A stretch of 64,000 bases of DNA from Terebella lapidaria (Eukaryota > Annelida > Polychaeta > Terebellida > Terebellidae). The DNA lies in contig OX424568.1 of assembly GCA_949152475.1 (NCBI GenBank), positions 22,419,667-22,483,666 on the forward strand. The letters run 5' to 3'. The position numbers and the translations under genes were made by a program. Below, in pieces: positions 1 to 64,000 of the stretch (positions are counted from its first letter, which is position 1; every line of letters begins with the position of its first letter). The notes beneath the pieces were generated by a model. That model was not told where the DNA came from. It saw only the letters and a program-made list of their open reading frames with translations, and did not search any database.

Positions 1-404
1 TTTAAGGCTAATCTAGCTGGATGGAGATCAGTGTAAATAAACTCAAAATATTCACAAATCTGGACTGATTTACCGCTAGTATTAAAATTGTGTATATGTT
101 CTCACTGTATACTTACTATATCATATGTTCTAACATGTAACACCCCATGCAATGCTCAGCTCCTTGAACGCGATATCCACTTGTGGACTTTGTTCAATAA
201 ATGTAGATGTAGACGAGATTTGTATGTGGAACCATTTTCCTGTTCAAATGTTGTTGTTGCATTCAAAAAAGTCTGCAGTACTGCTAAATATGAGCTTAAT
301 ATCAGACTTGAATTCCTTTGGTTACCACTGTGTCTCACAGCTATACAGTTTGAGTGATGCTCCTCAACATAGTTTTTTTTTGGTTGACCACTAATCATGT
401 TCTG
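1..404. other. No gene recognised
   Basis: AT-rich DNA with only short open frames that show no domain, no composition bias and no support from a second copy. I see no element ends here. Confidence 0.5.
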
Positions 405-870
405 ATACTGATACTTTGTTTCTATTGCAAAATGTTGCATTTTATGTTTGTTATTGGTATCATCAAAATTTGGCTATATTGGTGGTAATAGATTGATTCC
501 TACATTCATACCACTGAGCCGGTGTCACTGCTGGTGGACCTTAATTCTGTCCCCGAGGATACCATCAACTCAGTAGCCTTCTGGCTTGTGATTAGGTACT
601 CATGTACTTGTCATATATCTATTCCATAGGGTCTGTTTCGGATTTGTAAATTATTTACATAGGTTGTTGTGCAGTTGTATACTAATTCCATCAGGTGTAC
701 AGTAGAAACAACTACATTTACCACACTGTCTGCCCCTGAGGACGCCGGTGTGTCTTTTGATGAAGTATTTGGTCGGGCTTTGTTTCTATTGCAAAATCTT
801 GTATTTTATGTTTGTTATTGGTATCATCAAAATTTGGCTATATTGGTGGTAATAGATTGATTCTTACTGT
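405..870 (+). repeat. Hammerhead-type repeat, head-to-tail partial dimer
   Basis: A 3' part-unit (about 409-517) is followed by a full unit ending near 870. The phrase CTTTGTTTCTATTGCAAAAT recurs with an offset of about 363 bp, so the unit length is about 363 bp. The full unit holds GCCC (732-735), CTGAGGA (736-742), GGTC ending at 774 and GGGC (775-778). The two tetramers can pair as stem I of a hammerhead around a GUC cleavage triplet. The upstream part-unit begins just after the position that corresponds to the cleavage site. The GAAA box is not perfect (GAAG), so activity is doubtful. Related copies lie across the window. Hammerheads in tandem repeats are known from Penelope-like elements and retrozymes; assignment here is inference. 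Confidence 0.7.
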
Positions 871-1182
871 ATAACTGTTTCAATTTATGTTCGTTTAGGT
901 TCTAGTGAGAGATCCTCTGAAATGGGCTAAAACGTGAAATTTTTTCGTTCCAAGACTTCCAATCAATCATCAACATGATCAATAAGACATTGTGCAATTT
1001 GGAATATAATTTCTGGATTGAACATTCTGTTCAGACTCTCAGCCTTGAAACAGTCAAAGGAATTTTACATTTCAGCCCCTGTGGCTGTTCAGAACTCCAA
1101 AAATCAGAGTGTTGCCTTTCTGCTTACAGATGATGTCAATCTTCAACGGTGACTTTGACAGGGTCAGCCATATCCCCAGAAA
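871..1182. other. No gene recognised
   Basis: Non-coding spacer between the hammerhead-type repeat and a foldback element; nothing specific seen. Confidence 0.4.
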
Positions 1183-1771
1183 TTAGACTATACTCTGATT
1201 TTTCTAACTCGTTTACACAGTTTTTCGCTGATATTTTTGCGATGCTAAATGCTATTGTTCTATAACTTGACACACTTCACCTGGGAGTCAAACGGCAATC
1301 ATTTACCGAATTTCAGATTTCTATCATGAAAATTGAAAAAGATGGCAATCTACCCCAATGGTAAATTTAGCCTTGTCATTTTATTTCTGGGTCCGCACAC
1401 AATTTCGTGCATTTGCTCGTTTTTGTAGTAGTGCAATCTTTCAAAATCAACATGTTTGTCTAGGATACACCCCGATGTGTCATCTGGTCTAAAATTACAA
1501 CAAAACTTCGAATCCTGGTGGATGTAAACAGGATCAAATCCTCAAATAAGCTCAGATTCTCGAGATCCCGTTTTTGGGCGAAATTTATCATTGGGGTAGA
1601 TGGCCAACTTCTTCAATTATTGTGATAGAAGTCTGAAATTTGGTAGAAAATTGCCGTTTGTCTTCGAGGTGAATTATGCCAAATTATCAAACGATACCAT
1701 TTAACATCGCAAAGATATCGTCAAGAACCGGTGTAAAGAAGTTAGACAAATCAGAGTATAGGAGTGCACCT
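1183..1771. mobile_element. Foldback MITE with ~185-bp inverted arms
   Basis: The left arm (about 1185-1368) and the right arm (about 1581-1771) are diverged inverted repeats. Both outer ends read CTATACTCTGATTT, and both arms share the inner phrase ATCTACCCCAATG, read outside in. The spacer of about 210 bp has no coding sign. No clear target duplication was found. The size, long arms and lack of an ORF fit a non-autonomous DNA element. A related half-copy appears near 20.63-21.05 kb. Confidence 0.65.
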
Positions 1772-3205
1772 AATACAAATAAAAAAGAAATTGGTATGGA
1801 TCATTCTGGTTTCAGTCCTTTGCTTTTTGCATTGCTGCTTTATTATAAATACCGTCAGTCTCTCAATATTGGGTAACATTTGTATAAGATGTTAGATTGT
1901 CATTAATATGTGCATGTGGATGTATACCGGTAACAAAAATTCTACTGTTATTCTCAAATAGGCAAGGCTGGCAGGGCAAAGAGGGAAAACCGAAGAAAAG
2001 ACAAGTGGAAAAGTCATCAAAGAAGGAGAATAAAAGTTGTGAGTAGAAATTCCATGGCTGGATTGAGTTCAAATGTGAAAGATTGAGCCAATTTTTTTTT
2101 TACAAATATGTAAGTGAATGAGAAACTACTCTACATGCTGTTTAAGGATTGGTTCCCATTGCTTTGTGAACAGTTCTCCAAATAGAGGCCAAGTTGGTGA
2201 ACATGGTGAACCTGAATCGCGAAATTAAGAAGTCGATGAATCCTAATGGCTTGGTGAGGGGAAGAACAATTGGCTATAAGTCACATGCATTCCTGATGTG
2301 TCGTGCTGTATGTTTGAAATGCAATGTTATATACGAATAAATTTGATAATAGGGGCAATACCATTAATACATGGAATAAAAATGCACCAGACATAACTTT
2401 TTTTTTGACTACACAAAGACCAAAAAACGACTTATTTGCTCATTGATTGGAGCGAAGCACTCTTAATTAGAAAGCTTATGAAAAATTCACCATCAACATT
2501 ATTATTTTCAGGATCTCAACACGTGTCTGGACTCGATAGGACAGTTGCAATCCTAACCGATGACAGCCCGTTCATTGGGAAAGCACCGAGACATAATAAC
2601 CACCATCAAATAAGTAAACACAATACTTTAACATGATGGTTATTCCACAAAAAGTATTCCGAAACTTATGCGGACAGGGTAGTTTTCATGAACTAGTGAT
2701 TAATCTATTTTGATCAGTATAGATTGAAATGAACACCACTGTGTTCGTTATTGATACAGACATATGATACATATTATCAAGTATGGCCTGAGAGAGTGAC
2801 ATTTCTATTATTCCGTGCTTCTATCTAGACTACTTTCTCTTCAAACTTGATTTAACATAATTAGCATCGGAGAGTGTAGTACACTTTTTGTTAATAAAAA
2901 CAAAATAGCTGGATAATAGGTTCCTTGTCTTTAGTTATGAATGTAATAGATATACAAAATCTTTAACATTGTTGTACTTGGCATTATATCGAGGAACACT
3001 ATTGTTTACCACACTTTTAATATCAATCGTCACTTTTGATGGCAATCATGACATTCAACCCCACATAGATCTGCGTAATATTCAATGTTGTGCAAATGGA
3101 GACGATCCCCAACATTGGCGCCATCTGCCAGTCAAAACCGGCACAGCAATATTCTGATGACGTTTTCACCATTTTGACCTGAAAACATGACACTATCAAT
3201 AGAAA
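1772..3205. other. Gene-free stretch
   Basis: Over 1.4 kb of AT-rich DNA with only short frames. Nothing resembles a known protein, RNA gene or element end. Confidence 0.45.
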
Positions 3206-4020
3206 TAAATACGAATGCCAGTGGGTAGTGAACGTGGGAACAAATACATTTCAGCTGCAGTAGATCAATTCACAGAGTGGATCAAGTGTTTTACTGTTCC
3301 GGATCAAACCGCCAACGTAGTAGCTCAAGCATGAGTGGACAATTTCTTTTGGTAGGCTAGGTATCCCAGTACATATCCACTCCGACCACAGTAGATTTGG
3401 GAGGAAGTATTTCAAGGCCCGTGTCGCATTCTGAAGACCAAAAAAACCAGAAATACGCCATATCATATTAAAGGGTTGTTGAAGAACCTCAGTAAGGCTC
3501 ACGAAGTAGCTAGGAGGCATTTGACAGGTAATCAGAAGCGACGAAAGAGATATCATGAACATAGGGTCAACGAGAAACAGTATGAACAAGGTGATTTGGT
3601 TTGGGATTTGGCTCGCAAGACTGGGTAAGTTCTTAATTAAAAACAATATGAGTAGGTCCCTTTATTGTGACCAATGTCCGTTCACCTGTACTGCGCAAAG
3701 TTGAAGATAGGACACAAAGTTTTATCTAACACCATGATAATCTAAAGCGCTGTTCTGATCGGGAAATTATATTATGGGTACGTAGTAAGCAGTATAACCT
3801 TATAGGTGACGTCATTAATGATACACATGAAGTTGATGATGTGAATGATGTCGCCTCTATGGATGTCATTTCAGATAATGTCGCCTCTATGAATATCGTC
3901 TCGGGTGATGTCGCACCTTTGGCCATCATAGATTCAACTGACCTAAATGACAATGACGTAGAACAGAAAGATGATGCAGGTATTGCAGCTGATGTTGTAG
4001 TCCAGACCTGATTAGGCATG
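3206..4020 (+). mobile_element. Gypsy (Ty3-type) LTR retrotransposon fossil A, 3' pol part
   Basis: Conceptual translation shows the integrase core phrase AAVDQFTEWIKCF near 3250-3290. It is followed by the downstream integrase region (about 3480-3630, with KAHEVARRHL and EQGDLVWDLA) and a C-terminal stretch with VRSPVLRKVED near 3680. These match the integrase and its C-terminal GPF-type region in metazoan Gypsy elements. Gag, protease, reverse transcriptase and both LTRs are not recognised. The copy is an old, broken fragment with at least several breaks. It lies on the same strand as fossil B and about 3 kb upstream of it; they may be separate insertions of related elements. Confidence 0.75.
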
Positions 4021-4660
4021 GATGCCAATTAGCCTGTTCATTTTAAATATAACGTTGAGTGACTTGGATTTGTCAAGATTGACTTAGGGTTTATTGATAG
4101 GCAATAGTATGCTGTTCAATAGAACTTGAAGTTATGAAATTTTATTATTGCTCTGAGATATCTGTACACTCTCTGAAAAGTAAATACGGTATGTTATATT
4201 TTTGTTTTGGTGTTGTTAAGATAAGATATATTCATTATATTTGCAAATGGGAATACTTGTTCCAGATGGATCTTCACGATTTTGCGGATTTCATTCCAGA
4301 TTACGAAGAAGCGATTGAGAGGGACGAACCAGTTGGGGTCTGAAGTGAGAGAGGAAGGGGGTGTATCTGCCAGTAAGAATGCAGGAAAAGTTGCAACTTG
4401 TGCAAAGAGTCGGCAGGAAGTTCTCTCAGGAGGTATGCCATTAGGTGTCCCCTTTCATGGTATTTCAGCCCCGAGCCTGTTCCATTTGTGAGGAGAACGA
4501 GGGATGTCTGAGTTTTGATCGGATGAAGCATGGGCGTGGCTCTTATCGTCACGATGATCTCATGGAGGATGGTTACTTTTCTGATCAACACCTCTCCACA
4601 TGGCTTGAGATTGTGAATGTCATCACATGTATCTTGTTTTAATGAATAATTCGCTTGGTT
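4021..4660 (+). other. Region downstream of Gypsy fossil A with an acidic short frame
   Basis: About 250 bp after the integrase end, a short frame reads DFADFIPDYEEA (near 4267-4310). The motif FIPDYDE recurs in the reading frames downstream of fossil B (near 10943). This may be the remains of an accessory ORF placed after pol, but it may also be chance. No other feature is visible before the tandem duplication starts at 4663. Confidence 0.3.
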
Positions 4661-4945
4661 TTAACACATTTAACACAAGTAAATTTAAATATTCTAGGTT
4701 CTTTCAATATAAGGAGAATTCTTTCAGAAGAGGGAAGTATGCTGTACATGTGGATCGCAAAATAAATTCATATCCAATATAAAGACGGTGTTTGGCCTAA
4801 CCTCTGTTCAGAGTGGATCAATGAAGATCAATTAGTCAGCATGGAAACAACCCAAAGATCCACGAACATCCTTCGGTCGAACGAGTGGTCAGTTCATCTC
4901 CCTAGTGAGCATGCGCGCCCGACCCAGGAGTGCCGCTAGTCAATA

Positions 4946-5128
4946 GGGCCTGTAAGTCACGTGCTGTCACGGTATGATTCTGGTAACCAACAAGCATACA
5001 CCTTTTGTGTTATCTGAGTAATTTGAGTTCTACATGGAGTTTTACTTATAATAAACAAAAGGTGTATATTGGGAATATGTTTGTTGGTAACCAGAATCAC
5101 AGCGTGACGGCACGTGACATACAGGCTC
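4946..5128. mobile_element. Palindromic MITE, copy 1
   Basis: The left half starts GGGCCTGTAAGTCACGTG and the right half ends CACGTGACATACAGGCTC. The arms pair over about 60 bp, through the phrase TTCTGGTAACCAACAA, with an AT-rich centre of about 50 bp. The ends are flanked by TA on both sides (4944-4945 and 5129-5130), as for Tc1/mariner-type MITEs. There is no coding capacity. E-box-like CACGTG lies in both arms. Confidence 0.7.
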
Positions 5129-5161
5129 TATAAATACAGTCGGCTAGCTGTCTACCGGGGG

Positions 5162-5445
5162 CGGGTGGTCGAGATGGTGCAGTGGCAGAGCACTCGGCCC
5201 ATGATCTACAGGTCGTGGGTTCAAGTCCGCTCCGCGCCACTTGTGCCTGAAAACCTCCAACGCCAGTGCAGCCCGAGGGGGTAAAAACAAAGGCCGGGTG
5301 GTGTCAGAGAATGTCTATAGTATCTGGCACCTAAAAGATCCCTTGGGATTTATCGTAAAGAGTAGGGGATTTCCCCGATCCCGGGTTTCTGTCAAGGAGG
5401 CATATCATCGAGTTATGGCGCCCCCTAACCCCAAGTACAAGTAGT
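5162..5445 (+). mobile_element. tRNA-derived SINE, copy 1
   Basis: A tRNA-like head with exact Pol III A and B box matches is followed by a non-tRNA body of about 200 bp, with the phrase AAAGATCCCTTGGGATTTAT, ending at AAGTACAAGTAGT. A direct repeat TCTACCGGGGG lies at both ends (5151-5161 and 5446-5456), as expected for a target duplication made by LINE machinery. The arms of the tRNA-like head do not all pair well, so this is a SINE rather than a tRNA gene. The body may contain one of the conserved central domains of metazoan SINEs; I cannot assign which. Confidence 0.8.
5175..5228 (+). promoter_or_regulatory. Pol III internal promoter (A and B boxes), SINE copy 1
   Basis: The A box TGGTGCAGTGG (5175-5185) fits TRGYNNARNGG. 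The B box GGTTCAAGTCC (5218-5228) fits GGTTCRANNCC. The spacing of about 32 bp is normal for tRNA-type promoters. Confidence 0.75.
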
Positions 5446-5763
5446 TCTACCGGGGGGGGGGGGGAGTCCACGGAACAAATAACACATTTAACACAAGTAA
5501 ATTTAAATATTCTAGGTTCTTTCAATATAAGGAGAATTCTTTCAGAAGAGGGAAGTATGCTGTACATGTGGATCGCAAAATAAATTCATATCCAATATAA
5601 AGACAGTGTTTGGCCTAACCTCTGTTCAGAGTGGATCAATGAAGATCAATTAGTCAGCATGGAAACAACCCAAAGATCCACGAACATCCTTCGGTCGAAC
5701 GAGTGGTCAGTTCATCTCCCTAGTGAGCATGCGCGCCCGACCCAGGAGTGCCGCTAGTCAATA

Positions 5764-5946
5764 GGGCCTGTAAGTCACGTGCTGTCACGGTATGATTCTG
5801 GTAACCAACAAGCATACACCTTTTGTGTTATCTGAGTAATTTGAGTTCTACATGGAGTTTTACTTATAATAAACAAAAGGTGTATATTGGGAATATGTTT
5901 GTTGGTAACCAGAATCACAGCGTGACGGCACGTGACATACAGGCTC
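5764..5946. mobile_element. Palindromic MITE, copy 2
   Basis: This is the same element as at 4946-5128, carried along in the second copy of the 818-bp duplication. It is not an independent insertion. Confidence 0.7.
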
Positions 5947-5979
5947 TATAAATACAGTCGGCTAGCTGTCTACCGGGGG

Positions 5980-6263
5980 CGGGTGGTCGAGATGGTGCAG
6001 TGGCAGAGCACTCGGCCCATGATCTACAGGTCGTGGGTTCAAGTCCGCTCCGCGCCACTTGTGCCTGAAAACCTCCAACGCCAGTGCAGCCCGAGGGGGT
6101 AAAAACAAAGGCCGGGTGGTGTCAGAGAATGTCTATAGTATCTGGCACCTAAAAGATCCCTTGGGATTTATCGTAAAGAGTAGGGGATTTCCCCGATCCC
6201 GGGTTTCTGTCAAGGGGGCATATCATCGAGTTATGGCGCCCCCTAACCCCAAGTACAAGTAGT
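5980..6263 (+). mobile_element. tRNA-derived SINE, copy 2
   Basis: This copy came with the 818-bp tandem duplication and differs from copy 1 at very few bases. It has the same promoter boxes and the same flanking TCTACCGGGGG. Confidence 0.8.
5993..6046 (+). promoter_or_regulatory. Pol III internal promoter (A and B boxes), SINE copy 2
   Basis: The same A and B boxes as copy 1, shifted by 818 bp and unchanged. Confidence 0.75.
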
Positions 6264-6464
6264 TCTACCGGGGGGGGGGGGAGTCCACGGAACAAACAAC
6301 ACAGGTTTTCACAACATAAACGGACCAGTATCTCGCCGAATGACGGGACTCACACTGGACAGTCAAGCGGGACAAACATCACACGTGAGTGTCCATTAAA
6401 TATGTATTCTACCTTGATGTAATTTAACGGCAACGGCCGCCATCCAAGCGCTGCCCAAAAACAT

Positions 6465-6794
6465 ATGTGGTCAATCTATACCCCACTCACAATCGGGAGT
6501 GGCGGCACCTGGGTCTACGTCAAAACTACAGATGTAAAAATTAACGACACCCAAGCAATTAACAAACCGTGTAGTTGTTATAATTCGATACTCTTATCTC
6601 AGCCCATCGGACTGAAAGGTCTACAAACCCTAGACCATGGACACAAGCTGTTCGTCAACACCTGGATCAACACATCCGCTTACAGAAAAGTCCAGGCAAG
6701 AAAAGTCGTGATAAAGATCAGGAAGACCCAAGACTGGACAATAGAAGCAAAACATAAATTTCCATGTGAAAAACTGGATTGGCGGGTTCTTTGA
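6465..6794 (+). CDS. Unidentified 109-aa reading frame
   Basis: An open frame from ATG 6465 to TGA 6792-6794 with a protein-like composition and no low complexity. It shows GSGGTWVYVKTTDVKIND near its start, a Cys pair (PCSCY) near residue 36, and GLQTLDHGHKLFVNT near residues 51-65. There is no signal peptide, membrane segment or motif I can name with confidence. The pattern of beta-strand-like segments around HGHKLFV loosely recalls jelly-roll (TNF/C1q-like) domains, but this is only an impression. It lies between the duplicated SINE block and Gypsy fossil B on the same strand, so it may be an exon remnant or part of a transposon. Confidence 0.3.
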   Translation: MWSIYTPLTIGSGGTWVYVKTTDVKINDTQAINKPCSCYNSILLSQPIGLKGLQTLDHGHKLFVNTWINTSAYRKVQARKVVIKIRKTQDWTIEAKHKFPCEKLDWRVL

Positions 6795-7129
6795 TTTGTG
6801 TGTTGTGGTCAAATAATACCCCGATATATCTATGTGTATGTTACAAGTCCCCACTTTAGTGTATTGTCTGACATGTGGAGTGTGGTCCTCACATCGATAG
6901 ATTATATGTGTATGTTGCATGTATGTAAGGAAGGCACATTGCCAAGGATGCACATTGTGTTTTTTTTTCATATAATTTTTCATTGCAAATCTCGGTGGAT
7001 ACCCCCTCTGATTTGGTTCAAATCAGTGACGATAGCATTAATAATGAATTCCTAAAAATAAATGGGTTCCAAAGTCGATCAATAGTAATGCGACTAAAAA
7101 ACCTCCCTAATATTCACACACAATATGAT

Positions 7130-10100
7130 TGTTTAGATAGCCTGCTTTGAGAGACTTAATTCCGTATTGACAGAGTCCGAAAGGCAAATCTGAAGCTTAA
7201 GCCAGCAAAATATAAGACCATGCTGCTTGGTTTAACCAATCTGCCAGCTTTTTCCAGCGTTTGATGGAATTAGCACTACAAGGGCTTCAATGGAAGACCT
7301 GTTTGATATATCTGGATGATGTCATAATATTTGGCTCCAATGTTGAAGAACACATTGAGAGACTTAATTCCGTATTGACAGAGTCCGAAAGGCAAATCTA
7401 AAGCTTAAGCCAGCAAAATGCGAGCTATTACAATCAAAAGTCACTTTCCTGGGACATGTGGTGTCTAGCAGTGGCGTAAACCAAATCCTAACCTTGTGTC
7501 TAGAATACAGCAGTGGACCAAGCCCTAGACTATCACTGAAGTAGGACAGTATTTGGGGTTGTGTTCATATTACCGAAGATTCATAAAAGACTTTTCCATG
7601 ATATCTAAACCCCTTACGGAAATGACCAAGAAAGAAGTAAACCTGACATGGACTGAGGAGTGCCGAAAGGCATTTGATGGTTTGAAACAAGCTGTCCCAA
7701 CATCATTGCATATCCAGAAAGGGAGGGTAAATTTATCTTGGACACTGATGCCTGCAATTTTGGTATCGGAGCGGTTCTATCGCAGGTGCAAGATGAAAAC
7801 AACCAAGAAAGGGTCATTGCTTATGTTAGCCGAACACTGAACAAAGCTGAGAGAAATTACTGTGTTACTGATAAAGAACTCCTGGCAGATGATATTTTGT
7901 AGATTATTTCCACCACTATCTGTTGGGTTCTAAGTTCCTAATCCGGACTGATCATCCAGCCCTCAAATGGCTATTCAGTTTCAAAGAATCCCAGGGCAGA
8001 ATAGTACGATGGTTGGAATTTCTCTCAGCCTATGACTTTGAAGTCGAATATAGACCCGGCACAAATCATGGAAATGCTGATGGACTATCTAGGTGTCCAA
8101 ACCCCAGGGATTGTACTTGTCAAGAACAAGATAACCTGGAGGATTTAAAATGTGGCCCCTGCGCGAAGTGTAAAAAACGAGCTACCGACATGCAAACAAC
8201 CTTTGACAATGACCTAAACCGACTAAACGGAGTTATTTCTGAACAGTAGTAATAGGAAGAAGGGTTCTGAGATTGAATCTGTTAGCAAGGCGTGGACAGT
8301 TAGAGTATTAACAAATATTAACATTGCATTTTTTTTCCTTATTCTAAACATGATATGGTGTGTGGTTACAACATGTATACAGCATGCATCAACATGGTGC
8401 ACACGCAAAATGACAGACACATCCGTCTAGCGGATGATGGTCGTCTGAAGCCCAAGCTGCGTCGAGTACGATCCCTGCTCCAGATGATCTCTGCGCTTGT
8501 CCAATTTGTCCCCCTGTATCCGGAAAGTGAACACCAGAAAACCAAAACAAGTAGTGAAAGATAGTTGAGAGAACTGGTTGTCAGGTTACAGTAAAAGTCA
8601 GTTGAAACACTTACAGGAGACTGACTCAAGCCAATTCTTGACTGGATATCCAGTAGAGAGCGACCCTACGGCACTGTTGTCTCTTCTACAATTACTGAAA
8701 CTAGACATCATTGGAATTACTGGGGAGACCTAGAAATCCATGATGAGTTACTGTAAAAGAGATTCAGCAGACGTAATGGTACAGAGACTTACAGTTTGTG
8801 GTACCAACTACTTTGCAAACTGAAATCTTACATTCAATGCATAACACGGTGTTGGCAGGACACTTAGGCAAACGTAAAACTACTGATAAAATTTTATTGG
8901 TACGAGTTAAAGTGATGTTGGCAGGAAAACTATTTTTTCCAAATCAATTACATATATGCCTGTGGTCTCAGAAAAATAGGTTACAAAGCAAACTTTGCTT
9001 GATCAAATGGATAAATCAAGCATATGACAGTACTAGCAGCCGATTTTTGTTTTGTTTTGTGCGCCACTCAGAGTTACCTCTGACTTAAGCTAGTTCACGC
9101 TCGATTGGCTCGAACATATACGACTAAGCTGGAATCGCACTGCGTCACGGTATACAGAACACCGAGAATGGCGGTAATGTAAACAAACTCAAAATATCTC
9201 CACCAGAAACTCGCAACGAAAATTATTAGAAAGGGGCGTCTGTTTGGGCATACAAGTGCAGATATATATAACTGTTAAGTTTTCTTCATTCGATCAGAAA
9301 GATATGGAAAAATCCATAACTTACTGCCAATATCACTTTAGGAAATGATGTCAACTTATGGATAAAAAGATGTGATACTTGTTCTGCAAACGAAAAGCCG
9401 TCCCGAACACCAAAGGCACCTGTCGGCGATATGCGAGTGGGTGCTCCCATGGATCGCATCTGTGTCGATGTTCTGGGAGCTCTTCCCAAAACAGAAAACG
9501 GCCATCAATTCATCTTAGTGGTTGCAGACTCATTTTCAAAGTGGGTAGAAGCTTATCCAATATCTTTGCAAAACTATGTAAATCAGGATAGAGATCAGGA
9601 AAACACGTAGCAGTCCTCGTCACCCTCAGTGTAACGGCTAGGTTGAAAGGTTCAACCGAACACTCATAAAAATGATCAGGGCTTATATTAATCATCATGA
9701 AGATTGGGATCAATATTTGGGCTGTCTAACGGGGGCTTATAGAGCAACACCAATAGAAAATATAGGGTTAACACCCAACATGATAATGTTTGGCAGGTAG
9801 GTTCGACTACCCCAAGAGGTAGCCTTTCTCGACACAAAGTGCGAGACCAATGAAAACTATGGCGAATACGTGTTAAATGTTCGAGGAAAACAACAAAAAG
9901 CACATTCCATTACAAGAAAGCAACTCAAAAACATTACCCAAAGGCAGCAGTCCACCACAGCTTGCACTCGGTCGATGCACCAGTACCAAACTGGTATTTG
10001 CATGAAAAAAGGAGATAGGAGTTAGTCCGAAGTTACAAGTGCCATATATTGGACCAGTTATTATCTTTAAATTTAAAAAAAAATTAATGACTTAGATTAC

Positions 10101-10250
10101 CTCATTCAAATGGATGAGAACGGATCACGAAAGGTGGTTCATCACGATAAACTAAAATTGTATGAGGGCAACAATAAACCAAAGTGGGTCAAATTTGCTC
10201 TACAGAAATTCAGGGAAAAGCATAACAAAAACTGAGGTGCACCAAGGTTG
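7130..10250 (+). mobile_element. Gypsy (Ty3-type) LTR retrotransposon fossil B, pol region
   Basis: The order of recognisable parts is that of Gypsy pol. A reverse transcriptase part (about 7230-7600) holds YLDDVIIFG near 7300. The connection region and RNase H (about 7560-8100) hold LIRTDHPALKWL and YRPGTNHGNADGLSR. An integrase zinc-binding region lies near 8800-8890 (LAGHLGKRKTTDKIL). The integrase core lies at about 9430-9780 (DRICVDVLGALPKT, VVADSFSKWVEAYP), and a C-terminal stretch ends near 10200 with HHDKLKLYEG. Gag, protease and LTRs are not recognised. A stretch near 9040-9290 inside the integrase does not look like pol and may be a later insertion. The copy is internally rearranged and clearly broken, with at least half a dozen breaks; it is old. 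Confidence 0.85.
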
Positions 10251-10316
10251 TGATTTCAAATTTGAGACAGTACAACTAAATGCACTGAACGCACCCACTT
10301 TGAATTACAGATCACC

Positions 10317-11631
10317 ATGGCTCCACGCAAACTCGGTCTGTTCAAATGCAACGAGTGTGAATGGAAAGGAGAGAGGTCGGCCGCCCTAGAACACTTCGCC
10401 CGGGTACACTGTACCGTCGCCACCGCTGCGTATACTTGCAAGGGATGTAATTTCACAGCCGGAACCGAACGGAGCCTTGAGAAACATCTTACCACACCCA
10501 GACATCGGGAAAAAGCCAAGCGGAGGACGGATAACTTCTTGCGTCGTGCAGGAGCAGGGAAAATTGTGGAACAACAGGAGATTCTAGACAACTTCATCGA
10601 ACAGCTCAAGAATCGGCCATGTGATCCGGTAGCTGCGGCTATGAAATTCTCGGGAATAGATGGGAAGCACTCTACGGCTGAAGCCGGAATCCTTCCCACT
10701 CCGTCCATTTGTCATCCTCATCTTATTCGTCCTCTTCCGCCACAACTTCACCGGACCAATGCCCAGACCAGGAGGTAGATATCATCGTTGTAGAAAAAGA
10801 GGAATACCTGAAAGAAGAGCATCTGAAGTCAGTCGACAATCCTCCTCTGAAGAGGAAACTTGATGTAGCACCAGTCCCCAGTGTTAAGCCCAAACGACCT
10901 TGTTTACCCGGTCTTGAGACACTCGACCTGGAAGAGGAGTCCAAATTTATACCCGATTACGATGAGTCGGAGGTCCCACCCAAACCACGTCCATTGATGC
11001 AAACCACCGGCACAAGCTCACCTGCTTTCCCAACATCCACGGAAAATGCCATCCTGGAAGTGTCACGGGTAATCCAGGATGAGTTTAAGTCCTTGACGTC
11101 ACTCCCCGTAACATCAAATATGGATCCTGGACACCTTAACAATGTCATCCAGAAGTTCATCGTCACGAACAACAATCTCGTCGACTTGACCTCCAAGGTG
11201 AATCTTCTGGCCAACCGGCATCAGCACATGCCTCTTCAAACAGTTTGATGTCGGATCTGCGGAGAGAACTCACCGCCCTAAATCACAATCAAAACAAAGT
11301 GTATTCAGTGACAGTTAGTTTGGAAAGAACAATGTTGCAGATGAGCTTGTCCATGAAAGCACACGCGTCAAAGATGGAGACAATTGCCACTGCCATCACC
11401 AGCAGTCTGCATGCTGTCAACGATGTACTCCAGCGAACTTCAGTCCCGGCACCTCCAGTTCACCCCCAGCGCAATGGCCCATCCATTCCTGCTCAACCTT
11501 TGCCTTTCCAGCCCTCCACATCAGGACCAGCCATCCGGCTCAGCGGGATGCCAATGCCCTCACTGAGGGAGCGGCTGTCAATTCACTTGGACACTGTAAC
11601 CAAACAATCACAGTTTGTGTTGAGTGAGTAG
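10317..11631 (+). pseudogene. Two-finger C2H2 and coiled-coil ORF region, probably element-linked
   Basis: Starting at ATG 10317, the first part shows two C2H2-like fingers: CNEC with HFARVH, then CKGC with HLTTPRH. A Lys/Arg-rich stretch follows (HREKAKRRT), which suggests nucleic-acid binding. Later parts show a Ser-rich run, a basic stretch (PPLKRKLD), the acidic motif KFIPDYDESE near 10943, and helical, heptad-like sequence up to a Pro-rich end before the stop at 11629-11631. The region is not carried by one continuous frame, so it is broken or spliced. It begins about 70-100 bp after the pol remains of Gypsy fossil B on the same strand, which suggests an accessory ORF after pol. A host zinc-finger gene remnant is the alternative. 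Confidence 0.45.
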
Positions 11632-11820
11632 TTACTTCAGTAATTGGTAATATAGTAATATTCTAAACCCAAAGTTGTTCCCAAGTGAGTGTTTACTGCG
11701 ATTGTTAAACGTAGTTATATGTTTACACAAATGTGTATTAGGATGGATGATAATTTACAGGATGTTCTTGTTAAAACTTTTTTTGGATAGTTAATGTTAA
11801 AGAGGACTTTTAAACATTAA

Positions 11821-12417
11821 GGTAGTCCGCTCCAAACAGTGAGCGAAGGGGGTTAAAGGGTTTTCTAAAATAAATACCTGTATCAACATAATCTAGAGCT
11901 TCAAAATGATATATTTTATAGAGTAACTGTTCAGCATCCTAAAACTGAAAAGAAAATAGGGGGTCACCGTATCCGTTCGCACGGAAAACACGATGCAAGA
12001 AGTGAATATGGACAAAAAAAAGTGCAAAAATGCCAGAATTTAAGTCATTTTAGGTAAATATGTGTGATTTTGATCGAATATGTAGAAGAAACGAGCACGG
12101 TGACCCCCTATATTCTTTTCAGTATTAGGATGCTGATCATTTACTCTATAAAATAATGTCATTGTGAAGAGATAATATTCCATCAGGTGTACAGTAGAAA
12201 CAACTACATTTAACACACTGTCTGCCCCTGATGACGCCAGTGTGTCTTTGGATAAACTATTTGGTCGGGCTTTGTTTCTATTGCAAAATGTACTTTATGT
12301 TTGTTATTGACATCATCAAAATCTGGATGTATTGGTGGTAATAGATTGATACCTACATTCATGAAATGATCTTTAAATTTCGACTCTCCGTTACCTCACT
12401 GTTTGTAGCGGACTACG
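11821..12417. mobile_element. MITE with TTAA flanks and internal palindrome
   Basis: The terminal inverted repeats GTAGTCCGCTCCAAACAGTG (left) and the complement of CACTGTTTGTAGCGGACTAC (right) differ at only about one position. TTAA lies immediately outside both ends (11817-11820 and 12418-12421). An inner pair of arms, with GGGGGTCACCGT on the left (about 11960) and its complement on the right (about 12105), makes the body a large palindrome. TTAA duplications are typical of piggyBac and Kolobok DNA transposons. A hammerhead-type repeat (12174-12364) is nested inside the right half and is absent from the mirror-image left half. Confidence 0.75.
12174..12364 (+). repeat. Hammerhead-type repeat nested in a MITE
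   Basis: A 5'-truncated unit starts near CCATCAGGTGTACAGTAG and ends near TGATACCTACATTC. It holds GCCC (12224-12227), CTGATGA (12228-12234), GGTC ending at 12266 and GGGC (12267-12270). The GAAA box is replaced by TAAA. Stem I complementarity is perfect over 4 bp. Confidence 0.7.
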
Positions 12418-12429
12418 TTAAAACAGGGG

Positions 12430-13080
12430 GTAGTGACACGGAATGGATGTTCTATATATGTATTTTACCTGTATGTTGTATCAGATTGCAGCATCATTTG
12501 CCTGCACAGTAGAAATCTCTCATTTGTATTTTTGTGTAAAATCTGGAGATAGAAAATGTATTTGAAGTCTATCTAAGTTAAATGAATAGGACAATGTTTT
12601 GTCATGTACTAGTATGTAAATTGCTCATAGTCATCAACACCAGTTTATTTTCATGAATAAGAGTGAGCGGGAGCGTCCTTCAACTGTCGTGGGCTCGCCA
12701 AAACCCGTTCTTTCGCTTCGTAATTCAAATTCTGGCCAGAGTTTGTCACTTCGAGTCAAAATTTTGTTGTAATCTTTGTTTGCCAGCATTAAAACTTACA
12801 TATTTCGTATCTGTAATGTAAAATTCATGTAATGACGAAATATTTTGTACCTGATGCTTGGTATTTTTGTGCTTTTTCTTGGATTTTCTTCAGATCGACT
12901 AAAAATCGGAATGCTGCATCTACAGCTACTTAGTACAATAGCCTACGTACTGAACCATTTGTTTTAAACAACTTTATAATTGACGTAAATTTCGTACAGT
13001 CATAAAATCTATCTGAGTGTCACGGTGGGCATCATTCACAAGAACTGCGTTCAACTGGCCATGTCCTTATGATTATTAGT
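12430..13080. other. Gene-free stretch
   Basis: AT-rich DNA without coding signs or recognised element ends. Confidence 0.4.
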
Positions 13081-13269
13081 AACTGAGTCAATTGTTTAGT
13101 CCAACAATAAAAGCAATCGAATCAAACATTAAAGTCACTCGAACAATCTCTTCACACATATGTATGGTTGAGAAGAAACTCTGGATATTGAGCAGAACTT
13201 GCGTTGGGTTGTGAACATGCCAGCATCGTTGAAGGCTTTCTCGCAGATGTTGCTGGCACAACATCCTTT

Positions 13270-13693
13270 TCCGCATCTGGGTGACTCAAGCTGTGCTCTC
13301 ACGGATCACACGATTTAGTTCCTTATTGAAACGTTTTATGGCAGCATTATTGCCATTTTCCTGCGCAAACTTTCCGATGCGTGCACGAAGCTAGGGGTAA
13401 TAAAATTCGTATGGACCCATCCTAGATTTCTCATTTTGCCGTCTCTTCTCCTTGGGTTCGGACATTGCTCTAGTTACTGCATCATTCGCTGCCATTACTT
13501 CCCGACTCTCAGCAGGATTGGTAAGGTTGGCACTGGAACCTGCTGATTTTAGCCAACGAATCACCATGTGTTGATTTACAGACAGGACAGCGACTTTAAA
13601 ATATGCGTGCATACAGTCATGTAGAACAGAAGGTGAAATTCTGAAGAGTGTACTGCGCCTGCAAATCTCACCCAAGGCTTCTTTGGTGAACAT
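13270..13693 (-). pseudogene. Helix-turn-helix protein remnant
   Basis: On the minus strand, a frame starting at ATG 13693 encodes about 100 residues ending in GPYEFYYP, with a basic stretch KEKRRQNEKSRMGPY. Past an in-frame stop the same frame continues with ARIGKFAQENGNNAAIKRF and a following KELNR segment, down to about 13290. This segment closely recalls the helix-turn-helix of a multicopy marine-invertebrate family (pattern R-x-I-G-K-x-A-x-E-N-G-x-x-A-A-x-x-x-F) that I associate with DNA transposons or their host derivatives. The stop between the parts implies a pseudogene or an intron. The name of the family is from memory and not verified. Confidence 0.4.
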
Positions 13694-13845
13694 ACCAGTG
13701 CGTAGTTCTGGTTCCTATGGCAGTGACGTTTTAGTTACTGGTAGGTCCAAAAAAATCGTAGTATAACAACAACGTTTCTGGTTGCTATAGTATCAAGGCT
13801 TTCCAAAAATGATGTGACAACATGCTACTCACAGTAGATCTATTA

Positions 13846-13917
13846 GTAAGTATCAATCTATTACCACCAATACAGCCAAATTTTGATGATTCCAATAGCA
13901 AACGTAAAATACAAGCA
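13846..13917 (-). repeat. Hammerhead-type repeat, 3' end fragment
   Basis: The minus strand matches the terminal part of the repeat, from the CGTTTGCTATTGG region to AATAGATTGATACTTAC, without the hammerhead core. It abuts the AAGGTCA MITE that follows. Confidence 0.65.
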
Positions 13918-14920
13918 TGTATCATTTCCTATATATCCACAATTGAATTCTAAGCTGTAAAGTTGACAATAAATGAGATATGCGCCATATTGCGCTCTGA
14001 CCTTGAAAATGAGGTCAAAGGTCATATTCAAGGTCTTGAGAACATTCAGTTTTTTATCATTTCTAAAATGTCCACAATTGATTCCTAAGTTGTAAAGTAA
14101 ATAATAAGCGATATATTAGCCATTTTGTGCATTGACCTTGAAAATGAGGTCAAAGATCAAATTCAAGGTCATCAGAATATTCAGCATATATCATTTCTTA
14201 TATGTCCACAATAGATTCCCAAGCTGTAGAGTAAATAATAAGCGAGATATTAGTCATTTTGTGCTCTGATCTTGAAAACGAGGTCAAAGTTCAAATTCAA
14301 GGTCACGAGAATATTCAGCATATATCATTTCCTATATGTCCACAATTGATTCCTAACCTGTGAAGTCGATAATGAGCGAGATATTAGCCATTTGTGCTCT
14401 GACGTTGAAAATGAGGTCAAAGGTCAAATTCAAGGTCATGAGAATATTCAGCATATATTTCCTATACTAGTATGTCCACAATTGATTCCTAGTCCCTAAT
14501 CTCAATATTGAGTGAGATTATGAAAGTCCCATTTGGACCCCGCAGTAAAACATCAAAATGGCCGCCACACGCAGACCGGCGATTCAAGAGCATCGAAACT
14601 TATACACATTATAATGATACATGAGGGGAACATTTTGAAACCAAAATATCAAAACTGATCAGACAGTTTTGAGAAAATAATTTTTGAAGATGAAAAACAG
14701 CCATTTTCGGCATAAAAATGGCCGCCAAAACTGCATGAATGATTCAGTCAAAAAAATGAAAAAAACGTCTGGGAGTATTGACCCAACAGATATTCACACA
14801 AATTTATGATCAATTTCATCAGCCTGGAAAAAAGATAAAAAATGTTAACAGATTATGTGGCGGACGACGACGGACGAAAAACCACGACAATAGCTAATTG
14901 GCCCTTATGGGCCGGTAAGC
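13918..14920 (+). mobile_element. AAGGTCA MITE 1, with about five ~135-bp tandem units
   Basis: Units beginning TATCATTTCCTATATGTCCA recur near 13918, 14054, 14188, 14323 and 14455. After the repeats come AAAATGGCCGCCA phrases, a GACGACGACGG stretch and the right terminus GCCGGTAAGC, followed by TA (14921-14922). The left terminus is missing; compare the copy at 21605, which begins GCTTACCGGC after TA. It is non-coding. Most units contain AGGTCA-type half-sites, and two have an exact AGGTCAAAGGTCA (14012-14024 and 14414-14426). This is a non-autonomous DNA element with internal tandem repeats. Confidence 0.75.
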
Positions 14921-15299
14921 TAAAAATGGAAACAATCGTTATTTATTGAGCCATCTGACAATTGAGAGATAAATATGAATCTGAAAGAGAAATCATTCAC
15001 AAGTATACAATTGGACGATAAATAGAAGTCTGAACAAGAAATCAGTTATAAGTGTACAATCGAGAACGGTATACGTTACAAGGAGTAACACACAAACTGA
15101 TAAAGTGAGATAGTCACAAGGGATACAAAACAAAGAAATATCCAAGTACTGGAAAAATACATAAAGCTCAATTTGGGAACAGAAGTTCGGAGTTACAATA
15201 AATAAACAGACACAGGAATAGGATAGAAACTTCCAAATTAGACAATGGATCTATTAGGTTAGTAAACTGCTAAATTCAAATACAGATTACCGTAACAGA

Positions 15300-17780
15300 C
15301 GTGGAATCAATACCCAGTATTAAGTATTCCGAGCAAACAAAACAGGGTCCGTCATCCAATCTCATATTCCGGGGACAGAAAGTCATATCAGGCATACGAA
15401 GTGAGAGAAAAAAAAAAAAAAAAAAAATAAATAAATAAATAAATAAATAACAGGGAAACTCACGAACCCCCCAAAATGGCCATTAGGAGGTGAAATCAGG
15501 TGTTCCGGAAAGAGTGAGCATTTCCTGCCCCACTAGTGGCACCCGTCATGAATTCCCCAAAATTAACATGAAAATAGATCTAGTTGCATGGCAGACATGG
15601 ATTTGCTGTATTTGTCAACCAGATCATGATGACGTCCATAGAATTTCTTAAACGCAGCTATAAGTCTTGGTAAAACATATCCTTGTCGCAGCAGTTTAGA
15701 GACTAGCTGGGCACTTCGATAGAGAAAGTCCTCATATTTGCAACTAGCTCTGGAATAGCGTATAAGTTGAGAAACAAACACACCATATGCCGGTGACATA
15801 GGAATGTTGCTGCTTAGAAAAGGGAAATTGACTATGGAAAAATTGAAATCATCACGTTTGTCATATAATCTAGTTGACAGGTTAGAATCATTATCAATCT
15901 CCAACCTCAGGTCTAGATAGTTGGAAAAATTAGCGGAGTCTGTAGTATCTTTAATTTCAAGTTCCTTAGGATATATGACATCCAAATAATCACCAAACTT
16001 GGGATTATTTAGCGACAATACATCATCTATGTATCGGAAAGTGAAATTAAAATTACATGTTAGTTTCTTAGAACCTCCTCGTTGTAAATGTTGGATAAAA
16101 TCTGATTCATATGAGTATAAAAACAGGTCTGCCAATAATGGTGCACAGTTTGTACCCATGGGAATACCAATAGTTTGTTGAAATATTCGACCACCAAATT
16201 CCACAAAAATATTATCAATCAGAAAATTAACCATATTTATCACATCTATTTCAGTATATTTGTATGGGGCATCAGAGTCGCCTTTAACAAAATAAGCGGT
16301 ATTATATTTAACTACAATATAGTGGTACCGACGTTGTCCTTTTTTAGAGAAAAATGAATTATTGATTAGTTTTTTAAGCTGAGACTTCAGTTCAGAATGA
16401 GGTATAGTTGTGTACAAAGTGGAGAAATCAAATGTTTTGATAGACGTTACTTTTGAAAGTGTGTGAGCATGTAGGTATTCCAATAAAGATTTGGAATTTT
16501 TTAATATCCACATTTGGTTTACACCACTTCTAGAATAGATGGTTTCAGAGTACTTTTGGAGACCCTGTTTAATTTTAGACAATATAACAGTTAATATTTT
16601 TGAAAGGGCTTTGGTAGAACATGACGCTGAACCTGAAATATATCTTTGTTTGTGTGGATTTTTGTGCAACTTTGGGATCCAATATAAGTTTGGTAGATTA
16701 GAATCTTTACATGAGGTAGTAATACCAAACGAATGCAATACGGACACATGATTTGATAAGATATCCTGTTTGGGCACGGTAATGGCTTGGTATGTACTAT
16801 TGGAATTAGTATTGTTGGCAATACCCAGTTCGTTAAACAGACACTGTATATAGTATGCTTTACAAACAAAAACAACATTATTAGAAGCTTTATCTGCAGG
16901 GACAATGACGAACCTTTCTTTAAGTTTCAACAAACTATTAGTAACCACGGGATCATTGAAGACAGAGCTGTATTTAGTACTAACTGACTTTGACAAAACA
17001 TTAATGCGTTTGTTTACCAATGACCTAATCTGTTTGACCCATTCTGACAGAGAATCAGTTTCTGCCTTTTCTCGCTTTGTCCATTTTCTGGCATGCTCCT
17101 CAACTGCATCCATGATTAACTTGAAATTGTATCTCCATGAAAATGACATGGGCTCTCTATATTTGGGACCTTTGGACAAAATGTCTTTCAATGATTCATT
17201 CTCCACTATATTGAGGTCGCCTGAAATAACATGCCCAACTGGATCGTGTATGAACGGAGAGTTAATGCAAGTGCAGGAGGGTGGGTTATGTAAGAGATCA
17301 TCAATATCCAAATCATTCAATGTTTGTTTGTAGTTGAATATCTTGGAAGCAACAGATTTGGTATATGAGTAGGATATAGATGGAGCGGCCGTGTCAGTGA
17401 AGTATGATGGTACCTGGGACTGAACAGACTTATGATGTAATATATTACTGATGTTGACTGCATCGATACCTTTATTGGCAAATTTTATCTTCAGAAAAGA
17501 CCGTTTGGGTGGTATATATTCGGAAGTCTGTGTTGGCTTATAAAGCCGATGATAAACAATATCCATGATAATGGAATACAGACGAAATTCATAGCTATTG
17601 GTATTTCTGATATAGTGGGTAGGACATTGGTCCTCCAGTTCTTTAAGTTTAACATGAGGTATGGCAAATAATTTAGTGCGAACATAGTGTAGTCCTAGTG
17701 GTTGTTTCAATATTCCAAGTAGATCATCAAAGGAAATACTATGAATAGATGGTCGATTAAAATGTCGTTGTCCATGGCTT
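15300..17780 (-). mobile_element. Penelope-like retroelement, main copy
   Basis: The element is oriented on the minus strand. It contains the reverse transcriptase ORF (15563-17710) and a 3' non-coding part down to about 15300 that is shared with fragments at 21.1 and 22.7 kb (phrase AGTATTCCGAGCAAACAAA on the plus strand). A poly(T)/TTTA tract on the minus strand (15408-15450) sits inside the 3' part. The frame is open upstream of the first ATG to about 17780, so the true 5' end of the coding region may lie higher. No GIY-YIG endonuclease motif is visible after the reverse transcriptase or in the open upstream stretch. Confidence 0.8.
15563..17710 (-). CDS. Penelope-like reverse transcriptase (715 aa)
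   Basis: This is an RNA-dependent DNA polymerase that would copy element RNA at a target site in the nucleus. Reverse transcriptase motifs are in order: motif A as FDFSTLYTTIP (about residues 425-435), motif B as IPMGTNCAPLLADLFLYSYE (about 514-533), and motif C as RYIDDVLSL (about 558-566), whose Asp pair is part of the catalytic triad. LYWIPKLHKNPHKQR lies upstream, as usual in Penelope-like elements. The thumb region ends with FYGRHHDLVDKYSKSM. The ORF stops soon after the thumb, so the C-terminal GIY-YIG nuclease of canonical Penelope is absent. I chose ATG 17710, but in-frame codons continue upstream (SHGQRHFNRPSIHSISF). The ORF has no internal stop, which makes it the youngest-looking coding element in the window. 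Confidence 0.9.
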   Translation of the reverse strand: MKQPLGLHYVRTKLFAIPHVKLKELEDQCPTHYIRNTNSYEFRLYSIIMDIVYHRLYKPTQTSEYIPPKRSFLKIKFANKGIDAVNISNILHHKSVQSQVPSYFTDTAAPSISYSYTKSVASKIFNYKQTLNDLDIDDLLHNPPSCTCINSPFIHDPVGHVISGDLNIVENESLKDILSKGPKYREPMSFSWRYNFKLIMDAVEEHARKWTKREKAETDSLSEWVKQIRSLVNKRINVLSKSVSTKYSSVFNDPVVTNSLLKLKERFVIVPADKASNNVVFVCKAYYIQCLFNELGIANNTNSNSTYQAITVPKQDILSNHVSVLHSFGITTSCKDSNLPNLYWIPKLHKNPHKQRYISGSASCSTKALSKILTVILSKIKQGLQKYSETIYSRSGVNQMWILKNSKSLLEYLHAHTLSKVTSIKTFDFSTLYTTIPHSELKSQLKKLINNSFFSKKGQRRYHYIVVKYNTAYFVKGDSDAPYKYTEIDVINMVNFLIDNIFVEFGGRIFQQTIGIPMGTNCAPLLADLFLYSYESDFIQHLQRGGSKKLTCNFNFTFRYIDDVLSLNNPKFGDYLDVIYPKELEIKDTTDSANFSNYLDLRLEIDNDSNLSTRLYDKRDDFNFSIVNFPFLSSNIPMSPAYGVFVSQLIRYSRASCKYEDFLYRSAQLVSKLLRQGYVLPRLIAAFKKFYGRHHDLVDKYSKSMSAMQLDLFSC

Positions 17781-17799
17781 CGTTTCCTACGTTTATACT

Positions 17800-18505
17800 A
17801 CCACCCATATATGTATCGTTATATGTACCATTTCAGGATACATTTCATATTGGGTGGAGGATTGTTAATGGACTTTCGTATGTGGCGTTTTCACTGCGTT
17901 GTCTACATGGTGTCTTTTAGCTGAGTTGAAGGTGCGTGTGCTATTTCCCTGCCTGTCGGTGTTATCAACTACCTCTAATGTTTCAGAACGCAACCTCATC
18001 TGTTCAATATCATTCGTACTAGGAATATCTTAATATACTTCCTTTTTCAGGAAATCATTCGAGCCAGCTATGACGAACGTGCTATTTTTAGTCCTAAGTG
18101 ACATTATCGTCTGCTCATGTGAGTATTTTCAATTCCCGTATTTAAATCCACTCTAGGATGAAGGTCCCGCACGTGAATGCCAAAATATAACTTTTGAGTG
18201 AGACTTTGATGATTCCTGAATGTGTCGCCACTATACGCCCAGGTATAGCGGTCAGAGATCAAGCTTGTGCACTTGAAAATCACTGACCGTATCGACATGG
18301 CCCACGTGACTGTACCCACACAACAGCGAGCATCCAGCACGAGTGCAGTTCCCACGCTACAAGACATTGAGGGCGCTGGTATTGTCAGTCCTCATGTTAT
18401 CCGTTTCAACACCTACCAAGTGATCAAATCCTTTTTCATTTATACATGTATTGTTTCATGCATACAGCAATAGAAAATTGCTTCGCCTGTTGTGTGCTGT
18501 ACGTG
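17800..18505. other. Gene-free stretch upstream of the Penelope-like ORF
   Basis: No element terminus, ribozyme core or coding region is recognised here. It could contain the 5' end of the retroelement. Confidence 0.4.
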
Positions 18506-19850
18506 TAAGCACTGGTCCTAGTAAGCACCTCCAAAATATCTTCTCCCTCACATGTCATGTTGAACGAGTGGGTGGTGGGAGGGGGTCGGTGGGTGAAAAG
18601 AAAAGAACACCCCATCCCTGGATACAGGCTTGAATTCCACGCAGGTTGTGTTCGAAATGAGGGTACATTGTCGAAAGGTACAAACTGTATGCGTCTTTCT
18701 TTATATAGACCCACATTGCCATATTCCAATATCATAGTTCAAATCATGATATGTAAATCATGATTATATTTTTATTTTGGTAGCAACATATTTTATTATT
18801 GTATTATATTCCCGAAACATTCTTGGTCATTCAATCTACTTAAACTCTCCAACCCCTTTCTCCCTGGCTCTACGCTGGTCCCCGAGTGCCATGATGCACC
18901 TCACTGCCCCTGAAATTTTCGACACCCAAGATATATGTATTTTAATAACTATGTTAGTTATGAAGCTTAACAATGACTAGTTCAAACAAATTATTACAAA
19001 ACAATCTCATTAGTTATGAATAAATATGTATTCGAAATTTCATTATATTTTATATGAATATATATATTCTTTGAATCTACTGTGATTGCATTGTATCATA
19101 TGTCTCAACATATAGTAGTATGGTAATGAGGCATGTCTTTATATCGATATTTCAGTTAATAATTTATCATTTTATGTTGCCATGTCTGTAAATTATACTC
19201 TCGTAAATATGTTACTGGGGCCAAAAGGGAGACAGCAATAGATATTTTGGTCCCTCAGATTCAAACTGTTCTCATATAATACCAGTTGATAATTTTCCTA
19301 TGTATATTCATTGTATTATGTTTGTGTTTGAAACTGAATAAACATTATCCGATCCTATCAATCATGCATGACTAAAATTAATGGATGATGATAGGACATG
19401 GTTGGTGCTGACCAGTAAGGCGACTGAAATTTGTCAACATTACTGACGTCGCTATGCATGAACGATTTTCCCAGACGAGGGCATGAAATGCAAGGTGGGT
19501 CTTTACCGAATTACTTATTAACTCATTATATGTTGGCAGGTGCATATTTCACTATCAAGGGGCATTCATTCTTGGCATCCGGCTCCACGCATATGTTCGA
19601 CTGACATTATACGAAGAAAAAAATCTATGTATGGATGTGGGTATGGATATCATTTACAGTTTCAGTCTTCATGAATATATTTAGTACCAGACGTTCAACA
19701 GGCATTTAAACTTGTAAGTTGTAGAAATCGTAAGTTGTAGAAATCTCATTGGCAGACACACTTGACGATGTAGTTAATTTCCTGCGGTCATAAAATGACG
19801 AACTTCATTTCCGGTGGTACATAATGAGATAACTATGAAATATCTACTAC
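18506..19850. repeat. Diverged segmental duplication pair 1, copy a
   Basis: Two blocks match 22.90-23.33 kb. One is around AGCACCTCCAAAATAT and GATACAGGCTTGAAT (18520-18660). The other is around TCTTCATGAATATATTTA, ACTTGACGATGTA and CATAAAATGACG (19560-19830). Copy a carries about 900 bp between the blocks that copy b lacks. No gene is recognised in either. Confidence 0.6.
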
Positions 19851-20079
19851 ACTGTGAACATATTACGAGAGGTTGTACGACTCTGTAGTTCAATATAGCA
19901 ATAAAATACATGTACTCTATAGTAGCAGGGTATGACTGTGTAACAGTGCGGAAACATACATGTAACAGTTTGGTTGGACTGGGACGTTTGGCACAAAATC
20001 ATGTGTGGTCCTTGAGTTGACACATCATATATATCAGAACTGCACATAATGACTTGCAATGTTTCGTTCCAGAATATCT

Positions 20080-20620
20080 CCCCTGGCTTCTAGTACATTT
20101 TATCTCTGAGTAAAGTTTCTACATGAGGCCGTTGACAACTCGGTCTGAAAGGTCACATTTGTTCGAGTGATATTGAAGTGAGAACATTGACATGTCTGAA
20201 ACTGTAGTGCAGCATTGAATGTGATCATAACATGCGCATGATCTGATTCCGAATATTTTCATCTCCGAGTCTGCGGAAAAATAAGCTCAATCATGCAAGA
20301 TCAATCACTGAATCTTAACTCGTGCAGTCATCTGAGAGTAAATGAATGACCATGTATCTCTTTTATCCGTGAGCGGTGCGTGATTGCTACACAAGATTGA
20401 TACACTATTATAATACATGTACCACCCACCAGGTTGTCTGTTGTGGTGTCTGGTTTCATAACATGTACAAAGAAATATGTCAGTTTTGTAGTTATGTGCT
20501 TAGAGGAAGTCAAGCAACATCTCTTTCGTTTCTTCCTATTTCTGCTCAAATAGCATGTGCTGCTTGTAAATTATAAATGATATGCTTTCAGTGGAAAAAT
20601 AGTATTACGGAGCAGTGTAA
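20080..20620. repeat. Diverged segmental duplication pair 2, copy a
   Basis: This segment matches 28.08-28.87 kb in the same orientation, with common phrases GTCTGAAAGGT, CGTTTCTTCCTATTTC (CGTTTATTCCTATTTC in b) and AGTCAAGCAACATC-like sequence. It is non-coding and strongly diverged. Confidence 0.5.
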
Positions 20621-20629
20621 ATTACTCAG

Positions 20630-21050
20630 GCCCCTATTTCATAGTGCCAATCATATTGTTTTAAAAAAAAGTCAAATTCATCTATCATTGAAACACGCTT
20701 TTCGGCCGTAGTTTTGTTTTGGATATTGGGATAAACTTGAAATTTTGTGTGTCTTATTGGGTGTCATGCCGTAATTTTCCACCAAATTTCAGAACGTTAT
20801 TTTAAAAAATGAAAAAAATTGGCAATCTACCCCAAAGTTAAATTCCAGTCCAAAATGGGATCGAATAAAATCAAACAAAATCAGGGCTTTAATCGTTTCT
20901 GTGCCCGTACAGAATGAACCTATTGCACTGATTTTGGAGTCTGAATGCGTAGTCGATGTATATTGAGGTAGATATATTTATTTTGAAGCATTATATAACT
21001 CGTACATAAAAAATTGGGTTTTGTTGGTGCTGAATCTGTAATTCCAGGTA
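20630..21050. repeat. Partial relative of the 1.18-kb foldback MITE
   Basis: The phrases CCAAATTTCAGA and GGCAATCTACCCCAA occur in the same order and spacing as in the left arm at 1.31-1.36 kb. Only a weak second arm is visible (GAGGTAGATATATT near 20970). Confidence 0.4.
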
Positions 21051-21083
21051 GGGGCTGAAATTTAACGTTGGGTCAGTTTGCCA

Positions 21084-21592
21084 TGGAACCAGTACCCAAG
21101 TGGAACCAGTACTCAAGTGGAACCAGTACCCAAGTACAAAGTATTCCGAGCAAACAAAGCCAATTCCGTTATTCAATCTCAAAGTCCAGAGTCAGGCAAA
21201 ATCGATAAAGTTGCATGGAAATTCATGAACCTCCAATATATATATGGCCATAAGGAGGTGAAATCAGGTGTTCCGGAAAGAGTGAGCTTTTCCTGCCCCA
21301 CACGTGGCACCCATCATGAGTTCCAAAACATTAACATGCAAAAAGGTCTTGCTGATTTACAGATTTACTGTAATTATCAACCAGATCGTGATGACGTCCA
21401 TAGAATTTCCTGAAAGCAGCTATTAGTCTTGATAAAACATACCCTTGTCGCAGCAGTTTAGAGACTAGCTGGGCACTTCGATGAACAAAGTCCTATCTGC
21501 AACTAGCTTTTGAATAGCGTATGAGTTGTGAAACAAACACGCCATATGCTGGCGACATAGGAAAGTTGCTGCTTAGAAAAGGGAAGGGACCC
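21084..21592 (-). mobile_element. Penelope-like element fragment, 3' end
   Basis: The minus strand matches the last part of the 15.3-15.84 kb copy, including the end of the reverse transcriptase frame and the 3' non-coding part. The 5' truncation at about 21592 abuts an AAGGTCA MITE. At its 3' terminus the plus strand shows three copies of GGAACCAGTACCCAAGT (about 21084-21135), a tail-like short tandem repeat. The frame is disrupted. Confidence 0.8.
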
Positions 21593-21604
21593 AAGGGACC
21601 TGTA

Positions 21605-22630
21605 GCTTACCGGCTAGCCAATAGGTGATCGGACCGATAGTCTGGTAACTTCAAGGTTACAAGTATATTCAACATATATCATCTCCTATATGTTCACATT
21701 TGATTTCTAAGCTGTAAATTCGATAATAAGCGAGAAATTAGGTAAAGGTCAATTTCAAGGTCATCAGAGTATTCGACATATATCAGTTCCTATATGTCCG
21801 CAAATGATTCCTAAGCTGTAAACTCGATAATAAGCGAGATATTAGCCATTTTTTGCTTTGACCTCGAAAATAGGGTCAAAGGTCACATTCAATGTCATGA
21901 GAACATTCAGCTTTTATCATTTCTTATATGTCCACAATTGATTCCCAAGCTGAAAAGTGAATAATAAGCGAGATATTAGCGATTTTGTGCTCTGACCTTG
22001 AAAATGAGGTCAAAGGTAAAATTCAAGGTCATCAGAATATTCGGCATATATCATTTCCTATATAGTCACAATAAATTTCTAAGCTGTAAAGTCAATAATA
22101 AGAGAGATATTAGCCATTTCGTGCTCTGACCTTGAAAATGAGGTGAAAGGTCAAATTCAAGGTCACGAGAATACTCAGCATATATCATTTCCTATATGTC
22201 CACAATTGATTCCGAGTCTCTAATATCAATATTAAGTGAGATAATAAGAACGTTGTGGCCCATTCTGAAGAATAGGAAAATTTAACATGGGAAATTCCTA
22301 TTTGGGCCCCGTAAACAACATCAAAATGGCCGCCACACGCAGACCGGCGATTCAAGAGCATCGAAACACGTTATAAAGATACATGGGGGGAACATTTTGA
22401 AACTAAAATCTGAAAACTGATCAGACAGTTTTTGAGAAAATAATTTTTAAAGTTGAAAACATGCAAAAACAGCCATTTTCGGCATAAAAATGGCCGCCAA
22501 AACTGCATAATCGATTCAATCAAAAAATTTAAAAAAAAACGTCTGGGGGTATTAACCCAATACATATTCACACAAATTTATGGACAAATTCATCAGCCCG
22601 AAAAAAAGATAAAAAAAGTTGAATCAAGAC
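21605..22630 (+). mobile_element. AAGGTCA MITE 2
   Basis: The left terminus is TA (21603-21604) then GCTTACCGGC, the mirror image of the right terminus of MITE 1. About four tandem units of about 135 bp follow, then the AAAATGGCCGCCA block. The element breaks off near 22630 before the GACGACGACGG terminus, where a Penelope-like fragment follows. AGGTCA half-sites recur in its units (for example near 22009 and 22140). Confidence 0.75.
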
Positions 22631-22664
22631 CAAATGATATCAGGTATTCCTGAAAAGTGAGCAA

Positions 22665-22885
22665 TAAGCATGGAACCAATACCCGGCCACAAGGTATACC
22701 GAGCAAACAAAACCCGAGTCCGTTATCCAATCCCAAAGACCAGCCTCTTTGGTCCCGTGTCAGGCAAAATCGTGTAAATTGTATGGAACTTAATTAACCT
22801 CCATGACAGGTAATATTGTTGTTTCGTTGATAAGTCGTTATCAATCAAATTGTGATGCCGTCCATAGAATTTCTTGAAATCAGTT
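22665..22885 (-). mobile_element. Second Penelope-like 3' fragment
   Basis: The plus-strand sequence GGAACCAATACCC and CCGAGCAAACAAAAC, then GTCCATAGAATTTCTTGAA, matches 15.30-15.65 kb with internal loss. It is more diverged than the 21.1-kb fragment. Confidence 0.65.
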
Positions 22886-22889
22886 ATAT

Positions 22890-23335
22890 GGCTCGCGGGT
22901 CATCATCGTATGCACCTCCAAAAAATATTGTTCCATGTCCGGCTGAACGAGTGATGCGTGTGTCGGGGGGGGGGGGGGAGGAGAATTGTTTTTCAAGGCC
23001 CCACACCCCAGGCTACAGGCTTGAATCCCACACAAGCAAATATATGTGTTCGAAATTGTAGACAGGCAGGTACAGCGGGAATTTGTTCTTTGCATCTGGC
23101 TCCATGCACAGTTCAGGTGAAATTGTACGAAGATAAAAAATAAATCTCGTGCATGGATATCATTTCCAATTTTAGTCTTCATGAATATATTTATTGTAAG
23201 ATTTTCAACAGGTGTTAATCTTACTATGTATGTACATGATGGAAATCGCATTAACAGCGACACTTGACGATGTATATAATTTCCTGTTTTCATAAAATGA
23301 CGCACGTTATTTCCGGTATCACGTAATGAGTAGAC
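22890..23335. repeat. Diverged segmental duplication pair 1, copy b
   Basis: Partner of 18506-19850, lacking the middle part of that copy. It contains a poly(G) run near 22965. No gene seen. Confidence 0.6.
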
Positions 23336-23940
23336 TACAGATCATCCACAACACGTATATCCGTATAAGCGGAAGAATAAGATATTAGAAAAGTTTCAGA
23401 GTTCTATTTCTGGTATCAAACCCTTAGAAATATGGACATCACAGGTGAAAACACAGATATATGAACAGATAAAAAAAATGAAGCAATGGCATATTATGAA
23501 ATTCTTCATTTCACTGACATGAAGGAATGTAATTGTGATACAGTGTAATGTTGATTTGTACCAATGAATTAAACAATTATATTTCCTTAATCACTCTCCA
23601 GGCATATAACAAATAAGTGTAAATATTAATAACACGAATTGAAGATATCAGTCCATAAATTACTCGTATTTGTATGTCAGGAGTTTAACGCATAATTCAG
23701 TGAAATCCTTGGTTGACTTGTTCTTGATTGAGTATTCATATTATATAGCCAGATTAAAAATATAAGCACATAGTGTGGTTATAAATGTATATTTGACATT
23801 ACATCCCCAGATGTTCCCAACAAACTGGTATATCTGTTCAAGACATGCTGATTTTATACACAAGGAAGTATGACCTTTGTATTTTGGCTTGATATATGGG
23901 CATTTCAGTATACTGGGGTGAACTGAGCTCAATTTTAAAA
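23336..23940. other. Gene-free stretch
   Basis: AT-rich, no coding sign, no repeat recognised. Confidence 0.4.
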
Positions 23941-23961
23941 ATTAGCCCAAAGGCTAAGATA

Positions 23962-25040
23962 GGTTACCGGACAACTTTGATTTTAAGTAAGGCAGGTGAC
24001 ATAATAATGACCTTGAGATTTACCAATAAAGGTCATCTTTGTGAACTGCAATGTCACAATTAGGTATGCTGCATATGACTTTATATATGTTTATAATACA
24101 CACATACTAGTATAACCTCTATCAACAAGTAATTCGTCTGTAGAGGCCAATTTACACATGTAAGATCAGGCAAGATTTTGAAATTTGGCCTTCAAGGTCA
24201 AGTTCAAGGTCACAAAAGATGTGCCATACATACATGTATTATTGTGAGCTTATATACAAGTCTAACCTGTATGTGCGAGTGTTTGAGCCTCAGTGGCTAA
24301 TTTACACATTTCACGTCGGACATTTAGCACTCAAGGTCATCCGAGGTCAAGTTCAAGGTCATCATCAGTTGTTCCATATATGACTTCCTATATGCTCATA
24401 ATGCAAACTTAAGCTCTATCTACAAGCATTTCATCTGTAGAGGCAAATATGGGCATTTTTGACCCCCAAATGGCTTAGTTGACCTTTCAAGGTCATCAAA
24501 TTCATAGTCAAATCCAAAGTCACCACACAAATCGTCATATATGACTTCCCATATGAAAGTGCCTATTTCTGAGCTCTATCCTCAAGCGTTCCATGAGTAA
24601 GTCCTGACAGCTCCCATTATGAAGGAAAAAAGTGGCGAAATTTTTTTTTCAAAGGGTGAAAATTTGTTTTGCCTAGAAATGGCCCATAATGGATAGTAAT
24701 GCGATTTGGGGCAAAAAAAATTTTTCGCCGACTCGTCAAAAATTCAAAATGGCTGCCACACGGAGATCGCCGATTCAAGGCCAACAAAACTTAAATCTGA
24801 TCAGACAGTTTTTAAGAAAATGGCCGCCAAAGTCCAAAATTGACTGTTTTTCGCAAAAAAACGGCCGGCATTTTGAAAAATCAAAAAACTAAAAAATACC
24901 TCCTCAAATTATTTCAAGGTATCTTTTCCCAAATTTCAGAAAGATTGAACCGTAAACTTTAAAGATAAAAATGTGGACAGACGACGACGACGGGACGCAA
25001 CGCCATGGCAATAAGTTATCGGACCATAGGTCCGGTAACC
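23962..25040 (+). mobile_element. AAGGTCA MITE 3, both ends present
   Basis: The ends GGTTACCGGAC (23962-23972) and GTCCGGTAACC (25030-25040) are perfect 11-bp inverted repeats with TA outside both (23960-23961 and 25041-25042). The interior has diverged tandem units rich in TTCAAGGTCA, then AAAATGGCTGCCA, then GACGACGACGACGG near the right end. Its architecture equals MITEs 1 and 2, but the terminus differs (GGTTACCGG against GCTTACCGG). Non-coding. Confidence 0.8.
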
Positions 25041-25139
25041 TAAAAATCATGTGGTAAAACGTTACACTCCTGATATATACTATAACAAACATTCAAATGC
25101 ATTGTGCACACCCGACCAGACTAGATTTCCCTCCTTATG

Positions 25140-26151
25140 TGATAATTGTTCACATTTCAGAGTACCTGTAGGACGTGATTAGACCCGAACATGGAGAAAT
25201 AGTTGTGAATGCACAGACCGAAATTCAGGAGGTACAAGAATCTGGTCAATCAAAAACAACTAGCTCCCGTGAGAGAGTGAAGAAGTTCAGACAGAAATTG
25301 CAGCAGAATGAGAAACTGATGGCTGCTTCTAAGGCAAAGAAATGAGAGGAGAACAGAAAATACAGAGATAATTCACGAAGGAGAGAAAAATGAAGGAAAA
25401 GTAACGGATGTGGAAAAAACCAAGCAGAGTAAGGCAAGCAAAGCAAGATATGACCCTCAGAGAAAAGGCCAGGAAAGCAAGAGAAAGTACCCAGGAGAGA
25501 ACACCAACAGCAACCTGTCCATCGCCTGTGAGCAACTCTATGACGAAGCCAGTCGCTATTCGGAAAAGGGCCTAGAGGGTTCGTCAGGTGTTGCCAGAAT
25601 CACCAAATGCCTGTACAGAAACTTTGTCCTACATCATTTCTAAATCTACACCCAGAAGAAGGAATCTTATAGAAGAGCAGACTGGCAGGAAACAGAGAGA
25701 TGCAATGGAGGTACTGGGTCTGAAGAAGGTGGGCCATCCCCCCAAGATAACGCAGGAAGCCAAACAGCGACTATTTACGGCAGATACTGGAAGCCAGATG
25801 ATCCATACCAAAATTCGGAAGCAATTCCTGAGAAGACGGAAGCAGAAGGAGAACAGAGAATCTAAGGTTGAAGCTGCGCACAGGAAGTGGGAGGTGAAGC
25901 TGCACCAATTTTTGGAGTCAAACAGCCGAGTGATGCCCAAAAAGCTGGACACAATCTTGATGTCTGGAGCACGAGTTCCCAAACGTCACCTACTCCTGAC
26001 CAAATTTCAAGCGTACGAGTCCTTCAAGGCAGAGAATCCGAACTACAAATATGGATACACTACCTTCAAAAAACAAATTCCGAAAAACATGAAGACATTT
26101 GAAAATGTCAAACAGAAGAGTGTGTGTATGTCTGAAGCTTTACAATATTGA
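25140..26151 (+). pseudogene. Lys/Arg-rich multicopy invertebrate gene remnant
   Basis: The longest part (25588-26151, 187 aa) reads STPRRRNLIEEQTGRKQRD near its start, TQEAKQRLFTADTGSQM in the middle, then FLESNSRVMPKKLDTI, VPKRHLLLTK and YTTFKKQIPKNMKTFENVK near its end. Upstream stretches in other frames are dense in Lys, Arg, Glu and Gln, with RERVKKFRQKLQQNEKLM near 25270. The order of a charged helical N-terminal region, then SRV.P.K.DTI, then YTTF...IPKN matches a family I recall as highly multiplied in molluscs and cnidarians, of unknown function and probably transposon-linked. It lacks the C-terminal part and uses more than one frame, so it is a truncated pseudogene. It abuts a Tc1/mariner remnant. 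Confidence 0.5.
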
Positions 26152-26189
26152 AACTTTACAATATATGTCTGATATTGAGCATCATTATG

Positions 26190-27150
26190 TCATCTAGCAC
26201 CAACAATGTTCAGTATCGCGTGTGACCTCCCCTGGCTGCTTGTAGCATCATCATACGGCGGGGCATACCCTCAGACAGGGTCCTCAAGGTGTTCAGGGAT
26301 ATATTGGCCCATGCGTCCATCACAGCCTGTCGCAATTCATCCACGTTGGTTGGTTGTCAAACCAGGTTGTTGATCCGACGGGTTACTTCAGCTCATAGGT
26401 TCTCTATGGGGATCTGTCTGGTGAACACGCTGGCCATGGCAAGTGCTCAACGCCCTAATCCTGAAGGAAAGTGGCCACTGTACGAGCCCTGTGTGCAGGA
26501 GCATTGTCATCCTGGTACACAAAATTGTCCTGGAAGGCCCCTCGAGTGAATGACAACATTGTTTGGTCTAGGATGCGTATGTACTGGTGTTGATCCAGAT
26601 TGCCGACCAGAATCACAAGGTCACTTTTTCCACCTGCGTGGAAATCTCCACATATGGTTATCCCACCACCTCCAGCCTGGGTTGTATGCAAGCTTCATCG
26701 TAAAATTCCTCAACTCGTACGCGAACTCGGATGCGACCATCATGGCGCTACACCTCAGGGCTCGCCTCGTCACCAAATATGACATGATGTGGTCCCAAAT
26801 GGCGGTGATCCCTGGCCCACTACAGTGGCTCCTGGCACGATACCCAGCTCGAACCAATCGGCTGTTCACTAGTGTTCTGGATACTACACCTATGGCGTTC
26901 TGTCACTGTACTCTCAAGGTCCTGGCTGGCATGGTACGGCTACCAGTACACAGGCGAATCAACAAACGGTCCTGTCTTCTTGTTGTCTTTGGTGTGATCT
27001 AGGAGTGGGCACACCTGTCTCGGCGTCCCTCTTCAGGATGTTACTGACCTCCCCCTGTGTGGTGTTGTTTTGCCTCAATTGACGCACCATTACTTCAGGA
27101 ATCTGTGTTTGAACTTTCGTAGCCCCAAGTCAAGGAGATCCTGGGATATG
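26190..27150 (-). pseudogene. Tc1/mariner transposase remnant
   Basis: On the minus strand a 78-codon frame (26455-26691) contains NFVYQDDNAPAHRARTVATF. This is the hallmark segment around the second catalytic Asp of Tc1/mariner DDE/D transposases. Further downstream on the same strand, other frames show the PACSPDRSPIENL-like segment and RRINNLV (about 26400-26450) in the expected order. Upstream, FGDEASP and HDGRIRVRVEEFYDEACIQP (about 26690-26790) match the region around the first catalytic Asp. Several frame changes and stops make it inactive. Terminal inverted repeats were not found. Confidence 0.8.
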
Positions 27151-27199
27151 CACATAAATTTGACCAGCCCACATAATTTATAGCAAAACAATAATCACC

Positions 27200-28080
27200 C
27201 CACATCGCAGTGGTCAGTTATTTCGTCACCCCATGTGCACTCCCGTGGTGTCAATAGGCACGATAACCGCCTGATCGGCAGGTGACATGCTTGGCTGAAC
27301 ATCAGATCATGTAGCAACTTCATGATGCTTATCAATTTGAATCTAAGACATAATATTTCATCAGTTTACCCACCCAACCGATATATTCCATATTAAATGT
27401 CAACTCTGTATATACATGTACTCACGGTGAGAGTGTCAATTCACATAATACTGGTAATTTGACGTGGCACTATATTGCAATATATTACTACTGCCTCTGT
27501 CTGGTGCAGTCGTGAGCTCCCGGTTGCATGAGTTTTTATATCCTAGTGAACGTCTGTGATCACCATGCGTGAACAAGCACAACAGGATTAACCAAATGAA
27601 CGCAAAACATATATACACTGCGCTGCCACCAGTACCACTGGGCCAACTGAAATAACATACATATAACTAAAACTAAACTCTCAAATAACACTACGGTACT
27701 AACCACAATGGGACTGTCCACTGCTACGTGAATAACATTGAAAACAACATGTCACATATTCGTGACAAGCACTGATTTGCATAATTCGTATCTACACCAA
27801 GGGAAATCTTTCTCTGACATCTTTCTAATGACAATCGAAGAATGACCGTCATCAGCCGTCCGGTAACTCCGGTCTGTGGCCTCAATTGGCTTATTTAATA
27901 TGCAGTCGTCCCTCGTAGCTTGAACTATCCAACACATGTATGACTTTTGCTGAAACTATATAAAACGTTTGACTCAGTCATTGTCTATACAGTTGACATA
28001 CCGTAGCTATCTACACCTCACATCATAACTTGCTCATATTTTTACTCCAAAATGCCCTCAAGATTCTAATGGATATTTTA
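27200..28080. other. Gene-free stretch
   Basis: No coding sign. No repeat boundary was recognised apart from the onset of segmental copy 2b near 28080. Confidence 0.4.
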
Positions 28081-28870
28081 TTCAGACGAGAGTCTGAAAG
28101 GTTGCATCTGTTCATGTGATATGGAAGTGAGGTCTTCGACGTGTCTGATTCCAGCATTAAGGTGTTTAAGCAATTCTTAGTGTCACGCAAACCATACCGT
28201 GTAAGTTTTTGTTCATATCTCCGAGCATTCTCAGCAAATCTATTCAAAATTTGGTCCGTGGTTGCTACGTGTTTTTGTAATAGATTATATGATGTTATAA
28301 CCAGGATTTATTATGATAATCCACGAGTATAGACAACTGAATGTAAGTATCAACATATTACCACCGATACAGTGAGATTTTGATGATGCCAATGACAAAC
28401 GTAAAATACAACATGTACGCAACAGATAACAAGGTAGAACTTTCTCATGACGGTGTTGTTTGTGATGATACTTGCACAACAATAAGTTCATATGTTCGTG
28501 ATCACGAACCGAGAATTAATTTTCCGAAATTTACTGCAAATAATGTGAAAAATCGTGTACAATATACAAGCAAGTTTATCCAGATGCTTCTTTTCCTGGT
28601 AGGCCTAACATCGACGAAAGTCTGGCGTATTTCAAAATCGTAAGCCGCATATGTTATTGCATTAACGGGAAAGGAACGATCGGCGTTTGTAGTGAATTGT
28701 TCATTGCGAATTAGAGTAAATCAAGCAACATCCTCTCTCTCTCTCGTTTATTCCTATTTCGACCCAAATAGCGTGTCCTGTTTGTTCCTCTTTTTCCAAC
28801 GAGGAAAAAAGGTGTGATACTGATTATAAACGGATTATTCGGTGGCGAATAATATAACGGCGCAGTGTAC
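28080..28870. repeat. Diverged segmental duplication pair 2, copy b
   Basis: Partner of 20080-20620. It carries a hammerhead-type fragment (28345-28420) that copy a lacks. Confidence 0.5.
28345..28420 (-). repeat. Hammerhead-type repeat, 3' end fragment
   Basis: The plus strand starts GTAAGTATCAACATATTACC and runs to CAAACGTAAAATACAACATG, the complement of the 3' terminal part of the repeat. The core is absent. Confidence 0.65.
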
Positions 28871-29229
28871 ATTCAGTTTTTTGGGGCATTCAGTTTTTCA
28901 TTATATGTGCATGCTTGTGTGCTTTTTAGAGTAAACAATATCCCAATGACTCGCACCGGATTTTTGAACAACTAAGCGAATGTTTTCGCCCATTCTTTGC
29001 CGATCTGGAAGCACAGAAAACTGAAACGAATACAAGTACACTTTGACCTAATTAGAATTGCATTGCAAATGCGAGAGGTTGCTCGAACAGCCATGATATT
29101 TTGGGTTGCCCATCGATTCACATGGAGCCCAGCAAACATCCTACAGCATAATTGTAAATGTGGAAGGTTTACATGACTGTAATCATCATTGAGTCTGAAA
29201 CACAAGAGATTAATCAATATAATCTTTGA

Positions 29230-30840
29230 ATGAATCTTCAACAATGATTGAACTGTTTTCTTCTTCTTGGAAATGACCATCCCACTGTAGCTCTTCTCTT
29301 GTCCCTCTGATCAGCCGAATCAGTGCTGGAAACACGAAATCCACCCATAGAGTTTTTGAATGAATGTTTAACAATGACTGAACTATTGCCTTCTTCTTGG
29401 AAATAACAACTCAATTTTATCACTCCTCTGACACCCAATGGTTTTTGTTCCAACGCCCCACAAATGAGACTGGATCTGAACGCACTGGTCTAGTAACATC
29501 ATCAGCGGAATCTGTTCTGTATGATGTCGAGGGGACAGAAGCAGTAGTCAATGAGGACGCACATTTAGCTTTTTAGGTTTGGTCTTGAATTTAGAGTTAA
29601 CTTTGACAAGCCATAAACCGGGTGGATATCATGGATTTGAGGATACTCTTGATGTCGGGGTAATGCTAGTTCTGTTCTGGTAGAAATGCTTCAGGTAAGA
29701 AGCACCACAAGCGAGGTAGCATCACATCTGTCAAGAAATCAGTATTTCTTGCAATGCGTTCGGCATGAAGATCATAAGGAAAAAGGCACCGAACCACTAA
29801 ATCACACCAGTCACGATTATACAGTTCCAACTGACCTTGTATGTATATAGGGATGGGTCTCTTTCAGAGCCAACATCCCATCAGCATAATATGCAAGACA
29901 GAAATTGGATTCATCCTTACTACTTGCAGCTTGTTGGAGATCAATGGCCTTATTCATGTTGACATTCTTGATCTCCACCAGACCTTGCTGAACAATTATC
30001 TCAATGGGTCTATTTGCAGATACAGTGAGCTTGTTGTGGTCTCTGTGGATCATCATTCCTTTTTGAGAAATTGAATATTGACTATTTGATATCTAATACC
30101 TAAGTGCAGACAGATGCTTCTTGTTCGGATTCTGGACTTTCAGAACCGGTCTCATCACTCACAACATCCTCAGGTTTGCCACCAGCATTTATGGCTTTGC
30201 AGAAGTCTAAAGAGCATTTAGAATGAAAACGACATATATGGGGCACAGACTTCATAATGTCACGAGTGGGCTGTCTGACTACACTGGTTTTGTCTTCCTG
30301 TTCGGATCTCATCTGAATAGCTGCACGACATGCCGAATCAAGTCTTGCCCGCTTTGTTTCATGAGTCCAAACCTCCATTTATAGCTGTGGTTACTGGATA
30401 CAAGTTTCTCTGAACTCCCACGAAGACACTTGGTGTCTTGATTGGCACATTCCAGCTTCTGGTCACTCTGACACCAATGGGGTCCCTTCTGCAGGAGGGT
30501 TGTCATGGCGGAGCTGTCTCGATCAGCGATAACTCACAAGTACCCCACGCCATGAAGTGATCCAGTTTCCTGGAATCTTTCCATCATGATATCTGCCTGC
30601 ATGGCCTGGGAATTTTCTCCCCAATTCTTGAAACCGGTATGAGGAGGTGGGGGCGTCTGACGCGTTTGGGATAGGGTGCATGTCTGGCAGAACTTGGATG
30701 AAGAAGGCATCTGGTTTCCAAGCCCACAATGACCCCTGCTCCGCACAAAGCATAGGAGGGGGGTGTACAGTAAAAAAAATTTGCAACTAATAAGGGAATG
30801 GAATGTGTTAACTATGAAAACCTGGGGACTGCCAGGCATG
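29230..30840 (-). pseudogene. Mutator-like transposase with YqaJ-type nuclease, broken
   Basis: On the minus strand the upstream part (about 30530-30840) has CQTC, then GFKNWGENSQAMQADIM. Next comes VIADRDSSAMTTLLQKGPHW with KLECANQDTKCLRGSSEKLV (about 30370-30530). These match the Mutator-type DDE transposase of metazoans, in which the usual phrase is GDGDSS followed by ECANHA.KC; here GDGD reads ADRD. Downstream, 30100-30378 carries a Ser/Glu-rich linker with CRFHSKC. A later frame (29817-30056) holds GLVEIKNVNMNKAIDLQQAA and KETHPYIHT, like the EIK motif region of the YqaJ/lambda-exonuclease fold. A short internal duplication is visible at 29220-29275 against 29345-29405. Stops and frame changes make the locus a pseudogene. 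Confidence 0.65.
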
Positions 30841-30869
30841 GCAGGCCAAGGAAACTTAGTTGTTAGAAC

Positions 30870-31235
30870 TGATTGTTTGTCTTAGTTGTTTGTCTGATGG
30901 TACTCAGGGTAGTCCAATTATATATCATGTTAGCCCCCCCCCCCCCGGTTTCTGGGAATATCTTGCTATATTTCATGTTTCCGACACATATAGGCCTATA
31001 AATAAGATATCAGCCATTCGAAGGTGTATCATACAAATACCACAAATACCATGTCGTATCGTTTTCATTATAAATGATAATCAGAGCGACATTTTCTATG
31101 CAATGTCGGTTGCACGGGATCGGCAATGAATGTATGTATCGTGGTATAACCATTGGCGCCTCCAAAGTGATGAAATGATCACTTTCAGCATTTGAACTTC
31201 AGGAACCACTTGCACTCCGTAATGGTCCAGCCCAT
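30870..31235. other. Gene-free spacer with a poly(C) run
   Basis: A run of about 14 C lies near 30935. Nothing else recognised. Confidence 0.4.
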
Positions 31236-31239
31236 GCTT

Positions 31240-32660
31240 TACGTTTGAGTAATCCCTATGCATTGTCTAGATTCAGAAAATGATTATCCCGCACGGCTGG
31301 GACTGATAAAATGGCACTTAAAAAGATATTCATCATCTCAATGAAACCGTCGTACCAAAAACATTTTAATTGTCACTCTCATGGGTAGTAAAACAGAAGG
31401 TGATAATTCGGCATCACATTTCTGAAAGATTTTGATATTAGGTTTTTTATTGGCATCATCAAAATTTGGTTAACAGTGGTAATAGGTTGATACTTACATT
31501 TCTACCACTGAGCTGGTGTCACTGCTGGTGGACGTTAATTCTATCCCCGAGGATACCATCAACTCCGTAGCCTTTTGGCTTGTGATTGGGTACTTATGTA
31601 CTGGTCATACACCTATTTCACGGGGTTTGTTTCGGATTTCTAAATTGTTTTGATAAGTTGTTGGGCAGTTGTACACTAATTCCATCTGGTGTACAGTAGA
31701 AACAACTATAATAACACACTGTCTGCCCCTGATGACGCCAGTGTGGCTTCAGATATGAATGTTTGGTTGGACTTTGTTTCCATTCTGAAAGATTTTGATA
31801 TTAGGTTTTTTATTGGCATCATCAAAATTTGGTTAACAGTGGTAATAGGTTGATACATACATTGCAATTGATATTTGAAGCTTGGATTGTATATGATTGC
31901 GGGAGGGAGCGTTGTTACTTTAGTTCCATTATCCCGAAATATGCATCATGCAGCACAGTTATTATATTTATTGCTTTTGTTAGCATTATTCACTCAACAT
32001 GCCCCCGAAGCTAGCTAGTCGATGCCAGGATGCTAATACTATGGTATCATATTGGCTGTTCGAATATTGTCATTCGGGGTCAAATTTTACTTCTCAACTG
32101 CTTTTGTCACGATTCCCCTGAAGTCAATTCAGAGAAATATTATATCGTCAATAGGAACGATATAGTGTTGCTTGATAACCCCTATTCCGAATCGTGCACT
32201 GTCACTTGAAATGGGTAATTTAACTAGTTTTGTCACTTCTGAATCAAGTCTATCAACAATTTTGAGGCTATTCAGATCACAAATAAATTAAAAGATAATC
32301 AACTGCTAACAAGACGGTGAACAAATACCACTGGTACATGTAAAGACTGATTTGGCCAAATATGTCAAACAGCGAAACCAGATGAATATATGATATTTGG
32401 AACATTCGCAGTAGTCATCCGCTCCTTTATTTCGAAGTTGAGTGTGGTTGTCCGTGTAGAAATTTGAATTGCGCCCTTCCAATGTTTGAGATGCAATCAT
32501 ATCTCACTACATGGTGCGAGTATCAGATTTCAAGGATACATTATCAAGACAATTCCCCTGTCCAAGAACAGGTAAAAATTCGATCCAATCAGTTTGATTT
32601 TGAACTACCATTGCGTATTGTGGAATACAATTAACGAACGGGTGTTCCGGAGACAGCAGG
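31240..32660. repeat. Segmental duplication pair 3, copy a
   Basis: This segment matches 39.81-41.29 kb in the same orientation. Shared phrases include CATTGTCTAGA, AACATTTTAATTGTCACT, GCCCCCGAAGCTAGCTAGTC, TTTTGAGGCTATTCAGAT and AACTACCATTG. It contains an inserted hammerhead-type dimer that is missing from copy b, and therefore shows an empty site there. No gene recognised. Confidence 0.7.
31412..31862 (+). repeat. Hammerhead-type repeat dimer inserted in duplication copy a
   Basis: A 3' part-unit (about 31417-31500) is followed by a full unit. TTCTGAAAGATTTTGATATT recurs with an offset of about 365 bp. The core reads GCCC (31725-31728), CTGATGA (31729-31735), GCC-AGTGT-GGC as a possible stem II (31737-31747), GAAT near 31757 and GGTTGGAC (31765-31772). 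This copy belongs to a slightly different subfamily. The insertion limits follow from comparison with 39.96-40.02 kb, where it is absent. Confidence 0.75.
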
Positions 32661-32816
32661 TGATCAGGATTACACTATACCTCCCACTTTTCACGCCTGA
32701 ATATGATATATCACTGAATATGATTATGGGTTTTAAATAATATTGATATATATTTTTCAAGTACGAATCTTTCGGTGATTGTGAAATAGGGCAAAATGCA
32801 AATTCTCGTGCATACC

Positions 32817-32999
32817 CTATGTCAAAAAAGCATCATGATTATATAACACGCATCCTAGATAATAACCTTCTATATTATCTGTTGACATCTCTTCCTTTCG
32901 GAAGAGGATACCCACGGCTGCCATCTTTGTCAGCTGGTCCTTGATCAGCAGCAGGAGAGGTGACACCTCCACCGCGACGTGTTTCTTCTCGGGATACAT
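32817..32999 (-). pseudogene. Possible RecQ-like helicase fragment
   Basis: A 60-codon minus-strand frame reads VAVEVSPLLLLIKDQLTKM, which resembles motif Ia of RecQ-family helicases (typically VVSPLL.LM.DQ). The stretch is more GC-rich than its surroundings. No Walker A or DEAH motif follows in the window, so at most one exon or a fragment is present. The resemblance covers about 20 residues only. Confidence 0.3.
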
Positions 33000-33822
33000 C
33001 TTTATGAATTTTGCTAAATATTATTTACTGTATAATACACTAGGGACTTTATTATATGGTAGGCTTATATCCATCCATTCAAATTAGGCATTTACGGCTT
33101 GATTAGGCGGCTGGAAGATCATTCATTAGAATCCTCCCATATGCTCTTACAATACTATTGTTCAGTAAAGGCTGCCATGTATGAGAAAATACCACTTGAT
33201 TTTATCATAATGTTACACTATTTTAATTCAAACGGTATTATTTCAATGGAGGCGCTTATTAGAAGAAAGGACCAATTCAACTAAAATTTCCTGACCTATA
33301 ACCTTAACTTACGCTTTCTAAAACAACATAAGTTTCACCAGGCCTATACTGTGATTTAGAAAATTGAATACATGTTTTCTGAACTTTTGAAAAAAATTAT
33401 TTATATTTTATACCTTGTATTAATACTTTCTATATTAGGCCTACTGCTAAATTATGTTGTCTCTACTACGACATTAACGTTAAATTTTTAAGTTGGAATA
33501 TTGGAAATTATCAACTGGCACGTATACATACTACTTCATCTAGTAAATCAAGCTTTTCTCAGGCCCGGTGGGAACGACCACAAGAGTATCTTTGCCTTCT
33601 GTTAGACTATCGATGGCCTGTGTCTGCTCGAGCTTCAATGCCAATAGCGAGCTCAGCCTGGTAGTCATGTTGGTGATAATGAACAGGCAGCACGCGTTTT
33701 GATTTATTTTGACACTTTATTCACCAGGTGACAATTTCCCCAGCTCTCGCCAATCACTAGCTAGGTTGACATTCTATATCAGAGCAAACGTCAGTGCAGG
33801 CTGATTTCATGAATTCAGGCAT
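33000..33822. other. Gene-free stretch
   Basis: AT-rich DNA; nothing recognised before the foldback element. Confidence 0.4.
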
Positions 33823-34639
33823 TAGTCTACCAAAATTAAGTAAAAAAACCCCATAAGGTAGACATTTGGGTGTCAAAGCTGAATTTTTGCACAGTGACTC
33901 TGGAGACCATAGAGATAACACACAAAAAAGTTCCCATCTATCCCATGGGGGGGTTTTCCCAGAAATCCAAGATGGCCACCATTTATATGCGAAATAGCTT
34001 AAAATTGACCTAGCGAGTTATCTACTGCACCTACGTTGGTGATTTTAGTGTCTACCCCTATGTTTTCTGACCCAAAGAATCTGATGGTGATATTGCTGAA
34101 TCTCTGCGACTGTTGGTTGTTTCAAAATCCAATATGGCTGCCACGAATATCCGGGAAATTCGTAAAATCACATTTCCAGCTATATTTCAGATGCTATACC
34201 AACATTTTGGTATCTACCCCCCATGTGTTCTGATTAGAGCATATTCTAAAGATATTGTTGAGTCTCTGTCACTGATAGTGGCCTCAGAATTCAATATGGT
34301 TGTCATCAAAACCTGTGAAATTAAATTTTGATTTATGTAAGCTTCTCTGGTAGATCGAAACAAGATTTTGGTGTTTACCCCCATGTTTTCTGACCCAAGG
34401 AGTCAATGGTAATGTTGGAACGACGATAATAGTCTCTGGGACGTGTTTTAGTATCAAAGTTCCAGTGCAATCGAAATCTCAAAATCAGTTTTCTGGCTAA
34501 ATGAGCACGAATAGATATTTCAACAAACATATTCACATCACAAGATCAATGACACAATTCATCAATTCGAAATACATGTAAGTGGTAAAATCCAGATGAT
34601 ACCATCAATTACAAAGTCGTAGCCACCTACACATACACC

Positions 34640-35270
34640 CAAGCAAATGAGTGTGATATTGGGTGCTCCGGAACAGTGAGCATCTCCTGCCCTGCATGCG
34701 ACATTCACTCAGCTATCCACACTTGTAAATTTAGATGCAAATATATCCACAAAATCACAATGATGGGAAAATATATACCATTAGACATGTACATGTATGT
34801 GAGAGGTTTAAGTAACCTTCAACCATGCCTACCATAAAACATTTTAAAGTCTAAACATTATATAATCATGTTTGAGCAGTTTGGAAGTCGAAACCTGTGC
34901 TCCGGCTATGAGTTGCTGGTAAGATGTATGCACTATCTGGCATAGCTGGGAAACTGTGACACGCATGTTTAGCCGCCGTAGGCTGGTGAAGTTGCGATAT
35001 TGCTCAAGACAGGGATATTGATAAGAAGAAAACCAAATTCGTCATGTTTGTCATAAAACATTGTACACACTTTATCTTTGTGGTCAATTTCGAGGAATAT
35101 GTCCAGGTGAGAAGTTGATATTGACTAATCAATCATTTGTTTGCTTTCCAGTCCGTCTGGATATGTTTGATGTAGGTATTCACCAAATCTATGGTCATTT
35201 CGTGATATGACACCATCAATATCTGAAATTGAAATTTAAAAAACTAGCTTTCATATCAACAGTGGACAAA
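34640..35270 (-). mobile_element. Degenerate Penelope-like fragment inside the foldback element
   Basis: The plus strand shows GGTGCTCCGGAACAGTGAGCA and CTCCTGCCC near 34660, matching GGTGTTCCGGAAAGAGTGAGC of the 15.5-kb copy. It then has TTGTCATAAAACATTG and the region around TGGATATGTTTGATGTAGGT, which parallels 15.86-16.03 kb in order. It is more diverged than the other fragments, so it is older or another subfamily. Confidence 0.55.
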
Positions 35271-35518
35271 ACTGACAAAACTGAGTTGTCTCTCTTGAGC
35301 AAATGTCTCTGCTAAGATGCAGTCCCTCCACATTCCTGTAAATTAGATTCGGCACTGTGATTGTCATTATGTCGCATCAATAAATTAAAGTAAGCCAATG
35401 TCTGTGTTTGTCTTAAACTTCAGTTTATGAGTTTACGGAGATCATGTGGCATTTCTAACTTGTTAGTTGAATATGGGTCCACTGGTGCTGGTATGTCTTT
35501 CACTGGTTAAAACATAAA

Positions 35519-36220
35519 TATAGACACCAAAATCTTTTATCTGCCACAGAAGCTAATATATACATGTAGTCGAAATATGGTTTGCAAATTGTTCACAGAT
35601 TTTGATGGCAGTCATATTTAATTCTGAGGCAACCAACACTTACGGAGACACGGCATTATCACCACTGTATTCCTTGGGTCAGAAAATATGGGGTTAGACA
35701 CCAAAATGTTGCCATAATCTCCCATAGAAGCTGAAATATGGCTGAAAACGTGATTTTACAAATTCCCCGGGCTTTTGTGGTGGCCATTTTGGATTTTGAA
35801 ACAACCAACAGTCACATAGATTCAGCCTTATCACCATTGGTTTCCTTAGGTCAGAAAACGTGGGGGAAGACACCAAAATTTTGCTTCTATCTGCCATAGC
35901 AACTGAAATATAGCTGGAGACGTAATTTTACGAATTCCCCGGGGATTTGTGTTGGCCATTTTGGATTTTGAAATAACCAACAGTCACATAGACTCAGCAA
36001 TATCACCATTGGATTCCTTAGGTCAGAAAACGTGGGGGTAGACACCCAAAGTTTGCTTCTATCTGCCATAGCAGCTGAAATATAGCTGGAAACGTGATTT
36101 TATGAATTTCCCGGGTTTTCATGGCAGCCATTTTGGATTTTGAAACAACTAACAGTCACAGATACTCAGCAATATCACCATCAGATTCCTTGGGTCAGAA
36201 AACATTGGGGTAGACACTAA
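35519..36220. repeat. ~187-bp tandem repeats in the foldback right arm
   Basis: AAAACGTGGGGG-type phrases (near 35855 and 36030) and TTTTGGATTTTGAAACAACC-type phrases (near 35788, 35968 and 36132) recur every 160-190 bp. Short open frames inside each unit repeat the same translation, so they are repeat artefacts and not genes. Confidence 0.7.
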
Positions 36221-36669
36221 AATCACCAACTTAGGTGCAGTAGGTAACTCGCTAGGTCAATTTTAAGCTATTTTGCGTATAAATGGTGGCCATCTTGGAT
36301 TTTTGGGAAAACCCCCCTTGGGATTCATGGGGATTTTTTTGTGGGTTATCTATATGATCTCCAGAGTCACTGTGCAAAAATTCAGCTTTGACACCCAAAT
36401 GTCTACCCCAAACCCTAAATACAGTAGACTACATGATTTAATACGTGTATTATATAATAAATGATGAAATAATAATTTAATCATTGTCAGTCTCTTTTCG
36501 CGGCTCAAACAGCGATGATTGATGCAATGGTCCTGACAGCTCCCGTTCATACATGCTGGACTATTGGTCCTATTTCTTCAATGCGCTCGGTCGCCAGGGG
36601 GTTCATGCGGTCAAATGATAGCCGGTCATGTGATCAGTCGTTCACATTTCAAACTGGAAGGAGAAACGG

Positions 36670-38640
36670 CGTACGAAAATAACGAGATATGGCCGAAAAT
36701 GTCGACTCAGCAGAAAAAAAATTTGGCCCAGGGACAAGTTCACCCAACATACCCCTAAGACATGTTTGCCTAGTGTCATGAATCCGAAAATAATGTCCGT
36801 TTCGCTCTACGACGCAATGTTTTCGAGAAATGGCCAAAAATGAAAAACGCCGACTCCGCAAAAGAAAAAATTGGCCCAGGGCCAAGTTCACCTAAGATAC
36901 ACCTAAGACATGTTTGCCTAGTGTCACGAGTCTGAAAATAACATTCGTTTCACTCTACGACGCACGGTTTCCGAGATTTGGCCGAAAATGAAAAACGCTG
37001 ACTCAACAACAACAAAATTGCCCAGGGCTAAGTTCACCCAACATACCCCTAAGCAGGCCTGGGGTAATAGTAATATGTAATTGCAATAGTAATAGTAACG
37101 ATTACATTTTTCCAAGTAATAGTAATATAATAGTAATCAGCTTTTCCAACAGTGGATGTAATAGTAATTGTAATAGTAATATATCTCAATTGTAATATGT
37201 AATATATATTACAATTGCTATTATTTCAGATCATTTACTCAATACCCTTGGCAGGATTATTTGGGGCTATTCTTTATTAAGGCACTCACTTTGTTCTTGT
37301 GGCTGGTCAGACAAACACCAACTCTCTTTGTAAATGAGGCATTCCACCTCCCCCACCTCCCTCCACCCCCCATGCCTTGATTAACTGTTGGAGAGAGTGA
37401 TTGCGTAATCAGTTTGATGGCAATCGAGGCATCAATAGGCAGCCACTGTGTTTATCATACAGTCAATTCAATAAATCACCACATTAATTGTTTGATGATC
37501 TTGTTCGCAACTTCAGAGGTTCAGACTCAAAAAGCAATGTGATCATAAGTACAGGTGTTGTAAAATGTTATATCACCTATATCAATTCGATAATACAGGG
37601 CCGGGGTGGAGTTGCCTTAAATAATAATTCTTATATATTTGAAACCAAACACGCAAAAATACGGTGTGCGAATGTGTGCTATAGAATGATACACTCATGA
37701 GTCTGTTGATCATGATAGTGATTTAATCTTGTAATCGTTCCCCAATGAATGCGATGGCAACTTTGTTTTATGAGTATATTAATTGTTGCTGACTTGTGTT
37801 GAACAATATTTGTTGTGCACTTTGAATTTGAAAAGTAATAGTAATAGTAATTGGTGCAAAAGTAATAGTAATATAATAGATTACTTTTCAAAAATGAAGT
37901 AATTGTAATAGTAATAGTAATAGGTCAAATACTGAAGTAATAGTAATATAATAGATTACATTTCAAAGTAATTGACCCCAGGCCTGCCCCTAAGACATGT
38001 TTGCCTAGTGTCACGAGTCCGAAAATAATGTCCGTTTCGCTCTACGATGCACCGTTTCCGAGATATGGCCGAAAATGAAAAACGCCGACTCAGCAAAAAA
38101 AAATTTGGCCCAGGGCCAAGTTCACCCAACATACCCCTAAGACATGTTTGCCTAGTGTCACGAGTCCGAAAATAATGTCCGTTTCGCTCTACGACGCAAT
38201 GTTTTTGAGAAATGGCCAAAAATGAAAAACGCCGACTCCGCAAAAAAAAAAATTGGCCCAGGGCCAAGTTCACCTAAGATACACCTAAGACATGTTTGCC
38301 TAGTGTCACGAGTCTGAAAATAACATTCGTTTCACTCTACGACGCACGGTTTCCGAGATTTGGCCGAAAATGAAAAACGCCGACTCAACAACAAAAAATT
38401 TGCCCAGGGCTAAGTTCACCCAACATACCCCTAAGACATGTTTGCCTAGTGTCATGAAATCGAAAATAACGTCGGTTTCGCTCTATGGCGCACCGTTTCC
38501 GAGACATGGCCGAATATGAAAAACGCCGACTCCACAAAAAAAAATTTGGCCCAGGGCCAAATACCCCTAAGACATGTTTGTCTAGTGTCACGAGTGCGAA
38601 AATAACGTCCGTTTCGCTCAGATGCACCGTTTCTGAGATA
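36670..38640. repeat. 148-bp satellite array, interrupted by a hAT-type element
   Basis: The phrase AAGTTCACC recurs at 36736, 36884, 37030, 38118, 38266 and 38412, giving spacings of 146-148 bp once the insertion is removed. Each monomer holds ACCCCTAAGACATGTTTGCC, GTCACGAGTC and GAAAAACGCCGACTC. Blocks of about three monomers before and after the insertion correspond more closely than neighbours do, so a higher-order repeat exists. A diverged copy lies at 56.34-56.64 kb. Confidence 0.85.
37054..37986. mobile_element. Non-autonomous hAT-type element (933 bp) with exact 8-bp target duplication
   Basis: The terminal inverted repeats are CAGGCCTGGGGT (12 bp perfect). The 8-bp CCCCTAAG lies directly outside both ends (37046-37053 and 37987-37994). 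Neighbouring satellite monomers show the same sequence with one CCCCTAAG, that is, the empty site. Subterminal regions are dense in TAATAGTAAT motifs, which could bind a transposase. No transposase ORF is present. The TIR start CAGG.CTGGGG and the 8-bp duplication are diagnostic of hAT. Confidence 0.92.
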
Positions 38641-38972
38641 TGCATTGAGCCTTAAGGATGACTCACCAAAATTGTTTTCGGCCCCTGGGTCAAATTTCGT
38701 TTGAGGGATTGACCCCATAATCGATAGGGTTCCTCTGCGACACTATATCAACATATATGTCAAGTTTGAGAATGGTAGCACAAGTATTTTTTGATTTACC
38801 ATCCGGAAACCATTTGACACAAAATTCATCCTCACGGACTAACCGGACCTCGGAGCCGGCTCCAAAACAATAGGGTTCATCTATGTAATATATGTGATAA
38901 CTGGTGAACATTTCTTGAAGATTCGTCAAGGCGTTCTTGAGTTATCGTCCGGAAACCGAAAAGTGAAAAAAA
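38641..38972. repeat. Tail segment linked to the 148-bp satellite
   Basis: The sequence around CATTGAGCC, TTGACCCCATA and GAGTTATCGTCCGGAAACCG recurs in diverged form after the satellite copy at 56.64-56.96 kb (GGGAGCATCA, TTGAACCCATA, GAGTTATTGCATGGAAACC). Satellite and tail therefore travel together as one element. Confidence 0.6.
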
Positions 38973-38974
38973 GA

Positions 38975-39023
38975 AAAAAGAATTCTGACAAAACCAAAAG
39001 GTGGTTTTGTCAGAATTCTTTTT
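38975..39023. repeat. Perfect 21-bp-arm hairpin at an element junction
   Basis: AAAAAGAATTCTGACAAAACC (21 bp at 38975-38995, arm given by its ends AAAAAG...AAACC) is followed by a 7-base loop AAAAGGT and then its exact complement (39003-39023). It lies between the satellite tail and the AAGGTCA MITE. Confidence 0.8.
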
Positions 39024-39029
39024 TTCTTT

Positions 39030-39783
39030 CTTTTTTTTGACCTTTGACTTCACTTCCAAGGTCAGATCACAAAATGGCTAAAATCTCGCTTATGATCGAC
39101 TTTACAGCTTACAAACCAATTGGGGACATATAGGAAGTGGTATATGCTGAATATTGTCATGACCTTGAACTTGCCCTCATTTTCAAGGTCAGAGCATAAA
39201 ATGGCTAATATCTCGCTTATTATCAACTTTACAGCTTAGGAATCAATTGCGAACATACAGTAATTCTCAAGGTCAAAACACAAAATGGCTAAAATCTCGC
39301 TTATGATCGACTTTACAGCTTACAAACCAATTGGGGACATATAGGAAGTGGTATATGCTGAATATTGTCATGACCTTGAACTTGCCCTCATTTCCAAGGT
39401 CAGAGCATAAAATGGCTAATATCTCGCTTATTATCAACTTTACAGCTTAGGAATCAATTGCGAACATACAGTAATTCTCAAGGTCAAAACACAAAATGGC
39501 TCAAATCTCGCTTATGATCGACTTTACAGCTTACAAACCAATTGGGGACATATAGGAAGTGGTATATGCTGAATATTGTCATGACCTTGAACTTGCCCTC
39601 ATTTTCAAGGTCAGAGCATAAAATGGCTAATATCTCGCTTATTATCAACTTTACAGCTTAATCATCAATTGTGAACATATAGTAAAGGATACTTGCTGAA
39701 TATTGTCTTGACCTTGAATTTGATCTTTGACCTCGTCGGGACAAAATGGCTAATATCTAAGAAGTAAAACATTGTCCGGTAAC
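39030..39783 (-). mobile_element. AAGGTCA MITE 4 with a 211-bp higher-order repeat
   Basis: Read on the minus strand, it starts with GGTTACCGGAC (complement at 39773-39783), as MITE 3 does. ATAGGAAGTGG recurs at 39130, 39341 and 39552, a period of 211 bp made of one ~135-bp monomer and one shortened monomer. The three higher-order copies are nearly identical, so they are recent. The far end is missing at 39030. Confidence 0.75.
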
Positions 39784-39799
39784 CTTTCTTAGCCCTTGC

Positions 39800-41290
39800 G
39801 CTATTTTTTTACATATGCGTATACATTGTCTAGACTCAGAAAATAATTATCCCACACCATTGGAACAGATATTGCACATACATTCACAATCAAGTGACAT
39901 TCAAAGTGACATTCATCATCTGCAGGGAACTATCGTACCGAAAACATTTTAATTGTCACTTTCATGGGTTGGAAAAGTCGGCATCACAAAAGGCGATGCA
40001 TCACAGTTTTCAATTGATATATGAAGCTTGCACTCTTAGTTACACGTATATATGATTGCGAGAGAGTGAGCGTCTCTAATTTAGTTCCATTGTCTCGAAA
40101 TACCGGGTAACACAGTGAATACATGTGCTACTTTCTCATAGCATTATTAATCTCGACAGGCCCCGAAGTTAGCTAGTCAATGCCATTGAGTCCGGAAATG
40201 ATCAATTTCAACTGCCTGAAACACTCAAAATGATTGTGACAATATGATGACCAATATTAACGTAAGTATGTAAAGGATGTAAAGCGTGGCCTGAAAACCC
40301 TCATTCTGAATAGTGCACTGTCACTCAACATGATTATTTCACATTAGTTTTGTCACTTCTAAGGCAAGTCTATCGACACTTTTGAGGCTATTCAGATAAC
40401 AAAAAATAATCAAATGCTAACAAGTGCACAAAGGACACATACGTATGGTAATACCAAGCCTTATCTGATCAAATTTAATAAACAACGAAACCAATTACTG
40501 TCATATCGAAAAAGGCCTAATAATATGTGACCGTGCCGAATAATGAAGGAGGCCAGGTTTTGTTTCAAATTTATTCGAATCCAGCGCCTAATGAATAACA
40601 ACAGATGAATAATCATACACGTACAGTAATAATGTCGATCAGACTGTATCTCGGGCAAGTGCCACGGAATAATACAATATACTTGTACCAATATACACTA
40701 ATAGACGTGGAATCAATAATACACTACAATATTCAAATATGGATTCACTACAATTTACTACAATTATACCTGATGAATAACAACAGATGAATAATCATAC
40801 ACGTACAGTAATAATGTCGATCAGACTGTATCTCGGGCAAGTGCGGTTCGAACTTGCCGCCAAACCTATTTATAGTGCAGTGCATGAACAAAGAAAAATA
40901 TAGAATGACCAATGAATGTCTTCATAGCGGCGTCGTATCCAACGGGCTGAGAAATGGTCAATACATAAATAAACATGTGCACGTGGTGAATTTGGACCAT
41001 TCGCTCTAGTCATCCACTTCATTATTTCGCAGGTGAGTATCGTTGGCCATCACTTGGTCTGAAGCCCTAATTAAAATGTGGAAATTCGAAGTGTGCCATT
41101 TCACTACATGTATTAGAAAAGGAAATGTACAGACTGACCTTTGAAATACAATCATACCTCAGTAAATGATACAAGTATCAGATTTCAAGGTTACATTACA
41201 AAGACAATTGACCCGTCCGAGAACAGGTAAAGATGGAACCAATCAGTTTGGTGTTGAACTACCATTGTGTATTGTGGAATACAAATAACA
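39800..41290. repeat. Segmental duplication pair 3, copy b
   Basis: Partner of 31240-32660. It lacks the hammerhead-type insertion and carries a local direct duplication at 40591-40844. No gene recognised. Confidence 0.7.
40591..40844. repeat. 72-bp direct duplication, 182-bp offset
   Basis: The block starting ATGAATAACAACAGATGAAT at 40591 recurs at 40773, through TCTCGGGCAAGTGC, with no visible difference. It is a recent local event. Confidence 0.85.
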
Positions 41291-42539
41291 CCTAACTGGC
41301 TGTTTTTGGACGTGTATGGTTACCAGCGATCACATTCCGTTTCATCCTCTCCCGAGGGCTCGTGGCATATTTTTATATTTAACATTACACGCGACGAATA
41401 AATTATTGCACTGGGATTTAACACCAGTCATCATATATACAGTGGAGATAATTATTTGTATGGCTAGTGTAAATGTTTGGAATAAGAGATTTCGTTAAAC
41501 GTTGTCAATATAGGAAAATAATACACAATTATTTCAACGGGTAAGGTGGACACAATTTTTTTCAGGTATTAACCTTGTAACCACCAAGATTATGCTGAAA
41601 AATGGGGCCTGAAGACGTGCATTGATGTTGATTATTGAAGAATGAAAACATGATCGTGGTATCGACAGGGTTATAATATTTAGAATGATGAACATTGGAT
41701 GGCAATTTCAGTTTGAAAATGTACTTCGTGTCGTAGAAAACATGTTATCGTGCTCAACGACGATATGAACATTTTGCTTATAGTTCTATGATAACAATAA
41801 AGAGTTTCTTATGGAACTCTTCGATTATATGGCAGCCAATAGAAACGGCTCAGACTATTAGTATATTTTTCTGGATATTCATCATTTCAGTATTAAATCT
41901 AAATGCAAACGGTAATATATGGCTTCGGCAGATATAGAAACCAAGTACGACGCTGACCAAAAGAGGAGCAATATCATAACTGTAATGAATCAGTTTATTT
42001 CGCAAATGCTTTAATCCATGGCGCTAATTGAACAACTACAAAACCAACCATGGTATAATCCTAGTTGACTATTGAATGGGCGTGGACTTCCACATATCGG
42101 GTAGATTTTCCATATTTGTAATTTTTCCATTTTCCATTTTTCCATATTTGTAATTACTCCATGGATGCAATCTAATTAGTATCACCATTAAGCATCGATA
42201 CATGCAGATGAAGTCATAGAAAACATGGTGTGGGCCGCGATTAGCGATTATTCAAGTCTGATGTGATGGTGATGCCAAATATCGAAATGTACGGACAAAT
42301 ATTATAAACCATACAGGAATTTGGTCAATATGAAGTGAAAGATCCGCACTAACCCGGCATGTCGACAATATATAACAACGTTGGAGGTATACCATACTTC
42401 CATATTAGTACTATGTGGCGTGAACGTTCCATGCACATAGGGAATATTTTATTACAGCTACCTCCCAAATCCGACGCAAATGTGATAACTTGATCTTCAA
42501 TTAACAATACTAGTGTGGATGAAAGATTGCTCGTCATGA
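41291..42539. other. Gene-free stretch
   Basis: AT-rich; no coding sign or repeat recognised. Confidence 0.4.
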
Positions 42540-42860
42540 CCCTATCTCTCCTGGGAGAGTAGCATCCTCATATTTGGGATGTCTTCCCACACGCACATCA
42601 CCGTGACATTTCTGAGATCGCGGAACTTATCTAATATCAGATTCCGGTCAGTGTCCGGAAAGTATAATCTACAATTTGGTTTCATTACACTGATTTTAGA
42701 TAGAATACTCGCTGACCTGACTAATCCCGCATCCTGATTTTGTGAACAAAATCATATTTCTACATGCAACGTATACTGAATGCCATCATAGCCAATTTAA
42801 ACAACACACCACCTGATCATAGAAGTCCCATGTCACTATCTGGAATCATGTGTCAGGGGC
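42540..42860. repeat. Diverged segmental repeat 4, copy a
   Basis: Shares TCCGGTCAGTGTCCG-like and ATTTTAGATA phrases with 45.27-45.62 kb (TTCGGTCAGTGTCCG, ATTTTAGATAAAG), in the same order. A shorter and weaker third match lies at 44.14-44.31 kb. Non-coding. Confidence 0.4.
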
Positions 42861-42970
42861 CACATCTGCACAGAAAATGCTTCCGTGGTCGATCGATCAG
42901 CAATTTAACAAAGCTGCTAATTGTCACGATACCTCCTCTAGTCATTAGATGGCTATATCCCACAAGATGA

Positions 42971-45269
42971 GGTGAACGCCTGTGTTGTGTTGATGTGTTG
43001 TGTTATAGTGTTGATGTCACTGCCCTAAATTAAACGTTAATCGTATCTTGAATGGGTGTGAGTCATGCTGAGATTCACGTATATTTCTCAGATGTTGGGA
43101 GTCGGTCGCAGACCTCAGTTCAAAATGTAGTATGAGATTATGATGCAATAATGTTTTTATAAACCCAAACTGCATATGCTGGAATATACACGAACTACAA
43201 ACACGAATTTATCAAATTTCATGTTGAAATTATACTGTTTTGTCATTGATTCTGCACAATGGATAGTATGATGATTGTTCTCGTGTTATGTAATTGCTTG
43301 CATGCTAACAAATATACTTGGTGCGAAAAGAATAGGTTTATATATAACGTACGCAGATACGAGACACCGTAGGACATGCGATACAACTTTTACCAGAGAG
43401 CTAAATGTTGACTTCGATTATTACCACTATGTATCTTCATAGCAAAAAAAATATCTGCTTGTAGACACCCAATGGTTTCCATAATGGTCATATTTCTTGG
43501 TGGTCACACGGTGGTTTGTCAAACGTATTATATATTACTGCACATAATTCGTTCACAGAGAAGTGTGCATACATTTTTGAAAATCAACGATACTTGAAAA
43601 TGTCTTGAATTATGAATTAGGTCAGGTATTCAAATTACATCCTCAGAAGTTTTATGCCACTGTGTCAACCATTACTTTGAATACATCCATTGTGAGTGGC
43701 TCACCAAAAGAGCTTGAGACTCCGTTACGCTGAGCAGGAAATATTCCAAATTGGGATTGAAATCTTGTATGGGTGCATTTGGCAATTCCTTGTCCACTCA
43801 CACACAAAAGAAGCCAATGACAAAAATTTAAGCCATGGTCCACATTACTAACTTCATGCCTAAGCTTTTTTATTGGATTACTCTGAGCACTTGAACAGAT
43901 AGAATATCACGAATTGAACAAGTAAAAACTAAGTTATTTTTACATGACCCTGTTGATAACTGTTTGTAAGGCCAAATACTATACTTCTACAAGATGCATG
44001 TCATAGCAGCATGGTTTCAAGTAAAACCTTGATCATGATGTCAGATGAGATTTGACTGCGTTATTTTTTTTATCATTAATCAACAAGATCGAGTTTGGGA
44101 ATTACTATATCATTACTTTGGTTAGTCTTGTTTGGGCCCACTCAAATGACCTCATGTCAATCTACGACTATTATGGGAACTGTTGCTCCACTGAATGTGG
44201 AGGTCGCTTCACTCTCGGATACCTGCCAAGATTGTTTAATGTTGATTAACACGAAACTTAGACGATATTTGATTTCAATCAGCGTCCAATATATTTTATG
44301 ACGTGATCCGGTTGAGCTACCAGGAAGCTGTCCTGTTCACGGTTGGATTTTCACACGTGGCTTACTGTAGTTCATGCATCCACCTGATCGACGATATGCT
44401 AGATAAGACTTGATATCGGCCTGGAGGACAACTAGTACTTAGCTAATTTGTCATGAAAACGTGGTTTAAACCGCCTCAGCGCCCGTTCTTTGTTGCCTAT
44501 TGACCTTTACTAAGTTAACTTTATCGATTGGTAAATTAGAGATAAAAGGAACAATTTTACACGAATAGGACTTCTGTCTATCATTTCATCGTGTCCTTGA
44601 GAAATGATTAGAATTTACATAAGCATGATTTTTCATTCTCTCGTTTTTCTTCCCTGCAAAGCCATGGTTATTATTTCGAGCTAAAATCGCCATGTTGTTG
44701 TGATTGTTTTCACGAAGCAGCTTATACCACACGCTGGTCAGAGAATGAACGTGCCTTGATTAAGCTCTTGTATGGGTGCAATTGAGTGTTATCAGTCACC
44801 ACGCGTGCCCATGAAACCATAATACTGCAGTAATGATCATGATCCGAGATTCAAAATAATAAGCGATTCTTCATTGACATGATTTATGATCTGACTACTT
44901 CCCATATTGTGGAATTGAGCGGAATTACAAAAGAATATTTACATACATGTTGCAGTTTGTGGAATGAATACGGAGTGATGAGGATCAATCCGACAAGACT
45001 TGAGATCCTCTTCCAGTACGATTCATCCACATCAAATGTTTCGACGTATTTCTAGTTTAATGGTAATCATTTGGTGAATGTATTTTTTATTCAATCATTC
45101 TGTTTTCAGTCATGGCACAATTTCCTTTTGTCTATGTACTATTATATGCTTATTCGCTTTCCTTGTTTCCTTGTTCCGTCTACATAGCAAATATTGTATT
45201 ACAACCACCTCTATTATCCAAGGTAAACCTGACAACTCGATCCATAATTAACACCACTTCTGTAAGAGT
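42971..45269. other. Largely unique gene-free stretch
   Basis: Apart from a weak third copy of segmental repeat 4 near 44.14-44.31 kb, I see no element end, exon or RNA gene. Confidence 0.4.
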
Positions 45270-45605
45270 TGTGTCCTAGTATGACCTTATTCGCCCCCAT
45301 GTCTGTCTGGAAGGTAACATTTCATTGGGTATTCGTCTCACACGCAACACTCCTGCCCTGACACTTTTGTAATGCTGATCAGCACGAGATCTCGACGATA
45401 TCCGATTTCGGTCAGTGTCCGATTAGGTTTGATCAGACTAATTTTAGATAAAGACACTGTTTTGGAAAGACAAAATCCGCAACACTAATTTATGAAATAC
45501 TAAATTTCAACATCGGTTACAGTAAGAAAACTAATAAATTTCCACATCGGTTACAGGTAAGAATGTTCAACCTGGTCATAACCATGTTTATGTCACTATC
45601 GGAGT
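45270..45605. repeat. Diverged segmental repeat 4, copy b
   Basis: Partner of 42540-42860. It leads into the candidate exon that follows. Confidence 0.4.
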
Positions 45606-45645
45606 TTTGGTGTTATGTCTTTCAACAAAGAAAATATATTCCCAG

Positions 45646-45843
45646 CAATATACCGTTGATATCAAGTGGGCGCAAATGGCACAAGACAAAATGTCAATGT
45701 CCGGCCTTAATATGGACGATAGTGTCACCAAATATGCACAGGCATGTTTCCCAAATGATGTTGTTGGTAGAATTCTAGAAGAGGTGCAACCAAAGTTACG
45801 TAATGATACGCGAGTTACACTGTTGATGGCCTACATCACGTGA
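45646..45843 (+). CDS. Candidate terminal exon, function unknown
   Basis: After an acceptor-like TATTCCCAG near 45637-45645, the frame reads about 65 codons to a TGA at 45841-45843. It ends KYAQACFPNDVV, ILEEVQPKLRNDTRVTLLMA. Composition is protein-like and balanced, unlike the AT-rich noise around it, and it has one Cys and no membrane segment. Upstream exons were not found. No AATAAA follows closely. I cannot name a family; a chance frame is possible. Confidence 0.3.
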   Translation, partial: QYTVDIKWAQMAQDKMSMSGLNMDDSVTKYAQACFPNDVVGRILEEVQPKLRNDTRVTLLMAYIT

Positions 45844-46195
45844 TTTATTATTAAGTTCTTTATGATGAAATAAGGATGTGAAACATAAAATGTGTAAATG
45901 AAGTGTTACAAAGGGTATGTTCGGTGTCATGGTGTTAATGTACTTAGTCTACATATATCCCCATAGGTTTAGTGTACGTTACATGATTCTCCACATAACA
46001 TGGACAATTTACTCAACCGAACATTTAATGCACCCGTTTATTACCCAGAATGTGCCACCAATTAACATCGTTTTTTTAAAGAGAAAATCTACATTGTGTG
46101 GCTATATGAAACTGAATCAATAAGTCATTCATTATATTCTTGGATAATGAAGAACAAGAACCGAGGAAGAATATTCTGGTTGTAGATATCTGTCG

Positions 46196-46310
46196 GGCTT
46201 ATTTTTATTCCGGAGATGCTGTATTCACGTTTGTTATTTACATCATCAACATCTGGTTGTGTTAGTGGTAATAGGTGGAAACTTAAATTCCTGATGATTA
46301 TGGCTATAAC
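46196..46310 (+). repeat. Hammerhead-type repeat starting at the cleavage position
   Basis: Begins TGTCGGGCTT, that is, at the GUC/GGGC junction, and runs through CGTTTGTTATTTACATCATC to GGTGGTAATAGG-like sequence. A separate copy follows at 46550. Confidence 0.6.
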
Positions 46311-46549
46311 TTCCAAACGACCTGGAGCAACTGCCCTCAATTGTAATTCATCGAATGTCAGCAATATTGTCAGTGTAATTTGTGATTTATTCCCGCTGTT
46401 TCAAAGTCATAAAAACTATGGTCTCTCAACTGATTCGTTGTTTGTTTACAGTCCACTGCGACTGATCGAGTTACATCATATTTTTGCATAGTCCGTAATT
46501 TCGGTGTATAAAATATACGAATACATTAACATTGGTATTCGTATATGAC

Positions 46550-46682
46550 GCCAGTGTGTGTCTTTCGATATACTATTTGGTTGTGCTTTGTTTCTATCGC
46601 AAAATGTTGTATTTTACGTTTGTTCTTGTCATCATCAAAACCTGACTGTATTGGTGGTAATAGATTGACACTTACATTCACA
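46550..46682 (+). repeat. Hammerhead-type repeat, 5'-truncated within the core
   Basis: Starts at GACGCCAGTGTGTGTCTTTC, inside the core just after CTGAT, and ends at TTGACACTTACATTCAC. Confidence 0.65.
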
Positions 46683-46759
46683 CGAGCGTGGATACCAGCA
46701 AAATTTCCCGGGAAATACAAGTTATATTACATATACCATTCCTGTCATCGTATATGTAA

Positions 46760-47603
46760 TTTCTAGCATCATTTTACTTTCCTCATAAGTACCAAGCCGA
46801 GGGACAATGTCTGAAACAAAATGGAAGTTCTCTGAATCACGGATCGTTTCATATTGACACTAGATGCGTTGGTGGAATAAGATTTGTGAAATCAGCGTGG
46901 GATGCATGTCTTTCAGACATGATTGGATTGTCTCACATTCTACAAAGTGCCCCCAATCTATGGAAGTGGGCTACTGTTGCAATTCACCTGTTTTTATGAC
47001 AAAACTCATTTTCCATGTATATCACCGAATGATAGTTATTGTAAGTAAAAACAGTAAATATGTGAAACATATTGTGAATATATCTAACATATTTACAATT
47101 ATATATTATTACGACTGAAACTAGTGAAAATATTTTCTAAAGTCACACAAACGCTGCTGAAATTTCAGAAATTTAGCATTAAAACGGAAGAAATTATCGC
47201 AAAATTAAAAAAAAACAGTGGGTAAGAGTTGAATAATGTTGGCTTTAGTCATCACGGCTTAATCAATTTAAAGATAATTAGTTAGTTCATGTCCTAACTA
47301 ACAAGAAGATGACTTGTCATGTCAAAATAATGTGACAATATGACTTACATCGATAAAATATTGCATCAAAATGACTTGATATATTAAGCGCATTCAACAA
47401 TTTTTATTCAATATTTTGACTTAAAATGTTAGAAATTATTTATACTTTAAAAAGTGAAAATTATATAATATTTTCGCAATTTAGCGTTCTCTCCCGATAT
47501 TTTACAAGTATACACATGTAGAAGCGACTCGCACTCCGTTCAATTAAAAACATTTTCAAGATTTGTTTGCTGTACTTTCAAAAATGCATAAATTGGACGT
47601 ATC
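46760..47603. other. Gene-free stretch
   Basis: Very AT-rich; nothing recognised. Confidence 0.4.
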
Positions 47604-47861
47604 ATGCCATATGAATGCTGGTGGAATATTGTGCTAAAATATGGCATTCGTTTCCTTCAAGTAGATAAAGAGGATATATGCAACACAAGGTACTCTTATA
47701 ATTTTACAAAGTTCGATTTCGGATTTATTACTGGTAAATTATCAAATGAAAGAGGTTGTTTGAGTCTGTCTATTGAAACAAATCAAGGCTTTTGTCAAGT
47801 GAATTTTCAGGTTTGGCCAATTGGTTCAACACCATTAAAAACAAGTGTGGACGACAAATAG
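47604..47861 (+). CDS. Unidentified 85-aa reading frame
   Basis: An open frame with balanced, protein-like composition. It shows four Cys, YSYNFTKFDFGFITGKL near residues 30-46 and ETNQGFCQVNFQVWP near residues 58-72. There is no domain I can name and no flanking exons were seen. It could be an exon remnant or chance. Confidence 0.22.
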   Translation: MPYECWWNIVLKYGIRFLQVDKEDICNTRYSYNFTKFDFGFITGKLSNERGCLSLSIETNQGFCQVNFQVWPIGSTPLKTSVDDK

Positions 47862-48439
47862 GGCGGCATAGGTTTTTACCTCAGAGAGTACACATATAGG
47901 AGACTAAACACCAATGGGCTCAGTCATAGCATATGTCTAGTCTGGTTAAATTAGTATAGTAATATTGCGTGTAGGTCACTCTGCTCTAGAGTATGTAGTA
48001 CTGAAGGCCTACTGAACGATCATGGACAAACCGGCACTGCCGAGGCGGTTCGGGGAGGGGGGGGGGGGGGGGGGTATAGTAGGTAGTTAGTGATGTAAGT
48101 TGTGTTTTAGGTAACATTTGAATCGCTTGTAAAACTGATGATTCATCACCATTCGGAAAACATTTCCGAAATATTTTTTTTCCGTTTCTTGATCACACTG
48201 CACTCTCCACTCTCACTGACACCAAGGTCCTTAATCAACATTGAATGCCTTAGCATTCGGTTTGGTATTCGATATCATTTATACATGAACAGGGAACATA
48301 TAAACAACAATTGTGGATTTCAATTGTGGATATAAACAACAATTGTGGATTTCAATATACTGCTTTTCACTGATTTGTGGATTTCAACACACTGCTTTGT
48401 GGAATGAGTGTTTTTGCGCATGCGGGATATAAATTAGTT

Positions 48440-48632
48440 CAAGCGATAAGTCGAGAAGCCGACGCGAAAACTCGATATCCCGATAGAAGACAACCTCGAC
48501 TTGTCGGCATTTCGTATCGGGTTGTCGCACGTTCTTATCGAGATATCGCATTCTCGACCCGTCGGATTATCGTATCGCTTTGTCGGATAATCGCTTTGTC
48601 GACTTATCGTGTTGTCGGGTTATCGTGACCTA
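48440..48632. repeat. Degenerate TCG/TATCG short-period repeat
   Basis: About 190 bp are saturated with TCG, TATCG, CTTGTCGG, TTATCG and their complements. The strand sense flips from CGATAAGTCGAG-type on the left to CTCGAC/TTATCG-type on the right, so the block can fold on itself. CpG density is far above the surroundings. It is open in one frame (48377-48628), which is a by-product of the repeat. Confidence 0.7.
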
Positions 48633-48672
48633 TACCCGCCAAGGTGACAATGCGATGACCCTTTTGGAACAC

Positions 48673-48778
48673 CATAGGTTGGGCTTTGTTTCTATTGCAA
48701 ACTGTTGTGTTTTACGTTTGTTATTGGAATCATCAAAATTTGGCTGTGTTGGTGGTAATAGATTGATACTTAAATCCA
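48673..48778 (+). repeat. Hammerhead-type repeat starting at the cleavage position
   Basis: Begins GGTTGGGCTTTGTTTC, at the GUY/GGGC junction, and ends AATAGATTGATACTTAAATC. The core upstream of the junction is absent. Confidence 0.65.
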
Positions 48779-49683
48779 CACAAAATATTTGCCATGTTCT
48801 CAAAAATTGTAATATCTGTCACCTTCTCAAATATTGTGACCGTATTTGTGCAGAGATGCACATATGCATTACCAGTGATAAATCAATTAGTAATTTGACA
48901 ATAAGAGTTGATTGCCAAACTATCATTTTGAATGGCACGACATGACATGAAAAAAGACAGCAATGCCCACCCCAAGAATACAAGAGCGTGAGTTCCTAAA
49001 ATATACACATACGTTCTTCGAGTGATATCATTGAGTGAACAGGTGAAATGTTAGGAGAAGCGCAATAACAAGAATTACGCAATTTCACGTGGGCAACACT
49101 GCATTTGGTGTCGCATTCATGCAATAAATATATCTTGCTCATGCAACGAGGGAGAAGGATGCATAAATAAGGAATCTAAAGAAACAACATTGCTGCTGGT
49201 ATGAGTCACGATGTTGACATATTTATATGTCTGAGAGTCTCAATTGTATGATGTGTGGTTGTTGGGATATTGTCGGCCGACCAGGAGACGGTAAATCAAA
49301 TTATGTACAAAATGCCAAGAATTTGATACAGACGTCTGTTTTTTCAGTAGTCAACCAGGACAACCAGACGACAGATTACTGCTCTAGGTCTTCTGAGAAT
49401 AAACAATAGGTGACATAAACTTTTGTCATGTCAAATCATGTAAATATAATGAAAAATATTACATGTGCATCCAAACCGACGATAGTCCCAGCTGGTGAGC
49501 TGGAGTATTGTTCACTCAGAAATTATGACAAAGACACAAGAATTATTTCTTCAACTGCAGCGAAAGCACTGGTAAATTGTCACGACTTTGGCCTGTTTAA
49601 TTATGATTTTTCACAAAGATTGCTCTGGTAGTGTTTCCATTACTCATTTTATATATCGCAATCATTTATATACATATATTCTA

Positions 49684-50073
49684 CAGTTTTTATGTGACTG
49701 TTTTAATCATTCTTGCTTATAATATGTGACGGGTAAAAATTGGGGGACGTTTTCTATTTATATACATGTAAGTATCAGTCTATTACCACCAATAGTCAGA
49801 TTTTGATGATACCAAAAACAAACGTAAAATATTACATTTTGGAATAAAAACAAAGCCCGACCAAATAGTCTATCCAAAGACACACTGGCGTCATCAGGGG
49901 CAGACAGTGTGTTAAATGTAGTTGTTTCTACTGTACACCTGATGGAATTAGTATACAACTGCCCAACAACTTATGAAAATAGTTTAGAAATCTGAAGCAA
50001 ACCATTTTACAGTTTTCATGTGACTGTTTTAATCATTCTTGCTTACAATATGTGATGGGTAAAAATTGGGGGA
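49684..50073. repeat. ~65-bp direct duplication flanking a hammerhead-type insertion
   Basis: ATGTGACTGTTTTAATCATT through GGTAAAAATTGGGGGAC occurs at 49684-49748 and again at 50009-50073 with few differences. Other copies of the segment (54.39, 60.53 and 63.6 kb) have only one. The stretch between contains the reversed hammerhead-type repeat, so this looks like an unusually long target-site duplication. Confidence 0.7.
49770..50000 (-). repeat. Hammerhead-type repeat, reverse orientation
   Basis: On the minus strand the core reads GCCC-CTGATGA (complement 49891-49901) and GGTC-GGGC (complement 49855-49862). The copy runs from about AGATTTCTAAACTATTTTC to GATTGATACTTACA. The GAAA box is degenerate (TAGA). 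Confidence 0.75.
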
Positions 50074-51741
50074 CTACTTCGGCTGTGGGATTGTGAAATC
50101 TTGATAGCATTTCGGCGAGGTTCTTGTATCCAGTTTGATGGTATTCATTAAAGATCATAATGTGGTCATTAATATAACGTTCTTTCGAAACAAGAAGATA
50201 TATGTTAAACAATACCGCTGAAAATTTTTCCTCATCCACACGTTAAAAAAAGTTGATTTTCCTTGAACTATTTTTCGTGTCAAATTAGGAATACATTTCC
50301 ATCCGCTGAAAAAAAACATTTCTCGCTCGCTTTTACTTTTCATGAACGTCCTATGCCTGCAAGAATCTGAACCCAATAACGGAAGGTTTCATGAACTACA
50401 GGATGTTTTCCGTGATGAAAGCAGATGTGTTGCAGGGATATGATTTGTAATGGTAGAGTGCATCCCATGGTGGACCTTTTGCATGGCTTATTAATGCATG
50501 TGTAATTATTCATACGAACTACCATACTTTGTAAATCAGGGGAACTGGAGTTGGTATGTATTTACAAGTACAATCACATCGAATACGACATAATCCAACC
50601 TTCAACTTCTGAATGTGATATGGTTTTGTAAATAGTAACATCATAAAATGGGCGTTGACCACATGACAATGATGATCAATAACCACACCATCTCCTTGTC
50701 AATCTGTCGGTATTTAACGAACAACTATCATTCTTTAGCCACTTCTTCTGGAAGGTACATGTCATAGGCCTAACCCGTCACCAAGTCAGATCGAGTGTCA
50801 GAAATTAATCACACGAACAGACAGATATGTCCTAGTGATCCATCATTTAGTAATTTGACAAAACAAGTGAATGTCTGCAGACCATGCATATAATTATAGT
50901 AGTTTTCAATGGCACGGAAGCAGGTGAACGTTTCATATTTTTACCCTCCCAGTTCTGGCAATAAACGTGTCATAAAACTGTGTTGTAGTATGCAGGCAGT
51001 GTCACCTTATGCATATTTATGCCTCCTATGGTTAAAATACCCCCTCACAGAACGGTGTGCGAAATTATGATTACCCATACTGCAAAGACAGACTCGAAGT
51101 GCCCACCAATATGTCAGACAAAAGCTGAGTCACGGACGGATTCCCTAATGCCCATGTCTTTGACGTATATATCTTCCGTCTGGGGTTAACTTTTATTAGT
51201 CTGCTATTGCGTAGATACAAGGGAATCCCAAGGGACAGGGTGTAAAGACATATGATAAATAATATAAAAGAAGCCTGGTACCTTACGACACAAGTCGAGC
51301 AGAGACAAACGAGTCTGGAGAGACCTATAACATCGAGATAACAACGACCCTGCTGGGAAGAAGGGGCCAATGAATGTGCACTAACGTTGCAATAAATGAA
51401 AATGTATACCCGTGTGAGAACCCCGCTTGGAAAATTAAAAGATTTCCTCCAGTAATGACAGATTTCATTAGGGATACAAAATAGGCATTGACATTGTTGA
51501 GTTTCCTTACAATTTCTAAATTGTTGCATACATATTGTTTTTGGAGGGGCACAAAATGATGTCATATTTGTTTTCCTTCTTTGGTCAAATTCCGCACAGT
51601 GAAATGATAACGCTCTATTGCGCGAAAGGCATGACAAAGTTGTATATTCTTGTGTACTAATTATGGTATTTGTCACGACATGGCGTCTTATTATGGTAAA
51701 TAGCAGGAAAAGTGATGGAAGAATATGTCGATATATGATTA

Positions 51742-51984
51742 AGTCTGTCCCCGAGGATATCATTAACTCAGTAGCCTTTTGACTTGTGATTAGGTACTTA
51801 TGTACTTGTCATAAATCTATTCCATGTTTTTTTTTTCGGATTTCTAGATCATTTTCATAGGTTGTTGGGCAGTTGTATACTAACTCCATCACGTGTACAG
51901 TAGAAACAACTACATTTACCACACTGTCTGCCCCTGATGACGCCAGTGTGTCTTTTGATAAGGTATTTGGTCGGGCTTTGTTTC
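51742..51984 (+). repeat. Hammerhead-type repeat ending just past the cleavage position
   Basis: Runs from TCTGTCCCCGAGGATATC to GGTCGGGCTTTGTTTC. It holds GCCC (51930-51933), CTGATGA (51934-51940), GGTC ending at 51972 and GGGC (51973-51976). It is the complementary part of the unit compared with the copies that start at the junction. Confidence 0.72.
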
Positions 51985-51999
51985 AGATACAATGCAAAC

Positions 52000-53750
52000 A
52001 CAAGGGTATAACAATTATCAACACTAACTATCCTCCATCTGCTCATACACATCGTATGATACAATTTGTGCACAGACGCACATATCCACTGATAAATCAA
52101 TCAATGTTTGACAAGGCATTTGACATCCAAATTATCATAATGGCTGGAGGGTTCTGGTAGTTGCTGTCGGCTGCCATCCGCTAAGGGTCTCTAGAGTTTG
52201 GTACACAAATATACCACTCGGCAAAAGTCAGTCGATTTTCTGAAATTGAGCTTCCTACCTCCATGCAGAGTGGTTCCGTGACTGTCGAAATGAAACTATC
52301 AGCATTTGGGAGGATGCGAGCTATGTCCTACCAATACGCACAGCCATTTCTGGAAGTGGAAAGGGCGTGAGAAAAATATGATTTCAACATGACAAGGCTT
52401 GTTATGCGGTCTGGTCATTCGACACCATCATGTTGGCCAGAAACAAGGTTTTCATCTTCTTGTGACAGATTATCACGTAGATCACAGATTAGTGTCATTT
52501 GGTTCGTCTCGTGTCACAATTAACATGGAGATAATAATTACGTTGATAATTATATGTAATCATGACATAATGATAATTCTTTGAATATGATGGTCAGGTT
52601 GTCATTAGTAACAGACAAATTAGAACATGAACGACTAGATTTTTATTGCACATAATTCCCATGTGTACCTGTAAATGTACATGTGAAAGACATGATATGA
52701 AGTTCCAAATTGTCAGAAAAATATTTCGTCTAGTGAGGAGTGAATGTTCAACATTCAGTGCGAAACACGATATGCAATATTGACATTCTTCTTAGATAAC
52801 TTAAGTTTGTATTCGCGAGTGTCTATGTCTAAATTACGCACTTCGGCACGGATTCACGTAGGCCTATATTCAATGCCGCATGTGTGCATGCCTAGTTTTT
52901 ATTCTACTAATAGTTACAGAAATAAATGTATCTTATAGCCAGGTGCGTACTACAGTAATTAGTTTCTGGGGGAATATTTTTTAGTGAAAAACAGCTTCTC
53001 CAACTATACTTCTCCAACACTATACTCCCCCGTGAGCCCAGCTTTGGGGGTGGGGGTGAAAGGTCAGTGCCCTCTACGGGAACACTGACAGCTTGACACG
53101 ACTGTTTCTCCTAATGTTCTACAAACTTGTAATAAAGTGGCAGCTGCCGTCCATGTATTACCCCATATGTAGATGCTAGAGGGAGAACAACCTCGGACGC
53201 TCAAGGCAGAAAGTCACAAAGACACATTCATGACATTAAATTTAAAGTATGTCATGACAACAGTATTATCTGTGGCAGGTGTAACGTTCAGAAATACAAT
53301 GATAATAGCTACATGGTAGCGAAATGTGTGATTCAACAGATTCAACTGAATTTTAAAATAATGATAGACATTACAACATTTAGGAAAAACTTGATGAATA
53401 ATAACAGAATAATACATTTACCTGGAGTATTTCCCGACAAAGACATAATATCATACAGAGTTGCACATCAATTTCCACATCAAATCATTTCACCTTTGTA
53501 TGATTAACTGAAGGAAACCTAGAAAGTACACTTTTGTACATGTCGTGGAAGGTAATAGGAAATTGTCGCCCTTGACCTGTGACATCAAGTATGTCTCACA
53601 AATTACAGAATCCCAAGATTGGGTACTTATATTTTTTGTCAAGTAAGATCCTTTTTTGAAGTCGAAGTGTCATTGACGCAAATCATTTGTGCTGTGTATG
53701 TCTTCCACGGCCAAGGGAAAATACAAATAATGATATCTAATTTGGTAGCA
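52000..53750. other. Gene-free stretch
   Basis: About 1.75 kb without recognised coding sequence, RNA or element ends. Confidence 0.4.
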
Positions 53751-53752
53751 CT

Positions 53753-55420
53753 ACTTTCAATGAGCGAACGGTCATAGGAGTTACGCAATTTTACCTGTGC
53801 AACACTGCAGTTCGTGTTAGTCGTCACGCAATAAACACATTTTGCTGATGTAAAGAGTGCGACCATGCATAATTTATTAATCTAAAGAGAAAAAGTATTG
53901 CTGGTTTGAGTCACGATGTTGACATATTATATGTCTGAGAGTCTCACATGTATGATGTGTGGTTGTTGGGTAAGATTCTCGACAGAGCAGCAAAATAGTG
54001 AAGTATATTATCCAGAAACTGTCATGAATTCCACGTAGACATTTGTTTATTCAGCATTTCCCCATATACCCACACGATAGATACAATGTTCTATGAATTT
54101 TGGAGAATAAACAACAGGTAATATCAACTATTTGAAGTCAAATGATATAAACAGAAATTTCACATGGTACATACATACTAGCGTTAATCCTAGCTGGTGA
54201 GCCATATTATATATTGGTTCCTCACAACTCCAGAAAGAAAACTACAAGGACTTACAGTACATAGAGCTCAGTCAATTGTCATGACTTATTCATTATTTTT
54301 TTCACAAAGCAAGCGTTGTATATGTTTCTAAAATTTATCACAAACTTTAACCAAACATAGATGGTTCCCATTTGTGTGTGACTGTTTTACTCATTTTATT
54401 GCATTATTAATTATGATAACTGAAAATTGTGGAACGTTTCATCATTGAGGAAAAAAGCTGTGAGACTGTGAAATCATATAAGCATTCGTCAGGGATTATT
54501 CGATTTGGTATTATTCAACAATAACATGTTCAGAAATATAATTTCCTATTGCAAAAAAAGTTATGGGTTAGATAAAACAGATGAAAATGCTTGTCCGTGG
54601 TCCACACGGAAGAAATATTTATTCCCCATGTACTATTTTCGAGTCCTATTAGCAATATCAATTGTAACGAAAACTATTTCTCACATACATGTAGTTTGAC
54701 TTCGGTGGCACGTCTTATGCCTGTGGGAATCTGAACCCAATCAACGTAATTCCCGTCAGCTAAAGAATGTTTTTGTGATGACAGCAGACGTACTGGAGGT
54801 ACTATTATGAAATACATGGCATATCATTTGCATGACTTTTTATGCATGCGTTATTATTTATACAAAACACCCTACTTTGTAAAACAGTGCTAACGTCGCA
54901 ATGGATATGTTTGTTGCAAGCACACTACAGATCGAGTACAATATCGTCAATCATTCAACTCCTGAATGCTATGGTTTCGTAAATGGTAACATCATAGAAT
55001 GGGCGTTGACCACTACGTCCATAATCACATCAATTTTGAGCAATTGTGCATGTGCTTATCACTATTCAAGGAACAACTGTCGTTTTTAGCCACCTGCTCT
55101 AGAAGACACATGCCCCTGTCTGATCCGCCACAAAGTGAATTCGTGTGTCAGAAGTCTGCCACACGAACCAAGCAACTATGTCCCAGTGATCCATGAATTG
55201 GTAGTGCCCGGTGACCATCCATATTCAATGGGTGCCATTTGCCAGACCAGAAAAAGAAAACTCGACAGCGTGTCGCTGTCATCTTCCCAGTTTTGGGAGG
55301 AACGCATCATAACATAGTGTTGTATTATGGAAGGCAGTTTCACTTGGCATATGACGTTATGCTGAAGTTATGCGTATTTACGAGAATAACACCACTGATG
55401 ATGATTATTCCGTAGTGCAA
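53753..55420 (+). repeat. Segmental repeat 5, copy B
   Basis: Same order of diagnostic phrases as copy A: TTACGCAATTTTACCTG (53783), GAGTCACGATGTTGACATAT (53908), GAGCCATATTATAT (54198), TGTGACTGTTTTACTCATTT (54384), CTATTTCTCACAT (54673), GGGCGTTGACCAC (55000), and the region matching 50.94-51.05 kb at 55.26-55.40 kb. No insertion at the site used in copy A. Confidence 0.75.
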
Positions 55421-55674
55421 ACACAACGCACGTGTTTTTTTTTCCACTTCACTGTGGTACACAGAATCTAGTCTAAAGGCAGATAACGGAAAGTTTGTTC
55501 AACCTGAAAATGAAAACCAGCAAAATGAGTTTTCTGCAGTGAATCTTTCTGTCCCATCTATCGTGTATATGCGACCATCACATATATTGAAATAAATATA
55601 TTAAAATAGATATCTTCTTCTTCAATGTGATTAACGGAGAAAGTTATGACATTTTCAGGGAATGCCTCCATGTA

Positions 55675-55890
55675 AATATCAACTTATTTAATACCACGAT
55701 ATTTTGATGATGCCAATAGCAAACCGGAAATACAACATATAATAAAAAAAAACTAAACTGTGTTTCTACTTTACACCTGTTGGAATTTGGATGCAACTGA
55801 CTAACATCATATTAAGATATTTTTAAAATCCGAATCAAACATCATGAAGTACCCAATCACACCCAATTACAAGTCAAAAGGCTATTGAGT
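55675..55890 (-). repeat. Hammerhead-type repeat without core, reverse orientation
   Basis: Matches the flanks of the unit (AAATATCAACTTATTTAATA, CAAATAGCAAACC-like, ACACCTGTTGGAATT, TCAAAAGGCTATTGAGTC), but the stretch with CTGATGA is deleted. Confidence 0.6.
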
Positions 55891-55984
55891 CAATTAGTAA
55901 TTTCACGACGCATACAAGCTTGCATCATTATGTTTAGCTAGTATTTTATCTGGCTAGTAGGCATCTAGGTCAAAGTTAACCACC

Positions 55985-56180
55985 AATGTAAGTATCAATC
56001 TATTACCGCCAATACAGTCAGATTTTGATGATGCCACTAACAAACGTAAAATACAACATTTTGCAATAGAAACAAAACCCTACCAAATAGTTGATTCAAA
56101 GACACAATGGCGTCAGCAAGGGCAGACAATGTGTTAAATGTAGTTGTTTCTACTGTACTCCTGATGGAATTAGTATACAA
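55985..56180 (-). repeat. Hammerhead-type repeat, reverse orientation
   Basis: Closely follows the copy above in the same orientation. The core is decayed: the complement of GCCCTTGCTGACGCC and TTTGGTAGGG replaces the standard motifs. Confidence 0.68.
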
Positions 56181-56339
56181 AAGACATGTTTTTCTACATT
56201 GATATAGAGCACCAATCAGCGTGAAATAATTTTCGGCCACATTTTGCCACAATAAAATGTCAAAATTGAACTATGATGCTAGGATTGCCACCAGACAAAT
56301 ATGACACTAAATAATGCCGACTAAGCACAGTTTTTTTAG

Positions 56340-56960
56340 GTGAGGTAAGAGTTGATCTCAATTACCCCTTAGACATATTTGTCTTTTGTGAAGAGTTTGA
56401 AAAATAACGTCCATTTTGCCCTACGCCACTCCCGAGATATCAATGAAAAATTCTGACTAGGCAAGAAAAATCAGGTCAAGGTCAAAATTCATCCCTAATA
56501 CCCTAGGATATGTTTGTCTAGTGTGACGTTTCCGTTTCGCTCCACAGTGCACCGTTGTGCAAATAGCATGTTTGTCCAATGTGACAATCTGAAAATAAGG
56601 TCCATTTCGCTCCAAGACACACCATTTACAAGATAAGCAGGGAGCATCAAGATGACTCTATAAAAATCCTGTCAAGCCTTGGCCAAATGTCATTTGACGC
56701 CTTGAACCCATATAAATCAATAACTTTTATCCCTGGTGGTATATGGACCTCTATGTAAAGTTTGCAGCCGTTGCCTGGAACAAAAGTCGAAAATTTGACA
56801 TCAATTTCATCCCATGCGACGAAGATTCGGCTCCCAAACTTTGCAGCACATATACATGATATGTTCGAGCATTGGCAAAAATTTTAGCACGACCTGATGG
56901 GCATTCTCGAGTTATTGCATGGAAACCTAAACGACGGAAAAAATCACGTCTTCTGAAATA
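56340..56960. repeat. Diverged copy of the 148-bp satellite and its tail
   Basis: ACCCCTTAGACATATTTGTC, GAAAATAACGTCC-like and CTCGAGTTATTGCATGGAAA correspond in order to the array and tail at 36.7-38.97 kb. About two to three monomers are present. Confidence 0.65.
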
Positions 56961-57409
56961 TCTCGATTATAAACGTAATCGTTTTAATATTTAACATATG
57001 TAATATATTTAACTTATGTAAACATATTTAATATATGTGTTGACAGAATTGCAATTAATCAACACATGTTACTCAGTCAGTCGTACAAGTTGACTTAGTG
57101 AAAAAGTAAGAACGCGTCTTTCACTTGCCATAGTATGACGTCACAAGAAGACAATGGATATACAATCAAATCAACAGAAAACAGAACGAATGTTCCTGGC
57201 ATGGAAAGGTTTGCTCAAATCACATAACGTTTGAAAATTCATATCCATGCCGTCCACATCATTGTCATAGAACCTGCACTACTTAGTTGGTTAAAAGTGA
57301 TGTTCATCATTAGTGACTGTAATGGAACCGTTTAAATATGGCTTTCAGATATATTGCCTTGGATATCCCGCAATGAATTCAACAACGAATTCTTAAAAGA
57401 TGAACAATA

Positions 57410-57990
57410 TATAAAAGCAGTAAATGATATTATAGACAATGCAGAACAATACATGCATGCGTCGAATTTGTCATATGGAATAACATAGGACTATATGAAA
57501 CAACAAGTGAAACAACTAAACATAAATCATGGTATAGTCAAAGCCATTATTGAGAAAGAAGAAAAAACCAATAATAGGCATAAAACAGAGGAATGCAGAA
57601 AATTTTGGAAAAAAAAACTCAAAACGAGTATTTGTTACAAGAATTAGATAGTCTTGAAAACATGATGAACAAACAAGCAACATATGAAACGAGAGGCTTC
57701 CAGATCAGATCAAAAGTCAGGTGGATAGAAGAAGGCGAAAAACATACTAAATACTTCCTAACCCTCAAGAAAACTAGAGGAAGACGAAATTAGAATACAT
57801 TAAGGACTTGCCGTTACCACGGTAATAGGTAACATAAAAAGGATGGAAAAACAATTTTAGAATGCAACTGTATTTATAACGTGGTTGAGGAATACAGAAA
57901 GATGTATAATGGAACACCTGAAACAATTGATCAAGGATTTTATTTCGACGAATATCCACTAAACAAACCGGAAACCAAATCTATTAGTTA
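57410..57990 (+). mobile_element. LINE ORF2 fragment (pre-reverse-transcriptase region)
   Basis: The frame 57593-57793 reads ETRGFQIRSKVRWIEEGEKH followed by TKYFLTLKK. This is the conserved IRS(K/R)..W.EEGE..(T/S)KYF segment found between endonuclease and reverse transcriptase in L1-, CR1- and jockey-type LINEs. A following frame adds EYRKMYNGTPETIDQGF. The fragment ends near 57990, before the reverse transcriptase motifs, and has stops and a frame change. It is therefore an internally truncated, dead copy; the clade cannot be fixed. Confidence 0.7.
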
Positions 57991-57999
57991 TTAGCAGGA

Positions 58000-58750
58000 G
58001 GGCAGGTAAAAACTCCCCGAGCGTGTCAAGTTTTACCCCCCCCCCCCCCCCCACTCACCCCAGCCCTGGTGAGAAACGTGTCATAAAAATTTGTTGTAGT
58101 ATGACAAGTAATGTCACCTGACATTATCATACTTCTAGCTCTTATGATGACATAAGACATATTGCGATAATAACTCCACATGGAAATAGTGTACGAAATT
58201 ATGATTAACCCAACTACAAAGACATGTTAAGTGTATTGACTACTACGGTAGCCGAAAGTTGAACATGTGGTGGTTCTCTAAATGCCCTCTTCTTTGGCGT
58301 ATAGATCATCATTTCCAGATTTACTTTTACCTGCTCTGCGCTGCGCAGACACGTGCACCAGGGAATCCCAACGGACGGGATGTAGATCAACCAGGAAGAG
58401 ACTTATGATAAATAATACAAAAGAAGCCTGGTACCTTACGACACAAGTCGAGCAGAGACTAATGAGTTTGGGGAGACCTATAACACTCGGGCTTCCCGGG
58501 CGTGACACATGGAGATAACGAGGATCCTGCTGGGAAGAAGGTGCATACAAAAGTGCACCAAGGTGGCAGTAAATGAAAATGTATACCCGTGTGAGAATCC
58601 GGCTTAGAATATTTTAAAGATTTTCTCAAGTAATGACAGCTTTTCTTAGATATATTAGACACGCATTCCCAATGTTTATTTCCCCCCACCATTTCTAAGT
58701 TTTTGTTCAATTTTGCCACACATTTATACCAATAATAAATGGTGAATTTA
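58000..58750 (+). repeat. Segmental repeat 5, partial copy (3' part)
   Basis: Matches 50.94-51.55 kb of copy A: AACGTGTCATAA, GTGTACGAAATTATGATTA, GAAGCCTGGTACCTTACGAC, CCTGCTGGGAAGAAGG and AAAATGTATACCCGTGTGAG. A poly(C) run of about 20 lies near 58028. The shared minus-strand phrase CSTCVVRYQASF, present in both copies, follows from nucleotide identity and is not evidence of coding. Confidence 0.7.
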
Positions 58751-59090
58751 TTATGCAAAGTTATTCTCCCCTATGGATATGACCAGCGTATTTTTTCTTT
58801 AAAAATCCATTGATTTAAGTTACTATGAATGTCCCCAACTATAATGCATAAGACCTTGAACCCACGAGAGGCTAAAAAGGTACCACATAGCATAAAAGGC
58901 TATGGCTCTCTGGGGCCTTCGAGCAGGCCCTACAATCTGCCCAAAAATGATTGTGATAAAGTTTCCTTGGAGATATTGTTGCACAATTTGAATTTTTAAC
59001 AAAATGCAGTTAATTAGCGGCTCCATGAACGAATACATGCCGGAAATTTAAATATTCTGACAACATTCATCGATTGTTGGGTTACATTTC
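58751..59090. other. Spacer, no gene seen
   Basis: Nothing recognised between the segmental copy and the piggyBac remnant. Confidence 0.35.
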
Positions 59091-59099
59091 TGATGAACT

Positions 59100-59519
59100 T
59101 TCAGGTCTACACTGGAGCTGTGAATCAAGCAGGTAACCAGCGTGCGGAGCTTGGTTTGGCTGCTCGTGTTGTGGCGGACTTAACACGCCAGCTCGACCGG
59201 GGAAACTTCCATTTGTATGTGGACAACTTCTTTTCGAATGTTGCTCTTTTCACTAGTTCGTTGCAAGACAAGATCTTCGCTAGTGGAATGGTGCAGGTTT
59301 GCAGCAGAACTAAAGCTAAAAAATGCCCTACGTGTACATGGACAGAAGATAATGCATAAGGAGCGAGTAATTGCTGTTGCATGGAAGGACAAAAAGGTGG
59401 TACGCTTTCTTGCTACAAAATCCAGTAGAGCAGAATGTACACAAATCCAGCGACAACCAAAGAATGGTGCAGCCGTAGATGTGGACTGCCCTCAAATCGT
59501 CCAGAACTACCAGAAGTAA
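59100..59519 (+). pseudogene. piggyBac transposase fragment
   Basis: From about 59102 the frame reads FQVYTGAVNQAG, LGLAARVVADLTR, then FHLYVDNFFSNVALF. The DNFF segment holds one of the catalytic Asp residues of piggyBac transposases (cut-and-paste at TTAA sites). An overlapping frame (to the TAA at 59517-59519) carries VIAVAWKDKKVVRFLATKS and VDCPQIVQNYQK, the next conserved region. The two parts lie in different frames, so at least one frameshift is present. The N-terminal third with the first catalytic Asp and the C-terminal Cys-rich finger are missing. The start just after TTTCAG could be an acceptor or a truncation point. Confidence 0.8.
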
Positions 59520-59649
59520 ATGGCGAAAGGGGATGACGCTGACCAGGCCAGAATGGATTAGAGCACCGCTAGGAGGTCGGCAAGTGTTGAGAGTACCTGT
59601 TCTAATGTTTGGTCGTTCTATCTGTCTGTAACATGTAACATGGTAGTCC

Positions 59650-61490
59650 TATTATAATGAGGGAACGGTCATAGGAGTTACGCAATTTTACCTGCGCAAC
59701 ACTGCAGTTGATGTTAGCCATCACGCAATAAACACATCTTGATGATGTAAAGAATGTGACCATGCATAATTAATGAATGGAGAGAGAAAAGGATGCTGGT
59801 AGTCTGAGTCACGATGTTGACATATGTCTTAGAGTCTCAAATGTATGATGTGTGGTTTTTGGCTAAGGTTCTCGGCAGAGCAGCAACATAATACATTGTA
59901 TTATCCAGAAAAGAAAATGACTTTCACATACACAGTCATCAATGTGCGCCCAGTATTTCTGTAGCAGAAGTACGAGAAGCCTGCAAGCATTACCAACACA
60001 ACTTGAGAAAATTGACGGTAAGTAGGAATTTTTGGAGAGACATCCCAGACGAGGTTTCCCGCAAAGGGGCGCAGCATATAGATTACCATAATGAACGATA
60101 TTCTTTTGTGTAGTGGTTTCATTTGTTGTTATTATTACATATTAACAGATGAAATGAATTGGTTGTTTTCAGGCTTCTTGTACTTCCGCTACAGGAATAC
60201 TGTGCGCACAATAGATACAATGTTCTATGTATTTTTGAGAATAAACAATAGATAATATCAACTTTTTGAAGTCAAATAATAGAAATCAAAATTTACCCAC
60301 TTTACTCAAACATTTACCCACTTCCGATAATCCTTGCTTCTGAGCCATATTATGTATTGGCTCCACCCAACTCCAGAATTATTATAAAGACTCAAAATAC
60401 ATGGAGCTTGGAAAATTATCATAAATCTGGCACCTTTAATCATATTTTTTCACAAAGCATGCACTCTCAATGTTACTGTTACTTATTTTAAGATATCGCA
60501 AACTTGAACCATACACAGATGTTTTCCATTTGTATGTGACTGTTTTACTCATTTTTCATTACATTATTACATGTATGATAACTGAAAATTGTGGAACGTT
60601 TTCAACATTGGAAACAAAAGCTGTGAAACTGTGAAATTATATAGGCATTCGCTAGGATATTTCATTTGAATCGGTATCATTCATCAAGGAGCATAACTAG
60701 TCAGAAATTTAAATTCCTTTTGTCATTCCCCATGAACTTTTTTCCGAATCATATTACCGATATCAATTTCATCGAAAACCGTTTCTCACATAATTTGACT
60801 TGTGTCACACGTCTCAAGCCTGTGGGAATATGAACCCAATAAACGGAAGTTAGTGTCAGTTACAGAAAGTTTCGTGATGGAAGCAAATGTCCGGAGGGAT
60901 ACGATTTTAAATCCTATTATGGAATGCATGGCGTAGCATTTGGCTTGGGGTTTTTATGCACGCGTTATTATTCATAAAAATGTGCTACTTTGTAAAACAG
61001 CGCTTCCATCACAATTTATCTGGGGTTTTTTTTCAGATAAGAAAAGATATCAGATTTTGAGGTTCAGTATGCATCAAGTACAATTATTTTGTAAATGGTG
61101 AAATCATAAAAAAATGGCCATTAACCACGTTCATCCATACTAAAATCAATTCTGTGTGATTATGCATGTCATTCTAATCAACTCCTGAATGATATGGTTT
61201 TGTAATCATAAACTCATAAAATTGGCGTTGACAATGATTACCCACAACCATGCCATTCTTGTGCAATCGTGCATGTAGATGTAAATATTTAACGAACAAT
61301 TGTCGTTTTTAGCCTGCTGTTCTAGAAGACACATGTCCCAGCCTGACCCGCCACAAAGTCGGATTGAGTGTCAGAAGTCTGCCACACGACCAAGCAAATA
61401 TATCCCAGTGATCGGTCAATTAGTAATTTGACAACGCAAATGAATGTCTGGAGATCATCCATATTCAGGTGCCATTTGCAGGACGTAAGT
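59650..61490 (+). repeat. Segmental repeat 5, copy C
   Basis: Starts GAGGGAACGGTCATAGGAGT. It follows the same phrase order as copies A and B, but shares with copy D an extra block (CAGTCATCAATGTGCGCCCA and TTGACGGTAAGTAGGAATTT). C and D are the closest pair. No protein is conserved among the copies. Confidence 0.8.
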
Positions 61491-61621
61491 GTTTGTGTTC
61501 ATGGTATATATGAATCATAATAATAGTTGGAAATAAAATCCGAACAATTCATATCCTGAAATGTACGGGTGTTTCAAATATTTGTTCGATCTATTTGTCT
61601 GTACCATGACATGGTAGCACT

Positions 61622-64000
61622 ATTTTTAGTGAGGGAACGGTCATATAAGTTACGCAATTTTACCTGCGCAACGCTGCAGTTGATGTTAGCCATCACGCAA
61701 TAAACACATCGTGCTGATGTAAAGAGTGTGACCATGCATAATTAATGTATGGAAAGAGAAAGGAGTGCTGCTGGTCCGAGTCACGATGATGACATAGTAT
61801 ATGTCTGAGAGCCTCAAATGTTTGATGTGTGGTTGTTGGCTAAGGTTCTAGGCAAAGCAGCAACATGATACTTCGATTATCCAGAAAATAAAATGAATTT
61901 CACATACACAGTCGTCAATGTGCGCCCAGTATTTCTGTAGCAGAAGTACGAGAAGCCTGCAAGCATTACCAACACAACTTGAGAAAATTGACGGTAAGTA
62001 GGAATTTTTTGGAAACACATTCCAAACGAGGTTTCCAGCAAAGGGGCCTCAGCAGATAGGTTACCATAACGAATGATATTCCTTACACCATGATACACCC
62101 TCACCTAACATATGGAATACTGGCATGGGGCAATGTAAGTCAGTCTCTAATTAAGAGAACCTACATCCTACAGAAAAGAGCAATCAGAACAATCAATAAA
62201 GCCAAACACAACAGTCACACAGAGCCTCTATTCAAACAAATGAAAATACTGAAACCTGAAGAATACTGAAAACCTCACGATATCCAGGCAAACTATGTAA
62301 CAAGACAATCTTCCCTATTTGCAATTGATTGCTGTGACTCCAATCATTTCAGGAAATTCCCATTGTATTCATTTCCATCTATTTGGAATAAATTTAATTC
62401 AAATTCGGAAACATATGCATCACTTGCTATTGCAAAAAAGACAACAAAAAGAAAATTTCTTTCAAATTATCTCGACTCGGTGTTATGCACCAATCCTCTG
62501 TGCAAGCAATGCAATAAGTAGATCTTATCTGGTCACCAAATCTATCAATAAATATGTAATATGGCAATACTTGTTCTCCATGTCTGGGTCTCTGTCCCTG
62601 GAACGGCCCCGGCCTCCCAGCCATCTTCCCCCCTTCACCAACCAACACCGAAACTACTTAAAACATACTAATTTATTTATTCCTACTTTGTACTACAATA
62701 TTCTCTCTTCACTCCAATATCCTTTTCTATTTATGTCTGTTTCATTTATATTCTATCTTACACAGTAAGTTTTTCGGTTTATACTCCAGTTATAGATACA
62801 TGTACAGTCTTCTTCTCTATCTCTCTTTTATTTCATGTTAATTAGTCTTTGTTTTGTTACCTATTGTTTCTGTTTTGGACCACCCACTAAAATAGTGGTC
62901 CATTTCTAAGTGTACATACTGCATTATGACTTCTTTGCTTTGTTCCGCTTTGTACAGTATTTTGTTTGATTTGTACTCAAGTTATATATTTTTTCATTCC
63001 TCATTCATTTTGATGGTACCTTGTTCTCTGTTTCTGTTATCTCTCGTTTTTGTTATCATGGTTATGGGCCACTTAATAATACAGCTAACGCTACAATTGG
63101 TCCATTCCCTATTGTACATATTGTAACACAATATATATCAAACATTTTTATATTTGTACATATAGGAATAAACTCTTCTGATTCTGATTCTTTTTGTGTG
63201 GTGGTTTCATTTGTTGTTATTATTACATATTAACAGATGAAGCGAATTGGTTGGTAATGTTTGCAGGCTTCTCGTTAGATACGCACGATAGATACAATGT
63301 TTTATGTATTTTTGAGAATAAACAATAGGTCACATCAACTTTTTAAAGTCAAATGATATAATTTTACATGCATAATTACCCACTACCGATAATCCTTGCT
63401 GGTGAGCCATATTATGTATTGGCTCCACCCAACTCCAGAATTATTATAAAGACTCAAAAAACATGGAGTGTGGTAAATTATCATGAATCTGGCACGTTTG
63501 ATCATATCTTTTCACAAAGCATGCGTTGTCAAAGTTACTATTACTTATTTGAACAGATCGCAAACTTGAACCATACTTAGAAGGTTTCCATTTTTATGTG
63601 ACTGTTTTACTCATTTTCATTAATGTATGATAACTGGAAATTGTGGAACGTTTTGAACATTGGAAGCAAAAGCTCTGAAACTGTGAAATCATATAGGCAT
63701 TCGCCGGGTTATTTTATTCGAATTGTTATCAATGAACAAGGAGCATAACATGGTAAGAGTTTTAAATTCCTTTTGAAAAAAAATTATATATAGTTTAGAT
63801 AATACAGATGAAAATGTTTGTCCGCGGTCCACATGGAAGAAATTGTCATTCCCCATGAACTATTTTTCGAATCATATTAGCAATATCAATTTCATTGAAA
63901 AACCAATTCTCACATAATTTGACTTCGGTCACACGTCTCAAGCCTGTCGAAATCTGAACCCAATAAACGGGAGTTTCCGTCAGCTATAGAGCAGATGTGT
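61622..64000 (+). repeat. Segmental repeat 5, copy D, split by a LINE and cut by the window end
   Basis: 61622-62089 matches the start of copy C, and 63189-64000 continues it (GTGGTTTCATTTGTTGTTAT, GAGCCATATTATGTATTGGC, TGTGACTGTTTTACTCATTT). The 1.1 kb between is an inserted LINE. The copy runs off the window. Confidence 0.8.
62090..63188 (+). mobile_element. 5'-truncated CR1/jockey-type LINE insertion
   Basis: The frame from 62090 reads HPHLTYGILAWGNVSQSLIK and LQKRAIRTINKAKHNSHTEP, the C-terminal end of a CR1/jockey-type reverse transcriptase ORF. After an in-frame stop it continues with HDIQANYVTRQSSLFAIDCC and ends NPLCKQCNK near 62520. A 3' UTR of about 660 bp ends AATAAACTCTTCTGATTCTG and a TTCTGA-type tail, typical of CR1/L2-like 3' ends. 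Copy C of the surrounding segment (about 60.1 kb) shows the empty site. Confidence 0.82.

Follow-up and report, generated by a model that had tools for sequence, protein, structure and literature searches.

Results

The window (the whole 64,000-nucleotide stretch of Terebella lapidaria DNA analyzed here) carries copies of one short repeat family on both strands, together with a truncated Penelope-like element (PLE) (Table 1). The first-pass annotation had described about a dozen copies of a ~365-bp unit; blastn and nhmmer recovered all 12 of the places it listed, and the unit measures 363-364 bp (consensus 363, tandem spacing 364). Its description of the CTGANGA, GGTC and GGGC motifs holds; in the copy at 405-870 they occupy 732-778. 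The places 55675-55890 and 55985-56180 are two adjoining copies, both on the minus strand. With up to 3 mismatches allowed, a 22-mer from the family 3' end is found 11 times in the window and never in 100 shuffles.

Table 1. Repeat-family and Penelope-like features in the 64-kb window.
Feature	Position	Strand	Search
Family copy, ~1.25 units (unit 272-363 then 1-361), 3' end ...GATTGATTCTTAC	414-867	+	blastn, nhmmer
Junction hairpin (unit 2-70), common to the Penelope-like element	508-576	+	
5'-end site of 311-bp copies, GAGG^ATACC	between 558 and 559	+	
Hammerhead-like core GCCC-CTGAGGA...GGTC-GGGC, non-hammerhead by the tests made	732-778	+	
Family copy, 5'-truncated, unit 179-363	12177-12358	+	nhmmer
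Family copy, 5'-truncated, unit 293-361	13846-13914	-	nhmmer
Family copy, 5'-truncated, unit 279-363	28341-28426	-	nhmmer
Family copy, diverged subfamily, ~1.2 units	31423-31862	+	blastn, nhmmer
Junction hairpin region of diverged subfamily	31502-31570	+	
Family copy, diverged, 5'-truncated	46189-46287	+	nhmmer
Family copy, 5'-truncated, start by eye unit ~238 (GCCAGTG)	46550-46677	+	nhmmer weakly extends to 46502
Family copy, 5'-truncated	48677-48774	+	blastn, nhmmer
Family copy, 5'-truncated, unit 123-363	49766-50004	-	nhmmer
Family copy, starts at unit 35, broken off at unit 286	51739-51990	+	nhmmer
Family copy, old, rearranged	55670-55890	-	blastn, nhmmer
Family copy, 5'-truncated, unit 169-363	55986-56180	-	nhmmer
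Penelope-like element copy, 5'-truncated; likely helper family, not a repeat copy	15294-17795	-	
744-aa frame with RT domain in this Penelope-like copy	15563-17797	-	

The family is abundant and occurs in several forms. Its 3'-terminal 25-mer has 6,629 exact occurrences genome-wide, and elements range from monomers (~311 bp) and dimers to multimers and a single ~25-kb array. One unit frame looks protein-like, but three unit translations were without a Pfam match and no codon periodicity was found in the unit; a protein-coding origin was rejected. No non-ribozyme Rfam RNAs were found among the family copies scanned, and the core motif of the first-pass annotation has no exact match in IMG/VR. 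Loci were picked by similarity or exact patterns, and the counts given here are of those samples; end counts were repeated without duplicates and without loci picked by 3' pattern.

Family elements have a sharp 3' end and a variable 5' end. Of the 11 element chains that lie in the window, 10 have their 3' end at unit 361-363, as do 58 of 69 chains when loci picked without the 3'-end pattern are added to the window, and 90 of 104 with everything included. Our first query extended 33 bases beyond the unit 3' end, and most matches stopped at the unit end. Truncation at the 5' end reaches 31-32 bp, and many copies begin at a preferred site, CCCCGAGG^ATACC. The 5'-end sample was drawn from 980 places in the genome (100 listed, 73 passing the rule, 40 fetched), with two loci that have a common flank (L103 and L104) counted once. 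The whole linker is present in 17 of these 39 independent places; the other 22 start at 53-57 (14, seven of them at A53), at 52 (one), at 42 (one) or at 1-40 (six), starts having the unit G being scored as 52. By chance, a 4-base extension is expected in ~4% of random flanks. An apparent 5' hot spot at unit 222-223 proved to be a single insertion that another repeat had carried with it. Target duplications of at least 7 bp flank 7 of 78 elements, versus 2.1% in re-paired controls, and include cases of 13 bp (L056) and 10 bp (L074); this sample and the unit-divergence sample excluded duplicate loci and kept just one passenger copy.

The same genome harbors a young PLE. We scored 60 matches, of which the window copy is 100% and the others 97-99% identical. 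Many copies have open frames of ~1033 aa that join a GIY-YIG nuclease in the N-terminal part (E 1.3e-5) to a reverse transcriptase (RT) domain (RVT_1, E 6.5e-7), the two parts having been scanned in different copies. Tandem PLE copies are spaced at 3,347-3,348 bp. Among the 58 of 74 places sampled for PLE 5' ends, 43 extend their match by at least 100 bases upstream. The remaining 15 comprise two that start at ^GCACC, two that start 2 and 6 bases upstream of it, respectively, and 11 that start further upstream. A few PLE copies start at the family's site, CCCCGCKG^GCACC; the exact-start count is small, and 2 matched bases are expected by chance in ~9% of random flanks. No Rfam ribozyme was found in three PLE loci.

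A hairpin of ~66 nt is common to the PLE tandem junction and unit positions 3-68, and the preferred 5'-end site of the family lies within it. The local alignment score between the two junctions is 230, versus a mean of 80 and a maximum of 130 in 300 shuffles; the sequence that the family shares with this autonomous PLE of its own genome is 66 nt of the junction. The hairpin folds with a z-score of -5.42 in the PLE and of -2.27 and -2.91 in two family units. We found 52 distinct junctions and aligned 49, in which hairpin cells are paired in 97.3% of cases, versus 28-61% when the structure is slid along the alignment. At four paired sites that differ between PLE and family, pairing is kept; no compensatory change or covariation was found in any helix tested, hairpin helices included. 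The junction motif is without CUGANGA and GAAA. One locus (L168) has a family 3' fragment joined to a PLE junction. Homology of the first-pass core to the PLE 3'UTR was suspected and rejected, since the similarity score between 3'UTR and unit is at shuffle level (112 versus a mean of 109); the 3' termini of PLE and family share just short strings such as ATTGATTC.

The hammerhead identity that the first-pass annotation had proposed for the family is unsupported by Rfam scans, a core descriptor or covariation. At E<=10, a scan of the window gave 12 matches with no ribozyme among them, and neither 405-900 nor seven GAAA-bearing loci (an eighth, L055, overlaps L054) matched an Rfam ribozyme; no tested family copy scores as a hammerhead, in cmscan runs made without a true hammerhead as positive control. 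A genome-wide RF00163 search gave three sub-threshold matches, in family-free loci, and is weak because just 73 of 196,455 first-look candidates were scored. The annotation had correctly called the GAAA box degenerate in window copies; the majority core of the family is GATAAAG. GAAA-bearing copies exist at 147 places in the genome; among the 100 listed, 65 belong to one array on C4. Our descriptor, which finds two synthetic hammerheads, recovered GAAA in 8 of 78 GCCC-CTGANGA...GGTC-GGGC cores, and GAAA together with a 3-bp stem II in none of the 78. For the proposed GCCC/GGGC stem I, 76 copies (aligned from 82 references) have no pair changed on both sides and no excess over shuffles. In a circular fold of the consensus, GCCC prefers an upstream partner (GGGCAG/CTGCCC, pair probability ~0.64 versus 0.01), a helix that is likewise without covariation. 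A pseudoknot around this core (CACACTG...CAGTGTG) was rejected: its cells pair, but without covariation and with a probability of 0.01 in the circular fold. Within the limits of these tools, the copies tested show neither of the signs that would have upheld the annotation, a hammerhead score or covariation.

Discussion

In our view the family is probably a non-autonomous satellite, without coding capacity, of the PLE with N-terminal GIY-YIG nuclease and RT. Directly seen are the young PLE and the hairpin that it has in common with the family, as well as the family's anatomy, its fixed 3' end and its preferred 5'-end site, and tandem or partial-tandem copies with a fixed 3' end and 5' truncation are what a PLE derivative should leave. 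Placement among small tandem retroelements of the retrozyme and Penelope world, as first proposed, stands; the hammerhead does not. Mobilization by the PLE, recognition of the hairpin and the form of the template are inferred: the likeness is confined to the ~66-nt junction, and the PLE 3'UTR is dissimilar to the unit. Several observations count against the satellite interpretation: the 3' ends of 11 of 69 chains lie elsewhere, two of them at unit 181; most elements are without a clear target duplication; the folds of three diverged copies are no more stable than those of shuffles (z -0.32 to -0.93); and the 5'-end site lies inside a helix in the predicted fold.

The following cycle can be proposed. 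Tandem units would give RNA with its 5' end at unit 53, or multi-unit RNA. The PLE protein may then recognize the conserved hairpin (unit 3-68), which is present at its own tandem junction, nick DNA and initiate reverse transcription internally, ~6-12 nt upstream of the hairpin. With such an internal start, new copies would have unit position 363 as their last base and would leave out the linker (1-52) unless the template has another unit. The cDNA might stop at unit 53, giving 311-bp copies, or elsewhere, giving 5' truncation; alternatively, it could continue through further units or around a circle (311 + n x 363). Candidates for what makes the 5' end are a transcription start, a block to RT or a non-hammerhead ribozyme.

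It is quite possible, at somewhat less than even chances, that the conserved junction is a promoter, with position 53 (A; G in the PLE) as transcription start and the hairpin incidental or acting in the nascent RNA; this would refine, not exclude, the satellite interpretation. The purine start in both elements, the ~50 conserved bases upstream of it and the scarcity of 5' ends just upstream of 53 all fit. However, neither the inverted repeat flanking the start (ACTGAG...CTCAGT) nor the pairing kept at four changed sites is a promoter feature. Furthermore, a G precedes A53 in only one (L137) of eight copies reaching A53, where a unit G and an added G are indistinguishable, and there is therefore no excess of cap-like G.

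Another reading makes the family a SINE mobilized by a LINE, its PLE likeness being a borrowed fragment with no role in mobilization. A fixed 3' end, truncation at the 5' end and an occasional target duplication would suit a LINE as well, and TTAC in the first 10 flanking bases of 8 of 78 elements is perhaps a tail repeat. We regard this as unlikely: in both elements the shared segment sits at the tandem junction, with the preferred 5'-end site inside it, and the genome has no exact 30-base run of TTACATTC repeats, for which reason the idea of an octamer tail was dropped.

Similarly doubtful is the proposal that the junction hairpin (ACUGAG-NC-GGUGUC...UGGNGGAY-loop-GUCCCCGNNG ^ RYACC-AUCAR-CUCAGU) represents a new class of non-hammerhead self-cleaving ribozyme, which would have replaced the hammerhead in a lineage of GIY-YIG PLEs and in thousands of satellite copies and would make their common RNA 5' end.

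Spread as satellite DNA through DNA circles or unequal exchange, with no retroposition involved, could account for the ~25-kb array on C4 (~68 units by length), but is very improbable given that the insertions are dispersed, differ in their flanks, share one 3' end, are truncated at the 5' end and in some cases have target duplications. Hardly credible is a classical retrozyme whose degenerate type I hammerhead cuts GGTC^GGGC and whose RNA circles are reverse transcribed: the conserved CTGANGA, GGTC and GGGC fit, but scanned copies lack Rfam ribozyme matches, intact cores and covariation, and 5' ends do not pile up at that site (among 96 non-duplicate chains, from loci partly chosen by similarity, starts at 269 number 0, at 261-275 four [263, 267, 272 and 274] and at 51-57 fifteen).

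PLEs of the Chlamys/Naiad clade have an N-terminal GIY-YIG, and the helper PLE resembles them by domain order alone (GIY-YIG, then RT). To our knowledge, no ~363-bp satellite of an N-terminal GIY-YIG PLE has been known. In architecture the family matches animal non-LTR retrozymes, which Cervera and de la Pena (2020; PMC7229834) describe as non-coding 150-450-bp units with low G+C, in dimers to long arrays and without LTR, PBS or PPT, and as proposed to be moved by PLEs. Unlike these retrozymes, the family has no hammerhead found in its units, has a different structured junction motif and is visibly linked in sequence to one PLE that its genome harbors. The motif lies near the PLE tandem junction (pseudo-LTR), as do the minimal type I hammerheads of PLEs (PMC7761336), but differs from them in being without CUGANGA, GAAA or, in three PLE loci scanned, an Rfam ribozyme match. 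The accessible parts of the literature on tandem SINEs and rolling-circle reverse transcription held nothing fitting the family.

Comparison with the Anolis PLE Poseidon is also informative. In Poseidon, reverse transcription starts inside the template RNA (PMC11167929); Poseidon and the family have in common 5' truncation and copies in tandem or partial tandem that carry a partial unit upstream, and insertion ends set by an internal start would be a further likeness. The family differs in having no ORF. Poseidon has its hammerhead at the ORF start and starts reverse transcription downstream of it, whereas PLE and family here have a non-hammerhead hairpin at the junction and copies end upstream of it; GIY-YIG is C-terminal in Poseidon and N-terminal in our PLE (PMC11167929 for Poseidon).

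The helper of small animal tandem retroelements and the purpose of the PLE hammerhead are open questions (PMC7229834; PMC7761336). Here, a large family of small elements and a young PLE in one genome have in common a junction motif without a recognizable hammerhead. This common motif and the shared start site make the helper question directly testable, and offer a natural example where something else may occupy the hammerhead's place.

Units within multimers resemble one another, which is compatible with a circular RNA template, although the picture is mixed. Divergence is 3.7% within one multimer versus 11.7% between random units of different elements, and among the units sampled 30 have a sister as their nearest unit, 18 a unit of another element, and 3 a tie. 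Rare alleles are shared at 1.25 per 100 bases within multimers (0.85 without three unit pairs of the array-like L087, which carry much of this sharing) and at 0.08 between elements. In genome searches bearing on a one-template origin of multimers, L030 speaks for it, L088 against it, and L025 clearly for neither side.

Results

The dispersed ~364-bp tandem-repeat family is probably a non-autonomous satellite of a Penelope-like element (PLE) of the same genome. This description is defined by a junction common to both, by tandem arrangement and by the form of the ends; mobilization by the PLE is inferred.

The family is abundant and uniform in its unit. Comparison and a profile search of the window place all 12 copies named in the first-pass annotation, on both strands, in one family with a unit of 363–364 bp. 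No codon periodicity was found in the unit, nor any Pfam match for three of its translations. The assembly (761.6 Mb, 438 contigs) holds exact copies of the unit's 3′-terminal 25-mer at 6,629 places, and a 23-base family pattern (up to two mismatches) at 18,974, compared with 16 for the reversed control. Units in multimers are mostly 363–368 bp apart. A satellite-like array (Table) supplies 65 units among the 100 places listed in a genome pattern search, and most of its units carry GGAAAAAC in place of GATAAAG.

The family does not test as a hammerhead. The first-pass annotation had proposed one from a core of GCCC-CTGATGA and GGTC-GGGC, with GCCC and GGGC as stem I. Rfam gave no match in the window at the gathering cut-off; of the 12 at E ≤ 10, none was to a ribozyme or lay within the family. 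Positions 405–900 gave one chance match and no hammerhead, and seven GAAA-bearing family loci gave no hammerhead match. Among 10 further loci, the hammerhead model matched only three it had itself selected, below cut-off and without a family copy. A genome-wide search with the model gave three sub-threshold places, which is weak evidence because 73 of 196,455 candidates were scored. The consensus middle of the core is CGCCAGTGTGTCTTTTGATAAAGTATTT; GAAA is present in 8 of 78 cores, and none combines it with a 3-bp stem II. A hammerhead descriptor that recovered both of two synthetic positive controls matched once in 593 kb (both strands), which is chance level (0–1 in 10 simulations). Covariation supporting stem I was absent among 76 copies. 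When the consensus is folded as a circle, the partner of GCCC is an upstream GGGCAG (probability ~0.64) rather than the downstream GGGC (0.01). No chain among 96 non-duplicates begins at unit 269, and four begin at 261–275. The family works similarly to animal retrozymes as described in PMC7229834, yet fails their defining hammerhead test, and is therefore not classed with them.

The candidate helper is a young and abundant PLE. All 60 scored genome matches have 97–100% identity, many copies contain a ~1033-aa frame, and several are tandem with a spacing of 3,347–3,348 bp. A GIY-YIG domain (E 1.3e-5) lies in the N-terminal part, read from a copy other than that in the window. N-terminal GIY-YIG nucleases occur in Chlamys/Naiad PLEs, which the Terebella element resembles in domain order.

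The PLE tandem junction and the family unit share a hairpin of ~66 nt. Read in L092 and again in six further loci (L093, L094, L097, L099–L101), the junction aligns to unit 3–68 with a score of 230 (300 shuffles: mean 80, maximum 130). Beyond it there is no match, the PLE 3′ UTR scoring 112 against unit 180–363 (shuffle mean 109). In the consensus fold ACUGAG pairs with CUCAGU, the next helix is formed by GGUGUC and (G)RYACC, and an inner hairpin surrounds GGAY/GUCC. Folding z-scores are −5.42 for the PLE, −2.27 and −2.91 for two family units, and −0.32 to −0.93 for three diverged copies. Across 49 junction sequences 97.3% of cells pair, compared with 28–61% for a slid structure, and no pair is altered on both sides. 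Thus, conservation and stability, not compensatory change, back the hairpin. At the four paired sites differing between PLE and family, pairing is kept by wobble in a structure derived from the same alignment.

Family elements have a constant 3′ end and variable 5′ ends. The 3′ end lies at unit 361–363 in 10 of 11 chains within the window, in 58 of 69 when loci not picked by a 3′ pattern are added and duplicates removed, and in 90 of 104 with all loci. The initial query extended 33 bases past this end, where the majority of matches broke off. The shortest copies are 31–32 bp. Monomers (~311 bp) span unit ~53 to 363, without the linker (1–52), and multimers measure 311 + n × 363 bp or are truncated. 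Target duplications are present in some insertions and are not a general feature: L056 has one of 13 bp and L074 one of 10 bp, and a duplication of at least 7 bp flanks seven of 78 elements, compared with 2.1% of re-paired controls. Two loci, L037 and L044, end at unit 181 (TATACTAAT) instead of 363, which may mark an additional, minor initiation point for reverse transcription. A single ~510-bp family insertion is carried with constant flanks as a passenger within another repeat family (L059, L064, L065, L067, L069, L070, L072 and L082), shortened in L064.

Many 5′ ends fall at a preferred site. We fetched 40 family places (39 independent) with a pattern requiring only unit 57–87. The entire linker is present in 17 of the 39; the remaining 22 begin at unit 53–57 (14, seven of these at A53, ^ATACC), 52 (one), 42 (one) or 1–40 (six). 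For the PLE, 43 of 58 places match at least 100 bases upstream; the other 15 begin at ^GCACC (two), 2 or 6 bases upstream (one each) or farther upstream (11). By alignment, GCACC and A53 occupy the same position, the PLE cases being few. At L168, a family 3′ fragment (ATTGGTGGTAATAGATGGATAC) is joined to the PLE junction/start at a shared TAC; L091 appears to be a truncated PLE inserted into a family copy. The 5′ end may be set by the start of transcription, by a reverse transcriptase block or a nuclease, or by a ribozyme other than the hammerhead. In the predicted fold the site falls within a helix, which counts against simple cleavage in that fold.

Discussion

Internal initiation of reverse transcription would explain the family's 3′ end. 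In vitro work on an Anolis PLE has demonstrated such initiation, which there starts downstream of that element's hammerhead, a geometry unlike the family's (PMC11167929). New family copies would end at 363, before the junction hairpin, and the 311-bp form would come from RNA beginning at 53 or from the enzyme stopping there. Multimers would require templates that supply further units, whether as a tandem transcript or as a circle. Within a multimer, units diverge by 3.7%, compared with 11.7% between random elements. The nearest relative in the sample is a sister for only 30 of the 51 units examined, with three ties and 18 closer to another element, and three genome searches on multimer origin disagree: L030 is in favor of a single template, L088 speaks against it and L025 is unclear. 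One-unit (circular) templates are thus possible.

Mobilization by a LINE is an improbable alternative. The mixed sister test and the differing geometry raise it slightly and lower by as little the PLE-satellite explanation, which we still favor. Our literature search, covering titles and abstract openings with subscription papers mostly outside reach, found no such PLE satellite named.

Further repeats lie in the window (Table). The 134-bp tandem-repeat family is a landing site for the ~364-bp element (L031).

Table. Coordinates of features in the window and of the family array
Feature	Location	Strand	Details
PLE copy	window 15294-17795	-	5′-truncated; young and abundant family with N-terminal GIY-YIG
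744-aa frame	window 15563-17797	-	RT part of PLE; RVT_1 6.5e-7
Other tandem-repeat families	window 13914-14491, 21735-22243, 35630-36223, 36696-37053, 37987-38642, 39057-39733		periods 134, 172, 148, 84/211 bp
Two miRNA-precursor-like inverted repeats	window 4945-5129, 5763-5947		sub-threshold; equal scores; 818 bp apart
Frame with C2H2 zinc-finger matches	window 10266-10775	+	weak, below cut-off
Family array (G000)	C4:7135610-7160375 (7.136-7.160 Mb)		satellite-like; ~68 units by length
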